Below are positions 1 to 51,285 of a DNA stretch of 51,285 nucleotides, piece after piece. The notes beneath the pieces were generated by a model that was not told the DNA's origin, searched no databases, and saw only the letters and a list, made by a program, of their open reading frames with translations. A program made the translations under genes and the position numbers. Where the stretch lies: the NCBI GenBank assembly GCA_021740785.1, contig JAIOZI010000033.1, forward strand, positions 1-51,285. The letters are read 5' to 3'. Numbering within the stretch: the first letter of the stretch is position 1; every line of letters starts with the position of its first letter. Origin of the DNA: Melioribacteraceae bacterium. GTDB taxonomy: Bacteria > Bacteroidota > Ignavibacteria > Ignavibacteriales > Melioribacteraceae.

Positions 1-2
1 AC

Positions 3-221
3 GAAAATTTTCGTCCCCTACAAATGATCACGATGAAAATCTACGACATCCTCGGACACCAAGTAGCAACCCTGGTAAACAAAAAACAAACTCCCGGACT
101 TTATGAAGTTGAATTTGATGGAAGTGATTTACCAAGCGGCGTTTACTTTGCACAATTTATTTATAATACCGTGAGAAAGGAGACTCATAGTAGAACAATT
201 AAAATAGTACTAATAAAATAG
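3..221 (+). CDS. C-terminal end of a T9SS-secreted protein (5' end outside window)
   Basis: The frame is open from the window edge to a TAA at 219-221, so this is probably the 3' end of a longer gene. The visible part is a type A T9SS sorting domain: K-I-Y-D-I-L-G-H-Q-V-A-T-L-V-N, then L-P-S-G-V-Y-F-A, ending in basic and hydrophobic residues. Such domains direct export through the type IX system and anchoring at the cell surface. The usual N-P-F-N-P start of the domain is not visible; the residues just before the core do not match it well. The gene could therefore be a decayed remnant. The passenger domain cannot be seen. Confidence 0.6.
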   Translation, partial: ENFRPLQMITMKIYDILGHQVATLVNKKQTPGLYEVEFDGSDLPSGVYFAQFIYNTVRKETHSRTIKIVLIK

Positions 222-268
222 TAACACCAACCAACAAGCAATTCCGTGAAATAAAATCACCCAAATCT

Positions 269-303
269 CCATCTACGCAAAAAAGCTGCTCCAGTGGGCA
301 GGC
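269..303. repeat. Hairpin-family repeat at the 5' border of a sorting-domain remnant
   Basis: This 35-bp stretch closely matches the hairpin repeat at 29343-29376: both run C-C-A-[CT]-C-T-A-C-G-C, an A-rich loop, then G-C-T-C-C-[AG]-G-T-G-G-G-C-A. It lies exactly where the sorting-domain similarity of the next ORF begins. Confidence 0.5.
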
Positions 304-506
304 ATTCAATCCCAAAATCGGGTCATGTTATTTTGAATGTTGTAAACATACTTGGAGAAACGGTTATGTCTTTAGTTAATAGATACCAGGAGGTGGGATA
401 CTATACAGTGAATTTCAATTCGGCAAATCTTGCCAGCGGTGTGTATTTTTACAAGATACAAGCTGGTAAATATACATTAGTAAAAAAAATGATTGTGATG
501 AAATAA
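294..506 (+). pseudogene. Orphan T9SS sorting-domain fragment
   Basis: The reading frame (GTG at 294, open back to 255) encodes only a type A sorting domain: S-I-P-K-S-G-H-V, V-V-N-I-L-G-E-T-V, L-A-S-G-V-Y-F-Y-K-I-Q-A-G, ending K-K-M-I-V-M-K. There is no signal peptide and no passenger. A stop codon at 252-254 separates it from the preceding sorting domain. The homology begins immediately after the hairpin repeat at 269-303, which suggests that recombination or insertion at the repeat removed the rest of the gene. I read it as a gene relic, though a terminator still follows it. Confidence 0.6.
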
Positions 507-527
507 GCTTTCTAAAAAAAGTTCAAT

Positions 528-572
528 GGGCTGCTGGAAATAATTTTGGCAGCCCGGTTTATTTTTATTTGT
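528..572 (+). terminator. Intrinsic terminator after the sorting-domain remnants
   Basis: A perfect 7-bp stem (GGGCTGC at 528-534, GCAGCCC at 549-555) is followed by a T-rich tract (GGTTTATTTTTATTTG). It sits between the rightward remnants and the convergent GH16 gene. Confidence 0.6.
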
Positions 573-636
573 TAAAGAAAAACTAAGAGCGCAAACAATT
601 TCGATCTTGATACCTAAATACGTTACATGCCGGAAT

Positions 637-2760
637 TTATTTTAGCAGAATCATTTTAATCGTTTTGGAAAAACCGGATGCTGTCAATCTGCAGAAATAT
701 ACATCACTAGGTAAATCTCTTGCGTTAAATTTCGCCTCATAGGATCCGCCATTAAGTGAGCCGTTGACAAGTTCAATTAATTTTTCGCCAAGATGATTAA
801 ACACTTCTAACGTTACTTGAGATCTTACAGGTAAGGAAAAACTTATAATTGTCTCCGGGTTAAAAGGGTTTGGATAATTTTGATAAAGCTGATATTCTGA
901 GATTATCTCATTCTTATTATTAACCGGATTAACATAATCTATTGTGAAGACTGAATCCGACATATCATTTATTGAAGAAAAATCGGAATCCACAATCATA
1001 ATTTTACAATCTTCGGATTGTTGATCGGGGACCAGCCACCGATAGAATCCGAATTCAGCCGGTGTTTCCGGAGTTACAAATGTCCACGAACTTCCACCGT
1101 TTGTCGATAATCCGATTGTTACGGCATCAACTTTAAGACTTGTCCATTGTATCTCCTGAACCGTACCGATATCCATCATTTCACCGCCGTTCGGATGAAT
1201 GATATTTATCTGCGGATTCGTATCAGGTTCATAAATCTCGAATCTATTAATGTTAAACCCGCCATTTTCAACCACAAACTTAAAATCATGCAGCCCTTGC
1301 GAAAGAGTAACATTTGATGAAACCGGTACCCACTCCTGCCAATCACCGGTATTGGGAACCGTAATTGAACCGGTAACGTCAACTCCGTCAATCTCAATAT
1401 GAAAACCGGAGTTTGCATTTTCAGATGCTACTCTAGCTGATATCTCATATTCGGCACCGGATAAAACATTTACAGTATATAAAATCCACTCACCGGCTTC
1501 AGTCCACCCGACATTAAAACCGTTATTATCATCGAGACAAACCTCGGTATCAACTCCTTCCAATTTTCTATATGTAAATCCGCTGTTCGGAATTGTATTA
1601 TCATTATATGCAACTCCGTTTCCGCCGATATCATAATTTTCTGCTTCAATAACTCCGGGAATTTGTGCTGGATTACCTGAATACGGAGCCCGTTCTGATC
1701 CGCCTCCGACAATCACATCAGAAGTAAATGATTCACCGCGGTAACCGTCCACAGATACGGCAACAGCTTTAATTTTATAATTCCCGGCTGAAACATTTCG
1801 CCATGTCATCTCAAAAGGTTCGAGATCCGTTTCCCCGATCTGCATTTGATCTTGATAAAACTCTACTTTTTCGATTTCGCCGTCATATTCAACTTCGGCA
1901 GAAATGGTTATATCCGCAAACTCATCGTAACTTGCATTATCAACCGGATCAGTCAATACGATTCCAGGAATAAGCGAGGCATCCTGATATACTCTCACAT
2001 AATCAATTTCCATTGTTTGGGGAAATTCGGTTGTTGCATCAGGATAACCGGGCCAGTTGCCTCCAACAGCAATATTCAGAATAATAAAAAACTCCTGGTG
2101 AAACTCACTCAACCCGCCGGGGGTAATATCAATCACATGAAATTGAGTTCCGTCAACAAACCATTTTATGTATTGCGGTGTCCATTCGATTGTGAATAGA
2201 TGAAAATCATCGGCAAAAATTCCTGTTGATAAAACGTAATTACCGCCATACATGGCATGACCGTTATCATCCCAATGTGCAGTTCCATAAGTAACATTAT
2301 CATTAGTAGAGCCGCCGATCATTTCCATAATATCGATTTCACCGCATGCCGGCCAGCCTACGGAACTGATGTTTTGCCCAAGCATCCAGAATGCAGGCCA
2401 AATTCCTTGACCGTAAGGCAGTTTCATTCTCGCTTCTATCTTCCCGTATTGAAATGATTTATTATCTTTTGTAATTAACCGGGCAGATGTATAATCCCTG
2501 CCGCCGAAGCTCTCTTCCAGCGCACGGATAGTTAACTTGCCGTCTTGAACAAAAGCGTTAGTATCGCGGTCGGTGTAATACTGCCATTCATTATTACCCC
2601 AGCCGCCGCCTCCGGTTTCACGAGTCCATATCGATTCATTCAATTGAGTGCCCGAGAATTCGTCAGACCAAACCAGTGTATAAGTTTGTGCAGATAAACT
2701 TATTGTTAATATCAAATACAATGCTGCAACTACAGGTTTTAAATACATATATGTTCTCAT
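637..2760 (-). CDS. GH16 endo-beta-1,3-glucanase (laminarinase) with CBM6 and T9SS sorting domain
   Basis: Secreted 707-aa laminarinase-type enzyme. A signal peptide spans about residues 1-24. The GH16 domain (about 26-260) carries the catalytic E-I-D-I-M-E motif with E141 as nucleophile, D143 and E146 as acid/base, and ends in the usual D-Y-V-R-V-Y strand. An Ig-like domain (about 263-352) follows, then a CBM6 (about 365-512), which in this family binds beta-glucan chains. A beta-sandwich starting H-P-N-G-G-E (about 517-608) and a type A T9SS sorting domain (about 626-707, N-Y-P-N-P-F-N-P) complete it. The product should be surface-attached or released and cut beta-1,3-glucan internally. It is the last gene of the run 10729 to 637, 24 nt after GH5. 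Substrate within GH16 is inferred from the motif and neighbours; other beta-1,3/1,4-glucans remain possible. Confidence 0.9.
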   Translation of the reverse strand: MRTYMYLKPVVAALYLILTISLSAQTYTLVWSDEFSGTQLNESIWTRETGGGGWGNNEWQYYTDRDTNAFVQDGKLTIRALEESFGGRDYTSARLITKDNKSFQYGKIEARMKLPYGQGIWPAFWMLGQNISSVGWPACGEIDIMEMIGGSTNDNVTYGTAHWDDNGHAMYGGNYVLSTGIFADDFHLFTIEWTPQYIKWFVDGTQFHVIDITPGGLSEFHQEFFIILNIAVGGNWPGYPDATTEFPQTMEIDYVRVYQDASLIPGIVLTDPVDNASYDEFADITISAEVEYDGEIEKVEFYQDQMQIGETDLEPFEMTWRNVSAGNYKIKAVAVSVDGYRGESFTSDVIVGGGSERAPYSGNPAQIPGVIEAENYDIGGNGVAYNDNTIPNSGFTYRKLEGVDTEVCLDDNNGFNVGWTEAGEWILYTVNVLSGAEYEISARVASENANSGFHIEIDGVDVTGSITVPNTGDWQEWVPVSSNVTLSQGLHDFKFVVENGGFNINRFEIYEPDTNPQINIIHPNGGEMMDIGTVQEIQWTSLKVDAVTIGLSTNGGSSWTFVTPETPAEFGFYRWLVPDQQSEDCKIMIVDSDFSSINDMSDSVFTIDYVNPVNNKNEIISEYQLYQNYPNPFNPETIISFSLPVRSQVTLEVFNHLGEKLIELVNGSLNGGSYEAKFNARDLPSDVYFCRLTASGFSKTIKMILLK

Positions 2761-2784
2761 TTATTTTTTACTTCAGTAAATTTT

Positions 2785-4002
2785 TTATTTTTCTTTTCGC
2801 AGTCCCAACGCCCACAGATAACCGTTATTCGGGAAACAATTTTCAAACTTTGATTCATCAATAAAATCTTCTAATGCTTTTTTTACCTTCTCGATACCGG
2901 GTTTGTTCTCTCTCATATTTGCATATGTACTTCTATCTGATTCGGCATATTCGATTATTAAATCATAGTTACCCGGTTTATTAAATTGAACCGGGCATCT
3001 TTCCGTATCCATTTTCTTGTATGTCCAAAAGTGCCAGCCGATATTGTTACTATCCAGCAGCTCTCTGAAATTAAAAATCCACTCATCCTCATTTTCACCG
3101 GATTCTCCCATATAAATTGGGACATTATATTTCTCTCGAAAATCAACATATTCTTGAATTTCTTTTTGTTCGGGAGGCATCCAATATTTATGAAATTCAT
3201 AGATCAGTTTATCATCGAACGGCTCGCCGAAAACAGAAAAATTTGTATTCCACCTTGCACCGCCTAAAACAATTATGTGGTTAGTATCCACTTCGCGAAT
3301 CGCCGAAACTATTCGTTTATAAAGGGGTTCCAGTTTTTCGTATAAACCTTCATCTTCAAAATAATGTGCAATTGGTTCATTCATCAAGTCATATCCGAGT
3401 ACCATCGGATCATCTGCATAATGTTCGGCAATCCTTTTCCAAATTTCAATAATCTGTTGTTGTGATTCTTCGTTGATAAACAACCACGGGTAACCATAAC
3501 TATCATCAATATTATCGCCGGTTTGCCCGCCGGGAGCGCAGTGCATATCTAAAATTATAGGAAGATTTTCACTTCTGCACCATTCAAGTAGTCTATCAAT
3601 CAGTTCAAAACCGCGCTGAGTTGTATTCCATAAATATGTTTCGTCGCAGAAGAGTTTATAATTAAACGGAACCCTGATTGAATTTAACCCGCTGGATTTC
3701 AGATATTTGATATCCCCGGATGTTATATAGTTATCTTGAAAATCTATCCAAAACTTTTTCGCTTCAGCCGGACCAATTAATTCCGTAATTACATCATTAA
3801 CCATCCGCGGTGAATTTGCTTTCTTAAATTTGAACATATATCCTTCGGGAACAAGCCAGTTACCCAGGTTTACTCCTTTAATAATAAACACGTCACCGTT
3901 TGGATCAATTACATTTCTGCCATCAACAGTATAATATTTCTGCTGTGCAGTAATTACTGACGCAACGAAAATCAACAGTATTAGTACTCTCTTAAAACTC
4001 AT
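2785..4002 (-). CDS. GH5-family beta-glucanase, secreted, without sorting domain
   Basis: A 405-aa protein with signal peptide (about residues 1-19) and one GH5 TIM-barrel. G-V-N-L-G-N-W-L-V-P-E-G-Y at 43-55 is typical of the exo-beta-1,3-glucanase (BglC-like) branch. The acid/base is E209 in D-L-M-N-E-P and the nucleophile E300 in Y-M-G-E-S-G-E-N. There is no T9SS domain, so it probably stays in the periplasm, where it would trim imported oligosaccharides. This differs from its paralogue at 24604-26592, which has CBM6 and a sorting domain. A GGGAGA Shine-Dalgarno precedes the ATG. It lies 18 nt after the CotH gene and 24 nt before GH16, so co-transcription is likely. Exact linkage specificity is inferred. 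Confidence 0.88.
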   Translation of the reverse strand: MSFKRVLILLIFVASVITAQQKYYTVDGRNVIDPNGDVFIIKGVNLGNWLVPEGYMFKFKKANSPRMVNDVITELIGPAEAKKFWIDFQDNYITSGDIKYLKSSGLNSIRVPFNYKLFCDETYLWNTTQRGFELIDRLLEWCRSENLPIILDMHCAPGGQTGDNIDDSYGYPWLFINEESQQQIIEIWKRIAEHYADDPMVLGYDLMNEPIAHYFEDEGLYEKLEPLYKRIVSAIREVDTNHIIVLGGARWNTNFSVFGEPFDDKLIYEFHKYWMPPEQKEIQEYVDFREKYNVPIYMGESGENEDEWIFNFRELLDSNNIGWHFWTYKKMDTERCPVQFNKPGNYDLIIEYAESDRSTYANMRENKPGIEKVKKALEDFIDESKFENCFPNNGYLWALGLRKEK

Positions 4003-4020
4003 TTCTATCTCCCGGCATCA

Positions 4021-7000
4021 TTATTTAAGAAGCATCATTTTGTTAACAATGTTTTTTCCTTTTGATGATAATCTTGCAAAATAAATTCCCGATGAAAATT
4101 CAGTTCCGTCAAATTTATAATTATATGTACCGGGTAAAAGCTGCGCATCGACAATAACTGCAATACTTTGACCCAATACATTGAACACTTCCAAACGCAC
4201 ATGCTGATTTTTAGGATTAGAAAAGCGGATTGTCGTTACCGGGTTAAACGGGTTGGGATAATTTTGATAAAGCATAAAATCGACGGGAACCGCAGATTCT
4301 TTTATTTCCGTAAAGATGTCGTTTATTTCACCCGGAGTTCCGTATCCGATCGAAGCTTCCCAGCTTTCAGGTTTCGCATTATCCAGCCATGGGTTTTTAA
4401 GCGACAGTGAATGTCCATTCCCATCGGGCTCTTCGGGCCACGGGGAATTATTATCATAAGTAAGTGAATCAATAATTTTGCCGGACGGGTTAAATAATCT
4501 TATCAGCTCACCGCCGCTGCTCAATCCGAAATTTAGATCACCGGTAAAATTATCAACCGACGAATATTTTTCCGTGAACAAAAGAGTATCCCGGCATAAA
4601 ACCAAATAGTTATCCGCCGATATTACTCTTCCTGAAGGGATTGTAAAAACATGCTCATCATCTTCGTCCTTGAAAATCCAGCCCGATAAATCCACCGATG
4701 TATCAGCCGGGTTATATAATTCAACCCAATCTTCCGTATCAAAATCGGAAGATGAGTTATAGTTTATCTCATTTATTACAATTCCTAAATCCAAATCCGA
4801 CTTTTCAAAAACCGCGGTTAAGTTATGAGAGATGGCGAGCATAATTTCTATCTCGGAAGAATTGCTTTCTACATCGCCCTCCCATTCAACAAACTTATAA
4901 CCGGGGGCAGGAATCGCTTTTATTTTTACCGGAACGCCGCTTAAATAATGCCCGTACCAAGGGAAATCAGTCACAGCTAATTTATTCAACTTTATGTACC
5001 CGGAGTTTGGGAGATTAGTATGCAGTTGAATGAATGCAGTGCCGTTGAGATCAAAATAATTTATAAAGTGTCTTCTTATTTTAACCGGTCGTTGTTCCGC
5101 AAAATCTCTCATCCGTTCAATATTATTATTCCAACCTGAAAGATTGAATCCGTTCCACCTCGAAATATGTCTTTCAATTTCCGGTAAAAACACATTCTTG
5201 AACGAATCGATTTTTGCGATAATTTTTTCCTTTTTGAAAATTGAATTTGTTAGATCGCTGAATCTATTTATAAAATCAGTTTTAAATTCATCATTATTCA
5301 TAAGTGATCTTAGAAGAAAAGTTGACCAGGGCGGATTAGGCCATTCGGGACCATTTGGTTCGAGCGCAAATTCAAGTGTGTTATTTTCATAAGCGTACGG
5401 ATTGAAAATTCCGAAACCGAAATCCGTATCATACAAAACCCAACGCCATTTGCCTTCCCCGGATTTCTCCCGCCAATATTTAATATTATTCCCGGGCCAA
5501 TCCTGGTTATCGATAAATATTTCCGTTAATTCATAATCGATAAAATTATCAACATCCATCAATGATTTTACATATTCATAATTCTCATCAATTGCTGCGT
5601 TATGTGTTTCCAAATAAGAAATAAGTTCCCAGTATTTTTCACCATCACCTTCAAGAACAAAACCGTTGTTTTCCAATAAGTCAATATTATCAGCATCAAT
5701 ATTGTTGTGTGAAGCCAGGTACTCTTCGTTAGCTTTTTCGCGGATGTTATGAATTCCCCAGTAAGCGCCGTTCAAAAAAACAACCGCTGTGCGAGAAGCC
5801 AGATTTTCCAAATCGATATCATCAACCAGGCTTTGCATCATTGCATCACGGAACAAAGTAAACTCCCAATCATTACCTGAATTACGAAGCACAAAGGACT
5901 GGAATGAATTTATCGGCATGTTGGGAAATAATTGATGATCAAATTCTTTATAACCGTATTCACCTCTGGCAAACAATGCCAGCGATTTCTGCGGAAGTCC
6001 CCTGCTATATGCACCGTAAATTTTAACACCGCCGTCAGATTTGAAAGCTCTCTCACCATTGTTTTCATAAATTTCAAAATGAATCGGTCGCTCCCAATCC
6101 TTCCAAAAGTTTGCCCCGAAATAAGGGAATCCCGGTTCGGCGCTGTCTCCCATCACGTAAATTCCGTATTCATCATCGAAGAAATTTCCGGGTTCGGTTG
6201 AAAGAGAAACCACCGGTAATGTGGTTTCGAAATCAATGAAATAGGAGTTTGTAACAATCTCACTCGGCAGGTTTCCATCTTCAATAATTCTCGCACGAAT
6301 TACTTTTGATTCGGAAATGGGAATAGGTCCCGCATAAACTTCCGACGAAATATCCGGGGGAGCACCGTTTGTTGTAATATATATATCTCCGTTTAATGCC
6401 GGGTTATCGATGGTAATAAAAATCGGCTCATTGTAAAAACCGCCGTCAATACTAAAAAGCGGAGGGACGGAAACTCCGGCAAATCCCTCGGTAACATTTG
6501 GTTCGCCCGGTGTTGATTCAGAGAAATAATAAAATTCTGAATTGCCGTCAGGCTTTCTTCCGAAGGATATATCAGGAGATAGCGCGGGGAGAATAAGTGA
6601 GTCTAATAAATTTCCCGACGCATCACTCACGGTCAATTCTTCACCATCTGCCGATAATTGAAAATTTGTATGCAGTGAAGGTAAAGAGAACTCCAAAATT
6701 TCAGGCACACCGTTTGTCGGAGAAGGAATTGAATGCAAACCTAACGTTAGAAAAGGAATAATTGTTAAATCCGAGGATGTGATTCCGTAATTATGCACTT
6801 GAATCGAAAGTACGTTTTCACCTTCTTGTATCAAATCCTTAAATTGATTTAGATCGAACCGGACAGGCTTGCCGCCCTGGTAAATTAACGCTTCACGCGG
6901 TTCGTTTGCCGATTGATTAAAAGGAGTGAAATCACCGGCAGATCCGATATTTGATCTTGCAATCTCAAATCCATTTAAATACGCGATAAAAGCATCATCA

Positions 7001-7572
7001 AAATCGACATGCAGAACGCCTGTAATAATTTGTGAAGTATCATCGATTGAAAATGTTTTTCTGAGATAGAGTGAAATTGTTTGATCGATGATTGTGTAAT
7101 CATCTTCATCACCGTAACCAATGCTTGTATTTCCAATTTGCCATGAAGCATCATTGAATGAAATGTCTTTCCATGCAGAAGGAGGTTCGCTGTCGCCGAT
7201 TCTATATTTCCATTGGTTGCCCCAATTAATAATTGTTTCCCAATGTTTAATATTACTCTTGCGGTCTTTTCCTGATGCGAAAATTGTGAGGAACTCACCT
7301 GACTCAAAAGATAATTCCGGGAAAATCCATTTGCCCGGTTCATTTTCATTATCACTGATTGAATAACCTGATAAATTTATTGTGTTGGGACTGGAATTGA
7401 AAAGTTCTATCCAGTCGGGGGTATCGTTGTCTTCATCAAATAATGTATTTGCGTTTGAGGACATAACCTCATTAATGACAATCGATTGTGCATGAACACT
7501 AATAAACGTAAAGACAAAAAACAAACTACAAACGAGAATTAGATTAGTTGTTTTGTATTTCCAACTACTCAT
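4021..7572 (-). CDS. CotH-domain protein with lamin-tail domains and T9SS sorting domain
   Basis: Large secreted multidomain protein (1183 aa). Order: signal peptide (1-29); lamin-tail-like domain (about 30-105, I-V-I-N-E-V-M-S-S-N, D-W-I-E-L-F-N); a galactose-binding-like jelly roll (about 110-275); a chitobiase C-terminal-like domain (about 373-446); a CotH kinase-like domain (about 450-830) with V-V-F-L-N-G-A-Y-W-G-I-H-N-I-R-E-K near 597-613 and D-T-D-F-G at 715-719; an InlB-repeat-like domain (P-G-Y-K-F-V-E-W-E-G-D); a second lamin-tail domain; and a type A sorting domain. CotH is an atypical protein kinase in Bacillus spores. The role of its secreted Bacteroidota relatives is not settled. 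It sits inside the glucanase run, 5 nt after GH16 and 18 nt before GH5, so a surface role in glucan binding or modification is an inference only. Confidence 0.85.
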   Translation of the reverse strand: MSSWKYKTTNLILVCSLFFVFTFISVHAQSIVINEVMSSNANTLFDEDNDTPDWIELFNSSPNTINLSGYSISDNENEPGKWIFPELSFESGEFLTIFASGKDRKSNIKHWETIINWGNQWKYRIGDSEPPSAWKDISFNDASWQIGNTSIGYGDEDDYTIIDQTISLYLRKTFSIDDTSQIITGVLHVDFDDAFIAYLNGFEIARSNIGSAGDFTPFNQSANEPREALIYQGGKPVRFDLNQFKDLIQEGENVLSIQVHNYGITSSDLTIIPFLTLGLHSIPSPTNGVPEILEFSLPSLHTNFQLSADGEELTVSDASGNLLDSLILPALSPDISFGRKPDGNSEFYYFSESTPGEPNVTEGFAGVSVPPLFSIDGGFYNEPIFITIDNPALNGDIYITTNGAPPDISSEVYAGPIPISESKVIRARIIEDGNLPSEIVTNSYFIDFETTLPVVSLSTEPGNFFDDEYGIYVMGDSAEPGFPYFGANFWKDWERPIHFEIYENNGERAFKSDGGVKIYGAYSRGLPQKSLALFARGEYGYKEFDHQLFPNMPINSFQSFVLRNSGNDWEFTLFRDAMMQSLVDDIDLENLASRTAVVFLNGAYWGIHNIREKANEEYLASHNNIDADNIDLLENNGFVLEGDGEKYWELISYLETHNAAIDENYEYVKSLMDVDNFIDYELTEIFIDNQDWPGNNIKYWREKSGEGKWRWVLYDTDFGFGIFNPYAYENNTLEFALEPNGPEWPNPPWSTFLLRSLMNNDEFKTDFINRFSDLTNSIFKKEKIIAKIDSFKNVFLPEIERHISRWNGFNLSGWNNNIERMRDFAEQRPVKIRRHFINYFDLNGTAFIQLHTNLPNSGYIKLNKLAVTDFPWYGHYLSGVPVKIKAIPAPGYKFVEWEGDVESNSSEIEIMLAISHNLTAVFEKSDLDLGIVINEINYNSSSDFDTEDWVELYNPADTSVDLSGWIFKDEDDEHVFTIPSGRVISADNYLVLCRDTLLFTEKYSSVDNFTGDLNFGLSSGGELIRLFNPSGKIIDSLTYDNNSPWPEEPDGNGHSLSLKNPWLDNAKPESWEASIGYGTPGEINDIFTEIKESAVPVDFMLYQNYPNPFNPVTTIRFSNPKNQHVRLEVFNVLGQSIAVIVDAQLLPGTYNYKFDGTEFSSGIYFARLSSKGKNIVNKMMLLK

Positions 7573-7577
7573 CTCAA

Positions 7578-8447
7578 TTACTCGGTTCTTTGAAAAACTC
7601 TTACGTAGTCAACTTCCATAATTTTAGGAAATTTTGTTGTTTCATCGGGTGCGCCCGGCCAGTCACCGCCAACTGCAACATTCAATAGCAGATGAAATCT
7701 TTTATCGAAAGGCCAAGTTTTGTAATTGCCTTCATTATCATTTAAGAATGAGAAATACTTCTTTTCATCTACAAAAACTTCAATACTGTCCTTCGTCCAT
7801 TCAACTGAATAAATATGAAAATTTTCATTAGCATCCGGAACTATGGTCTGCGCAGATTTTTGTGTGCCGATTCTATGATTATAAGCCTCCGTGTGAACCG
7901 AACCATGAACTTTTCCCGGATCGTACCCAACATGTTCCATAATATCTATTTCACCGCTCGCAGGCCATCCGCCGTATTCCCAATCGGTTGGCAGCATCCA
8001 GATTGCAGGCCACATCCCTTGTCCATATGGAATTTTTGCACGCACATCAATTCTAACGTATTTCCAATCACCATTATTTGCAGTTCTCATTCTCGCCGAT
8101 GTGTAATCTCTCGTGGTTCCGCTTGCGGTATAAGTCTCTCTCAATGCAACAATGTTTAATTTACCGCTGTCAACATAAGAGTTCTCCCGTCTATCGGTAT
8201 AGTATTGTAATTCATTATTACCACCGCCGGATGCGTTAACTTCGTGTTCCCATTTGGTATCGTCAATTTCAGTTCCCTCAAACTCATCATTCCAGATTAA
8301 TGTATAACCCTCCCTTTCCGGCAATTGGTTTTGATCACCGTTCTGAGTCGGCGGAGTTTCATCCTCGGAACATTTAGCAAATAAAAAAAACATTGATAAT
8401 GAAATCAGTGCAATCGGTTTTAATATATTTTTATAAATCATAATCAT
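7578..8447 (-). CDS. GH16 beta-glucanase, probable lipoprotein
   Basis: A 289-aa single-domain GH16 enzyme. Catalytic residues lie in E-I-D-I-M-E: E166, D168, E171. It ends in the standard D-Y-V-R-V-F strand. The N-terminus is hydrophobic up to C26 (F-L-F-A-K-C-S-E-D-E), followed by an acidic, proline-rich linker. The Cys and acidic +2 to +4 residues suggest a lipoprotein, but Lys at -1 is poor for a lipobox, so anchoring is uncertain. Its ATG overlaps the glucokinase stop (ATGA), which points to translational coupling. The 707-aa GH16 has binding and sorting domains; this one has neither and probably works on oligomers at the outer membrane or in the periplasm. Confidence 0.88.
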   Translation of the reverse strand: MIMIYKNILKPIALISLSMFFLFAKCSEDETPPTQNGDQNQLPEREGYTLIWNDEFEGTEIDDTKWEHEVNASGGGNNELQYYTDRRENSYVDSGKLNIVALRETYTASGTTRDYTSARMRTANNGDWKYVRIDVRAKIPYGQGMWPAIWMLPTDWEYGGWPASGEIDIMEHVGYDPGKVHGSVHTEAYNHRIGTQKSAQTIVPDANENFHIYSVEWTKDSIEVFVDEKKYFSFLNDNEGNYKTWPFDKRFHLLLNVAVGGDWPGAPDETTKFPKIMEVDYVRVFQRTE

Positions 8448-9415
8448 TTAACCTCTTCTGCGTTTTGCATTTTTAATTCTTCCCAAATCAGTGCAGCCGA
8501 TCCCAGAACGGCAGTATCGCTTTCCGGTAATCCCGAGGGGAGCACCTTAACTTTATTTTTAAATATGTTTAACATATTTTCTTCCATATAACTTTTTACC
8601 GGATCAAAAATCAAATCGCCCGCATTCGCTAATCCTCCAAAAAGAATAATTGCTTCGGGACTCAAATACGCCATGCTGTTGGATAATGTCTTACCTAAAA
8701 TTTCCCCGGTAATTTGAAATGCTTTGTTTGCAAGTTCATCTCCGTCAACTGCCGCTTGATAAATCATCTCGGCACTCACTTTATTAAAATCCATTTCACG
8801 TAATTTAGATTTTGTTATCGTGCTTCCGATAAGTTCAGCGACTGTTCTTCTAATCCCGCTGGCGGAGGCATATGTTTCGAGGCATCCTTTCCTTCCGCAT
8901 CCGCATTCCCTTCCGTTTTCTTTAACTATTACGTGACCAATTTCTCCAGCAAATCCATCATGACCGTAAACTAACTTTCCGTCAACAACAATTCCACTAC
9001 CTAACCCGGTACCTAAGGTTATCTCGATAAAATTTTTCATTCCTTTTGCGGCACCGAATAACATTTCGCCAAGCGCCGCGGCATTTGCGTCATTTGTTAA
9101 TGCACACGGCAGTTCCGTATATTTCCTAATATGAGCTTTCACATCTACATAATCCCAGCATAAATTCGGCGGATATTCTATGGTCGTTTTATAATAGTTT
9201 GCATTCGGCGCACCAATTCCAATTCCCAAAACTTCATATCGATCAAACAAATCGTTCAATTTTTGGAATAGTCTCTCAAAAAAAAGATCAACATTATCAC
9301 TTGAATTTGTTTTTATTTTATCTTTCTGAACAATTTCACCGCTCTCGGTAACCAAGCCAAATACAGTATTTGTACCGCCGATATCAATTCCTAAAACAGT
9401 TTTATTGTGATCCAT
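8444..9415 (-). CDS. ROK-family glucokinase
   Basis: Cytoplasmic 323-aa sugar kinase that would phosphorylate glucose released from beta-glucan. It shows the phosphate-binding D-I-G-G-T-N at 11-16, catalytic D109 in N-D-A-N-A-A-A, the L-G-T-G-L-G-S-G loop, and the ROK zinc site H161 plus C171, C173 and C178 in C-G-C-G-R-K-G-C-L-E. There is no N-terminal helix-turn-helix, so it is a kinase and not a NagC/XylR-type repressor. Its ATG follows the transporter's TAA with no gap, and its own stop overlaps the GH16 start by 4 nt. Glucose as substrate rests on context; N-acetylglucosamine or allose kinases share these motifs. Confidence 0.92.
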   Translation of the reverse strand: MDHNKTVLGIDIGGTNTVFGLVTESGEIVQKDKIKTNSSDNVDLFFERLFQKLNDLFDRYEVLGIGIGAPNANYYKTTIEYPPNLCWDYVDVKAHIRKYTELPCALTNDANAAALGEMLFGAAKGMKNFIEITLGTGLGSGIVVDGKLVYGHDGFAGEIGHVIVKENGRECGCGRKGCLETYASASGIRRTVAELIGSTITKSKLREMDFNKVSAEMIYQAAVDGDELANKAFQITGEILGKTLSNSMAYLSPEAIILFGGLANAGDLIFDPVKSYMEENMLNIFKNKVKVLPSGLPESDTAVLGSAALIWEELKMQNAEEVK

Positions 9416-10729
9416 TTACTTCGCCTCTGAATAATTTGGGACAGACCCTTTCATCCCGTAATAAGCAATGTATAAATAACATAAAAACGGGAGAATGAAG
9501 GCTTGTTGAATTCCAATACTGTCAGCCAATACTCCTTGTGCAACCGGGATTAACGCTCCGCCAACAATAGCCATTATCAATATACCCGAACCTTGACCTG
9601 TATGATCGCCCAATCCATAAACTCCCAAAGTAAATATTGTAGGGAACATAATTGAATTGAATAGCCCGATTAGCAGAACCGACCACATTGCAATATCACC
9701 TGATGTTAACATTGTTGTTAGAACAAGTATTGCGGCTGCAATTGCGTTGAATGCCAAAACGTGACCCGATTTCAATTTTCGCAGAACTGCTGAACCGATA
9801 AACCTTCCGACCATTGCGCCGCCCCAATAAAACGAAACGAATTTCCCGGCTTCGGCTTCGGTGAAGTTTGCGATGTAACTTTCACTCAGATAATTAACAA
9901 GAAAACTGCCGATCGCTACTTCAGCTCCCACGTAAACGAAAATTCCAACTGCGCCCAAGACTAGATGTTTGTATTTCCATGCGGAATCATATACTTTATC
10001 AAAATTTTCACTGCCCGTTTCTTCCTGTATATCCGCCGCTTTTAACTGTGGTAATTTTAGAAAGGCAAAAATTGCTGATAAAAGAATTAATGCCGCCGCT
10101 AATCCAAGATATGGTGTTTGAACCGCTGCAGCTTCCGCTAATTGATAAGCTGTTAATGCCGTCTTATCTAACAATGCTATCTCTTCCGATGTTTTTACAG
10201 CAACGGATAGTATTAAAAGTGATCCTAAATAAGGAGCAATTGTAGTTCCTAAAGAATTGAATGCCTGTGTGAGATTTAACCGGCTTGAAGCTGTACTCGG
10301 TTTTCCTAAAATTGCAACGTATGGATTAGCCGCAACCTGCAGCAAGGTAATTCCCGCAGCTAATACAAAAAAAGCTGTTAGGAATAAAGGATACCATCTA
10401 ACGGTAGCAGCAGGATAAAACAGCAAACAACCGATACCTGCAACGAGTAAACCAACAACAATTCCTTTTTTGTAACCTAACTTTTCAACAATCCATCCCG
10501 AAGGAATTGATACGACGAAATATGCTATAAAAAACACAAACTGGATCAGCATTGCTTCCGTATAATTCAATGCAAATACAGCTTTAAGATGCGGAATTAA
10601 AATATCATTTAACGCGGTTAAAAATCCCCACATAAAAAATAATGATGTTAATACAGTTAACGCAGGAGTAAAATTTCTTTTAGGTCCCGCAGAAACAGCA
10701 TTAGAACTTACCGAAGGTGCTGTTGCCAT
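9416..10729 (-). CDS. FucP/GluP-type MFS hexose transporter (glucose/galactose family)
   Basis: A 437-aa inner-membrane protein with about 12 hydrophobic segments. It matches the sugar:H+ symporter branch that includes FucP and the Brucella GluP glucose/galactose permease: [18 protein letters not shown] in TM1, [10 protein letters not shown] and [18 protein letters not shown] in the middle. The N-terminal 17 residues are an Ala/Ser-rich extension. GGGAG precedes the ATG by about 7 nt. The adjacent glucokinase supports uptake of glucose from the periplasm. Substrate preference among hexoses is inferred. Confidence 0.9.
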
Positions 10730-10785
10730 ATCAATCTCCCAAAACTCGAATGGATAATTTTTTTAAAAATGATATATAAACTAAA

Positions 10786-10856
10786 GGGTCGTTTCGAAAA
10801 TTCGCAAATAGTTTTTATAAATATCTACGTGAACACTTTACTTTTGGAAACGACCC
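10786..10856. repeat. 71-bp element with 10-bp inverted ends, 3' of the GH3 gene
   Basis: GGGTCGTTTC (10786-10795) and GAAACGACCC (10847-10856) are perfect inverted repeats around a 51-nt AT-rich centre. The element lies 8 nt beyond the GH3 stop, between GH3 and the MFS gene. It could be a MITE-like relic, a transcript 3'-end stem, or both. There is no T-tract on the minus strand that would make it a classic terminator. Confidence 0.5.
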
Positions 10857-10864
10857 CATAAAAT

Positions 10865-13111
10865 CTATTTCAAATAAAATGCCGCTTGCAAATCAGCAAC
10901 TGCTGCAATAAATTCACCTGGTTCAACAATGCGTGTGTTCTCTCTACCGATGAATGAAAGATCATCAGAATTAAGTGTGAATGAAACTTCCTGTGATTCG
11001 CCGGGTGCAAGATTTATCTTTTCAAATGCTTTTAATTGTTTATTCGGACGAGTAACCGATCCGTATAAATCCGTTATATATAGTTCTACGGCTTCTTTCC
11101 CTTCACGATCACCAATATTTTTAACAGTAACAGAGACTGTGATTTCATCATCCACAGAAAAATTTTTACCGGATAATTTTAAATCACTGTATTCAAATTC
11201 TGTGTAACTGAGTCCATGCCCAAACGACCATTGCGGGTTAAATTCATTTACATCAAACACTTCCAGCGGCTTGTAGTCATATGTCATATACCCGTTCACA
11301 TTTCTTGGATAAGTAAACGGTAATTTGGCGCTTGGATTTACATCACCGAAAAGAATATCGGCTACGGCTCGTCCGCCTTCCATACCCGGCAGCATTGCAA
11401 CAACAATACCTTCGGCATGATCAACAATTTTATTAATTACTCTGGGTCTTCCTTCAACCATAACCAGAACAATAGGCTTACCGGCTTTTGCTAATTCTTG
11501 AGCTAACATCAATTGTGCATCCGGTAATGCTAGGTCAGAAATATTTCCGGGTGTTTCGCAATAGGTCGGTTCGCCCAAACAGAGAACGACTGCATCAACT
11601 TTCTCAGCCATTTTAACGGCTTCTGCCGAATTTATATCTTCTTCGAATGAGCTCCCTTCTCTAAAGATAACATTATTTTCACCAATTTTTTCTTGTACGG
11701 CTTCTAAAATTGTATGTTTTTCTTTAGGATATAATTCTTCATTATTGCCCTGCCATGTAATTGTCCACCCGCCGTTCATCACCGAAAGTAAATTTGCAGT
11801 CGGACCGGCAACCAAAACTTTACTTGTTTTACTCAACGGCAAAATGTTGTTTTCGTTTTTTACTAATGTAATAGATTCACGTGCAGCATTCAGATTAGCT
11901 TCAGTAAATTCTTCGGATGCGAAACCATCAGATAATTCAGTATATGGATACGGATTTTCAAATAATCCCAGCATATATTTTACGAGCAAGATTCTTCTAA
12001 CAGCATCGTCAATTCTGCTTTCGGGAACCTCGCCATCCTTAACTAATTTCACTAAAATTTCATAAAATGAATAATCATAAGGAACCATGCTCATATCTAA
12101 GCCCGCCATTACAGCCATTTTTACAGCTTCTTCCGGTGATTCCGCAACTCTGTCCCGCGTATGCAATCGAATAATATCTTCCCAATCGGATACTATGAAT
12201 CCTTTCAGATTTAATTCACCTTTTAGGATCTCAGTAAGAATATGATAATCAGAATGAGCCGGAATACCGTTTACTTCAGAAGAATTAACCATAGCGGTAA
12301 ATGCACCGGTTTTAACTGCTTCTGCAAACGGGGGCAGAAAAATATCGCGAATAAACCGTTCCGGTATCCAAGCCGGAGTTCTATCTTTTCCATTTTTAGG
12401 AACACTGTAACCCATGTAATGTTTTATACATGTCGCTACTTTTGTCTTATCACTTATATCTTTTCCTTGCTGACCTTCAACATAAGCTTTTCCCATTTCG
12501 GTAGTTAAATGAACATCTTCACCGAAAGTCTCCCAAAATCTTGCCCACAAAGGTTCGCGACCCATTCCTAAAACCGGGTTGAAATTCCAGGGAATACCGG
12601 ATGCCCGGACCTCATACGCAGTGATGCTCCCGCCTTCTTTTACAATTTCTTTATTTCTTGAAGCCGCCAAATTTATTGCCTGTGGAAACAGTGTAGCCCC
12701 GAGTGTATAGTTTGCACCGTGAATCGCATCAATTCCGTATAATACCGGAATTCCTAAACGGGTTTCTTTTGTTGCCGCATCCTGTATTGAAGTAATTATT
12801 TCTTGCCAATCATCAAGAGTATTTGCCGCCCCGCCTGTATTGATTATCGATCCAACCTTATAATCGACTATTGCTTCCTTCAATTTATCAGCATCAATAA
12901 CTAGGGAAGATGCTTCACCTTCCCTGCTGCTTATAACCTCTAATGTTATCTGCGTCATCTGACCAACTTTCTCTTCAATGGTCATCTTTGATAATATTGC
13001 ATCTATTCTTTTATCTATCTTCTCATCGGAAATCTGTTCATCCGTTTTCACAGCAAATCCTAAATACATTATCGAAATCATTATTATGGTAATATAGTAT
13101 ACTCTTTTCAT
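10865..13111 (-). CDS. GH3 beta-glucosidase
   Basis: Exported 748-aa enzyme that removes terminal glucose from beta-glucan oligosaccharides. I start it at the ATG at 13111, not the longer frame from 13174, because M-K-R-V-Y-Y begins a clear signal peptide and AGAGGA lies just upstream. Domains: GH3 N-terminal barrel (about 25-380) with the nucleophile D309 in G-F-I-V-S-D-W, the K-H-Y-x-G and H-G-A-N motifs; GH3 C-terminal sandwich (about 410-620); fibronectin-III-like domain at the end. It has no sorting domain, so the periplasm is likely. It heads the distal block and has its own promoter and a dyad upstream. Confidence 0.92.
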   Translation of the reverse strand: MKRVYYITIIMISIMYLGFAVKTDEQISDEKIDKRIDAILSKMTIEEKVGQMTQITLEVISSREGEASSLVIDADKLKEAIVDYKVGSIINTGGAANTLDDWQEIITSIQDAATKETRLGIPVLYGIDAIHGANYTLGATLFPQAINLAASRNKEIVKEGGSITAYEVRASGIPWNFNPVLGMGREPLWARFWETFGEDVHLTTEMGKAYVEGQQGKDISDKTKVATCIKHYMGYSVPKNGKDRTPAWIPERFIRDIFLPPFAEAVKTGAFTAMVNSSEVNGIPAHSDYHILTEILKGELNLKGFIVSDWEDIIRLHTRDRVAESPEEAVKMAVMAGLDMSMVPYDYSFYEILVKLVKDGEVPESRIDDAVRRILLVKYMLGLFENPYPYTELSDGFASEEFTEANLNAARESITLVKNENNILPLSKTSKVLVAGPTANLLSVMNGGWTITWQGNNEELYPKEKHTILEAVQEKIGENNVIFREGSSFEEDINSAEAVKMAEKVDAVVLCLGEPTYCETPGNISDLALPDAQLMLAQELAKAGKPIVLVMVEGRPRVINKIVDHAEGIVVAMLPGMEGGRAVADILFGDVNPSAKLPFTYPRNVNGYMTYDYKPLEVFDVNEFNPQWSFGHGLSYTEFEYSDLKLSGKNFSVDDEITVSVTVKNIGDREGKEAVELYITDLYGSVTRPNKQLKAFEKINLAPGESQEVSFTLNSDDLSFIGRENTRIVEPGEFIAAVADLQAAFYLK

Positions 13112-13149
13112 TATTTCCTCTGGTTTAATTAGCCCATTAACAGTTTTGA

Positions 13150-13177
13150 TTAATGCTTGCAAGCTGCAGCGCATTAA
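13150..13177 (-). promoter_or_regulatory. Candidate operator dyad upstream of GH3
   Basis: TTAATGC (13150-13156) and GCATTAA (13171-13177) form a perfect 7-bp dyad. Between them lie two nested palindromes, TTGCAA and GCTGCAGC. The dyad sits between the predicted -10 (13184-13189) and the GH3 ATG (13111), where a repressor or a 5'-leader stem could act. No regulator gene is nearby to pair it with. Confidence 0.35.
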
Positions 13178-13183
13178 AGGAAA

Positions 13184-13212
13184 TCTATAATATCTTTTAC
13201 TTGATTTAACAA
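13184..13212 (-). promoter_or_regulatory. Candidate sigma70-type promoter of GH3
   Basis: Read on the minus strand: TTGTTA (13212-13207), 17 nt, TATAGA (13189-13184). The spacing is ideal and each hexamer matches 4-5 of 6 consensus bases. It falls just downstream of the terminator that ends the preceding operon. Confidence 0.4.
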
Positions 13213-13224
13213 ATATCTTAATAA

Positions 13225-13263
13225 TAAAAAGTGAGCCAGGAAGAGCACCAATACCTGACTCAC
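13225..13263 (-). terminator. Intrinsic terminator of the receptor operon
   Basis: On the minus strand, GTGAGTCAGG (13263-13254) pairs with CCTGGCTCAC (13240-13231) with one G-U pair, followed directly by TTTTTATTATT. It closes the operon that ends with the PorV/PorQ-like gene and the short coupled ORF. Confidence 0.75.
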
Positions 13264-13270
13264 AAAGACG

Positions 13271-13333
13271 TTACCAGCCGCCCAATGGAGGTTTACGAAA
13301 AAAATTATCAGAAGGACGACGATGGAAATTCAT
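13271..13333 (-). CDS. Possible 20-residue peptide coupled to the PorV/PorQ-like gene
   Basis: A very short frame that starts inside the stop of the upstream gene (TGATG: stop TGA 13335-13333, ATG 13333-13331) and ends with TAA at 13273-13271, 8 nt before the terminator stem. Predicted product: M-N-F-H-R-R-P-S-D-N-F-F-R-K-P-P-L-G-G-W, basic and ending in an L-G-G-W. The tight coupling and the position between stop and terminator favour translation. The short length means it could be chance. I know of no matching family and propose no function. Confidence 0.3.
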   Translation of the reverse strand: MNFHRRPSDNFFRKPPLGGW

Positions 13334-14346
13334 CAGAAATTAATTCCGACTGAAAATTTATGAATTTCCGTCAAGCGCCCGAAAGAACCATAAGCATAAT
13401 CAACTTTAAAGTTGATGTTACCCATTAAGTACTGCCTGAATCCCGCACCGAACGTATAGGATTCTTCCGATGCATCAAGGAATAATGATTTATATCCGCC
13501 TCGTACGGAGAACATTCCTTTAAAGGTATATTCACCTCCGACATTAATTGATTCATAATTATCATTCGGATGCGATGCGTCTAGAGCAAAAATCAAATCA
13601 TGTGAGTCGCTGATTAACGGGTGATATGCAACGCCGACTTTAAATCCCAGCGGCAAATCCCACGCTTCAGTTGATAGGTTTGCAGGAATTCTTCCGTTGT
13701 TCCCGGTAGTTGATTCATCAGGATCATACAAAACCGTAGAGCTTGTGCCCTGCAATTGCATTTTTGATCCGAAGTTTGTTATCGACATACCGAGTGTTAT
13801 CCCTTTGAACGGAGTATTGTAAAGAATACCCATATCTATTGCCATTGCATAATCCGACATTTTCCAAATGCCCTGATATACTACTTTTGGATTAAAACCG
13901 ATTGTGAAATCTTCGGTTATGCTGTAAGCCCACGCAACACTCACAGCGATATCCTGCACTGTAAATACTTCTCCAGTTCCCATGGGTTCATCTATTGTTG
14001 TTACCTTCATGTCTCCGATATCCGAAGATGTAAAGCTGAATCCGATTGTACCGTATGAACCGAGATGAAGATTAGCGCCGACAAAATTATAACCTATATC
14101 GGCAATCCATTGAGTATGATCGAACATTATTCCGTTATCTTTCAACCTGTTAATTCCTGCAACGTTATAATACATCGCCGATTGATCATCCGCTACGGCA
14201 ACAAATGCACTTCCCATACCGGCTGCACGCGCACCTTGACTAATATTAAGGAACGAAGCAGCTGTAGTACCTCTTTTGGAAACCTGTCCAAATACGATAC
14301 CGGATATAAAAAGTAACAAAACAATTTTAAAAACTACTTTTTTCAT
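13333..14346 (-). CDS. PorV/PorQ-family outer-membrane beta-barrel protein
   Basis: A 337-aa protein with signal peptide (1-20), then the family's conserved start: F-L-N-I-S-Q-G-A-R-A-A-G-M-G-S-A-F-V-A-V, A-D-D-Q-S-A-M-Y-Y-N-V-A-G-I. The rest alternates strands and ends in an aromatic (V-G-I-N-F), as in outer-membrane barrels. PorV shuttles T9SS cargo to the attachment complex. Ignavibacteria carry many paralogues of unknown task, often next to a TonB-dependent receptor and a T9SS protein, as here. GGTGAAG precedes the ATG. It is the last full gene of the block. A dedicated transport or cargo-handling role is inferred from position. Confidence 0.8.
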   Translation of the reverse strand: MKKVVFKIVLLLFISGIVFGQVSKRGTTAASFLNISQGARAAGMGSAFVAVADDQSAMYYNVAGINRLKDNGIMFDHTQWIADIGYNFVGANLHLGSYGTIGFSFTSSDIGDMKVTTIDEPMGTGEVFTVQDIAVSVAWAYSITEDFTIGFNPKVVYQGIWKMSDYAMAIDMGILYNTPFKGITLGMSITNFGSKMQLQGTSSTVLYDPDESTTGNNGRIPANLSTEAWDLPLGFKVGVAYHPLISDSHDLIFALDASHPNDNYESINVGGEYTFKGMFSVRGGYKSLFLDASEESYTFGAGFRQYLMGNINFKVDYAYGSFGRLTEIHKFSVGINF

Positions 14347-14360
14347 ATCTTCACCGTTCC

Positions 14361-17300
14361 TTATTTAATTATTGCAAATTTGCCAATGTGCTCACCAATT
14401 CCCGGAGCATCAATGTGATAAATATATAAACCGTAAGCTACATCCATTCCATCTTCGGTTACCAAATTCCATGAAACCGTTCCATTTGTAGGTCCGTATT
14501 CTTTATACAGGGTCTTCACCAGCGCACCGGAGATTGTATAAATTCTTACCGTACATTCAGCAGGCAGGTTAATAAAGTCGATTCTTCTTTCACCTCGACC
14601 GGTTTGGTTCAAGTTTCTGCTTTCCCATCTGGCAGTTGAGATATAAGGATTGGGAACAACCGACACTTCAGCAAAAGCATCTTTTGCTTTGGCTGCATCT
14701 ACGCTAGCAGCTTTTGTGCTGAATTGGAAATAGTCACTTGTGAAAAACGGTTTGCTTGTTTTAATTTGATAAACATCACCAGGCTCCGGAGGAATAGGCA
14801 ATCTGCCGGGTTCGCTAGGAGCATTATAAGTTATTCTCCAGGTAAATCTCCAGTTTGATGCAACACCATTTAAATACTCCATAACAACTATATCATCACC
14901 ATAACTGAAAGTTCCGTCACTCAATTTATCATCGACATAAAAATCCGTATATCTTCCCTCCGATTTATTGTATACTTTGAATTTCACTTCAATGTTATTT
15001 CCGAAAGAAGTATCAACAATATCATCATAAAACTGAATTTCATAATCAGCGGGCCATTTAACATTTCTATTAGTCGGATTCGTATTATTTGGGAACACAG
15101 TCATAACAACATTACTTTCACCGATAAGCCAGCCTGTGAGAGAATCAACCGTTGCTCCTAAAGTATCATTGACGATTGACAGCGTCATCCCGTCAAATGG
15201 TGTGCTGAAATTATTTGCTCCAAATTCTGATGAAGGAATACTTGTAATTATGGTATCGATTGCACCTTTATAAGTTCTCACAACATTTGCACTGCTTGTT
15301 TCATAGGTTGGAACATCTCCTGTGCTTTCAAACTCCACTTTGTAGGAAGCATCTTCCAGAATCTCAGCGGTGTTTAAAACTAAGAGTTTTATATCACCTG
15401 TACCTGAACCTTCGGCTACATCTTTTATATTTCCCAAAATTTCTGGAGGTTGATATCCTGCAGCCGGAACGTTCGGCATAACAACTGCACAGTTAATATC
15501 AACGAATTGAAGATTCCCTGCAAAATCAACTGTAATATTCTTCGTACATTCAGAAGGAGTTAATCCTGCAGTACCTTTATTTGGATCGCCTTGGTCATAC
15601 GATACGACTGCGTAATAATATGTTTCACCATTAACAACATCTTCGTCTACATAAGAATGCTGAAGCCCGGTTTCCGAACCGCGCCAAAAACTTGCACCCT
15701 GAATTCCAACAGGATCCGGTCCTTCGATTCCATTAACTAAATCGAATTGCGCAATCGGTCTCCAATATTTGGCATTTCCTTTCGAATCGGTTACGATCTT
15801 AATATCATTGAATTCCGGTTCCTTGCTTCTATAAATCATATAGCCTTCAAAATCTTTTTTATACCCTTGCGTCGGGTCATCATTTTCATACCCGAGGAAA
15901 GGATCACGAGATTCTTCGGCAATATCATCCCAATACAAAAATACTTTCTTATCCCCCGGTACGGCGGTAACAGTAGGTTTCAAAGGAGGTTTTGAGAAAT
16001 TATAGTTAGCGTTATAAATCTGCTGAACTGTCTCTTTGTTGAAAACCAGGTCTTCGAAATTATCTCCAAAAACAAGAGCCATTGAAAATCTTTCTCTTCT
16101 TCCGGCTTCCAATTCGAAAGGGCCGGATGCGAAAGTCATACTAATATTTGCTCTCTGCAGAGATGTATCGAAATTAGCATAATTCATTCTAGTCCACATC
16201 GATTCATCATCTTTCGGCCAGCCGCCGCCTGTTCCACCGTCACCTAACCTGTAGATAGACAAACTTGTCAAACCTATCATATCCGATTCGTCTATATCAG
16301 TTTTATCAAAGTTCGGTTCGCCAAAATCCGGTACTCCGTTTCCTTCAGTTCCATCGAGATCAGGACCCGTATACTGTCTATCGAAAGGTCCAATTCCGTC
16401 TGTTCCCGTATCACTATTCAATGGTTCGTTTTCATCTGCATCCCACTCACCATTACCGTTTAAGTCAGAAAAAGGAATCCAATCACCGTCATCATCAATA
16501 CCGTTATCTCTGGATTCATCAACAAGACCATCTTCATCATCATCTATCCCGTTTAAGGCATTACCGGGGCTCTCCAGATATGCATAGCCGAAATACCCGG
16601 TTTGCCATGCACCGGGAACACCAACGCCATCTTCATCATAAGCATAAGTTAAGTCGAGAATTGTATCAAACGAAGCGCTGTCATCACCGCTGTCATCTGT
16701 ACCTCCAACACCGGTATCAGTATAAAACCCGAATAATGTTTTTGTGTAAGTGGCATCTGCTAGATTCACTATATCATAGTGCCAGAATATTATATCTTCA
16801 GCTAAAACATGAGACCATTGAAAACCACGAATTTCAATTCTGAGTCCGAGTCCGCCTCTTTCATGCATCGATTCGATGGGGTAATAACTGTATGGAATTC
16901 TCGTCCATTCTTTATCTTTCGAATCGTCCATTACGAAGAATGTTTCGAAATCGGAATTCTGTACACCTTTACCAAAATATCCATACCATAAACCATCCCA
17001 GGTAGTATCCGCGGGATCAATATCCGGAAGGACGTCAGGCCATTCTGCCGGCCATGTACCGGGTTTTGTATTTATTGCCGGACTTGCAACGCCAGGATTT
17101 GAATAATTTGGCAGCGGTTCCATTCCCCAAATAGTTCCATCTCTCGGATCTTCATCCATCCATTCACGGTAAGATGTTTCAAGAGGATGCACAATTTGAT
17201 TATTACCCGGTGCTAAAATTTCGGCTGAAATTAAAGCTGCAACACCATCTAAATAACTATGCCCGGTACCTTTCGGCCATTCACCCGAAGGTTGAAACGG

Positions 17301-17486
17301 CCATTGTCCAACTTCACCGTTATTTTGAAACAGGGTTCTAACCTGGTTTCCGTCCATCACTCCTTCCCGCCTGTTTTTAAACGCGCCGAGTGAGTCGGAA
17401 CGGAATTCCTCTCGTTGGATTAAATCCTGCCCAATAATTGAGGTAAAGCACATAAAAAATATTATAATTACCCAATTTTTATTCAT
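14361..17486 (-). CDS. Large secreted protein with Ca-loop-like repeats and FlgD-like C-terminal domain
   Basis: I prefer the ATG at 17486 (1041 aa) over the upstream GTG because the GTG overlaps the GGAG that would serve as its ribosome site. Signal peptide M-N-K-N-W-V to about residue 20. No enzymatic domain is recognisable. Near the centre are Asp/Asn-rich loops like thrombospondin-3 or dockerin Ca sites (N-G-I-D-D-D-E-D-G-L-V-D-E, N-G-I-D-D-D-G-D-W, D-L-N-G-N-G-E-W-D-A-D). A fibronectin-like stretch (Y-Y-A-V-V-S-Y-D) follows. The C-terminus (V-V-P-N-P-Y, then T-V-R-I-Y-T-I-S-G, A-Y-G-L-Y-I-Y) resembles FlgD/T9SS-type domains. Set directly between a TonB-dependent receptor and a PorV-like protein, it may be the surface glycan-binding partner. 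This is inference. Confidence 0.7.
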   Translation of the reverse strand: MNKNWVIIIFFMCFTSIIGQDLIQREEFRSDSLGAFKNRREGVMDGNQVRTLFQNNGEVGQWPFQPSGEWPKGTGHSYLDGVAALISAEILAPGNNQIVHPLETSYREWMDEDPRDGTIWGMEPLPNYSNPGVASPAINTKPGTWPAEWPDVLPDIDPADTTWDGLWYGYFGKGVQNSDFETFFVMDDSKDKEWTRIPYSYYPIESMHERGGLGLRIEIRGFQWSHVLAEDIIFWHYDIVNLADATYTKTLFGFYTDTGVGGTDDSGDDSASFDTILDLTYAYDEDGVGVPGAWQTGYFGYAYLESPGNALNGIDDDEDGLVDESRDNGIDDDGDWIPFSDLNGNGEWDADENEPLNSDTGTDGIGPFDRQYTGPDLDGTEGNGVPDFGEPNFDKTDIDESDMIGLTSLSIYRLGDGGTGGGWPKDDESMWTRMNYANFDTSLQRANISMTFASGPFELEAGRRERFSMALVFGDNFEDLVFNKETVQQIYNANYNFSKPPLKPTVTAVPGDKKVFLYWDDIAEESRDPFLGYENDDPTQGYKKDFEGYMIYRSKEPEFNDIKIVTDSKGNAKYWRPIAQFDLVNGIEGPDPVGIQGASFWRGSETGLQHSYVDEDVVNGETYYYAVVSYDQGDPNKGTAGLTPSECTKNITVDFAGNLQFVDINCAVVMPNVPAAGYQPPEILGNIKDVAEGSGTGDIKLLVLNTAEILEDASYKVEFESTGDVPTYETSSANVVRTYKGAIDTIITSIPSSEFGANNFSTPFDGMTLSIVNDTLGATVDSLTGWLIGESNVVMTVFPNNTNPTNRNVKWPADYEIQFYDDIVDTSFGNNIEVKFKVYNKSEGRYTDFYVDDKLSDGTFSYGDDIVVMEYLNGVASNWRFTWRITYNAPSEPGRLPIPPEPGDVYQIKTSKPFFTSDYFQFSTKAASVDAAKAKDAFAEVSVVPNPYISTARWESRNLNQTGRGERRIDFINLPAECTVRIYTISGALVKTLYKEYGPTNGTVSWNLVTEDGMDVAYGLYIYHIDAPGIGEHIGKFAIIK

Positions 17487-17509
17487 TACAATCTCCACAA
17501 CTTTTCATT

Positions 17510-20170
17510 TTAATATGAAAAACTAATTCCCAATCTTATTTGTCTTGGTGCATTATACATACCAGGATTATTTACAAATTGATCTATGGTATTTAACCCG
17601 TTTATATCACCGGCAAATTTTGTATTAAGATCAACATTAGCTCTTCCTGTTGTACCGTAAACTCCATACTCGTTTCTAATATCAAGTAGATTATAGACCC
17701 AGAGGTAAGTATGGAATGTGATTCCCCATAGGTCAAAAAACTTATCAGCTTTCAAATCAAGATTAAAAGTTGCGGGTTTAATTCCGCCGTTTTCAAATCT
17801 GACGCCATTTGATATTCTAATATCCTCCGTATAAGGTTGACCCGAACCATACTGAAAAATTATTCCGACCATCCAATTCCCGGGTTCGCCGACATTTGCG
17901 GTTAAGTTTAATGTAGATCTTTGATCCCAATTCAACGGTACCAGTTTCTTTTCTGATTCTACCGGGGGATCTGTTTGATTATCATTATATACTGCAAACG
18001 GGTCGGAAGCATTACCTTCTGCAACCTGAAATGTATAGTCTAATTTTGCACCGAAATAATCCGCGAATCTTTTATCGAATGCAACCGTGAATCCTTTAAC
18101 GTTTCCGTAATCACGATTTATAAAACGGGCATATTTCAGTCCTTCATATGTATTTATAATTTCCATTCCAAGCAGATTTCTAATATCGGAATAGTACGCT
18201 GTTAAATCCAAAGAAACATTCGGGAAAATCACCTGCTGAAGACCAACTTCGTACTGAACTCTTCTTTCAACTTTTAAGTTCGGATTTCCCGTATAGGATG
18301 AAAGCGATGCGCCTTGACGAATTATGTATTCATCATTTACATAAAGATTCTCGAAACGCGGAATTTGCAGAAAATGTCCGTATGAAAAATATATTGCTCC
18401 CTGATCCGAGATGGGAAATGCAACACCTAATCTTGGACTAATCTGCTGTTCCGGTTCTGAATCAACATACTCATTATATCCGGGAAAGTCCTGATTATTT
18501 AACGGATTTCTTAAATCAGCCGGCAATGTAGAATTCGAGTTAAAATAATCGATACGCACACCTGCATTAATTATCATCCGCTTATATTCCACTTTATCCT
18601 GAATAAATGCAGCCAATTCATAAGGGAATTTTCTGTACTGCTGATTTCCGGGTGTGTGTAAATCCGGGTAAGTAGGTCCGTCCATGAAAACCGGGTTCCC
18701 GAAAAAGTCTACGGAATCAGACCTATCACTAATACCCCATCCATGATCAAACATCTCATGAAGTCTTCCTTCAACACCTAACTTAACTTTGTGTTCTTTT
18801 GAAACCTGCGCTTCAACGGTCCATTGACCAATAAGTGTTTTAGTCTGACGTTTATATCTCCCGGTTTGGTTTCCGCCCTGTCTGAAGGTATAACCGGAGG
18901 TAGGGTTTCCATGAATAGGATGAACATACCTCTCATCGAAAGGATCTTCGTAAAGATATCCTTTATAATCATGCTGGTTATAAGAAAATTTCAAACTGGT
19001 AAAAGTCTCAGGAGTGGGGAAAAATGCTATTTGAACACTCTGAATAAAATTATCCCTGTAATGATTTTGCAAACCGTCCGGCGTCCATCTGAAAGAATGA
19101 TCATAATATTTATTCCAATTCAGATCATAAAATGCCGAATAGCTGAACTTCCATTTGGGCAGTGAATATGTGAGTTTCCCGTTGAATGATTTTTTCTCGT
19201 AAGGATTCATAGGAACATATTCACCATCCCCGGTTGGAGTAAAATAATTTACATCATCAACATTATAGACTCTTTTGCCGTATAGATAACCTTCATCTCT
19301 AAAATATCTTCCGGTTAAAAAGAAAGTAAGACCGTCTAAAATTTTAGTAGGTCCGCTGATTGATGCCTGCACATCCTTGGGTCCGTCTTTAGGATTGAGC
19401 TTATTTGCATTTTGGAATAATTCACCGCCGTCAGCCAAATAACTTCCGACGAAAGCGGATGCATATCCTTCATACTTAGTTGAAGAGCCTTCTTTAGTAA
19501 CAATATTAACGACACCGGAAAGTGCTTGTCCGTACTCGGCATTAAAAGTACCCGAGATAACTTCCAACTGTCTAATAGAGCTATTTTCAACCTCTACGGA
19601 AATATTTCCATTATAAGCATCTGTTACCGGAAGACCGTCAATTAGATAAGCAACCTCGCCCAATCGTCCGCCTCTAAAGTGACCTCCAACGACTCCCGCT
19701 TGCAAATTGACAATCTGAGATACATTTTCAACCGGCAGCATTTTAATTTCATCGGATGAGACAGTTACAGATGTTGAAGTCAAATCTTTTTGTATTAATG
19801 GTCTTTCGGCTTGTATTACAACTTCCTGCCCTAATTCCAAAACATCCGGTCTCAAATCAATATCAAGCTCGGTGGTGAGATCAATTTTGATAATCACATC
19901 TGTGACTCTGGTTTTTTGATATCCGACGGCGCTTACGATTACCGTATATTTACCGGGTTGAATATTGTTTATGAAATAATAACCTTCGAGATCTGCTGCA
20001 GCACCAAGATATGTACCTTCCAAAATTATATTTGCCCCGATAACGGCTTCACCCGTTTCGCTGTCAACTATATAACCGGAAAGTTTACCTGTTTGACCAG
20101 CCCAAACATTAACACTTAGGAGGAATGCAAGAATAAAAAACATACCTCTTCTTAAAATCTTCTTATCCAA
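17510..20170 (-). CDS. TonB-dependent receptor with N-terminal carboxypeptidase-regulatory-like domain
   Basis: An 886-aa outer-membrane transporter. Signal peptide about 1-25; a CarboxypepD_reg-like beta-sandwich at about 28-112 (G-Y-I-V-D-S-E-T-G-E-A-V-I-G-A-N); plug domain about 118-228 (I-D-G-L-P-V-T-D-A, I-S-G-T-F-N-A-E-Y-G-Q-A-L-S-G-V-V-N-I-V-T-K); 22-strand-type barrel ending in I-S-F-S-Y. Start is a TTG 7 nt after a strong GGAGGA. The architecture is SusC/Oar-like, but no SusD gene follows. Next to glucanases it most likely imports beta-glucan oligosaccharides. The substrate is inferred. Confidence 0.88.
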   Translation of the reverse strand: MDKKILRRGMFFILAFLLSVNVWAGQTGKLSGYIVDSETGEAVIGANIILEGTYLGAAADLEGYYFINNIQPGKYTVIVSAVGYQKTRVTDVIIKIDLTTELDIDLRPDVLELGQEVVIQAERPLIQKDLTSTSVTVSSDEIKMLPVENVSQIVNLQAGVVGGHFRGGRLGEVAYLIDGLPVTDAYNGNISVEVENSSIRQLEVISGTFNAEYGQALSGVVNIVTKEGSSTKYEGYASAFVGSYLADGGELFQNANKLNPKDGPKDVQASISGPTKILDGLTFFLTGRYFRDEGYLYGKRVYNVDDVNYFTPTGDGEYVPMNPYEKKSFNGKLTYSLPKWKFSYSAFYDLNWNKYYDHSFRWTPDGLQNHYRDNFIQSVQIAFFPTPETFTSLKFSYNQHDYKGYLYEDPFDERYVHPIHGNPTSGYTFRQGGNQTGRYKRQTKTLIGQWTVEAQVSKEHKVKLGVEGRLHEMFDHGWGISDRSDSVDFFGNPVFMDGPTYPDLHTPGNQQYRKFPYELAAFIQDKVEYKRMIINAGVRIDYFNSNSTLPADLRNPLNNQDFPGYNEYVDSEPEQQISPRLGVAFPISDQGAIYFSYGHFLQIPRFENLYVNDEYIIRQGASLSSYTGNPNLKVERRVQYEVGLQQVIFPNVSLDLTAYYSDIRNLLGMEIINTYEGLKYARFINRDYGNVKGFTVAFDKRFADYFGAKLDYTFQVAEGNASDPFAVYNDNQTDPPVESEKKLVPLNWDQRSTLNLTANVGEPGNWMVGIIFQYGSGQPYTEDIRISNGVRFENGGIKPATFNLDLKADKFFDLWGITFHTYLWVYNLLDIRNEYGVYGTTGRANVDLNTKFAGDINGLNTIDQFVNNPGMYNAPRQIRLGISFSY

Positions 20171-20243
20171 TTTCTTATCCTCCGAATGAGAATTTGATAA
20201 ATTAAAACCGGGTGCAGTTTTAATGTCTGCACCCAGGTAAAAA

Positions 20244-22718
20244 TTACTTCAGTAACAACATCTTCTTTGATGAAGTGAAGTTACCGGCTTGAATCTGATA
20301 AATGTAAACACCACTTGATAATTTTGATGCATCAAAATTAACTGTGTGTTGACCTGCATTTAATTCTTTGTTAACTAAGGTCACCATTTCCTGACCAAGT
20401 ATATTGTATATTTTTAGTGTAACAAAGCCGTTTTCTTTTAGTGAATAATTGATTGTTGTTGACGGGTTGAACGGGTTAGGATAGTTCTGTGATAACTTAT
20501 ACTCATGAACTAAAGCGTCTTCGTCATTAACATCAACCCATTGATCACCAACCCATGTAATAGCCCAACGGTTTACATCTCTCCATGAATAGTCTTCGTT
20601 TAATGGTGAATATGTCATAATACCTTCACGGGCATCTGAATTCGGCGTATCATTATCATTGATAGAATAGTCGATCGGTAAACGCATACCAACCAGCCTG
20701 TTAAATCTTGCGTCATCAAGAGAAGCTGCTAATTCATCAAGGGAGATTTTTGCTTCAATTGTATAGCCTGAAGGGAATGCTTCTTCCCAGTAATAATCAG
20801 CATCGCCTCTTCTTAAGAATACAGGACTTCCATTGTGATCCAAAAATGCTGCATTATAGCCGAATCTAAAATGATAATCAGGTTCAGCGCCTCTTTCATA
20901 AGAAGTATGTGACTCGCCTCTAAGATCATACAAACCGATGAATAAATCGGGGCAGTCAATCAAGTAAGATGTGAAAGTTGTATCGTTGCTCACAACGTCA
21001 TCTTCGATATCGAAAGCTACATACAAGTAATCTTCATCTATCGCGACCCATGAATCTACGGATAGATCGGAATTACCGTCGATTGTTGTATTTGTAACGA
21101 CAAATCCTGTTCCATTATCCGGGTACATACTGAATGGTTCAATTTCAGACCATTCGCTCAAATCACCATCAGCAGCAAAAGCAACTGTGCTAGGTTCGAT
21201 TGTTGTAACGCCTTCTGCTAGGTTGGATGTTGGTGTTGCTGTTGCGCCAACCGGACTAACATTCGCAAAATTATCAGCGCATGTTACTGCATAATAATAC
21301 TCAACAGTTTGATCTGTAGCGGGAGCAATAAGAACGTGATTTACTGTCTGAATACCTTCACCTACACCGAGAGCCAATCCGTATACACCTTCCTGATCTA
21401 CTTCGGCAATCGGGTCTTCGGAATAATAAACGTTATATGTTTCGCCTTCTTCAAGCGGTACATCCGACCATGAAACTACGTTTAAGTAAGTATCGGAAGC
21501 AAATCCCTCAACATTTTCCGGAGCTGCAGGTGGAACTAAATCAATTATAGGATTGCCTGTCCAGATATAATCGAAGTACACTTTATTACCTGCAACTGAA
21601 TTACCTTCTGCCATAAATTGGAATACAGTAATTTGCGAAGAGTCGAAAGCTGTTGCACCATCGATATAATAGAAATCTCTCAAAGGAATTGCATATTCAT
21701 GCCATTCACCGTCATTAACAGGATCCCAAGCATGACCTACAACTCCGGCAGGCGATTCAAACTGCATACGGCAGGCTGCAACAGTACCTTCAGTTTTCAT
21801 TTTGAATTTAAGAGAATCGAGTTCCCATCTGTTTGCAATGTCTGCCGCAGGATCAATATTCCAGCCCGCGCCAGTCCAGCCATTAGCCCATTCGTCGCCT
21901 TGTGTCCATAACAAAGCATTGGTAGCCGGATCTTCGCCGCCGCCTTCAATTAATTCTAATGCTGATTGACCCCATGTAAACGCGCCAAATCCGGCGCCAA
22001 CTGTTTTTCCGTTAAAAATGAATAATGGATTTTCAGCCACTTCGAAAAGTGTGAAGTCATCAAGTACTATTGTACCCGAAGAAATGTTACCTTCACCTCC
22101 GCCGCCGATTGAGAATTCAATTCCGTAACCTTTGATCTTATCGAGATCAAGAACGCCGTTACCGCTGATACCAGCCCAGCCGGTTAATGTAAAACCAGCT
22201 CCGTCATAAGTGTCGGTTCTAGTCATATCCATTACTATTTCGTTCCAACCGGGTTCCATATCAAGAATATAATGGAAAGAATAGTAAAGCTCGGTAGCAT
22301 TAGCATCATAGGTATTTGCTCCTGTTGCGGAATTACTTGCATCGTAGAATTGTACTCGAAGATGAACCTGACCCACATCGCTTTGAGGTACTGAATTGTA
22401 ATACCAAATACTCAATTTGTTGTAGGCTGAGAAATCATAATATGAGTTTGTATCAGGATGCCAGGTTTCCATCTTGTAAAATCCGCCCCAGCCTTCTGAG
22501 TTCTGGACTGCATAATCCATCTGCATTGCATTATCTACGCCGTGAACAGGATCATCGATGTACGACAGGTCGAGATATGCAAGCGAGGTATCGGCTGATT
22601 CCGATGTAACCATAATTATAGAATCCTGTGGTGCATCAAAACTATTAACCATCTGAGTTTGTGCATTCATGAATCCTACAACTGCAAAAAACAAAAATAG
22701 TGCTAGTACTTTTTTCAT
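20244..22718 (-). CDS. T9SS-secreted protein with carbohydrate-binding-like domains
   Basis: An 824-aa protein with signal peptide (1-19). Two jelly-roll domains lie at about 25-230 (ending G-T-I-V-L-D-D-F-T-L-F) and 235-395 (ending V-Y-F-D-Y-I-W), like CBM11/CBM-type sandwiches. A fibronectin-III-like domain (about 400-490), a CBM9-like sugar-binding domain (about 500-725: D-G-D-L-S-E-W, Y-L-Y-V-A-F-D-I-E-D-D-V) and a type A sorting domain (N-Y-P-N-P-F-N-P-S-T-T-I) follow. No catalytic site is seen, so glycan capture at the surface is the likely job. AAGGAGGT stands 9 nt before the ATG. It is the first gene of the receptor operon. Confidence 0.78.
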   Translation of the reverse strand: MKKVLALFLFFAVVGFMNAQTQMVNSFDAPQDSIIMVTSESADTSLAYLDLSYIDDPVHGVDNAMQMDYAVQNSEGWGGFYKMETWHPDTNSYYDFSAYNKLSIWYYNSVPQSDVGQVHLRVQFYDASNSATGANTYDANATELYYSFHYILDMEPGWNEIVMDMTRTDTYDGAGFTLTGWAGISGNGVLDLDKIKGYGIEFSIGGGGEGNISSGTIVLDDFTLFEVAENPLFIFNGKTVGAGFGAFTWGQSALELIEGGGEDPATNALLWTQGDEWANGWTGAGWNIDPAADIANRWELDSLKFKMKTEGTVAACRMQFESPAGVVGHAWDPVNDGEWHEYAIPLRDFYYIDGATAFDSSQITVFQFMAEGNSVAGNKVYFDYIWTGNPIIDLVPPAAPENVEGFASDTYLNVVSWSDVPLEEGETYNVYYSEDPIAEVDQEGVYGLALGVGEGIQTVNHVLIAPATDQTVEYYYAVTCADNFANVSPVGATATPTSNLAEGVTTIEPSTVAFAADGDLSEWSEIEPFSMYPDNGTGFVVTNTTIDGNSDLSVDSWVAIDEDYLYVAFDIEDDVVSNDTTFTSYLIDCPDLFIGLYDLRGESHTSYERGAEPDYHFRFGYNAAFLDHNGSPVFLRRGDADYYWEEAFPSGYTIEAKISLDELAASLDDARFNRLVGMRLPIDYSINDNDTPNSDAREGIMTYSPLNEDYSWRDVNRWAITWVGDQWVDVNDEDALVHEYKLSQNYPNPFNPSTTINYSLKENGFVTLKIYNILGQEMVTLVNKELNAGQHTVNFDASKLSSGVYIYQIQAGNFTSSKKMLLLK

Positions 22719-22766
22719 TAAAAGGTACCTCCTTGGTTTGTTGGTAATGAATATTTATAATGTTTA

Positions 22767-24395
22767 TTAAGCAAAAAAACTCCAAAAAGTTATTGCTGAA
22801 AAGACTAATCCAACGATTATATACAACTCAATTTTCTTTACCCTAAGCTTAGATAGTGTTAAACCGTTTTGAGTGATTGTATGGCTTCCGATATAAATTC
22901 CGAAATCACTAAGTTTTGTTTTTGCTCCATCTTCATTAAATTCAAGTTTACTTCCGAGTATCATAATTCCGCTTGAAGCTAAAAACAGGAAGATTGCAAA
23001 GTGCAGGAAATTAATTTCTGCAAATGAGATTAAGAATTGAGTTGTTAAAAGATCGCTATTATTCAACATCTCAAGCACTAAACGAATAAGTCCAACAATT
23101 CCACCGAAAATTAAAGCCCAAAATGCTCCCCTTGCATTTAAACTTTTTCTGAAGAATCCCAATAAAAATACTGCTGCAATCGGCGGACTGATATACGATT
23201 GAACGCTCTGAAGATAAACATAGACATTAGTACTTATCATTTTGATCAGCGGCACCCAAATAATTGCCGAAACGACCATGATGGTTGTTGCAAGCCGCCC
23301 GACCAATACCAATTTACGCTCGGAAGCATCGGCATGTTTTGGCTTGTAGATATCGAGAGTATAAAGAGTTGAAGTACTGTGAAAAACGCTTGCCAATGAA
23401 GACATCATCGCTGCAATGAGCCCTGAAATAACCAAACCTTTTATACCAGCAGGAAGTAAACTTCCGCTTACTAAAAACGGGTAAGCTTCATCACCTGTAA
23501 TTTCGGGGTAGAGCGCAACGGCAATAAGTCCGGGCATAACAAAAATAAAAACGGGGAACACTTTTAGAATAGCAGCCAACAGAGTTCCCCGCCTAGCAGT
23601 TTCAACGTTCTTAGCACTTAAAATACGCTGAACAATGTACTGGTCTGTACACCAGTACCACACTGCTAATATAGGAGCACCGAAAATTATACCCGTCCAT
23701 GGAAAGTCAGGATCTGAAATTGGTTTAAAAAGTGTAAAATAATCAGAGGGGAGTTTGGCAGTTAGACCATCAATCCATCCTACCTTTTCCAGTCCGAAAA
23801 AAGTTAATAAAGTTGAACCGACTAAAATAATAACCGTCTGAAAAACCTGTGTATAAAGCACAACCTTCATCCCGCCGATGACAGTATACAGACCTGTAAG
23901 TAAAATCATAACAACGGCAGAGGTAAACATATCCCATCCGAAAACTTCTTTTAGAAGAAGTCCGCCTGCAAACAGTGTAACAGAAATCTTTGTGATTATA
24001 TATGCAAAAATCGAAACGTAGGTGATATATTTTTTACTTCGTTTATCATACCTCATTTCAAAAAATTCGGGAATTGTAAAAACGCCTGTTTTCAAAAATA
24101 TCGGGGCGAAAAACCAGCCGAGAAGAATTAAGATAAAAATTGCCATCCATTCGAATTGACCTACTGCCAAGCCTCTTGATGCGCCACCGCCGGCTAAACC
24201 TACAAGGTGTTCACTGGAAATGTTCGTTGCAAATAATGATGTTCCGATGGCAATCCAGCCAGCAGATCTTCCGGCTAAGAAGTAATCTGTGGTTGTCTGT
24301 TCTTTATCGCTGTGGAGATATAAAACAATTGCAATAATTGCTAAAAAGTAGAGAATAATTACAGAACTATCATATATGTTCAAACTTCCGATCAA
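22767..24395 (-). CDS. SSS-family sodium/sugar symporter (SGLT-like)
   Basis: A 542-aa inner-membrane protein with about 14 hydrophobic helices. It shows SLC5/vSGLT signatures: D-Y-F-L-A-G-R-S-A-G-W, S-L-F-A-T-N-I-S-S-E-H-L-V-G-L-A-G, W-Y-W-C-T-D-Q-Y-I-V-Q-R-I-L-S-A-K-N and the S-S-L-A-S-V-F-H-S-T-S-T sodium-site region. It probably imports glucose or a glucoside with Na+. The start is uncertain: the longest frame begins at a TTG with no good ribosome site, and no ATG lies near. It ends 48 nt before the next gene. A second, H+-type hexose permease sits at 9416-10729. Confidence 0.88.
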   Translation of the reverse strand: MIGSLNIYDSSVIILYFLAIIAIVLYLHSDKEQTTTDYFLAGRSAGWIAIGTSLFATNISSEHLVGLAGGGASRGLAVGQFEWMAIFILILLGWFFAPIFLKTGVFTIPEFFEMRYDKRSKKYITYVSIFAYIITKISVTLFAGGLLLKEVFGWDMFTSAVVMILLTGLYTVIGGMKVVLYTQVFQTVIILVGSTLLTFFGLEKVGWIDGLTAKLPSDYFTLFKPISDPDFPWTGIIFGAPILAVWYWCTDQYIVQRILSAKNVETARRGTLLAAILKVFPVFIFVMPGLIAVALYPEITGDEAYPFLVSGSLLPAGIKGLVISGLIAAMMSSLASVFHSTSTLYTLDIYKPKHADASERKLVLVGRLATTIMVVSAIIWVPLIKMISTNVYVYLQSVQSYISPPIAAVFLLGFFRKSLNARGAFWALIFGGIVGLIRLVLEMLNNSDLLTTQFLISFAEINFLHFAIFLFLASSGIMILGSKLEFNEDGAKTKLSDFGIYIGSHTITQNGLTLSKLRVKKIELYIIVGLVFSAITFWSFFA

Positions 24396-24603
24396 ACTTC
24401 AGCCGTTTTAATTTATTATTATTATCACAAATAGAATGCCATCTCAATATCTTATTATTCAGCTTATTTGAGTCGATTTCTTATTTTTCTTTTTCAACCG
24501 GTTATTATTTTGATAAACGATCGATTATTAATTTGATAACCACAAATATTTAAAACTAGTTATGTGATTTTCAAACTTCGAGCTACACAATTCTAAAGAC
24601 TGT
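24380..24603. promoter_or_regulatory. Region upstream of the symporter, with repeated 9-mer and AACCGGTT
   Basis: This stretch has TCAAACTTC three times (24380-24388, 24392-24400, 24571-24579), the first two 12 bp apart and overlapping the gene start, and an 8-bp palindrome AACCGGTT at 24496-24503. It must hold the symporter promoter. I cannot single out a convincing -35/-10 pair. Confidence 0.25.
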
Positions 24604-26592
24604 TTATCTGATTAATATCATTTTTCTCGTCTTGGCGCCAAATTCCGAATCTACTTTGTATAAATAAAGACCCGATGCACATTTTTCTCCGCTGTCCCGA
24701 TTTCCGTTCCATGTGAAATTTTGTTTTCCTGCTGTAATTTCATTTTCAGTAATCACCGAAACCAGATTTCCCAAAATGTCATATACTTTTATGGTTAGAT
24801 ATGTGCCAGCCGGTAAATCGACTTGAATATTTGTTTCCGGATTGAACGGATTCGGGTAGTTTTGATAGACTTTGTAATCAGTTGGTAGTTCTTCCTCAAC
24901 AGAGGAAGGTTCAATCAAAACAAACTTCGCATAATTAAAATTGGAACCACCTAATACAAACTGAACCATCAATTCCGAACTACCTGCAGTTAGATTGACA
25001 TTTTCTAAAACATGATCCTGCCAAATCTGCCAACCGCCTGTACTTGCCAAACTGAAAGAAGATCCGATTTGAATACCGTTAATTAAAACCTTCGCAACAG
25101 AACCACCGCTTTGGGATGCATACCTGAAAACAATGTCATACTTCCCGGCAGTCTGCACATTCAGAGTGTATTTCATCCAGTCACCATTATCAATCCATCC
25201 CACATTAAATCCATTTGTTACATCATCTACACATGCTTCTATATCTACGCCGTCATTTCTGAAACTCCATCCATTATTCCAATTGCTCCCGCCGATATTT
25301 TGATATTCTGAATCTTTATAGGCATGATTCAACCGTCCGTAATCATAATTTACTGCATAAATGTACCCGGGAACTATATTTTCCGCGAAAGGGAGAATTG
25401 AATTATCATACGGCTGCCTCAGCAAAGCATCAACAACATCATAATGAATAGCACTATTTTCCAGGAGAAGATTTTGAGCTAGTGTTTGGAACGCAAGGTT
25501 AGCATATGTTTCGGATGGCTTCGGTCCCCCGTTCCAATAATCCAATACTGCTTGATACTGTGTTGAAACGGGTGTTGAAATTGGTCCGGTTGTGGAAGAT
25601 ACTTTTTTGTACGTCCACCATGCCCATCCGATGTTATTGTCTTCCATTAATTCAACACAGCTTGCAAACCATTCGTTGGAGTTTTCGCCGCTCTCACCAA
25701 GCCAGAGAGGTCTGTTTGTTGTGCTTCTTAGATTGAGCAAATAATTTATTGTACCAACATCGGTTTGATTCCAGTACTTATGAAAGCTGTAAACCATATT
25801 TTCGTCCCAGGGCGGAGTGAGACCTGCAAATTCGGTTGCAAACCAATTCCCCTCGATAAAAACAATATGATTAGTATCTACAGTTCTTATCGAATCCGTT
25901 ATTCTGATGAACAACTCACGAAGCGGGGCATTATCGTCACCGAGTTCCCATGCGGTTTCATTTATCAAATCATAACCGCCGATCCACTCTTCATCTTTAT
26001 ACCGTGAAGCAATTTCTTTCCACAGTGCGACTGTTTTGTCTTTATGAGCTTCGCTTTCCCAAAGTGACGGATAACCTGCATAATCGCTTATCGGTTCAGC
26101 GCTCTGCCCTCCCGGAGCGCAGTGCAGATCCAAAATAAGATATAATTCATTTGCTTCGCACCAGCTCAAGAGTGAATCTATTGTTTCAAATCCGCTTTCA
26201 TAATACACGCCGGTTTCATCGCGTGATGTCAATAGTTCGAAATGCATCGGCAGACGAATTGAATTAAATCCCCATTCGGCAATTAAATTAATATCTTCCC
26301 GTCTAATGAAATTATCACGGTACTCGTTAAAGAAATCCTCTGTATTAGCTTCACCGATTAAATCGATAATTGCGTTTTTAATTTCAGTCGGAGAGTTAGC
26401 GACATTCGATGATTGAAGCATATATCCTTCCGGAACCAACCATCCGCCCAAGCCGAAACCCCGAAGAAGAACATTATCACCGGATTGATTAACTATCTGT
26501 TTGCCGTCAACTTTTAGAAATCCTTGTGAGTAGAAATTTGGGCTTGCAAACACAAATACAAGTAAGAAAAGCAGTAGCTGCAAATTTTTCAT
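24604..26592 (-). CDS. GH5-family beta-glucanase with CBM6 and T9SS sorting domain
   Basis: Surface enzyme of 662 aa: signal peptide (1-22), GH5 barrel (about 25-370), CBM6 (about 400-550, with G-F-N-V-G-W and G-D-W-M-K-Y) and a type A sorting domain (about 580-662). The nucleophile is E300 in W-L-G-E-S-G-E-N. The acid/base is E212 in D-L-I-N-E-T, where the usual N-E-P has become N-E-T; the Glu is kept. It is a clear paralogue of the GH5 at 2785-4002 (shared W-L-V-P-E-G-Y-M and H-C-A-P-G-G-Q), with exo- or endo-beta-1,3-glucanase activity likely. It lies 208 nt upstream of the symporter in the same direction. Confidence 0.88.
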   Translation of the reverse strand: MKNLQLLLFLLVFVFASPNFYSQGFLKVDGKQIVNQSGDNVLLRGFGLGGWLVPEGYMLQSSNVANSPTEIKNAIIDLIGEANTEDFFNEYRDNFIRREDINLIAEWGFNSIRLPMHFELLTSRDETGVYYESGFETIDSLLSWCEANELYLILDLHCAPGGQSAEPISDYAGYPSLWESEAHKDKTVALWKEIASRYKDEEWIGGYDLINETAWELGDDNAPLRELFIRITDSIRTVDTNHIVFIEGNWFATEFAGLTPPWDENMVYSFHKYWNQTDVGTINYLLNLRSTTNRPLWLGESGENSNEWFASCVELMEDNNIGWAWWTYKKVSSTTGPISTPVSTQYQAVLDYWNGGPKPSETYANLAFQTLAQNLLLENSAIHYDVVDALLRQPYDNSILPFAENIVPGYIYAVNYDYGRLNHAYKDSEYQNIGGSNWNNGWSFRNDGVDIEACVDDVTNGFNVGWIDNGDWMKYTLNVQTAGKYDIVFRYASQSGGSVAKVLINGIQIGSSFSLASTGGWQIWQDHVLENVNLTAGSSELMVQFVLGGSNFNYAKFVLIEPSSVEEELPTDYKVYQNYPNPFNPETNIQVDLPAGTYLTIKVYDILGNLVSVITENEITAGKQNFTWNGNRDSGEKCASGLYLYKVDSEFGAKTRKMILIR

Positions 26593-26795
26593 GTTTCCAA
26601 ATAATTTTTAGTAAATAATGATAAATGCAATTAAAGTGCCAAAAAGAAAGGCGAAAAGGAGTGGATTATCTTGATTAATATTAGAGGGACGGTATCTCAG
26701 GTTATTAAAGTGATAGTTTTAGTTTATTAGTTTAATAATAATTCCAATTTAGAAAGGGTCAATAATTTTTTTTACGTATTGAAAACTATTTTTTA

Positions 26796-26812
26796 CAGGT
26801 ATGACATGCCTG
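26796..26812. repeat. Short imperfect palindrome upstream of GH5
   Basis: CAGGTATG and CATGCCTG flank a single A, pairing 7 of 8 bases. It lies about 200 nt 5' of the GH5 start and could be an operator or part of the repeat cluster that begins here. Confidence 0.25.
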
Positions 26813-26842
26813 CCGTTGTGGATTGATAATTGGTGATTTTAA

Positions 26843-26870
26843 GTCAAGGCGTGGGCCTTGACGCCCGAGA
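26843..26870. repeat. 28-bp palindromic repeat, copy 1
   Basis: Starts GTCAAGGC-GTGG-GCCTTGAC (8-bp perfect stem) and continues G-C-C-C-G-A-G-A. It is identical over 28 bp to 27706-27733. It begins 19 nt after the stop of the 179-aa gene, so in RNA it would form a 3' stem. Confidence 0.8.
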
Positions 26871-26888
26871 AATAGGCTTTTTTCCATT

Positions 26889-27428
26889 TTAGTTAAGTAT
26901 ATTATTAAAATGTATTGATACTTTTATTTCTGCCATTGTTCTTACAAAATTGATATTACCATACAATTCCAATCCAAACCCTAATTCAGGAAGGGGCTTA
27001 AAAAATAGCTGCGAATTGATAGCAATACCCGCAGTATAAAATTTTTCTATTTGACGATGTCCATAAATATCTAGATTATCGCCGAGTTTTTCTCCCCACA
27101 CGTATGATGGTCCAATAAAATTACCAAACAAAATGGAACGATTTTTTGTTATATAACCTATTCCGATATTGACCGCATATAATGGGAATTCTTTATAAAA
27201 AAGATAAGAATAAGGTAATCCTAGGTCTCTTGATATAAATTGATAACCAGCTTGAAAGTAATAATCCTCAATAAAAGAAAAATTATAATTACCCCCAATA
27301 TTAGCAACGGAAGAATTGTTTATCCCAAGACCAATATTAAACCAATATTTATATTTAGGATTTTCTTCCTGGGCTGATAATGTTTGGGTAAACACTACTA
27401 TCATTAAAATAAAAAATGTTTTTTTCAT
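26889..27428 (-). CDS. Small outer-membrane beta-barrel protein, unknown function
   Basis: 179 residues with a signal peptide (1-19, ending L-S-A-Q) followed by alternating amphipathic strands rich in Tyr, Phe and Gly, and N-I-G-L-G-I-N/N-I-G-I-G-Y repeats. This is an eight-strand-size barrel like many small OmpA/OmpW-type proteins. I cannot assign a family. It is isolated: hairpin repeats lie on both sides and the next gene upstream is 327 nt away. Confidence 0.65.
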   Translation of the reverse strand: MKKTFFILMIVVFTQTLSAQEENPKYKYWFNIGLGINNSSVANIGGNYNFSFIEDYYFQAGYQFISRDLGLPYSYLFYKEFPLYAVNIGIGYITKNRSILFGNFIGPSYVWGEKLGDNLDIYGHRQIEKFYTAGIAINSQLFFKPLPELGFGLELYGNINFVRTMAEIKVSIHFNNILN

Positions 27429-27496
27429 CTATTATTTCCAAATATTATATAAAGAAATTTAATTCCCAGAATAGCACTATGTATTTTTATACCGGG

Positions 27497-27552
27497 GTGT
27501 CGGGAACCTTTATCCACCGTAACTGACAAGTGTAGGCGGGACTTCCCGACAC
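27497..27552. repeat. Perfect 10-bp stem enclosing a hairpin-family core
   Basis: GTGTCGGGAA (27497-27506) and TTCCCGACAC (27543-27552) are exact inverted repeats. Inside, 27514-27539 reads CCACCGTAACTG...GTGTAGGCGG, which on the minus strand resembles the C-x-C-C-T-A-C-G-C-T...G-G-T-G-G repeats near 29.3 kb. The rest of the gap 27429-27754 is plain AT-rich DNA apart from the 28-bp repeat. Confidence 0.6.
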
Positions 27553-27705
27553 TGAAACTATTTTGCATAATTAATTTAATCAATTTCAAATCCCACAAAT
27601 TCTTAATCTGTTTTTGCCTTATAAAACTCCAGTAAAAATGCTTTCTTCTAATAAATTTGTACTCCCTTGTCGCTCCATATAATTTTTTCTCTGTTAATGT
27701 TTTAC

Positions 27706-27733
27706 GTCAAGGCGTGGGCCTTGACGCCCGAGA
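27706..27733. repeat. 28-bp palindromic repeat, copy 2
   Basis: Identical to 26843-26870, in the same orientation, and again just beyond a minus-strand stop codon (21 nt after the 353-aa gene). Confidence 0.8.
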
Positions 27734-27754
27734 TATATTTTGAGATTTTTCCTC

Positions 27755-28816
27755 CTATTCTATCTTTCCATGATAAATTAAATTTAGATTTGTCTCAGAT
27801 TCGTATACTAAGAAGAAAACTTCTTTCTCAAAAAGCATTGCATCAAATATAATTGTTCTCGGTTTATCGAAATGTTGTAAATACTCCATATCTGCACCAT
27901 TATAATGTACTAATCCATCTGTCATAAATAGAAAGAGATCTTTTGAACTTCTTCCCCAGATACGCTGATAGAAATTTGAGTTTTCCACACTCAATACCGT
28001 ATAAAAATGGTTATATCCTCTTACAGCTATTCTATTTCCTAATATAAAATATACATCGCCATTAATATTTTGAATATTCGCCTGTTTCCCTTTTGTCCAT
28101 ACACTGGTATATAATTCATTATATATACCATTAGAGTATTCGTAAATATGAGTACTATCAAAATGATCTGCCCCACCAATTTCGATAACCTGCAAATAAA
28201 TTTTATTATCACTTTTATTCTTGAAAAGACTTCCAACTATCCCTCTCAAACCGTCAGTATTAATCATCTCCCATTCACTACCTGTATAATGTGCAATAAC
28301 AGTATTATTGTATGCACCAGTGTATTCTGGATATGCACCAAACGCATATATATCATCTGTTGATTCTCCCCAAATATCTTCAAATATGATATTCTTGTGC
28401 CCATCCTTTATTAAGTTCGCTTCCTCTATCCAACCACTTCCATTAAATCTCCATATTTTACCGTTTTCAGCTCCCACAAAAACATTATTACTTGAAAATC
28501 CAAATACCGCGAAAGGATCGATTATCCCTTGAATTCCGAAAGATGACCATGATTCTCCATCAAAATGTGAAATAGATTTATCCCAATCTTCATCACTTGT
28601 TGCCCATATATCGAAAGGAGAACTACCCCATAACTTAAAAATTGTATTAAAAGGATAATTTAATGTATCAACCGTCCACACATAATCCCTTCTTCCGGGT
28701 TGTGTGTTATCTTCAATTGGTTCGGTTGTATCACAGCTCAACGCCGTAAAAAGTAATAGGCTCATTGCAAATATCATAAGTAAAAAGAAATTGAATTTCT
28801 TATTAAATGGTTTCAT
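27755..28816 (-). CDS. Beta-propeller-like lipoprotein, unknown function
   Basis: 353 aa with a good lipobox (L-F-T-A-L-S-C, C28) followed by D-T-T-E-P. The mature part has repeating blades of the form I-W-G-S-S/D-I-W-A-T, V-F-G-F-S-S-N-N-V-F-V-G, D-I-W-G-E-S-T-D-D-I-Y-A-F-G and I-W-G-R-S-S-K-D-L-F-L-F. Each is followed by H-Y-x-G or W-R-F-N-G-S-G-W, typical of a propeller fold with W-x-x-N-G turns. Such proteins are often loosely labelled 'glucosyl transferase' in databases; nothing here supports that. It is probably attached to a membrane facing the periplasm or outside. It is a single-gene unit. Confidence 0.65.
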   Translation of the reverse strand: MKPFNKKFNFFLLMIFAMSLLLFTALSCDTTEPIEDNTQPGRRDYVWTVDTLNYPFNTIFKLWGSSPFDIWATSDEDWDKSISHFDGESWSSFGIQGIIDPFAVFGFSSNNVFVGAENGKIWRFNGSGWIEEANLIKDGHKNIIFEDIWGESTDDIYAFGAYPEYTGAYNNTVIAHYTGSEWEMINTDGLRGIVGSLFKNKSDNKIYLQVIEIGGADHFDSTHIYEYSNGIYNELYTSVWTKGKQANIQNINGDVYFILGNRIAVRGYNHFYTVLSVENSNFYQRIWGRSSKDLFLFMTDGLVHYNGADMEYLQHFDKPRTIIFDAMLFEKEVFFLVYESETNLNLIYHGKIE

Positions 28817-29204
28817 AAATCTTTTCTCTTGAATTTATTGGTAAGGTAAGACGATTTTGAATTACTTGTAGTTGGGCTAATGACAGATATTTTGTGTAAT
28901 GCCGCATCAATTGATTTTTGTTCTAGTTTTAATCATGAATAACTCCCCGTTATTTATCCAAAAACCGCTGCAATAGTCGTTAAAACATTTAAGTGATCAC
29001 GTGCTAAAATTAATAATAGTTAATAATTAAATCAATATATAAATTTGTATCTTTTACAAAAAAAAATAAAAATCTAATGTTGCTCAATAAACTGATGATG
29101 ATAGCATTGGAGCGGGGCAATTGGTGAAGGGTGAAGCGCAGAGGGCATAGCGCAGAGAGCAAAGCGGTGAAAAGCTAAGATGTAAGAAATAAGACTTAAG
29201 AAAC

Positions 29205-29235
29205 AAGTAGCAAGTAGCAAGTATCAAGTATCAAG
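29205..29235. repeat. Heptamer array, AAGTAGC/AAGTATC type
   Basis: Four 7-bp units in a row (AAGTAGC twice, AAGTATC twice) plus a partial AAG. Confidence 0.8.
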
Positions 29236-29262
29236 AAATAAAAACAAATAAATCACAAAAAC

Positions 29263-29317
29263 CCCACCTACGCTGAAATTTATGTATGAAATTTTGATTT
29301 ATTCAAGCTTCGGTGGG
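29263..29317. repeat. Hairpin repeat, long-loop member
   Basis: CCCACCTACGCTGAA on the left and TTCAAGCTTCGGTGGG on the right pair at CCCACC/GGTGGG and GCT/AGC positions, with about 25 nt of AT-rich loop. Confidence 0.6.
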
Positions 29318-29342
29318 CAAGCAGGAACCAGTAACAAGGAAC

Positions 29343-29376
29343 TCCACCTACGCTAAAAGTCAGCTCCGGTGGGCAA
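29343..29376. repeat. Hairpin repeat, short-loop member
   Basis: CCACCTACGCT and AGCTCCGGTGG flank a short loop. This is the closest relative of the copy at 269-303. A further GGTGGGCAGG follows at 29380-29389. Confidence 0.6.
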
Positions 29377-29446
29377 GTCGGTGGGCAGGCCCGTCTCTAT
29401 CTATCGGTAGACAGGTTCGTCAAAAACCGACTTCGCCGTGGCAGGC

Positions 29447-29481
29447 AGAAACCAGAAGCCAGAAGCCAGAAACCAGTAACA
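29447..29481. repeat. Heptamer array, AGAAGCC/AGAAACC type
   Basis: Five consecutive 7-bp units: AGAAACC, AGAAGCC, AGAAGCC, AGAAACC, AGTAACA. Confidence 0.75.
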
Positions 29482-29551
29482 AGAAATCCGCCTTTGGCAA
29501 GATCTCGCTTTGCGGACAAATCTCAAATAAATATCAAACAACAATCATCAA

Positions 29552-29589
29552 TTTTAATCACCGTAGCTTTAGCGAAGGTGATCGTCAAT
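29552..29589. repeat. 38-bp hairpin repeat left of the long heptamer array
   Basis: Differs at two positions from 29743-29780. ATCACC...GGTGAT ends pair, with GCT/AGC inside, so it belongs to the same hairpin family. Confidence 0.7.
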
Positions 29590-29731
29590 AGTCATTCATC
29601 ATTCATCAGTCGTCATTCATCATTCATCAGTCGTCAATCATCATTCATCAGTCGTCAATCATCATTCATCAATCGTCAATCATCATTCATCAATCGTCAA
29701 TCGTCAATAGTCAATAGTCAATAGTCAATCG
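29585..29731. repeat. Array of 21 heptamers (TCAATCG type)
   Basis: 147 bp split exactly into 21 units of 7 bp, every unit starting TCA: TCAATAG, TCATTCA, TCAGTCG, TCAATCA and TCAATCG variants. In the middle the variants recur every three units, giving a 21-bp higher-order repeat. At the right end the array is TCAATAG three times. Confidence 0.9.
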
Positions 29732-29742
29732 AAAATTGTCAA

Positions 29743-29780
29743 TTTTAATCACTGTAGCTTTAGCGTAGGTGATCGTCAAT
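29743..29780. repeat. 38-bp hairpin repeat right of the array, 3' of paaD
   Basis: Second copy of the element at 29552-29589. On the minus strand it begins 14 nt beyond the paaD stop and folds as ATCAC...GTGAT with inner GCT/AGC, followed by AAAATTGACAATTTTC, another small dyad. Confidence 0.7.
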
Positions 29781-29794
29781 CGTCAATTTCCTGA

Positions 29795-30295
29795 TCAGAT
29801 GCATTTGAAATACTCGAAAGGCTGGCTGCAGTTATTACAATAATGCAGTGCCTTGCAGGCGGTTGATCCAAATTCACTTTTTAATATTGTGTCTTTTGAT
29901 TCACAGAATGGACACTGAACCGGTTTAGTAATTACTTCTTGTAAAAAATCATCCTCACTCTTTCCTTTCGGTGGCGCAATTCCGTAATCTCGCAGCTTTG
30001 ACTTTGTTTCATCGGAAAGCCAATCGGTCGTCCATGCCGGAGTATATACTGTTTTCACATGACTGTTTGGAAAACCTTGGTCGAATAGGATATCCAAAAT
30101 TTGGTTTTCTATTGTCTTCATTGCGGGGCAGCCAGAATAGGTTGGAGTAATCTTTACTACTATTTTTTCATCAACAAAATCAATACCTCGAACAATTCCC
30201 ATCTCTACAATATTGAGAACCGGAATTTCCGGATCTTCAATTTCTTCTAACAAATTCAACAATGATTCTTTATCAACATTCATTTCAGTTACCAT
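29795..30295 (-). CDS. paaD: Phenylacetyl-CoA epoxidase accessory protein PaaD
   Basis: A 166-aa member of the MIP18/DUF59 fold that supports assembly of the phenylacetyl-CoA 1,2-epoxidase, probably for iron or Fe-S delivery. N-terminal half: E-D-P-E-I-P-V-L-N-I-V-E-M-G-I-V and Y-S-G-C-P-A-M. C-terminal zinc-ribbon-like part with C-P-F-C and C-N-N-C. Length matches the PaaD/PaaJ family. The ATG at 30295 overlaps the paaC stop by 7 nt; a second ATG at 30283 is possible. It is the last gene of paaABCD. Confidence 0.92.
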   Translation of the reverse strand: MVTEMNVDKESLLNLLEEIEDPEIPVLNIVEMGIVRGIDFVDEKIVVKITPTYSGCPAMKTIENQILDILFDQGFPNSHVKTVYTPAWTTDWLSDETKSKLRDYGIAPPKGKSEDDFLQEVITKPVQCPFCESKDTILKSEFGSTACKALHYCNNCSQPFEYFKCI

Positions 30296-31065
30296 TTTGC
30301 GTTTGGATAAGAACGGGCAACTATCTGCATTTCGGCAAGTAAATGACCGAGATATTCCGAATGGATTCCGTTTCTTCCACCGTAAATCATTCCGCCATCC
30401 CGGGGAAGTAAAATTTTAGCTCTCGAAAATATTTCGTTTATTATTTTTATCCATTCGGTTTTTATTTCATCAGCCGGGAAAATTATACCGGCTTCAATCA
30501 ACTGTGTATTGATTTCATCCTCGTAAAATAATTCATCAGTAAATTGCCACAGGTCATTAACTGCGCTTTGTACTTTTTGATTGCTGAATTCAGTCCCGTC
30601 GCCCAATCTCAACATCCATTCCTTACTATGTCTAAAATGATATTTTGATTCCTTCAACGATTTTGCCGCAATACCTGCAAGATCTTCGAGACTGCTGTTT
30701 TGAAGTTTTTCAAGGTAAAGTACCGCAAATGTATCGTAGAAAAACTGCCGGACAATAGTATAAGCAAAATCCTCATTCGGCTGTTCAACTAATTGAATAT
30801 TTTTAAATTCACGCTCATTCCGCAAATATGCCAGATCATCTTCCGATCTATTTTCTCCTTCAATTTCAACTGCTAACTTAAGCAGGGATGAAGCTTGACC
30901 GATGCAATCAAGGGCAATGTTCGCAAGCGCAATATCCTCTTCTAATATTGGAGCATGCCCGCACCATTCGGAGAGTCGGTGACCGAGTATCAGCCGGTCG
31001 TCACCAAACCTTATGAGAAATTCGATAATATTTTTGCGTGTATTTTCCTCTGTATTAGTTGTCAT
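30289..31065 (-). CDS. paaC: Phenylacetyl-CoA epoxidase structural subunit PaaC
   Basis: A 258-aa ferritin-like, non-catalytic partner of PaaA. Family hallmarks: F-L-I-R-F-G-D-D-R-L-I-L-G-H-R-L-S-E-W-C-G-H-A-P-x-L-E-E-D-I-A-L-A-N at the N-terminus, K-Y-H-F-R-H-S-K-E-W-M-L-R-L-G-D-G-T in the middle, and G-I-H-S-E-Y-L-G-H-L-L-A-E-M-Q near the end. The start at 31065 shares its A with the paaB stop (TGATG), so translation is coupled. Confidence 0.93.
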   Translation of the reverse strand: MTTNTEENTRKNIIEFLIRFGDDRLILGHRLSEWCGHAPILEEDIALANIALDCIGQASSLLKLAVEIEGENRSEDDLAYLRNEREFKNIQLVEQPNEDFAYTIVRQFFYDTFAVLYLEKLQNSSLEDLAGIAAKSLKESKYHFRHSKEWMLRLGDGTEFSNQKVQSAVNDLWQFTDELFYEDEINTQLIEAGIIFPADEIKTEWIKIINEIFSRAKILLPRDGGMIYGGRNGIHSEYLGHLLAEMQIVARSYPNAKW

Positions 31066-31367
31066 CAAACACCTCTTACCCCCTTTGGAGTTGAATAAAA
31101 TTTTGTGTGACGAAAAATTTTATCATTCGCCGGATCGAAAAAAGGACCGGAATCCGAAGGACTTGTTGCAATAATATTTTCGGAAGGAACGACCCACAAA
31201 CTTATTCCTTCATTTCGCCGGGTGTAAACATCCCTCGCATTTTGAATCGCCAACTCACCGTCGGGAGCATGAACATTGCCTACATGCACATGCGGATCGC
31301 CGCTTTTTGCCTGTACGAATACTTCCCATGATGACCATTGTGTACCGGGTTTTCCATTTTCTGACAT
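31065..31367 (-). CDS. paaB: Phenylacetyl-CoA epoxidase small subunit PaaB
   Basis: 100 residues from the ATG at 31367 (a TTG two codons earlier is an alternative). Recognised by W-E-V-F-V-Q-A-K-S-G-D-P-H-V-H-V-G-N-V-H-A, A-R-D-V-Y-T-R-R-N-E-G and I-W/L-W-V-V-P. PaaB bridges PaaA-PaaC heterodimers in the epoxidase. It lies 30 nt after paaA. Confidence 0.93.
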   Translation of the reverse strand: MSENGKPGTQWSSWEVFVQAKSGDPHVHVGNVHAPDGELAIQNARDVYTRRNEGISLWVVPSENIIATSPSDSGPFFDPANDKIFRHTKFYSTPKGVRGV

Positions 31368-31397
31368 CTTCAACTCTACCTGTTTTTCGTATTGAAT

Positions 31398-32324
31398 TTA
31401 GTTTTTATGTTTTGCTGCATAAGCTTCAGCCGCTTCCCTTACCCATGCACCGTTTTTGTGTGCATCTCTTCTTGCTTTCAGTCTGGCTTTATTCATTTGA
31501 CCGCTTCCTTTAACGACACGCCAAAATTCATCCCAATCAATTTTTCCGAAATCCCAATGCCCGGTTTCTTCATTAAATTTTAGATCCGGATCCGGTAGAG
31601 TCAGGTTAACTGCTTTAGCCTGTGGAACTGTTAAATCAACAAATCTTTGACGTAAATCATCATTGCTCTGAAGCTTAACTTTCCATCTCATAAGTTCGGC
31701 TGAGTTTGGTGAATCGTTGTCGGGCGGACCGAACATCATCAGCGAGGGCTGCCACCATCTATTTACAGCATCCTGAACCATTGTCTTTTGCTCATCCGTA
31801 CCATCAGCAAGTGTGGCAACAATTTCAAAACCTTGTTTCTTATGAAAATTTTCTTCCTTACAAATTCTTATCATTGCCCGTGCATATGGTCCGAAGGAAC
31901 TTTTTGCAAGCATGGTTTGATTAACAATAGCAGCGCCGTCAACCAGCCAGCCGATAACACCGATATCCGCCCAGGTTAAAGTCGGATAATTAAATATACT
32001 TGAATATTTGGCTTTCCCTTCCAGTAATTGATCAATCAATTCCTGTCTGCTTACGCCGAATGATTCGGTTGCACTGTAAATGTAAAGTCCGTGTCCAGCT
32101 TCATCCTGAACCTTTGCAATCAGCGCCATTTTACGGCGTAAATTTGGAGCCCGGGTAATCCAATTTCCTTCAGGCAGCATTCCAACAATTTCGGAGTGAG
32201 CATGCTGCGACATCATACGAACGAGCTGCTTTTTATATTTTTCCGGCATCCAATCTTTTGGTTCAATTATCTCACCGGCATCAATCCTTTTTTGAAATTC
32301 CTGAAGTTTTTGTTCTTCGCTCAT
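31398..32324 (-). CDS. paaA: Phenylacetyl-CoA epoxidase catalytic subunit PaaA
   Basis: 308 aa from the ATG at 32324, chosen over a TTG two codons upstream because AGAGGA lies 6 nt before it. Di-iron monooxygenase subunit that uses O2 to form the 1,2-epoxide of phenylacetyl-CoA. Probable iron ligands by family pattern: E45 (H-S-E-I-V-G), E75 and H78 (Q-D-E-A-G-H), D129 (W-L-V-D-G), E158 and H161 (K-E-E-N-F-H). All six positions are intact. It heads the operon and has a near-consensus promoter. The reductase PaaE, the ligase PaaK and the downstream genes paaG/Z/F/H/J are not in the window. Confidence 0.95.
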
Positions 32325-32354
32325 TTTCAATCCTCTGTGTTTTCAAGAGTAATT

Positions 32355-32383
32355 AATATAACATATCCGTTTTATGCAGTCAA
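32355..32383 (-). promoter_or_regulatory. Near-consensus sigma70-type promoter of paaABCD
   Basis: On the minus strand: TTGACT (32383-32378), exactly 17 nt, TATATT (32360-32355). It matches 5 of 6 and 5 of 6 consensus bases and stands about 30 nt before the paaA ATG. I see no convincing PaaX/PaaR-type dyad. Confidence 0.65.
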
Positions 32384-32475
32384 CTTTCAAAATGAGATAA
32401 AAAAATTTTCATCTATTATTTGTTATTTTTAAGGATATAGTTATCTGCATTTTTCAAAACAGGAATAATGAGAAT

Positions 32476-34575
32476 ATGAGTTCGGAAATTAGAAATTTTT
32501 TCTATCCAAAATCGATTTGCGTAGTAGGCGCTTCATCGAAAGAGAATAGTATCGGTTATGAAATTCTTAAGACAATGAAAAATTACGGTTACAACGGAAA
32601 TATTTTTCCTGTTAATCCAAAAGCAGGTAGTATTTTAGGTTATGACTGCTATAAATCAATTGATGATATCAATGAACGGATTGAACTAGCAATAATTGTT
32701 GTACCCAAACAATTTGTTTTACCCTCAATTGATTCACTTCTGCAGAAACATGTGAAATCAATTTTACTTATAACTGCAGGATTTAAGGAAATCGGGAAAG
32801 AGGGTGAAAAACAAGAGCAAAGAATAATTGATACAGTTAAACTTGGCGGGGCAAGATTAGTCGGACCTAATTGCATGGGGCTAATAAACACACTTCCCGG
32901 CATTAAACTAAACGCAACATTTGTAGCCGAAAAACCTGAAACCGGTTCGACCGGATTTTTGAGTCAGAGCGGAGCATTGGGCGCCGCAGTCTTAAATTCA
33001 CTCCGTGAAACCGATATTAAGTTTGCACATTTCATTAGTGTTGGAAACAAAGCAGACATAAACGAAAACGATTTAATCGATTATTGGCAGAACGACGACA
33101 ACATAAAAACGATTACACTTTACCTGGAAAGCTTTATCAACGGTGAAGAGATTATTAAAAAGAAAATAAAAGGTGAAATCAGCAAGCCTGTAATAATTCT
33201 TAAAGCAGGAAAAACGATGAGCGGAATGAAGGCTGCTTCATCTCACACCGGCGCATTAAGCACACAGGATACAATTGTGAATGCAGTGTTAAATCAATTT
33301 GGATTTATACGCGTAAACAATTTGAATGAATTATTCAATACTGCAAAGGGATTTGAAAACTTTCCGATTCCTCATGGAAATCGAGTTGCCGTCGTAACAA
33401 ATGCGGGCGGACCGGCAATACTAACTGTTGATACTCTTGAAAAGGAAAATCTAAAGTTGGCGGATTTTACTGATGAGACTAAAGAGAAACTAAGAAGTAT
33501 TGTTCATCCCGAAGGAAGTGTGAACAACCCGGTTGATCTGCTTCCCGGTGCTGCATCGAGAAATTATAGGAATGTAATCGAGACGATTGTGAGAGATGAA
33601 AACGTTGATGCTGTTATTTCAATTTTTGTTGAACCGGTTATGGTTCAGCCGTTTGAAGTTGTTGAAGCGGTGAATGGAATTGAATCCGAAAAACCAATTA
33701 TTCAAGTCGATATGCCGCTGCCCGAATTTTGGGATAAATACAGGCATGAATCAAAAACAAATTTGCCGATATTTAGAAATCCCGAAGACCCTGCAGAAGT
33801 GATTTCAAATTTACTCTTTCATAATAAATCAAATGACCGGTTGAATAAAAGTAGAGATGAATATTTATCAATTCTTAACTCGGAAAATGAAGCGCGGTAT
33901 AATTTTGAAGATGGGTTTTTAAGTCAATCTGAAATAAATAAAATTGCTGAAGATTATAGACTCCCGGTTATAAAACACAAGCTAGTAAAACCCGGTGATT
34001 TAATAGATTTCGATGAGAATTTTTACCCGGTCGTTTTGAAAGGTATAAACAGCGAGGTAATTCATAAATCGGAATTACATGCAGTTAAATTAAATATAAT
34101 GAATAAAAACGAATTGATTAAAAGCGCCGGGGATATAGAAAAGAATTTTTCAAAATACGATTTTTTGGTTGAAGAATTTTTAATTCAAAAACAGGTTAAA
34201 ATTAAGCATGAGATTTTAATCGGCGGATACCGCGACGCTTCATTCGGACCGGTAATAATGTTCGGTACCGGCGGAAAGTATGTCGAGATAATCTGTGATA
34301 CTGCGATTAAATCGGCTTACATCAGCGATGATGATATTGATGACATGCTGAATTCAACAATGATCGGCAGAATTATACAGGGTGTTCGCGGTGAAGAACC
34401 ATGTGATCTTGCCGGGATAAAACGTATAATTAAATCATGTGCACGGATGTTAATCGAAAATCCGGAAATAGACAGTTTCGATTTAAATCCTCTCATCATT
34501 GATGAAGATAACCTTCTTCACATCGTTGATGTAAGAATAGAGATTAAAAGAAAAAAGCCAATCAGTTCTTATTAG
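32476..34575 (+). CDS. ADP-forming acyl-CoA synthetase (fused alpha-beta)
   Basis: A 699-aa cytoplasmic NDP-forming acyl-CoA synthetase that interconverts acyl-CoA + ADP + Pi with acid + ATP + CoA. Domains: CoA-binding Rossmann fold (about 5-130, V-V-G-A-S-S-K-E-N-S-I-G, V-G-P-N-C-M-G); succinyl-CoA-ligase-like domain (about 150-290) with the phospho-histidine H257 in A-S-S-H-T-G-A-L; a third ligase-like domain (about 305-435, V-V-T-N-A-G-G-P); ATP-grasp (about 475-690, V-V-L-K-G-I-N-S-E-V-I-H-K-S-E). No GNAT acetyltransferase is attached, unlike Pat-type proteins. It is divergent from paaA across 145 nt, so it may act on acids or CoA esters of the same pathway, but acetate is the commonest substrate. 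Confidence 0.88.
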   Translation: MSSEIRNFFYPKSICVVGASSKENSIGYEILKTMKNYGYNGNIFPVNPKAGSILGYDCYKSIDDINERIELAIIVVPKQFVLPSIDSLLQKHVKSILLITAGFKEIGKEGEKQEQRIIDTVKLGGARLVGPNCMGLINTLPGIKLNATFVAEKPETGSTGFLSQSGALGAAVLNSLRETDIKFAHFISVGNKADINENDLIDYWQNDDNIKTITLYLESFINGEEIIKKKIKGEISKPVIILKAGKTMSGMKAASSHTGALSTQDTIVNAVLNQFGFIRVNNLNELFNTAKGFENFPIPHGNRVAVVTNAGGPAILTVDTLEKENLKLADFTDETKEKLRSIVHPEGSVNNPVDLLPGAASRNYRNVIETIVRDENVDAVISIFVEPVMVQPFEVVEAVNGIESEKPIIQVDMPLPEFWDKYRHESKTNLPIFRNPEDPAEVISNLLFHNKSNDRLNKSRDEYLSILNSENEARYNFEDGFLSQSEINKIAEDYRLPVIKHKLVKPGDLIDFDENFYPVVLKGINSEVIHKSELHAVKLNIMNKNELIKSAGDIEKNFSKYDFLVEEFLIQKQVKIKHEILIGGYRDASFGPVIMFGTGGKYVEIICDTAIKSAYISDDDIDDMLNSTMIGRIIQGVRGEEPCDLAGIKRIIKSCARMLIENPEIDSFDLNPLIIDEDNLLHIVDVRIEIKRKKPISSY

Positions 34576-35303
34576 TGATTGGCTTCAACTCCTTCTGCAA
34601 CTTCTACGGAGACGAGTAATCTTCCGCAGGCTTCGCAAGTGAATAATCTTTTGTTAGATTTTATTTCCAATTGTCTTTGCGGCGGTATTACATTATGACA
34701 ACCGGAACAAGCGCCTCTGACAATGGTGGAAATAGCCTGCCCGCCTTTAGCTTTCCTGATTCTCATGTAAGTATTGTAATCAGATTTTCTAACTTTCGCA
34801 GCAATTTTTTCCCTTTGATCACTCAGCTTTACTTCTTCTCTTTCATTTGCCTTGATGATCTTTTTCAATTCTTCTTCTTTTACTTTTAATTCCTCTTGAA
34901 GGGAAACCAGCTGCGGCTTTACTTCTTCAATCTCCATCTTAAGCTTCTCAACCAAATCTTCTAATTGAACATTTTCGATTTCGAGTTTTTCAATTTCCTC
35001 TTCGGAATGATCAATTTCTTTTGTAAGAGCATCGTACTCTTTATTGTTGCGAACCTGGTAGAGTTGAGCTTTGAATTTTTTAAGACTCTCGGATAAACGT
35101 TCGATATCACTCTCGTTCACTTTCCTCTTTGCAAGTGAGTCTTTCTTCTCCTGCTCTTTAGTATCAATTTGATCTTTGATACCTTGAATCTGACTGTTGA
35201 GATCGTTTACAGTCAACGGGAGATCACCTCGTAGCTCTTCCAGTTGATCTAATTGATCATCGATAAGCTGGAGATTATACATTGTTGATAATCTGTTAAT
35301 CAA
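34572..35303 (-). CDS. Coiled-coil zinc-ribbon protein (C4-type, CT398-like)
   Basis: 243 aa. A long antiparallel coiled coil (about 10-175) precedes a zinc ribbon with C199, C202, C223 and C226 (C-S-G-C...C-E-A-C). This matches the widespread zf-RING_7/CT398 family, whose role is unclear; a chlamydial relative interacts with sigma54 and secretion components. The frame starts at a TTG with GGAG upstream; an ATG seven codons later is an alternative. Its stop overlaps that of the convergent synthetase gene by 4 nt (TTAG). It is 13 nt after the Nif3-like gene. Confidence 0.8.
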   Translation of the reverse strand: MINRLSTMYNLQLIDDQLDQLEELRGDLPLTVNDLNSQIQGIKDQIDTKEQEKKDSLAKRKVNESDIERLSESLKKFKAQLYQVRNNKEYDALTKEIDHSEEEIEKLEIENVQLEDLVEKLKMEIEEVKPQLVSLQEELKVKEEELKKIIKANEREEVKLSDQREKIAAKVRKSDYNTYMRIRKAKGGQAISTIVRGACSGCHNVIPPQRQLEIKSNKRLFTCEACGRLLVSVEVAEGVEANH

Positions 35304-35316
35304 TTTAATTAACTCC

Positions 35317-36432
35317 TTATTTAGTAAAAAACTTTACCGGGTTGGTTGAACCCGTATATTTATAAACTTTTATTTTTTGTTTGCGTTCGCTGATAAGAGA
35401 ATCAATTTTTTTCTTAACAATATTTAACGCATGAATTTCTGTTTCATAATGCCCGGCATCGATGTATAAAATTTTATTTTCAGCGTCTTGAAAAGCATGG
35501 TATTTAACATCTGCAGTTACGAAAGCATCTGCCCCGGATGCAATTGCACTTTTCAAAAGATCAGAGCCGCTGCCGCCGCATACCGCAACTTTTTTAATTT
35601 TGTTTGATCTGCCTTTTGTAAATCGAAGATTGCTTGTTTTTAATGATAGACATACATGATTCATAAATTCATCGGGCTTCATACTTTGAGCGAGATTGCC
35701 AATGGCGCCGAATCCATAATTTACATTTTTATTTCTCAGAGGATAAATATCATAGGCAGGTTCTTCGTAAGGATGTGCTTTATACATTGTGCTTAGAACT
35801 TTCTGCAAGTTCCATTTATCAACAAGCACCTCTAACCTAACCTCTTCAACCACTTCAAAATTCAGCTTATTCCCTACTGCGGGATCGGTATTTTCAGAAC
35901 CTTCAAATGTGCCATTGCCTTCAACCCTAAAGCTGCATTTATTATATTCACCTATTATACCGCCGCCGGCTTTAAATATTTCATCCGATAGTTTTTCAAT
36001 ATGAGTTTGGGGAACGAATACGACAAGCTTAACCTGGCTTGAATCTTCATTCACGAGAAAATCGATATCTGTGAGTTTTAATGTTTTCGCCAATTCGAAA
36101 CTTACACCGTCTTTGGTAAAATCTAAATTTGTATGCGCCGAATAGAGGGTGATATCATTTTTAATTAACTTTTCAATTAAATCAGATTTTTCATCTCTAT
36201 CAGTATCTATTCTTTTGAGCGGGGTAAAAAGGAAGGGATGATGCGTAAAAATAAAATTGCAATTTTTATTTAATGCTTGTTCTAAAACTTTGTCATTTAG
36301 TTCCAAGCTAAGCATAATGTTTTGAACCTTCCGCCTTAGTGAACCAACCTGTAGTCCGACGTTATCCTTATCCCAAGCGACCCCCGGGGGAGCCCACTCT
36401 TCAATCATGTTTATTAAGTCAATTCCTGTCAT
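35317..36432 (-). CDS. Nif3-like dinuclear metal-centre protein
   Basis: 371 aa, the long form with an inserted PII/CutA-like domain (about 130-235) as in YqfO. Metal ligands are visible: H64 and H65 in F-T-H-H-P, H100 and D104 in S-A-H-T-N-L-D, and G-H-Y-E-T-E near the C-terminus. N-terminal E-E-W-A-P-P-x-x-A-x-x-x-D-N-V-G-L-Q-V-G is diagnostic. Often annotated 'GTP cyclohydrolase 1 type 2'; the true activity is unsettled. The ATG comes only 3 nt after the T-tract of a terminator, with no ribosome binding site. Confidence 0.88.
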   Translation of the reverse strand: MTGIDLINMIEEWAPPGVAWDKDNVGLQVGSLRRKVQNIMLSLELNDKVLEQALNKNCNFIFTHHPFLFTPLKRIDTDRDEKSDLIEKLIKNDITLYSAHTNLDFTKDGVSFELAKTLKLTDIDFLVNEDSSQVKLVVFVPQTHIEKLSDEIFKAGGGIIGEYNKCSFRVEGNGTFEGSENTDPAVGNKLNFEVVEEVRLEVLVDKWNLQKVLSTMYKAHPYEEPAYDIYPLRNKNVNYGFGAIGNLAQSMKPDEFMNHVCLSLKTSNLRFTKGRSNKIKKVAVCGGSGSDLLKSAIASGADAFVTADVKYHAFQDAENKILYIDAGHYETEIHALNIVKKKIDSLISERKQKIKVYKYTGSTNPVKFFTK

Positions 36433-36435
36433 AAT

Positions 36436-36471
36436 AAAAAAAAATGCACCCCGAGTTTTCGAAGTGCATTT
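36436..36471 (-). terminator. Intrinsic terminator between ispG and the Nif3-like gene
   Basis: On the minus strand AAATGCAC (36471-36464) and GTGCATTT (36449-36442) form an 8-bp stem running into nine T (36444-36436). The Nif3-like ATG begins at 36432. A further palindrome CTACTATTTAGTAG lies at 36487-36500. Confidence 0.75.
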
Positions 36472-36606
36472 ATCAATCTTTTTTACCTACTATTTAGTAG
36501 TTTCGGTTTTTTTCGTATTCCTAATTTTTCTTTTGTAGTTCTCATATATTCTAAGAGTAAAATATAAAATTATCCAAAAACTTTATCAAGCTATATTTTT
36601 ATTATT

Positions 36607-38568
36607 TTATTTGGGTTCTGCCCAATTATTATCTTCTTTTATTAGATTTATTAACTCATCCACGGCATATTTTGAGTCGACACTGCGCATTACTACATCT
36701 TTTCCGCGATAAAGAGTAATCTTACCTACTCCTGAGCCGACATAACCATAATCAGCATCAGCCATTTCGCCCGGACCGTTTACAATACAGCCCATAATTC
36801 CAATTTTCACTCCTTTTAAATGCTGGGTTCGTTTTCGGATTTTATCAGTCACTTCAACCAGATCAAATAAAGTTCTGCCGCATGAGGGACACGCAATATA
36901 TTCCGTCTTTGAGATTCTGACCCGTGCTGCTTGAAGTATTCCGAATAATGTCCTGTTTATTAAAGTCTGATTTTCAATAAAATCTTTTTCGCTTACATTC
37001 GTAACCCAAACTCCGTCACCGAATCCGTCAATAAATAAACCGCCCAAATCAGTCGAGGAATAAAGCATAAACCGGTCTTCGGTTAATCCGGTATAATCTC
37101 GTTTAATGATAACCGGGTTTCGTATTCCCATCTCCATAAATCTAAAAAACACTCTTCTCTGTTCAGGCATTCCGTGATTGTTGTTGGTGGTTAATATAAA
37201 AACAATTGTTTTATCAATTTTTTCTTTTCTGAATTCATCATAAAATACATCATCAATATTTATCCGTACAAAGTTGAGCCTTTCCGATTTTACCGGAGCA
37301 TTTAAATATTCTTTATATGTAAATAATGGGTACGTATCTGTTCCCGGCTTAACATCTTTCCATGCATCAAAATCATAAATAACTTTTATATTTTGAGGAG
37401 GTTCGAATGGAAGAATATATTTACCTAAATATAAAATATCGCAAGCGGATTCAGTCAAATTCCATTTATCAAGTTCGGGAGAATAATTATACCCGCCGGG
37501 TTTGAGATCCGAATAATCATTAATTTTATTTTTACTGTAATCAGCAACAACCACAGGGACATTTGCATCCCCGATTCCATTAATCTCAAAAGTTGAATAT
37601 TTTTCATACTCATATGGATTTTTGGGAATTCCCTCTACCGGAATTATTGGTTTATGCCCAGCACGTTTCTCGTAACGATCTGCTAAATCAATTGCAACGG
37701 GAGCTTCATTTTCCGGAGGCTCAGTAAGCGAAACCCGAATAGTGTCACCGATACCGTCTTCGAGTAAAGTACCAATTCCCACCGCTGATTTAATCCGCCC
37801 ATCTTCACCGTCACCGGCTTCGGTTACCCCAAGATGAATTGGATAATTCATCGCCTCTTCTTCCATTTTTTGAATTAAAAGTCGGTATGCCTGAATCATT
37901 ACCTGGGTATTGCTCGCTTTCATTGAAAGAACAATCTCGTGATAATTTAGATCCTCACAAATACGCACAAATTCCAAAGCAGATTCAACCATACCGAGCG
38001 GAGTATCGCCGAAACGACTCATAATACGATCCGACAGTGATCCATGATTCGTTCCGATGCGCATCGCTGTGCCGTATTCTTTACATATCTTCACAAGCGG
38101 AGAAAACTTTTCGCGTATTCTTTCAAGCTCGGCTTCGTATGTATTATCGGTGTATTCGATAGTTTCAAATTTTTTCTTGTCGGCATAATTCCCGGGATTA
38201 ACCCTCACCTTCTCAACGATTCGCGCTGCAATTTCTGCGGCATTCGGTGTGAAATGAATATCTGCAACAAGCGGTACATTGTAACCGCGTATTTTTAATT
38301 CTTTCTTTATATTTGCAAGATTCTCGGCATCCTTTTTACTGGGTGCAGTAATTCTCACATATTCACAGCCGGCTTCAACCATGCTAATCGTTTGCTCAAC
38401 CGTAGCCATCGTGTTCATCGTATCGGTTGTTGTCATTGATTGTATCCGGATGGGATTATTCCCGCCCATAGGTATGTTGCCTATTTTTACTTCACGGGTT
38501 TTATAACGGGAATATTTTGTTAAACTGCTGCAATATTTTTTATATGAATTTATATCCTGGTATTTCAT
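36607..38568 (-). CDS. ispG: 4-hydroxy-3-methylbut-2-en-1-yl diphosphate synthase (long form)
   Basis: 653-aa enzyme of the MEP isoprenoid pathway that reductively converts MEcPP to HMBPP. N-terminal TIM barrel (about 20-310; I-R-I-Q-S-M-T-T-T-D-T, V-A-D-I-H-F-T-P-N-A, V-R-V-N-P-G-N) and a C-terminal Fe-S domain with the cluster ligands C560 and C563 (A-C-P-S-C-G-R-T), C594 (M-G-C-I-V-N-G-P-G-E) and E601. Between them an extra domain (about 315-540) makes this the three-domain form known from Bacteroidota, Chlamydiae and plants. The bacterial short form is about 370-400 aa. Upstream is the DJ-1 gene, 48 nt away. Confidence 0.96.
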   Translation of the reverse strand: MKYQDINSYKKYCSSLTKYSRYKTREVKIGNIPMGGNNPIRIQSMTTTDTMNTMATVEQTISMVEAGCEYVRITAPSKKDAENLANIKKELKIRGYNVPLVADIHFTPNAAEIAARIVEKVRVNPGNYADKKKFETIEYTDNTYEAELERIREKFSPLVKICKEYGTAMRIGTNHGSLSDRIMSRFGDTPLGMVESALEFVRICEDLNYHEIVLSMKASNTQVMIQAYRLLIQKMEEEAMNYPIHLGVTEAGDGEDGRIKSAVGIGTLLEDGIGDTIRVSLTEPPENEAPVAIDLADRYEKRAGHKPIIPVEGIPKNPYEYEKYSTFEINGIGDANVPVVVADYSKNKINDYSDLKPGGYNYSPELDKWNLTESACDILYLGKYILPFEPPQNIKVIYDFDAWKDVKPGTDTYPLFTYKEYLNAPVKSERLNFVRINIDDVFYDEFRKEKIDKTIVFILTTNNNHGMPEQRRVFFRFMEMGIRNPVIIKRDYTGLTEDRFMLYSSTDLGGLFIDGFGDGVWVTNVSEKDFIENQTLINRTLFGILQAARVRISKTEYIACPSCGRTLFDLVEVTDKIRKRTQHLKGVKIGIMGCIVNGPGEMADADYGYVGSGVGKITLYRGKDVVMRSVDSKYAVDELINLIKEDNNWAEPK

Positions 38569-38616
38569 AATTTCTTAAACAATCATTTCGTGAGGTAAGT
38601 TCTGGAATTATAAATT

Positions 38617-39123
38617 TCAGTTGATTTTTTGTGCAAATGCACGTGCAAAATCGATAGCGTTTACCGGACCTTTGGCAGTAATAATTTGTTTCCCAATTAC
38701 CACATCCTGATCTATAAAATTTACTCCGTACTTTTCAAAATCTTTTTTGGCATCAGGATAACATGTTGCATCAATATTATTTAGAATACCTGATTTAGCA
38801 AGAATAACCGGGGCTCCGCAAATAGCCGCAACCGGTTTAAGCGATTCATAGAATTTGTGTATAATTTTATGAAGAAGCGTGTTCTCCCAAAAATCAACAA
38901 CCCCTTTACCGCCGATAAAAACTATTCCTCTGAAATTGGATTCATGTACATTATACAATTGAATATCCGCTTTTACCTTTAATCCATTTTCTCCTACACA
39001 TAATCCATTTGCATCGGATGCAATAAAAAGCTTTATACCGCTGCTCTCGATTATAGATTTAACGCTTAAAAATTCCTGCTCGTTGAAATTTTTAGCGGGG
39101 AGTATCATCAAAACATTTCTCAT
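38617..39123 (-). CDS. DJ-1/PfpI family protein
   Basis: 168 aa from the ATG at 39123 (M-R-N-V-L-M-I-L-P-A), which matches the family's usual start; the frame is open 12 codons further upstream. The conserved nucleophile Cys is C102 in A-A-I-C-G-A-P and E17 is the usual nearby acid. Members include chaperones, glyoxalases and deglycase-like proteins; the sequence alone does not decide between them. It lies just upstream of ispG on the same strand and may share its transcript. Confidence 0.85.
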   Translation of the reverse strand: MRNVLMILPAKNFNEQEFLSVKSIIESSGIKLFIASDANGLCVGENGLKVKADIQLYNVHESNFRGIVFIGGKGVVDFWENTLLHKIIHKFYESLKPVAAICGAPVILAKSGILNNIDATCYPDAKKDFEKYGVNFIDQDVVIGKQIITAKGPVNAIDFARAFAQKIN

Positions 39124-39271
39124 ATTCACAAGTTGTCCGTTAAAGGAATCAATTAACAAATATAAGATTTTCTATTCACCTTTAAATGAGAAATGTGATC
39201 AAAATTCATTTGAATATTTATTTGAGATAATCAATATTGGTCTTGAGTAAATAAAAGAATAAATTTACTTC

Positions 39272-41143
39272 ATGAGAATTCCCGAACAAAAAATAGAAGA
39301 AATCCGAAGCTCGGTTAATATTGTTGATATAATTTCCGGTTTCGTTCAACTGCGCAAGAGAGGTAAAAATTTTATCGGACTCTGTCCGTTCCACCAGGAA
39401 AAAACCCCCTCCTTTACTGTCAGTGAGGAAAAACAGATCTTTCACTGTTTCGGCTGCCATGCCGGGGGTAATGTTTTTAAGTTCCTTATGGATTATAAGA
39501 GCATCTCCTTTATTGAATCGGTAAAAGAAGCCGCTGAATCAGTGGGAATACAGTTGGAATATGAAAGCGGATCAATAAACGAAAAACAATCCGAGCTTGA
39601 GGAATTGTATGAAATTAATGTTCTCGCAGCCAAATATTTTTCGAATAATTTACTATCCAGTGACAGCAGCGAATCAGCCCGTGAATATCTAAAAAAAAGG
39701 AGTATCAAACCGCAGACTCAGAAAATTTTCGGACTTGGTTACGCCTTTCCTTTGTGGGATCATTTTTTGAATTATGCAAAAGAAAATCAAATCGATTTGA
39801 TGAAAGCAAAAACTCTTGGTTTGATTGATACACGCGACGACGGAAGTTTTTATGATAAATTCCGCGGCAGAGTAATCTACCCAATCTTTTCACCAAACGG
39901 CAGGGTCATTGCATTCGGCGGCAGAGTATTGGATAATACCGCTAAAACTGCCAAGTATCTGAATTCTCCCGAGTCGGAGATTTATCACAAGAGGAACTCG
40001 CTCTACGGTTTATTCCACTCGAAAGATGAAATTAGAAAACTCGACCGCGCAATTTTGGTAGAAGGTTACATGGATGTGATCGCATTGTTTCAACATGGAG
40101 TAAAAAATATAGTTGCATCCTCCGGTACATCCTTAACAGATGAGCAGGTTCAATTACTATCCCGTTTCACCCGCAATATAACTGTGATTTTTGATGCCGA
40201 TGAAGCCGGGCAGCGGGCTTCGATGCGCAATATTGAAATTCTGTTAAAGCAAAATTTTGATGTGAAGGTCATCGCACTTCCGGATGAAGAAGACCCGGAT
40301 TCGTACATTAATCAATTCGGTAAAAAAGAATTCGAAGATAGAGTTGATCAAGCTAAAAACTTTCTTGAATATCAAACAGCAAGATTCGATAAACTCGGAA
40401 TGTTCGCTGATCCGGGGAAACAAACGGAAGCGATTAGAGAACTGGTTAAATCGGCATCGCTTGTTTCGGATGAACTTAAACGCAACCTGCTGATCAAAAA
40501 TATTTCGAAAAAGTTTAACCTGAGAGAAAAACTTATTGAGAGTGAGCTGGATAATTTTCTTAAGCAAAATGACCAAAAAGAAACCCGGGCAATAATTAAC
40601 AGGCAGAGAGAACAAAAAAGTCCGACTGAAAAAACAAACGATCAAAAACCAGACCGTGCAGCGATTAGTTTAGAGAAAGATATCATTAAGCTTTTATTCG
40701 AAGGCAATGATGAAATTCTTGGTAATATTTTCGATCATATTCATCCGGAGGATTTTACAAACAAGGGATTTCAGCGGATTGCCAAAATTGTTTATGACTG
40801 CTACACAAAAGATATTATTGCTCCCGCAATGATAATTGAAAAGATAGAAGAAGATAAGCTGAGAAATTATGTGCTTGAGGTAACACTGACTGAAGATGCC
40901 ATAAGCAAGAAGCAATGGGAAGAGATAACCAATGAAGAGAATAGAATGAAAAGCATGGTGAAATTTTCTGAAGATATTATCCGGAAATACCGAATTGATA
41001 AAATCAATATGCTGCTTAAAGAAAACAGCGCTAAAATTGCTGAAACTAAAGATGGAAAGGAAATTGTTGAACTGCTCAATTTAAATAAAGAATTAACGAC
41101 CGAAAAAAAATCACTACAAATAAACGGTAAGCTTGAGGGATAA
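39272..41143 (+). CDS. dnaG: DNA primase
   Basis: 623 aa. Makes RNA primers for replication. Zinc-binding domain with C38, H41, C59, C62 (C-P-F-H...C-F-G-C); RNA-polymerase core; TOPRIM domain with E264 in V-E-G-Y-M-D and D308/D310 in F-D-A-D-E-A-G; C-terminal helical DnaB-interaction region (about 470-620). Length is normal. It is divergent from the DJ-1 gene, and a GH13-like gene starts 5 nt behind it. The usual rpoD partner is not next to it. Confidence 0.96.
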   Translation: MRIPEQKIEEIRSSVNIVDIISGFVQLRKRGKNFIGLCPFHQEKTPSFTVSEEKQIFHCFGCHAGGNVFKFLMDYKSISFIESVKEAAESVGIQLEYESGSINEKQSELEELYEINVLAAKYFSNNLLSSDSSESAREYLKKRSIKPQTQKIFGLGYAFPLWDHFLNYAKENQIDLMKAKTLGLIDTRDDGSFYDKFRGRVIYPIFSPNGRVIAFGGRVLDNTAKTAKYLNSPESEIYHKRNSLYGLFHSKDEIRKLDRAILVEGYMDVIALFQHGVKNIVASSGTSLTDEQVQLLSRFTRNITVIFDADEAGQRASMRNIEILLKQNFDVKVIALPDEEDPDSYINQFGKKEFEDRVDQAKNFLEYQTARFDKLGMFADPGKQTEAIRELVKSASLVSDELKRNLLIKNISKKFNLREKLIESELDNFLKQNDQKETRAIINRQREQKSPTEKTNDQKPDRAAISLEKDIIKLLFEGNDEILGNIFDHIHPEDFTNKGFQRIAKIVYDCYTKDIIAPAMIIEKIEEDKLRNYVLEVTLTEDAISKKQWEEITNEENRMKSMVKFSEDIIRKYRIDKINMLLKENSAKIAETKDGKEIVELLNLNKELTTEKKSLQINGKLEG

Positions 41144-41148
41144 ATATC

Positions 41149-42621
41149 ATGCATAAAAATCCAAGCATTTATGAAATCAATACGCGGGTTTGGTTGAGAA
41201 GATTTGATAATGATAAAAAGGCTACGCTTAAAGATGTCCCGGCTGAATACTGGCAGAACTTAAAAGAGAAAGGAATTGATATAATTTGGCTGATGGGTAT
41301 TTGGAAAACATGTAAGAGTACAATCAGCAAATACTGTTTTGAAGAAGGATTGATTCAAGAATATAATTCCGCACTAAAAAATTGGTCGAATGAAGATGTG
41401 ATCGGTTCACCGTATGCAATTGATGTTTACGAGATAAATCCCGATATAGGAACCGAAGAAGAATTGACGGAACTGAAACGTACATTGAACCTATCTGATA
41501 TTAAATTGGTGCTGGATTTCATTCCGAATCATTTTTCCGCCGACTCATCACTCTTAAATATAAATCCCAACATTTTTCTACGAACAGATGAATTGTATTT
41601 CAACAACGATCCGTATACATATTATAAACCATTTAATGATGACCGTATATTTGCTCACGGTCGTGATCCTTTTTTCCCGGCATGGCAGGATACGCTTCAG
41701 GTAAATTATTTCAGTAACGAAGCCCGCGAATATATGATCAAAACATTGGTCAATCTTACCAAATACTGCGACGGGGTAAGATGTGATATGGCAATGTTGT
41801 CTCTAAACAATATTTTCAAAAATACATGGGGCGGTGTGCTTTCGAAAATGGGGTTTGAAAAACCGAAAGATGAATTCTGGAAAATTGCGATAAATATTGT
41901 TAAGGGCGTTCATTCTGAGTTTCTTTTTCTCGCTGAAGCTTACTGGGACTTGGAATGGGAGCTGCAGCAATTGGGCTTCAATTACACTTACGATAAAAAA
42001 CTTACCGATAGATTGAAAGGCTGGGACGTTCCGAGTATTCATGATCATCTGCACGCGGAATATGATTACCAAATTAAGTCGGTAAGATTTATTGAAAATC
42101 ACGATGAATATCGAGCCGCTCAAATATTGGGAGTTGAAAAATCCAAAGCAGCCGCAGTGTTAATCAGCACCGTTCAGGGGATGCATTTTTATCATGACGG
42201 GCAGTTCGAAGGAAAGAAAATTAAATTGCCGGTTCAATTAGGCAGAGAACCTATTGAATCAATAAATCCGAATATCGCCGCCTTCTATGAAAAACTACTG
42301 AGTATAACCAAAGAGGAAATATTTAAGGAAGGAACCTGGACAATACTTGAAACGGAATCTCCATGGGAAAGCAATGCAACTCATAACAACATTTTAGTAT
42401 GGATCTGGAAACATAAAGCAGAAAAAAGATTGGTGATAATTAATTACTCGGAAAAAGTTGCTTCATGTAGAATTAGAATTGATGTACGGGGCTACCCTGA
42501 AGAATTTGAGATTACCGATTTGTTGAACGATCAGCTTTATGTCCGTTCCGCAGAGGAAGTAAACAGCGAAGGTTTATATGTAAAACTCAATCCGTTCCAG
42601 AGTCATATTTTTACTTATTGA
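41149..42621 (+). CDS. GH13 alpha-amylase-family protein
   Basis: 490-aa cytoplasmic protein without signal peptide. All GH13 residues are present: F-I-P-N-H (region I, 124-128), D213 nucleophile in G-V-R-C-D-M-A, E263 acid/base in F-L-A-E-A-Y-W, D319 in E-N-H-D-E. A beta-sandwich domain C ends the protein. It starts 5 nt after dnaG with GAGGG upstream, so both may share a transcript. The exact activity (amylase, glucosidase or glucanotransferase) cannot be told; intracellular glycogen or maltodextrin turnover is plausible. Confidence 0.85.
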   Translation: MHKNPSIYEINTRVWLRRFDNDKKATLKDVPAEYWQNLKEKGIDIIWLMGIWKTCKSTISKYCFEEGLIQEYNSALKNWSNEDVIGSPYAIDVYEINPDIGTEEELTELKRTLNLSDIKLVLDFIPNHFSADSSLLNINPNIFLRTDELYFNNDPYTYYKPFNDDRIFAHGRDPFFPAWQDTLQVNYFSNEAREYMIKTLVNLTKYCDGVRCDMAMLSLNNIFKNTWGGVLSKMGFEKPKDEFWKIAINIVKGVHSEFLFLAEAYWDLEWELQQLGFNYTYDKKLTDRLKGWDVPSIHDHLHAEYDYQIKSVRFIENHDEYRAAQILGVEKSKAAAVLISTVQGMHFYHDGQFEGKKIKLPVQLGREPIESINPNIAAFYEKLLSITKEEIFKEGTWTILETESPWESNATHNNILVWIWKHKAEKRLVIINYSEKVASCRIRIDVRGYPEEFEITDLLNDQLYVRSAEEVNSEGLYVKLNPFQSHIFTY

Positions 42622-42660
42622 GAAACAGTAAAAGATTTTTAATAACTGCCGGAGTAAAAA

Positions 42661-42981
42661 ATGACATATAAAGGATACACAGCGTATATAGAGTTTGATG
42701 ATGATGCCTCGCTTTTCCACGGCGAAGTATTAGATACTAAGGACGTTATAACTTTTCAAGGCACCTCGGTCAAAGAATTGAAAAAAGCATTTAAAGATTC
42801 TGTTGACGATTATCTTGCATTTTGTAAAGAACGTAGTGAGGAACCTGATAAACCTTTTTCCGGTAAATTTAATCTTCGTCTTCCCAAAGAACTGCATCGT
42901 AAAATGTATATTAATGCAGTAAAGAGTGGGCAAAGCATTAACAATTATATCAAAGAAACTCTAGGTTCTGTTGCCGAATAA
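42661..42981 (+). CDS. HicB-family antitoxin-like protein, no HicA nearby
   Basis: 106 aa: HicB RNase-H-like fold (about 1-60, Y-K-G-Y-T-A-Y-I-E-F-D-D, F-H-G-E-V-L) and a C-terminal ribbon-helix-helix-type DNA-binding part (F-N-L-R-L-P-K-E-L-H-R-K-M-Y, S-I-N-N-Y-I-K-E-T-L). CGGAG lies before the ATG. HicB normally pairs with a HicA toxin of about 60-80 aa. Neither the 39 nt upstream nor the 474 nt downstream encodes one. It may be solitary, an antitoxin to a distant toxin, or a regulator. Confidence 0.82.
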   Translation: MTYKGYTAYIEFDDDASLFHGEVLDTKDVITFQGTSVKELKKAFKDSVDDYLAFCKERSEEPDKPFSGKFNLRLPKELHRKMYINAVKSGQSINNYIKETLGSVAE

Positions 42982-43455
42982 GTTTTCCCTGTCATTAATT
43001 CACAGAAATTATAAGCTCAAAAGCAGTCTTTTGGACATCGGTTTTACTTATGTTTTTTATCTTCCCCCAATAGGATTTTGTTCTTTCTCTTTTGACATTG
43101 TTTTTATAAACCCAGATTTTCCATTGGAAAATCTGCCCTTCGGGTCGACAATTTGTAAGTTGAGAAATATCAAATACTTAGCCATATAGAAATTTTGGAA
43201 TTCGTTATTTGAGTAAAATATTTTCCTTACAAATTGTCGGGGTTAATCCCGCAACATAAAACGTTTTAATAAAACATTTTATGAGCGGTCAACGGCAAAA
43301 AATTTATTTCCAATGAATTTTTGGGGATAAAATAATACCATGCTTTCTGCGTTAGTCTCAAACATTTCCCGTCTTAACAGTAATTTATGTTGCTTTCATT
43401 AATAATTAGTTATATATTTACCTAAAACAAAAAATATTACCGTTATAACAGCAAA
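42982..43455. other. 474-bp gap between hicB and the HipBST-like module
   Basis: Contains the left copy of the 38-bp palindromic repeat, a 14-bp inverted repeat (CGACAATTTGTAAG at 43146-43159 against CTTACAAATTGTCG at 43226-43239), the small stem CGGGGTTAATCCCG directly after it, and an AT-rich stretch ending at hipB. An 8-bp palindrome GTTATAAC at 43442-43449, 7 nt before the hipB ATG, could be an operator. The short frame 42971-43189 has no coding character. Confidence 0.6.
43107..43144. repeat. 38-bp palindromic repeat, left of the HipBST-like module
   Basis: TAAACCC, then the 21-bp palindrome AGATTTTCC-ATT-GGAAAATCT, then GCCCTTCGGG. It matches 44905-44942 at 37 of 38 positions, in direct orientation. 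Confidence 0.85.
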
Positions 43456-43686
43456 ATGAAGCGATTAGGAAAAATAATACGGGGACACCGAAAGAAAGCG
43501 GGATTAACTCAAAAAGAACTTGCTGATCTTTCCGGTGTAGGAAAAACTGTAATTTTCGATATTGAAAAAGGGAAAGAAACCGTTCAGTTAAATTCTTTGA
43601 TGAATGTTTTGAAAACCCTCAATATTAAATTAAAAGTTGAGAGCCGTTTAATGGATGGTGAAGAGGTAATAAATGAGGAAAGCTAA
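43456..43686 (+). CDS. hipB: HipB-like helix-turn-helix antitoxin/repressor
   Basis: 76-aa Cro/C1-type HTH protein: R-K-K-A-G-L-T-Q-K-E-L-A-D-L-S-G-V-G-K-T-V-I-F-D-I-E-K-G-K, then L-N-S-L-M-N-V-L-K-T-L-N-I-K-L. The G-L-T-Q...I-E-K-G-K pattern and size fit HipB, which in the family represses its operon and helps neutralise the kinase. It overlaps the next gene by 14 nt. Confidence 0.88.
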   Translation: MKRLGKIIRGHRKKAGLTQKELADLSGVGKTVIFDIEKGKETVQLNSLMNVLKTLNIKLKVESRLMDGEEVINEES

Positions 43687-43984
43687 AGTATATAATTACG
43701 GCATTCCGGTAGGCGAGCTTCACGAATTAGAAATGAATTCCGAATATAGATTTACCTACTTTGATAATTATAATGGTAAGCCCATTTCTTTAACGATGCC
43801 CGTAAAGCAAAAAGAATTTGCATTCGATTCCTTTCCTCCTTTTTTTGAGGGACTTTTACCCGAAGGAGTAATGTTGGAAAGTTTACTCAGAACAGCTAAA
43901 ATTGATGCTGATGATCTTTTCCTACAATTACTTTATGTCGGTGAGGATTTAGTCGGTTCGGTAACGGTTGAGGAAATTAGATGA
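43673..43984 (+). CDS. hipS: HipS-like small antitoxin (HipA N-subdomain as a separate protein)
   Basis: 103 aa that match only the N-terminal subdomain 1 of HipA: V-G-E-L-H-E-L, F-T-Y-F-D-N-Y, S-L-T-M-P, P-F-F-E-G-L-L-P-E-G, and V-G-E-D-L-V-G-S-V-T-V at the end. In classical HipA this part is fused to the kinase. In HipBST systems (E. coli O127:H6 type) it is a separate protein that acts as the antitoxin. Start overlaps hipB by 14 nt and its end overlaps hipT by 4 nt (ATGA). Confidence 0.85.
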   Translation: MRKAKVYNYGIPVGELHELEMNSEYRFTYFDNYNGKPISLTMPVKQKEFAFDSFPPFFEGLLPEGVMLESLLRTAKIDADDLFLQLLYVGEDLVGSVTVEEIR

Positions 43985-44907
43985 ACCGCTGCCCTATTAC
44001 TTATGAAGAGACGTATGAAATATATTCTTCAAAGGGATTAAAACTACTTTCCAGAAATCTCAATACTTTGAATAATCTTATTTTCTCAAAAGAAGAATTA
44101 CTTCAAGAGGCATTAACTCGTGCACCGAAGATGTCAATACAAGGAGTACAGCCAAAGCTCAGTGCAGTTCTGAATGTTTCCGATAGCAAGTTTGAAATAG
44201 TTGACAAAAAAGGATTATACATTCTAAAACCTCCTCATAATGTTTATGAAGAAGTTCCGCAAAATGAAGATTTAACGATGCGCCTCGCTGAAATAACCGG
44301 ATTCAAAATTCCCACGCATGGTATGGTTTACGGTAAAGATAATTCTCTAACTTACTTCGTAAAAAGATTCGATAGAACAGGAAGACATAAAAAAATCGCG
44401 GTTGAAGATTTTGCTCAACTTTCGGGCGCATCGCGGAATACAAAGTATAATTCAAGTATGGAAAAAGTAGTAAAAATTGTCGACCAATTCTGTACTTTCC
44501 CGGCAATTGAGAAATTAAAATTGTTTGAGTTAACTCTCTTTAATTTCTTAACCGGTAATGAAGATATGCATCTGAAAAACTTTTCTTTAATAAGAAATGA
44601 AGACATTATTGAATTTTCCCCCTTATATGATTTGGTTAATACGACTATAGTCCTAAAAAACGCACAGGAAGAAATTGCCCTGCCAATAAGAGGAAGGAAA
44701 AATAATTTAAACAAATCCGATTTAGTGGATTATTTTGGGAAAGAGATTTGCGGATTAAATGATACAATAAGAAATCAAACTTTAGCAAAATTCGATTCTG
44801 TTTTTGAAGATTGGCTTAAGCTGATAGATGTCAGTTTTTTATCGAAAGAAAAAAAAGAAAGTTATTATTCTCTAATTTCAGAAAGAAGAAATCGGATTTT
44901 TAATTAA
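43981..44907 (+). CDS. hipT: HipT-like serine/threonine kinase toxin
   Basis: 308-aa HipA-type kinase core lacking N-subdomain 1. Gly-rich loop with S-I-Q-G-V-Q-P-K (52-59), ATP-binding K83 in Y-I-L-K-P-P, F-V-K-R-F-D-R (126-132), catalytic D195 in T-G-N-E-D-M-H-L-K-N and metal-binding D217 in P-L-Y-D-L-V-N. All catalytic residues are intact, so it should be active. HipA phosphorylates glutamyl-tRNA synthetase and E. coli HipT tryptophanyl-tRNA synthetase; the target here is unknown. The loop carries one Ser followed by I-Q, whereas E. coli HipT has S-I-S. The stop codon lies in the right-hand 38-bp repeat. Confidence 0.88.
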   Translation: MNRCPITYEETYEIYSSKGLKLLSRNLNTLNNLIFSKEELLQEALTRAPKMSIQGVQPKLSAVLNVSDSKFEIVDKKGLYILKPPHNVYEEVPQNEDLTMRLAEITGFKIPTHGMVYGKDNSLTYFVKRFDRTGRHKKIAVEDFAQLSGASRNTKYNSSMEKVVKIVDQFCTFPAIEKLKLFELTLFNFLTGNEDMHLKNFSLIRNEDIIEFSPLYDLVNTTIVLKNAQEEIALPIRGRKNNLNKSDLVDYFGKEICGLNDTIRNQTLAKFDSVFEDWLKLIDVSFLSKEKKESYYSLISERRNRIFN

Positions 44908-44942
44908 ACCCAAATTTTCCATTGGAAAATCTGCCCTTCGGG
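44905..44942. repeat. 38-bp palindromic repeat, right of the HipBST-like module
   Basis: Direct copy of 43107-43144 with one change (A for G at 44912), which breaks the outermost pair of the 21-bp palindrome. Its first three bases are the hipT stop codon. A second stem (CGGGA 44939-44943, TCCCG 44959-44963) follows. Confidence 0.85.
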
Positions 44943-44972
44943 ACGGGGAATAAAAAAATCCCGCCAAACACG

Positions 44973-44990
44973 AAGGGGCATTTGCCCCTT
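44973..44990. terminator. Hairpin between convergent hipT and glyS
   Basis: AAGGGGC (44973-44979), loop ATTT, GCCCCTT (84-90 of the same line of sequence). A strong 7-bp stem between two convergent genes, with only short A/T tracts at its feet; probably a bidirectional 3'-end structure. Confidence 0.5.
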
Positions 44991-45013
44991 GCAATTAAAA
45001 CAGTCAAATTGAG

Positions 45014-46498
45014 TTATCTTAACTTTTTCAACAGGTACGTTAATAAATCATCAATTGCAACACGTTCCTGTTCCATTGAATCTCTTTCTCTAACCGTTAC
45101 GGTTTTATCTTCCAAAGTTTGGGTATCGACTGTTATACAGAATGGCGTGCCGGCTTCGTCCTGTCTCCTGTATCTTCTTCCAACAGCCCCTTTATCATCA
45201 TAAAACACTCGTAAGTGCCGGCGTAATTCAGATTCAATTTCCCTGGCAATTTCCGGCATCCCGTCTTTATTAACCAACGGGAAAATTGCCGCTTTAACCG
45301 GCGCTAATTTCGGATGGAATCTTAACACAATTCGCTGTTCGCCTTTTACTTCTTCTTCGTGATATGCATTAACAAGAAATGCCATAAACGATCTGCTCAC
45401 CCCGCCTGATGTCTCAATAATAAAAGGGATATACTTTTCTTTTGTTTCATCATCAAAATATTTTTGAGATTTACCCGAAAACTCTTCGTGCTTGCCGAGA
45501 TCGAAATTCGTGCGGTTGTGAATACCTTCTATTTCGCCCCAGCCGAAAGGGAATTCATATTCAATATCCGTTGCCGTCTTTGCGTAGTGTGCAAGTTTAT
45601 CCTCCGGGTGATCGTGGAAACGAAGCTTTTCTTCGCTCATTCCCAGCGATTTATACCACTCCATTCTTTTTCCTTTCCAATATTCAAACCACTTTCCGTC
45701 TTCTTCAGGATTAACAAAATACTGCATTTCCATCTGTTCAAATTCACGGGTTCGGAATAGGAAATTCTTTGTGTTTATTTCATTACGGAATGCCTTACCT
45801 ATCTGCGCAATTCCGAATGGAAGTTTGTGCCTGCTCGTATTCAGCACATTTGTAAAATTAACAAAGATTCCCTGTGCAGTTTCGGGACGTAAATATATAA
45901 CATTGCCGCTGTCTTCCACGGGACCGAGAAATGTTTTGAACATCAAATTGAAACTACGCGGCGAGGTGAAACTTCCTTTTGTTCCGCACTGGGGACAGTT
46001 CAATAGCTCAAGCAAATTAAATGCAACATCTTTGGATTCCAATGCTTCGGCAAATTTATCTTCAAGGGTATCGGCTTTAGCAAACGCTTCTTCCAGTTTG
46101 TTTAATTTATCCGGATCTTCCGCAAACTGCTCTTTAAATTCCTTAATTGTTTTTGTAATTCTCTTTTCGGAAAGTGTCTCTGCAAGTGTATCCAGCCGGA
46201 AACGAGCTTTACACTGTTTACAATCTATCATCGGATCGGTGAAGTTTTCAACATGACCGGATGCTTCCCATACTCTTGCATGCATTAAGATAGATGCATC
46301 CAATCCTTCAACATCTTCGCGGTAGGTCATTGTTTTCCACCACTCTTCTTTAATGTTTTTCAATAATTCAACGCCGAGCGGACCGTAATCCCAGCATCCG
46401 TTTAATCCGCCGTAAATTTCACTTGATTGGAATACAAATCCTTTTCTTTTTGCAAGCGATACAATTTTCTCAACAACACCAGCTTCTTTCTGTGCGAT
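45014..46498 (-). CDS. glyS: Glycyl-tRNA synthetase (alpha2 type), apparent ATC start
   Basis: Class II synthetase that charges tRNA-Gly. From 46363 (TTG) the frame gives 449 aa, but the conserved N-terminus continues upstream: E-K-I-V-S-L-A-K-R-K-G-F-V-F-Q, Q-S-S-E-I-Y-G-G-L-N-G-C-W-D-Y-G-P-L-G-V. Between these residues and the upstream stop (46549-46547) there is no ATG, GTG, TTG or CTG. AGAGGTG is followed 4 nt later by ATC at 46498-46496, which would give (M)-A-Q-K-E-A-G-V-V-E-K and 494 aa, the family's normal size. Motif 2 (F-R-N-E-I...F-R-T-R-E-F-E-Q-M-E) and motif 3 (P-K-L-A-P-V-K-A) are intact; C-x-x-C pairs form the usual zinc site. Start: rare ATC or a sequence error in ATG. Confidence 0.93.
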   Translation of the reverse strand: MAQKEAGVVEKIVSLAKRKGFVFQSSEIYGGLNGCWDYGPLGVELLKNIKEEWWKTMTYREDVEGLDASILMHARVWEASGHVENFTDPMIDCKQCKARFRLDTLAETLSEKRITKTIKEFKEQFAEDPDKLNKLEEAFAKADTLEDKFAEALESKDVAFNLLELLNCPQCGTKGSFTSPRSFNLMFKTFLGPVEDSGNVIYLRPETAQGIFVNFTNVLNTSRHKLPFGIAQIGKAFRNEINTKNFLFRTREFEQMEMQYFVNPEEDGKWFEYWKGKRMEWYKSLGMSEEKLRFHDHPEDKLAHYAKTATDIEYEFPFGWGEIEGIHNRTNFDLGKHEEFSGKSQKYFDDETKEKYIPFIIETSGGVSRSFMAFLVNAYHEEEVKGEQRIVLRFHPKLAPVKAAIFPLVNKDGMPEIAREIESELRRHLRVFYDDKGAVGRRYRRQDEAGTPFCITVDTQTLEDKTVTVRERDSMEQERVAIDDLLTYLLKKLR

Positions 46499-46655
46499 GT
46501 TACACCTCTGCTTCTTTTTAGAAAATGCAAATATACGATTTTCGATTTATTAAACGAAAGGGGATATGGATTTGGATGTATAATATTACTCGACCGTTGC
46601 CAATAAAGGAAGATATCGGCACATATATAGTAACTCCAAACAGCGATGAAAGGAT

Positions 46656-46678
46656 GCCCGTCTATATAATAAACGGGC
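46656..46678 (-). terminator. Hairpin 3' of the 1123-aa T9SS gene
   Basis: GCCCGT (46656-46661) pairs with ACGGGC (46673-46678); the stem begins 14 nt after the stop. The minus-strand tract beyond it (ATCCTTTC) is only weakly T-rich, so termination efficiency is uncertain. Confidence 0.4.
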
Positions 46679-46692
46679 TTTATACTAAACCA

Positions 46693-49600
46693 CTATTTAA
46701 CCAGCAGCATCTTTTTTACATCCGAATATTCACCTGCCTGGAACCTGTAAATATACACTCCGCTCGGTAAACCACCATTGATCGCTGCAGCATTAAATAT
46801 CACAGAATACCTGCCTGCAGGTTCTTCCCTATTTACAAGTGTTGCAACTTCGGATCCTAATATATCATACACTTTTAATGTTACGGGACTATCCTTCTTA
46901 AGTGTGTATTCAATTGTTGTTGACGGATTAAACGGATTCGGATATGCTCCAACCAGTTCAGTTTTTTCAGGTATCAATCCTCTGTTTTCACCTGCAGTCT
47001 GTTTAGCGATAAACATGCTGTCGCCTTCCGTGTATCTTCCTGTTACATGCAAAATATATCTAAAATTACCTATGCCGTTATTCGGAGTTGCAAATTTTAT
47101 GTCGATACCTTCACCGGGAAGAATTTCTGAATACGTTTCATCGGTTGATGTCAATGCATTCTTTACATCACCATACGTTGAATGAACTGCCGATACTAAT
47201 CCAAGTTCATTTACCCTGGCTGTTTGTTCATCTGCAGCAATCGTGAATAGATCAATTGTGCCGTATTGCAGTATTTCTACCAGCAGCGTATCGCCTAAAG
47301 CTGAATCCAATTTTTTACAAACCGTACTCTTGTAAGGTCTTAAGTTGAACAAACCGAAATCCTTATCTTCAATACCATTAAAGCCGGGAGCTTGCTTATT
47401 ATATTTTGTTTTTATCTCGGCAAATTCCTGTTCTTTTGGCGGAGGTTTATAAGCGTCAACCACAACATACGAAGTAGTTCCGGCTTTATATTTATTTCCT
47501 AATATTAACTTTAATACATCGCCATTTTCGAAAGTATATGAATTATCATCCCTGTCTGCAAGAATTGCAGTAACATCAATCGAATCGTTTAATATAATTG
47601 TAAACGGTTTATTCGGCAGTTTATAAGAAATAATCTCACCTTCCGGGGTTACGGCAATATTTTCATTCGGTTTCGCTTTTACTTGTAATAAGTCCACATT
47701 GTCAAGCCATGTGTGTGCGATTTCCGGTTCATGAATTCTAAACGAAACCTCTTTATGCTGTGGTTTTATTCTCTCATTTACCATGTAATAGTCTTCAATA
47801 TCCACGCCCGGATTGTCAGGCGAACCTATTAATAGAGTATTATCCGTAAACATTGAATCATTTTCTGTAAATGATAGTGTCGGGCACTCAACTCCGCCGC
47901 TGCATGCGGTGGAAAAATAAATTGGCGAGAATTCTTCTCTATCAGAGCCGGTTTGATTAGTTACAGTACATGTAATAGTAGCAGGTGGAATTGGGTCACC
48001 GTTAACTGAATTTAATTTGGTGTTATGATATACGAGTGTGCAGTACTTTTTATCATAATTAGGAACTTGAACCAATTCAACATCTTGCGGAAGGTTAGAG
48101 GCAGACCAATAATACTTAAGATCACCGTAATCTGTGGAGTTTTCATTTCTTAAGTATACTATAATTCTACCGGTTCCCCCTCTACAAATTGGCTTTGGGT
48201 CTTGCACAAAATGATCTATTAACGGAACAGGTATTGGAGATACTGTGAAATTTATTGTCTTAATCCTAAAGCCTTGACTATATTCTTTGTATTGATTATC
48301 CAACCAATGTTTAGCGGTTACTCTGAACTGGTAACTTCCCGGCGAGAGATTACTATAGTCTAACGTTTCAGAATAATAACCGGCGCTCCAGACAAACGGA
48401 GTTGAAAAAGTATGAACTACTGAGCCGTTCTGTAAAATTTCTACTTTACCAACTGATTCACTTAATAATCTATAATTAAATTCTAATGTTTCATAATTAT
48501 GCTGCGTGAAAGACAAATCCATCACATCTGTTCCAGGCCAAAATCTTCTAAAACCGTGTGTATCTCCCCATTTGTTTGCGATATACACTGAAGTATACAT
48601 ATGCTCAATATTAGTAAAAGATATATTGGAAATTCTAACCGGAGACGAGAACCACTGTGAATTCTCAAAAGAACAAAGATATTCACCATATCTATTAAAT
48701 TTATGAACTCTATTTTTATAAAGATCAGGAAACAAATAATTACCGTCAACATCAATACCAACATCTACTACTTTTGAATCCGATTGGAAAACATATTCTT
48801 TATAAGCCCTTATAGAATAATTATTACCCCCTTCATAGTCTAAATACCCGATAATTATTTTTTGACCTCTATCATCAGCAATTGCAATTAATGGCGTTCC
48901 GGCATCTAAAATTTCTAAGCGAAAAACATGGCTAAATTCCTTGAAATTACCATTTAAATAGTAGCCTGTTATATCCTGGTATTTTACTCCATCTAAGCCG
49001 AAAACACAAATTGTTTTTTTATAAGGATCAGTGATAAACAACTTGGCAGGATTTGCTGTTCCGCGTTCTTTTATTGAACTAATATCCGTATAATAAGCAT
49101 CATCGCTACCATAGTAATTTTCAATGTTAATTAATTGTTTCGTTTCAAAGTTATAATGTAATTTTGAAATGGCTGCCGGTAAGCATGTAACAACATACAA
49201 TTCATATTTTGAATTTGTGTTATTATGAACAGTAGTAGCCCCAATTACATGCCATTTATTTAATTGAATTTGATTTCGATTTAATTCTCTAATTGTTCTA
49301 CTTAACAATGACTCAGTTAGATCCAGATACAATAACCTTTGCCACTTTGTATCAGTGATAAAACCAGCCGCATCATTTATTGAATCAGCGTTTGGTTTAA
49401 ACACCAATGCCATATCAGTTTCATTTAAGTTTGATATAAATTGTTTCCCGCCAAAATTTTGCTCAGCTACTGATTTATTTATATCCCAAAAAGTTTCACC
49501 TGTCCATATATTTTTAAAATGCGGAACTGGAATTAATGGATTGTTATTAATCCAGTCGTATGAAACTAATTTCGGTGCTCTTAGCTCCCTGGTTTCTAAT

Positions 49601-50064
49601 GTATAATATTCAATTAATCTACCGATGAATTTAGAGGGACTAATACGCCAATCATTTCCATTCTTTACAAAACTTAATTGGTATATTTGTTTTTTAGTAT
49701 TAAAATTGCTATAAATTACAAATTCAACTTCAGCAAACGCCTTGTTTCCTTTAATAATTAAGGAATCATATCGAATATCAATTTTACATAAAGAACTATC
49801 GGATGTTGTGAATTTATCAAAATCAATGACTAAAGAATTATCGCTATCATCCTTGGAATTATTTTTTGCATCAATATATGTGTTTATAAATCCTCTCGCG
49901 GCTGTCTCATTCCCGCTGTTTAACGCCATTTCAAAATCTGTTAAAACATTTTGAATTTTTGCCTTATCACTCCGAGGGAAATTTTTTATTTCTATTTCGT
50001 TTGAAAATTGGGAATAGATGCAGGTTGTAAATAGTAAAGATAAAATTATAGCTAATCGCTTCAT
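46693..50064 (-). CDS. Large T9SS-secreted protein with NHL-like propeller region
   Basis: 1123 aa: signal peptide (1-19), an NTF2/SnoaL-like N-terminal region (about 25-165, L-T-D-F-E-M-A-L-N-S-G-N...G-N-A/D-W-R-I), a propeller-like middle (about 190-480) with NHL-type blades (V-V-D-V-G-I-D-V-D-G-N-Y-L-F-P-D, N-R-V-H-K-F-N-R-Y-G-E-Y), several Ig-like sandwiches, and a C-terminal type A sorting domain (P-N-P-F-N-P-S-T-T-I...D-V-K-K-M-L-L-V-K). No catalytic motif is seen. It overlaps the preceding gene by 4 nt (ATGA). Function unknown; a large surface protein made with a metallopeptidase. Confidence 0.78.
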   Translation of the reverse strand: MKRLAIILSLLFTTCIYSQFSNEIEIKNFPRSDKAKIQNVLTDFEMALNSGNETAARGFINTYIDAKNNSKDDSDNSLVIDFDKFTTSDSSLCKIDIRYDSLIIKGNKAFAEVEFVIYSNFNTKKQIYQLSFVKNGNDWRISPSKFIGRLIEYYTLETRELRAPKLVSYDWINNNPLIPVPHFKNIWTGETFWDINKSVAEQNFGGKQFISNLNETDMALVFKPNADSINDAAGFITDTKWQRLLYLDLTESLLSRTIRELNRNQIQLNKWHVIGATTVHNNTNSKYELYVVTCLPAAISKLHYNFETKQLINIENYYGSDDAYYTDISSIKERGTANPAKLFITDPYKKTICVFGLDGVKYQDITGYYLNGNFKEFSHVFRLEILDAGTPLIAIADDRGQKIIIGYLDYEGGNNYSIRAYKEYVFQSDSKVVDVGIDVDGNYLFPDLYKNRVHKFNRYGEYLCSFENSQWFSSPVRISNISFTNIEHMYTSVYIANKWGDTHGFRRFWPGTDVMDLSFTQHNYETLEFNYRLLSESVGKVEILQNGSVVHTFSTPFVWSAGYYSETLDYSNLSPGSYQFRVTAKHWLDNQYKEYSQGFRIKTINFTVSPIPVPLIDHFVQDPKPICRGGTGRIIVYLRNENSTDYGDLKYYWSASNLPQDVELVQVPNYDKKYCTLVYHNTKLNSVNGDPIPPATITCTVTNQTGSDREEFSPIYFSTACSGGVECPTLSFTENDSMFTDNTLLIGSPDNPGVDIEDYYMVNERIKPQHKEVSFRIHEPEIAHTWLDNVDLLQVKAKPNENIAVTPEGEIISYKLPNKPFTIILNDSIDVTAILADRDDNSYTFENGDVLKLILGNKYKAGTTSYVVVDAYKPPPKEQEFAEIKTKYNKQAPGFNGIEDKDFGLFNLRPYKSTVCKKLDSALGDTLLVEILQYGTIDLFTIAADEQTARVNELGLVSAVHSTYGDVKNALTSTDETYSEILPGEGIDIKFATPNNGIGNFRYILHVTGRYTEGDSMFIAKQTAGENRGLIPEKTELVGAYPNPFNPSTTIEYTLKKDSPVTLKVYDILGSEVATLVNREEPAGRYSVIFNAAAINGGLPSGVYIYRFQAGEYSDVKKMLLVK

Positions 50065-50945
50065 TTTCTTTCTCCTCTTTTATTTTTAATTAAATAAGGA
50101 GAGTTAGTCCGTTCTGCACTTTTTCTGCCCTCTCTATTTCTTATTTTGAGACTAGCATAATATTTCCGCAGATACTCATTTGTTATGACATTGTCGATGT
50201 CAACATATTTTTCAATTATTTCATCGCCCATATAAAATCTACCGAAAACCCAAAAAGAATTTTGATGTTTCAGTATTATAGGGATTACTTTTTCGGGTGC
50301 GATGTTAATATTATAAACTATTCTTTCACCCAGTAATCCTTCCAGCGGCGTACCTTCATATTTTTCATGGAATAGCTTTATTTCATCTTCAAGTCTAATT
50401 TTAAAATCTCGATTTCTCGACTGCCAATATTCAAGAAAAAGTTCATACAATTCCTGGTCTTGATCTGTAGCTTCCAGTACTTTGAATTGTAATTTATTGG
50501 AATAGTATAAATCACCATTAAATTTAGTGCCGTCCATAAATTCGGCATATTCCTTGAAAATATATTGTACATAATAAGTTCCCGGCTTAAATGAAGAAAC
50601 CGGGTATTGTGAACCACCATGTCCAAAAGAGTTTATATGCATAAATGAAACATATGTCTCTCTGCTTTTATATTCATAATAACTGCCTATACTAACCTGT
50701 TCACTTATTAAAGTTACTGAAGTAGGACTATGTACGGTATCTCCATGCTCATTTGTAATTAAAGTACCTTCCCATCTAGTTGGCTGCCTGTATAAAATAT
50801 CCGTTGATATATTTTTAATTTCAAGGTACACTACAACCGGTTCGTACATGTGGTAGACTTCTTTTTCGAGTTCAATAGCAACATTGCATTTTTGTGCATA
50901 TAAACTTTGTGAAACCATCACTATTATTATTAATAATATTCTCAT
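50061..50945 (-). CDS. Secreted protein of unknown function
   Basis: 294 aa with a signal peptide (1-17, ending L-Y-A-Q-K-C). The N-terminal half (about 20-155) looks like an Ig-like sandwich of the intracellular-proteinase-inhibitor sort: V-A-I-E-L-E-K-E-V-Y-H-M-Y-E-P-V-V-V-Y-L-E-I-K-N, and G-T-Y-Y-V-Q-Y-I-F. The C-terminal half is charged and helical, ending in basic residues. I do not recognise a family with certainty. Placement between a T9SS protein and a metallopeptidase (15 nt gap) makes a peptidase partner or inhibitor conceivable; that is speculation. Confidence 0.6.
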   Translation of the reverse strand: MRILLIIIVMVSQSLYAQKCNVAIELEKEVYHMYEPVVVYLEIKNISTDILYRQPTRWEGTLITNEHGDTVHSPTSVTLISEQVSIGSYYEYKSRETYVSFMHINSFGHGGSQYPVSSFKPGTYYVQYIFKEYAEFMDGTKFNGDLYYSNKLQFKVLEATDQDQELYELFLEYWQSRNRDFKIRLEDEIKLFHEKYEGTPLEGLLGERIVYNINIAPEKVIPIILKHQNSFWVFGRFYMGDEIIEKYVDIDNVITNEYLRKYYASLKIRNREGRKSAERTNSPYLIKNKRGERK

Positions 50946-50960
50946 TGTCAGCCCCTTTTA

Positions 50961-51284
50961 TTATTTCCACGATATGTTTAACAGCATTTGAATATGCCCT
51001 TGACAAAAATTTAATGTGGTCGTTTGAATTTCCCAAAACGCATTTGCATCGGAAGTATTTATCGGAAATCCAAATCTATCTAGCGCAGACATAATACAAT
51101 AGTCATTCTCAACTTCATTATTAGAATCAAAGTACTGGTAACAGCCGCTGTTATGTCCGCCTGTATGGTTATTCCAGGTTAACCAGTTATTATTTTTGCC
51201 TCTTGCATGACCTAACTCATGCGCAATTAAAACCGCTCTTAGCTTTTTTAATTTAGCATTATCATTACCCCAGTTTGTGAATTG
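50961..51284 (-). CDS. Zinc metallopeptidase, 5' end outside window
   Basis: This frame has no start codon in the window and runs off the right edge; 107 C-terminal residues are visible. They contain A-H-E-L-G-H-A-R-G (HExxHxxG), then N-N-H-T-G-G-H, and a probable Met-turn, N-D-Y-C-I-M-S. The layout suggests a metzincin-type secreted peptidase. Position 11 of the motif, normally His, is Asn, so the third zinc ligand may be a His in the following insert. It is the first visible gene of the minus-strand operon, 15 nt before the 294-aa gene. Confidence 0.75.
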   Translation of the reverse strand, partial: QFTNWGNDNAKLKKLRAVLIAHELGHARGKNNNWLTWNNHTGGHNSGCYQYFDSNNEVENDYCIMSALDRFGFPINTSDANAFWEIQTTTLNFCQGHIQMLLNISWK

Positions 51285-51285
51285 A

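Follow-up and report, generated by a model that had tools for sequence, protein, structure and literature searches.

Introduction

The prediction of polysaccharide utilization loci (PULs) leans on SusC/SusD pairs, so lineages such as the Ignavibacteria, the Calditrichota and the Neomarinimicrobiota may appear to have no glycan uptake loci. BtuG, a lipoprotein at the cell surface, takes part in the uptake of vitamin B12, and BtuB-BtuG is not known to include a PorV-like barrel. In BtuB-BtuG, a TonB receptor has a non-SusD protein as its surface partner (available part of PMC10404256). Two further systems belong to the type IX secretion system (T9SS). In the PorP/SprF systems (SprB-SprF and PG1035-PorP), a cognate barrel of the FadL family anchors or shuttles a protein with a type B C-terminal domain (CTD), often encoded by the adjoining gene (available parts of PMC9143113 and PMC12618676), and in PorU-PorV and PorZ-PorQ the sorting domain of a surface protein is held on the PorV or PorQ barrel (available part of PMC8545088). 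Finally, the alginate PUL of Rhodothermus marinus contains tonB, a T9SS type A protein and a PorV/PorQ protein in this order, beside alginate lyases (PMC9530828), and SusD is mentioned 0 times in the available text of that paper.

The present report deals with a locus of a Melioribacteraceae bacterium, contained in a stretch of 51,285 nucleotides (contig JAIOZI010000033.1), which is called the window hereafter. A TonB-dependent receptor, a large secreted protein (BIG) and a PorV-like protein (PVL) form a gene triplet which often lies beside sugar-degrading enzymes, occurs in bacteria which mostly have no classic SusCD pair for glycan uptake, and probably performs the task of that pair with different parts. 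No description of this triplet as an uptake module was found in the literature searched, as far as the available texts extend.

The Locus and Its Genes

A series of 13 genes in the window, all on the minus strand, includes two genes each for GH16 and GH5 and one for GH3, along with a ROK kinase, a pair of transporters and the TonB-dependent receptor, so the earlier note was right in placing the carbohydrate-active enzymes (CAZymes), kinase, transporters and receptor within 26 kb. The genes are as follows.

637..2760, minus strand: GH16 with CBM6, Big_7 and a T9SS tail (Pfam scan)
2785..4002, minus strand: GH5 (Pfam scan)
4021..7572, minus strand: CotH/LTD protein with a T9SS tail (Pfam scan), absent from the earlier list
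7578..8447, minus strand: GH16, probable lipoprotein (PF00722; lipobox-like N-terminus by a loose rule)
8444..9415, minus strand: ROK-family sugar kinase, probable glucokinase (PF00480; ROK_glcA 228.8, below the cut-off of 260.35)
9416..10729, minus strand: sugar MFS transporter of the GluP/FucP type, for glucose/galactose or fucose (TIGR01272 404.7, cut-off 202.55; TIGR00885 292.4, cut-off 280.4)
10865..13174, minus strand: GH3 (Pfam scan)
13333..14346, minus strand: PVL, outer-membrane barrel of the PorV/PorQ family, third triplet gene (NF033709 203.5 bits, cut-off 90)
14361..17498, minus strand: BIG, secreted protein of 1045 aa, second triplet gene (signal peptide without lipobox; the likely start 4 codons later gives 1041 aa)
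17510..20170, minus strand: TonB-dependent receptor, first triplet gene (PF13715, CarboxypepD_reg-like N-terminal domain; PF07715, plug; PF00593, barrel)
20244..22718, minus strand: CBM9-domain T9SS protein (PF06452, PF18962)
22767..24395, minus strand: SSF sodium:solute symporter (PF00474/TIGR00813)
24604..26592, minus strand: GH5 with CBM6 and a T9SS tail (Pfam scan)

The kinase had been called a glucokinase; its ROK family stands, but the ROK_glcA score misses the cut-off. The label "hexose" for the MFS transporter is fair, since the glucose/galactose and L-fucose models are both over their cut-offs, but it cannot be narrowed to a single sugar. No regulator had been noticed either, and no regulator family was matched among the 29 window proteins scanned with Pfam, though base 1 is also the end of the contig. 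For this locus, a β-glucan such as laminarin is the most likely substrate.

SusD itself (PF07980) gives 0 matches in the whole genome, which extends the earlier observation of a locus without a SusD homologue. The receptor of the window reaches 58.3 bits with the SusC/RagA model TIGR04056 (cut-off 368.25), and genome-wide 0/31 matches of this model are over the cut-off. In the host order, Ignavibacteriales, a SusD match is present in 7/40 genomes, and in other classes of the phylum some genomes have both BIG and SusD, which counts against reading the triplet as a replacement of SusCD.

Gene Order and Recurrence of the Triplet

A set of four genes had been proposed as a possible alternative to SusCD. 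This proposal is supported in part: the set recurs beside CAZyme groups in this genome and in related ones, but its conserved core is three genes in the order receptor, BIG and PVL. The fourth, the CBM9-type T9SS protein, is found mainly in the 19-member BIG cluster of the window, where it and SSF genes are near 17 members and GH3 near 16. The gene order was checked in six frames at 155 loci, which come from the host order, from other classes in its phylum and from further phyla; four of these loci are counted twice (L098/L197, L099/L183, L100/L184 and L107/L182), and the main counts were also computed without them. The receptor is upstream of BIG in 148/149 testable loci, PVL is downstream of BIG in 148/149, and the order is complete in 143/144 loci testable on both sides, so the arrangement is more than chance. 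L216 is the sole true exception; L175, L188 and L212 have an extra ORF between triplet genes, a gap which the check allows. The median intergenic gaps are 15 and 14 bases.

This genome has nine copies of the triplet. Around its 19 other receptors, BIG or PVL was found in 0/19 cases within three genes upstream and five downstream. The receptor of the window scores 1170 with a triplet-receptor profile, built from the triplet receptors themselves, and the 19 others score at most 214.

The three proteins have also been inherited jointly. Among the nine paralogs, the distances of receptor, BIG and PVL correlate at 0.83-0.88, values reached by at most 1/2000 permutations. In a segment test of 51 triplets, all parts of BIG, the tail included, track the receptor more than PVL (partial r 0.41 with the receptor and 0.16 with PVL), and therefore no special coupling between the BIG tail and PVL is seen in this test.

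Neighbouring Genes and Substrates

Recognised sugar genes adjoin 6/9 triplets of this genome, as listed below with the neighbours of each copy.

C91 (window): GH16/GH5/GH3
C8: GH94, GH2 and PF10091
C49: GH130, GH2 and a sugar-type ABC transporter
C72: GH5
C37: GH106
C107: CBM48/CBM20 protein
C19 (seventh triplet): DUF2961, which we take to be a GH family
C53: peptidases M16/M28, no CAZyme in reach
C24: GWxTD protein, no CAZyme in reach

In related genomes the triplet likewise recurs beside CAZyme groups. A 42-member BIG cluster has ABC/SBP genes near 39 members and GH130 near 31, and a 10-member cluster has GH94 near 8 and PF10091 near 7. This tally covers 98/114 proteins and 28/32 clusters having any neighbour; the four other clusters are own-genome loci, and 9/16 of their neighbours were annotated singly. 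The neighbour shares outside this genome are biased, because these loci were found through their likeness to the BIG of the window and its paralogs.

A protein with a generic T9SS tail is near 113/120 triplet loci (109/116 without duplicates), counting only those with at least four same-strand neighbours, and near 3/19 control receptors; within this genome the figures are 8/9 triplets versus 3/19 other receptors (Fisher p 0.0004). No GH was found in 17 control-receptor regions with a labelled set drawn from triplet loci. The Pfam tallies cover the 25 most frequent of 99 and of 96 families, and a rare CAZyme near the controls is possible.

The triplet could instead be a general envelope module that assembles or exports a surface layer or imports peptides or other nutrients, with a CAZyme link that reflects sampling. 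Peptidase-linked and CAZyme-free copies do exist, and several BIG clusters outside this genome have no sugar-labelled neighbours; the module is thus broader than glycans. The outside loci, moreover, were picked by similarity. We nevertheless regard a mere sampling effect as unlikely, since the nine triplets found here were all read, with sugar genes at six, and their neighbours differ from those of the non-triplet receptors. In addition, the BIG clusters match distinct sugar pathways, and the alginate locus of R. marinus is an independent case. The association with glycans would have been doubtful if the genes had occurred only without CAZymes, for example near iron or cobalamin genes, a pattern which the loci examined do not show. 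In Porphyromonas, however, a figure of PMC12106395 places one gene of the PorV/PorQ type and one of the T9SS near haem-uptake genes, according to its legend.

BIG, the Large Secreted Protein

Three regions are distinguished in BIG, whose predicted model has a pLDDT of 86.4 and a pTM of 0.80.

15987..17399 (approximate), minus strand: N-terminal region with a beta-supersandwich fold, by structure comparison of the predicted model
16269..16544 (approximate), minus strand: inserted acidic D-x-D-x-D-G loops, with invariant and near-invariant Asp/Glu columns
14364..14681, minus strand: C-terminal domain, a divergent T9SS type-A-like sorting domain, with weak matches to PorU/PorZ model tails

In VIA-align comparisons, the modelled N-terminal region matches supersandwich domains with Z values as high as 19.5 (265 residues). 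At the level of the fold, GH94/GH65/GH116-type supersandwiches give Z 14.0-19.5 among the 50 matches listed, and Foldseek assigns GH94 entries a probability of 1.00; a profile-profile comparison with GH94 gives a non-significant 4.5%. The model therefore suggests a supersandwich of the kind found in glycoside phosphorylases and hydrolases related to them. Their catalytic (alpha/alpha)6 barrel is absent from the BIG model, which has four helices of at least 4 residues after the signal peptide, the longest of 16. The acidic loops are probably Ca2+ sites, and the D.D.DG motif is present in 120/136 BIGs. Fibronectin-like and complement chains among the Foldseek matches were set aside, since Ig-type architecture of this kind is common. 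The same list has PorZ at rank 1 and includes PorU, both with low TM-scores.

The tail of the window's BIG has no match to Por_Secre_tail (PF18962/TIGR04183) at E 0.01, and profile comparison indicates a distant relationship (probability 94%). The generic tail profile claims 0/136 BIGs and takes 225 other proteins; the preference of BIGs for the BIG-tail profile is given by construction. In 13 relatives, the PorU tails obtain nearly the same scores from the two profiles, the PorZ tail matches the BIG-tail profile only and weakly (16.8 bits), one C34 protein matches the BIG-tail profile alone, and one C103 protein matches both. These scores rule out that only PorU shares the tail class of BIG, and since PorU tails score about equally with both profiles, the class alone does not mean that a protein is retained.

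A lipid anchor is absent in 130/136 BIGs by the loose lipobox rule, which recovered all five lipoproteins tried; the 6/136 with a lipobox-like start do not include the BIG of the window. Another anchor is therefore needed.

PVL, the PorV/PorQ-Like Barrel

PVL passes the PorV/PorQ family model NF033709 and fails the equivalogs NF033710, NF033711 and NF052325 (PorV, PorQ and PorV2; 56.5/250, 104.2/220 and 58.6/325 bits). The PorP/SprF model gives no match, and only PorV/PorQ-type NCBIfam models match at E 0.01. In the PVL model (pLDDT 90.5), the best fold match is chain F of 8gl6, the RemA-tail-bound T9SS complex (Z 34.0, 280 aligned, 3.2 Å), followed by chain F of 6h3i, a T9SS translocon (Z 33.5); both chains are presumably PorV.

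PVL had been thought to serve uptake or cargo handling. The former would make it a FadL-like pore through which oligosaccharides or other compounds pass next to the receptor, BIG then being a surface binder of a general kind. Its predicted barrel with N-terminal hatch helices is indeed shared with channels of the FadL and TodX types (Z up to 30.7). Hydrophobic compounds are what FadL-type channels carry, however, and T9SS translocon chains outrank FadL, also in Foldseek (E 2.3e-15 vs 4.3e-9). The sequence family is moreover that of PorV/PorQ (203.5 bits), and PVL stands directly after BIG in 148/149 testable loci. A pore is accordingly very improbable, and PVL more likely serves to hold BIG as its cargo, its best fold match being PorV-type.

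The genome has SprA, PorU, PorQ and PorZ over the cut-offs, and its PorU-linked PorV scores 249.6 bits against a cut-off of 250. In a tree of 40 triplet rows in all, made up of part of the 54 non-redundant ones and of added loci, and with an unsettled bootstrap, 14 PorU-linked PorVs stand apart from the PVLs (support 100/100); the triplet PVLs are not shown as one clade. PVL might also be a locus-specific shuttle for ordinary T9SS enzymes, BIG being just another cargo, as the generic-tail neighbours of 113/120 loci would allow. This seems improbable to us, because those tails are generic and should be served by the PorU-linked PorV of the genome, whereas the BIG tail is of a distinct class; moreover, 7/120 loci have no such neighbour, and the adjacency of BIG and PVL counts here as well.

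A Proposed Mechanism

We consider it reasonably probable that receptor, BIG and PVL form one outer-membrane unit for capture and uptake, which does with different components what SusCD does elsewhere; BIG is best read as a functional stand-in for SusD. The export of BIG would take two steps, Sec first and then, by way of the C-terminal domain, the type IX system. PVL would receive the tail from the translocon and keep BIG on the surface, a role modelled on the PorP/SprF barrels (type B cargo) and on PorV/PorQ (PorU/PorZ). The supersandwich and Ig domains of BIG would then lie over or beside the receptor, in contact with it, and bind oligosaccharides released by the T9SS-secreted enzymes of the locus, which the TonB-powered receptor would import for periplasmic enzymes and inner-membrane transporters.

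More tentatively, and with a little more doubt than belief, the triplet may represent a third class of system for the TonB-powered uptake of macronutrients, a three-part complex of the receptor with a T9SS-exported supersandwich capture protein whose tail is fixed to a PorV-like barrel of its own. Such a class would be widespread in the FCB group, perhaps older there than SusCD, with substrate-specific copies for β-glucans, mannan, β-1,2-glucan, starch, galactan, rhamnose-rich glycans and peptides. As a conserved marker, the triplet would let such loci be found and their substrates guessed. In addition, it would give PorV paralogs a role beyond generic cargo secretion, and would add a second, unrelated way for a TonB receptor to gain a surface partner for large substrates.

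Comparison with Known Systems

As in SusC/SusD, a TonB-dependent receptor is followed by a partner gene beside glycan-degrading enzymes, and a genome has several paralogs with differing neighbours. The triplet differs in having neither SusD nor SusC by curated models; BIG is β-rich, without lipobox and with a T9SS-type tail, and PVL accompanies it as a third gene. Like PorP/SprF, as far as the available text describes them, the triplet has an outer-membrane barrel of the FadL family with a cognate T9SS protein, but PVL belongs to the PorV/PorQ family, the BIG tail is type-A-like, and the two proteins go with a TonB receptor, not with gliding or PorE. PorU directly precedes PorV, as BIG precedes PVL; unlike in PorU and PorZ, no sortase or propeller domain is seen in BIG, and PVL is not in the clade of the PorU-linked PorVs and passes none of the three equivalogs. 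With BtuB-BtuG, as partly available, the triplet shares a receptor with a non-SusD partner, in this case BIG, which would lie at the surface. With tonB-hypA-hypB of R. marinus, the triplet shares its annotations and their order, by comparison with the available text, where the two partner genes are named hypothetical (hypA and hypB).

Gene Content of the Sugar Region

The earlier note described a β-glucan utilization region without SusD, in which a four-gene set accompanied carbohydrate-active enzymes (CAZymes), and gene reading together with Pfam/NCBIfam scans of the window confirmed the presence of the genes it named. Two of the names are less firm than the note has them: the "glucokinase" belongs to the ROK family but scores under the cut-off of the glucokinase model, and the MFS "hexose symporter" passes the glucose/galactose model and the L-fucose model as well. 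In addition, its list omitted a CotH-kinase/LTD protein with a type IX secretion system (T9SS) tail that lies inside the CAZyme run. The run consists of 13 genes, from 26592 down to 637, all on the minus strand and separated by short gaps, so they are likely to form one operon or several in series. The genes discussed here are as follows.

17510-20170, minus strand, TonB-dependent receptor
14361-17498, minus strand, BIG, a secreted protein of 1045 aa
13333-14346, minus strand, PVL, a PorV/PorQ-like outer-membrane barrel
4021-7572, minus strand, CotH-kinase/LTD protein with T9SS tail

The CotH-kinase/LTD protein has a similar counterpart in the C19 triplet locus of the same genome. At 294-506 on the plus strand lies a 70-aa ORF which, judged by eye, is barely more than a T9SS sorting tail, and the nearby contig-edge ORF 3-221 likewise ends in such a tail; both are perhaps remnants of a cargo gene. 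Directly past the region, 29795-34575 holds genes for breaking down phenylacetate, from the PaaA/PaaC and PaaD families, together with a CoA-ligase-like gene.

Triplet Copies in the Genome

The absence of SusD extends to the whole genome (4.85 Mb, 99.88% complete, the window being its contig C91), which gave no SusD match, and none of its 31 SusC-model matches reaches the cut-off. Searches of this genome gave 22 matches to BIG, several of which are fragments of a single gene, and 21 to the PorV/PorQ family. Nine loci carry receptor, BIG and PVL in identical order and strand, the C19 triplet holding two BIGs, and at a variant locus, C59, BIG is located apart. Ten of the 29 plug-domain matches fall in the nine triplets and C59, and for the other 19 receptors neither BIG nor PVL lies among the three upstream or the five downstream genes. 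A receptor profile, made from the triplet receptors themselves, gives these nine 912 to 1223 and the 19 others at most 214.

The distance matrices of receptor, BIG and PVL are correlated over the nine paralogs (r 0.83-0.88), and species differences cannot explain this because all the paralogs are in one genome. Over 54 non-redundant triplets the correlation is 0.78-0.86, and every tested segment of BIG tracks the receptor more than PVL.

Recurrence in Other Genomes and Relation to SusD

The BIG profile matches 29 of 29 genomes sampled from the family and order, this one included, and the triplet was present in 60 of 60 regions around BIGs, which were hand-picked from the top of the score ranking and more sparsely lower down, some at contig ends being skipped. 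A scan of named genomes gave at least 567 relatives. The record titles of the best 80 name Ignavibacteriales, Melioribacteraceae, Calditrichota, Neomarinimicrobiota, KSB1, Gemmatimonadota, Latescibacterota, Delongbacteria, Stahlbacteria, Kryptonia and others. A further 15 loci were taken from other classes of the phylum. In a six-frame check of three locus sets, the last being these 15 and the first two sharing four loci that are thus counted twice, a receptor was upstream of BIG in 73/74, 60/60 and 15/15 and PVL downstream in 74/75, 59/59 and 15/15, any side with too little sequence being excluded; both were present in 69/70, 59/59 and 15/15 loci testable on both sides. The sole BIG among testable loci without an adjoining receptor or PVL is at L216 9983-13237. 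A Gemmatimonadota locus (L212 9983-14807) has a tandem pair of BIG-like ORFs, comparable to the two BIGs of C19.

Among 395 genomes of the phylum, 213 have a SusD match (E 0.001) and 169 a BIG match (E 1e-20). Within this order (families f1-f3), each of the 40 genomes has BIG, whereas SusD occurs in seven, all of the same family as the window, with one or two matches each, some weak. In the whole class BIG is found in 83 of 98 genomes (57 of the 83 stronger than 1e-100, the remainder weaker and perhaps partial) and SusD in 21, and outside it the figures are 86 and 192 of 297, several genomes carrying both. Therefore, the triplet module predominates in this order yet does not exclude SusCD. For Melioribacter roseus, a single sus operon encoding SusC, SusD and SusE has been reported (PMC3534657).

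Neighboring Genes

Triplet neighbors in the genome of the window, by contig

C91 (window): GH16/GH5/GH3
C8: PF10091, GH2, GH94
C49: sugar-type ABC transporter, GH130, GH2
C107: CBM48/CBM20 T9SS protein, parvulin
C72: GH5, two genes away
C37: GH106, PfkB
C19: DUF2961, CotH protein
C53: M16 and M28 peptidases
C24: GWxTD protein

We take PF10091 to be GH144 and DUF2961 to be GH172. The scanned neighbors at C53 and C24 include no CAZyme. In the Pfam tally, a T9SS tail was found on 27 of 98 triplet neighbors, compared with 2 of 48 neighbors of the 19 control receptors; the 98 also include seven ABC permeases, six CBM9, five solute-binding proteins, three CBM20 and two each of GH130, GH16, GH99 and PF10091, besides other families. 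The 25 families listed, of 96, show no glycoside hydrolase among the 48 control neighbors. A generic T9SS-tail neighbor is present at 113 of the 120 triplet loci with at least four same-strand neighbors (109 of 116 without duplicates) versus 3 of 19 control receptors; in this genome alone the figures are 8/9 and 3/19 (p 0.0004). Loci outside this genome were reached via window-like BIGs, so the shares for those loci are not free of bias.

The 136 triplets (132 distinct) fall into 33 BIG clusters, which associate with particular neighbor types. One with 42 members (38 distinct) has ABC/SBP genes in 39 and GH130 in 31; the window's cluster of 19 has SSF and CBM9 genes in 17 and GH3 in 16; one of ten has GH94 in eight and PF10091 in seven; and one of four has CBM48 and parvulin genes in all. 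Some clusters carry no sugar label, the labels being drawn from proteins of this genome so that other enzymes go unseen. GH53, GH97, a rhamnosidase-type domain and GH3 turned up in addition in single scans. Parvulin-type peptidyl-prolyl isomerases adjoin the triplets of all four members of the starch-type CBM48 cluster (L046, L118, L119, L121) and of five other-class loci (L311, L314, L317, L318, L322), and they are perhaps dedicated periplasmic chaperones.

BIG and PVL

The predicted model of BIG (mean pLDDT 86.4, pTM 0.80) resembles, over residues ~29 to 660, the β-supersandwich domains found in glycoside phosphorylases and in hydrolases related to them (best match Z 19.5, 265 aligned, 3.3 Å). 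The 50 fold matches listed are all carbohydrate-active enzymes, judged by their titles and partly by their presumed families GH94, GH65, GH15, GH116 and GH149; profile comparison did not confirm the enzyme kinship of this region. The helical catalytic barrel of supersandwich enzymes is absent from the model, so BIG probably binds rather than catalyzes. D-x-D-x-D-G acidic loops occur in 120 of 136 BIGs, and by a loose rule no lipobox was found in 130 of the 136. BIG ends in a type-A-like domain of divergent sequence: when 12 ordinary T9SS tails are made into a profile, it is the best fit for 225 proteins, and none of these is a triplet BIG. PorU tails match this profile and the BIG-tail profile about equally. 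Two BIGs of a peptidase-linked cluster (L048 3354-6479 and L149 10527-13634) have a CxxCH motif, which we assume to be a c-type haem site, right behind the signal peptide.

PVL and four further triplet PVLs are above the PorV/PorQ family cut-off and below those of the PorV, PorQ and PorV2 equivalogs. PorQ, PorU, SprA and PorZ of this genome are each above cut-off, and its PorU-linked PorV is marginally under (249.6 bits, cut-off 250). In the tree, 14 PorU-linked PorVs form a single clade (100/100) and group with the PorQ and PorV2-like rows (87/94), the triplet PVLs falling outside. The nearest solved folds of PVL are chains F of 8gl6 (RemA-tail-bound translocon) and of 6h3i, both presumably PorV.

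Proposed Mechanism and Comparison with Known Systems

The tail of BIG is of T9SS type and the protein has no lipid anchor, PVL belongs to a family that grips T9SS tails, and both are linked to a single receptor subfamily; as the simplest reading of these facts a capture unit is proposed, of which the genes, their order, their recurrence and the predicted folds are shown. PVL would keep BIG on the surface beside the receptor, and BIG would capture oligosaccharides for import; export, anchoring, contact, binding and transport are the steps that we infer. The role of PVL as holder of BIG is suggested by precedents, since cognate PorP/SprF barrels of F. johnsoniae and P. gingivalis shuttle or anchor a T9SS protein, often encoded adjacently (PMC9143113, PMC12618676), and the PorV and PorQ barrels anchor PorU/PorZ (PMC8545088).

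No description of the triplet as an uptake system was found in the literature searched, which covered a minority of subscription papers and no bioRxiv preprints. The haem-uptake clusters in a figure legend of a Porphyromonas paper include one gene named as PorV/PorQ and one as T9SS (PMC12106395). In the alginate locus of Rhodothermus marinus, tonB (2,805 nt) is followed first by the gene of a protein with a T9SS type A sorting domain (hypA, 2,181 nt) and then by that of a PorV/PorQ family member (1,056 nt); these genes adjoin alginate lyases, the two partners of tonB are named hypothetical, and the word "SusD" does not occur in the main text of the paper (PMC9530828). The alginate locus resembles the triplet by annotation and gene order, with hypA as a possible counterpart of BIG.
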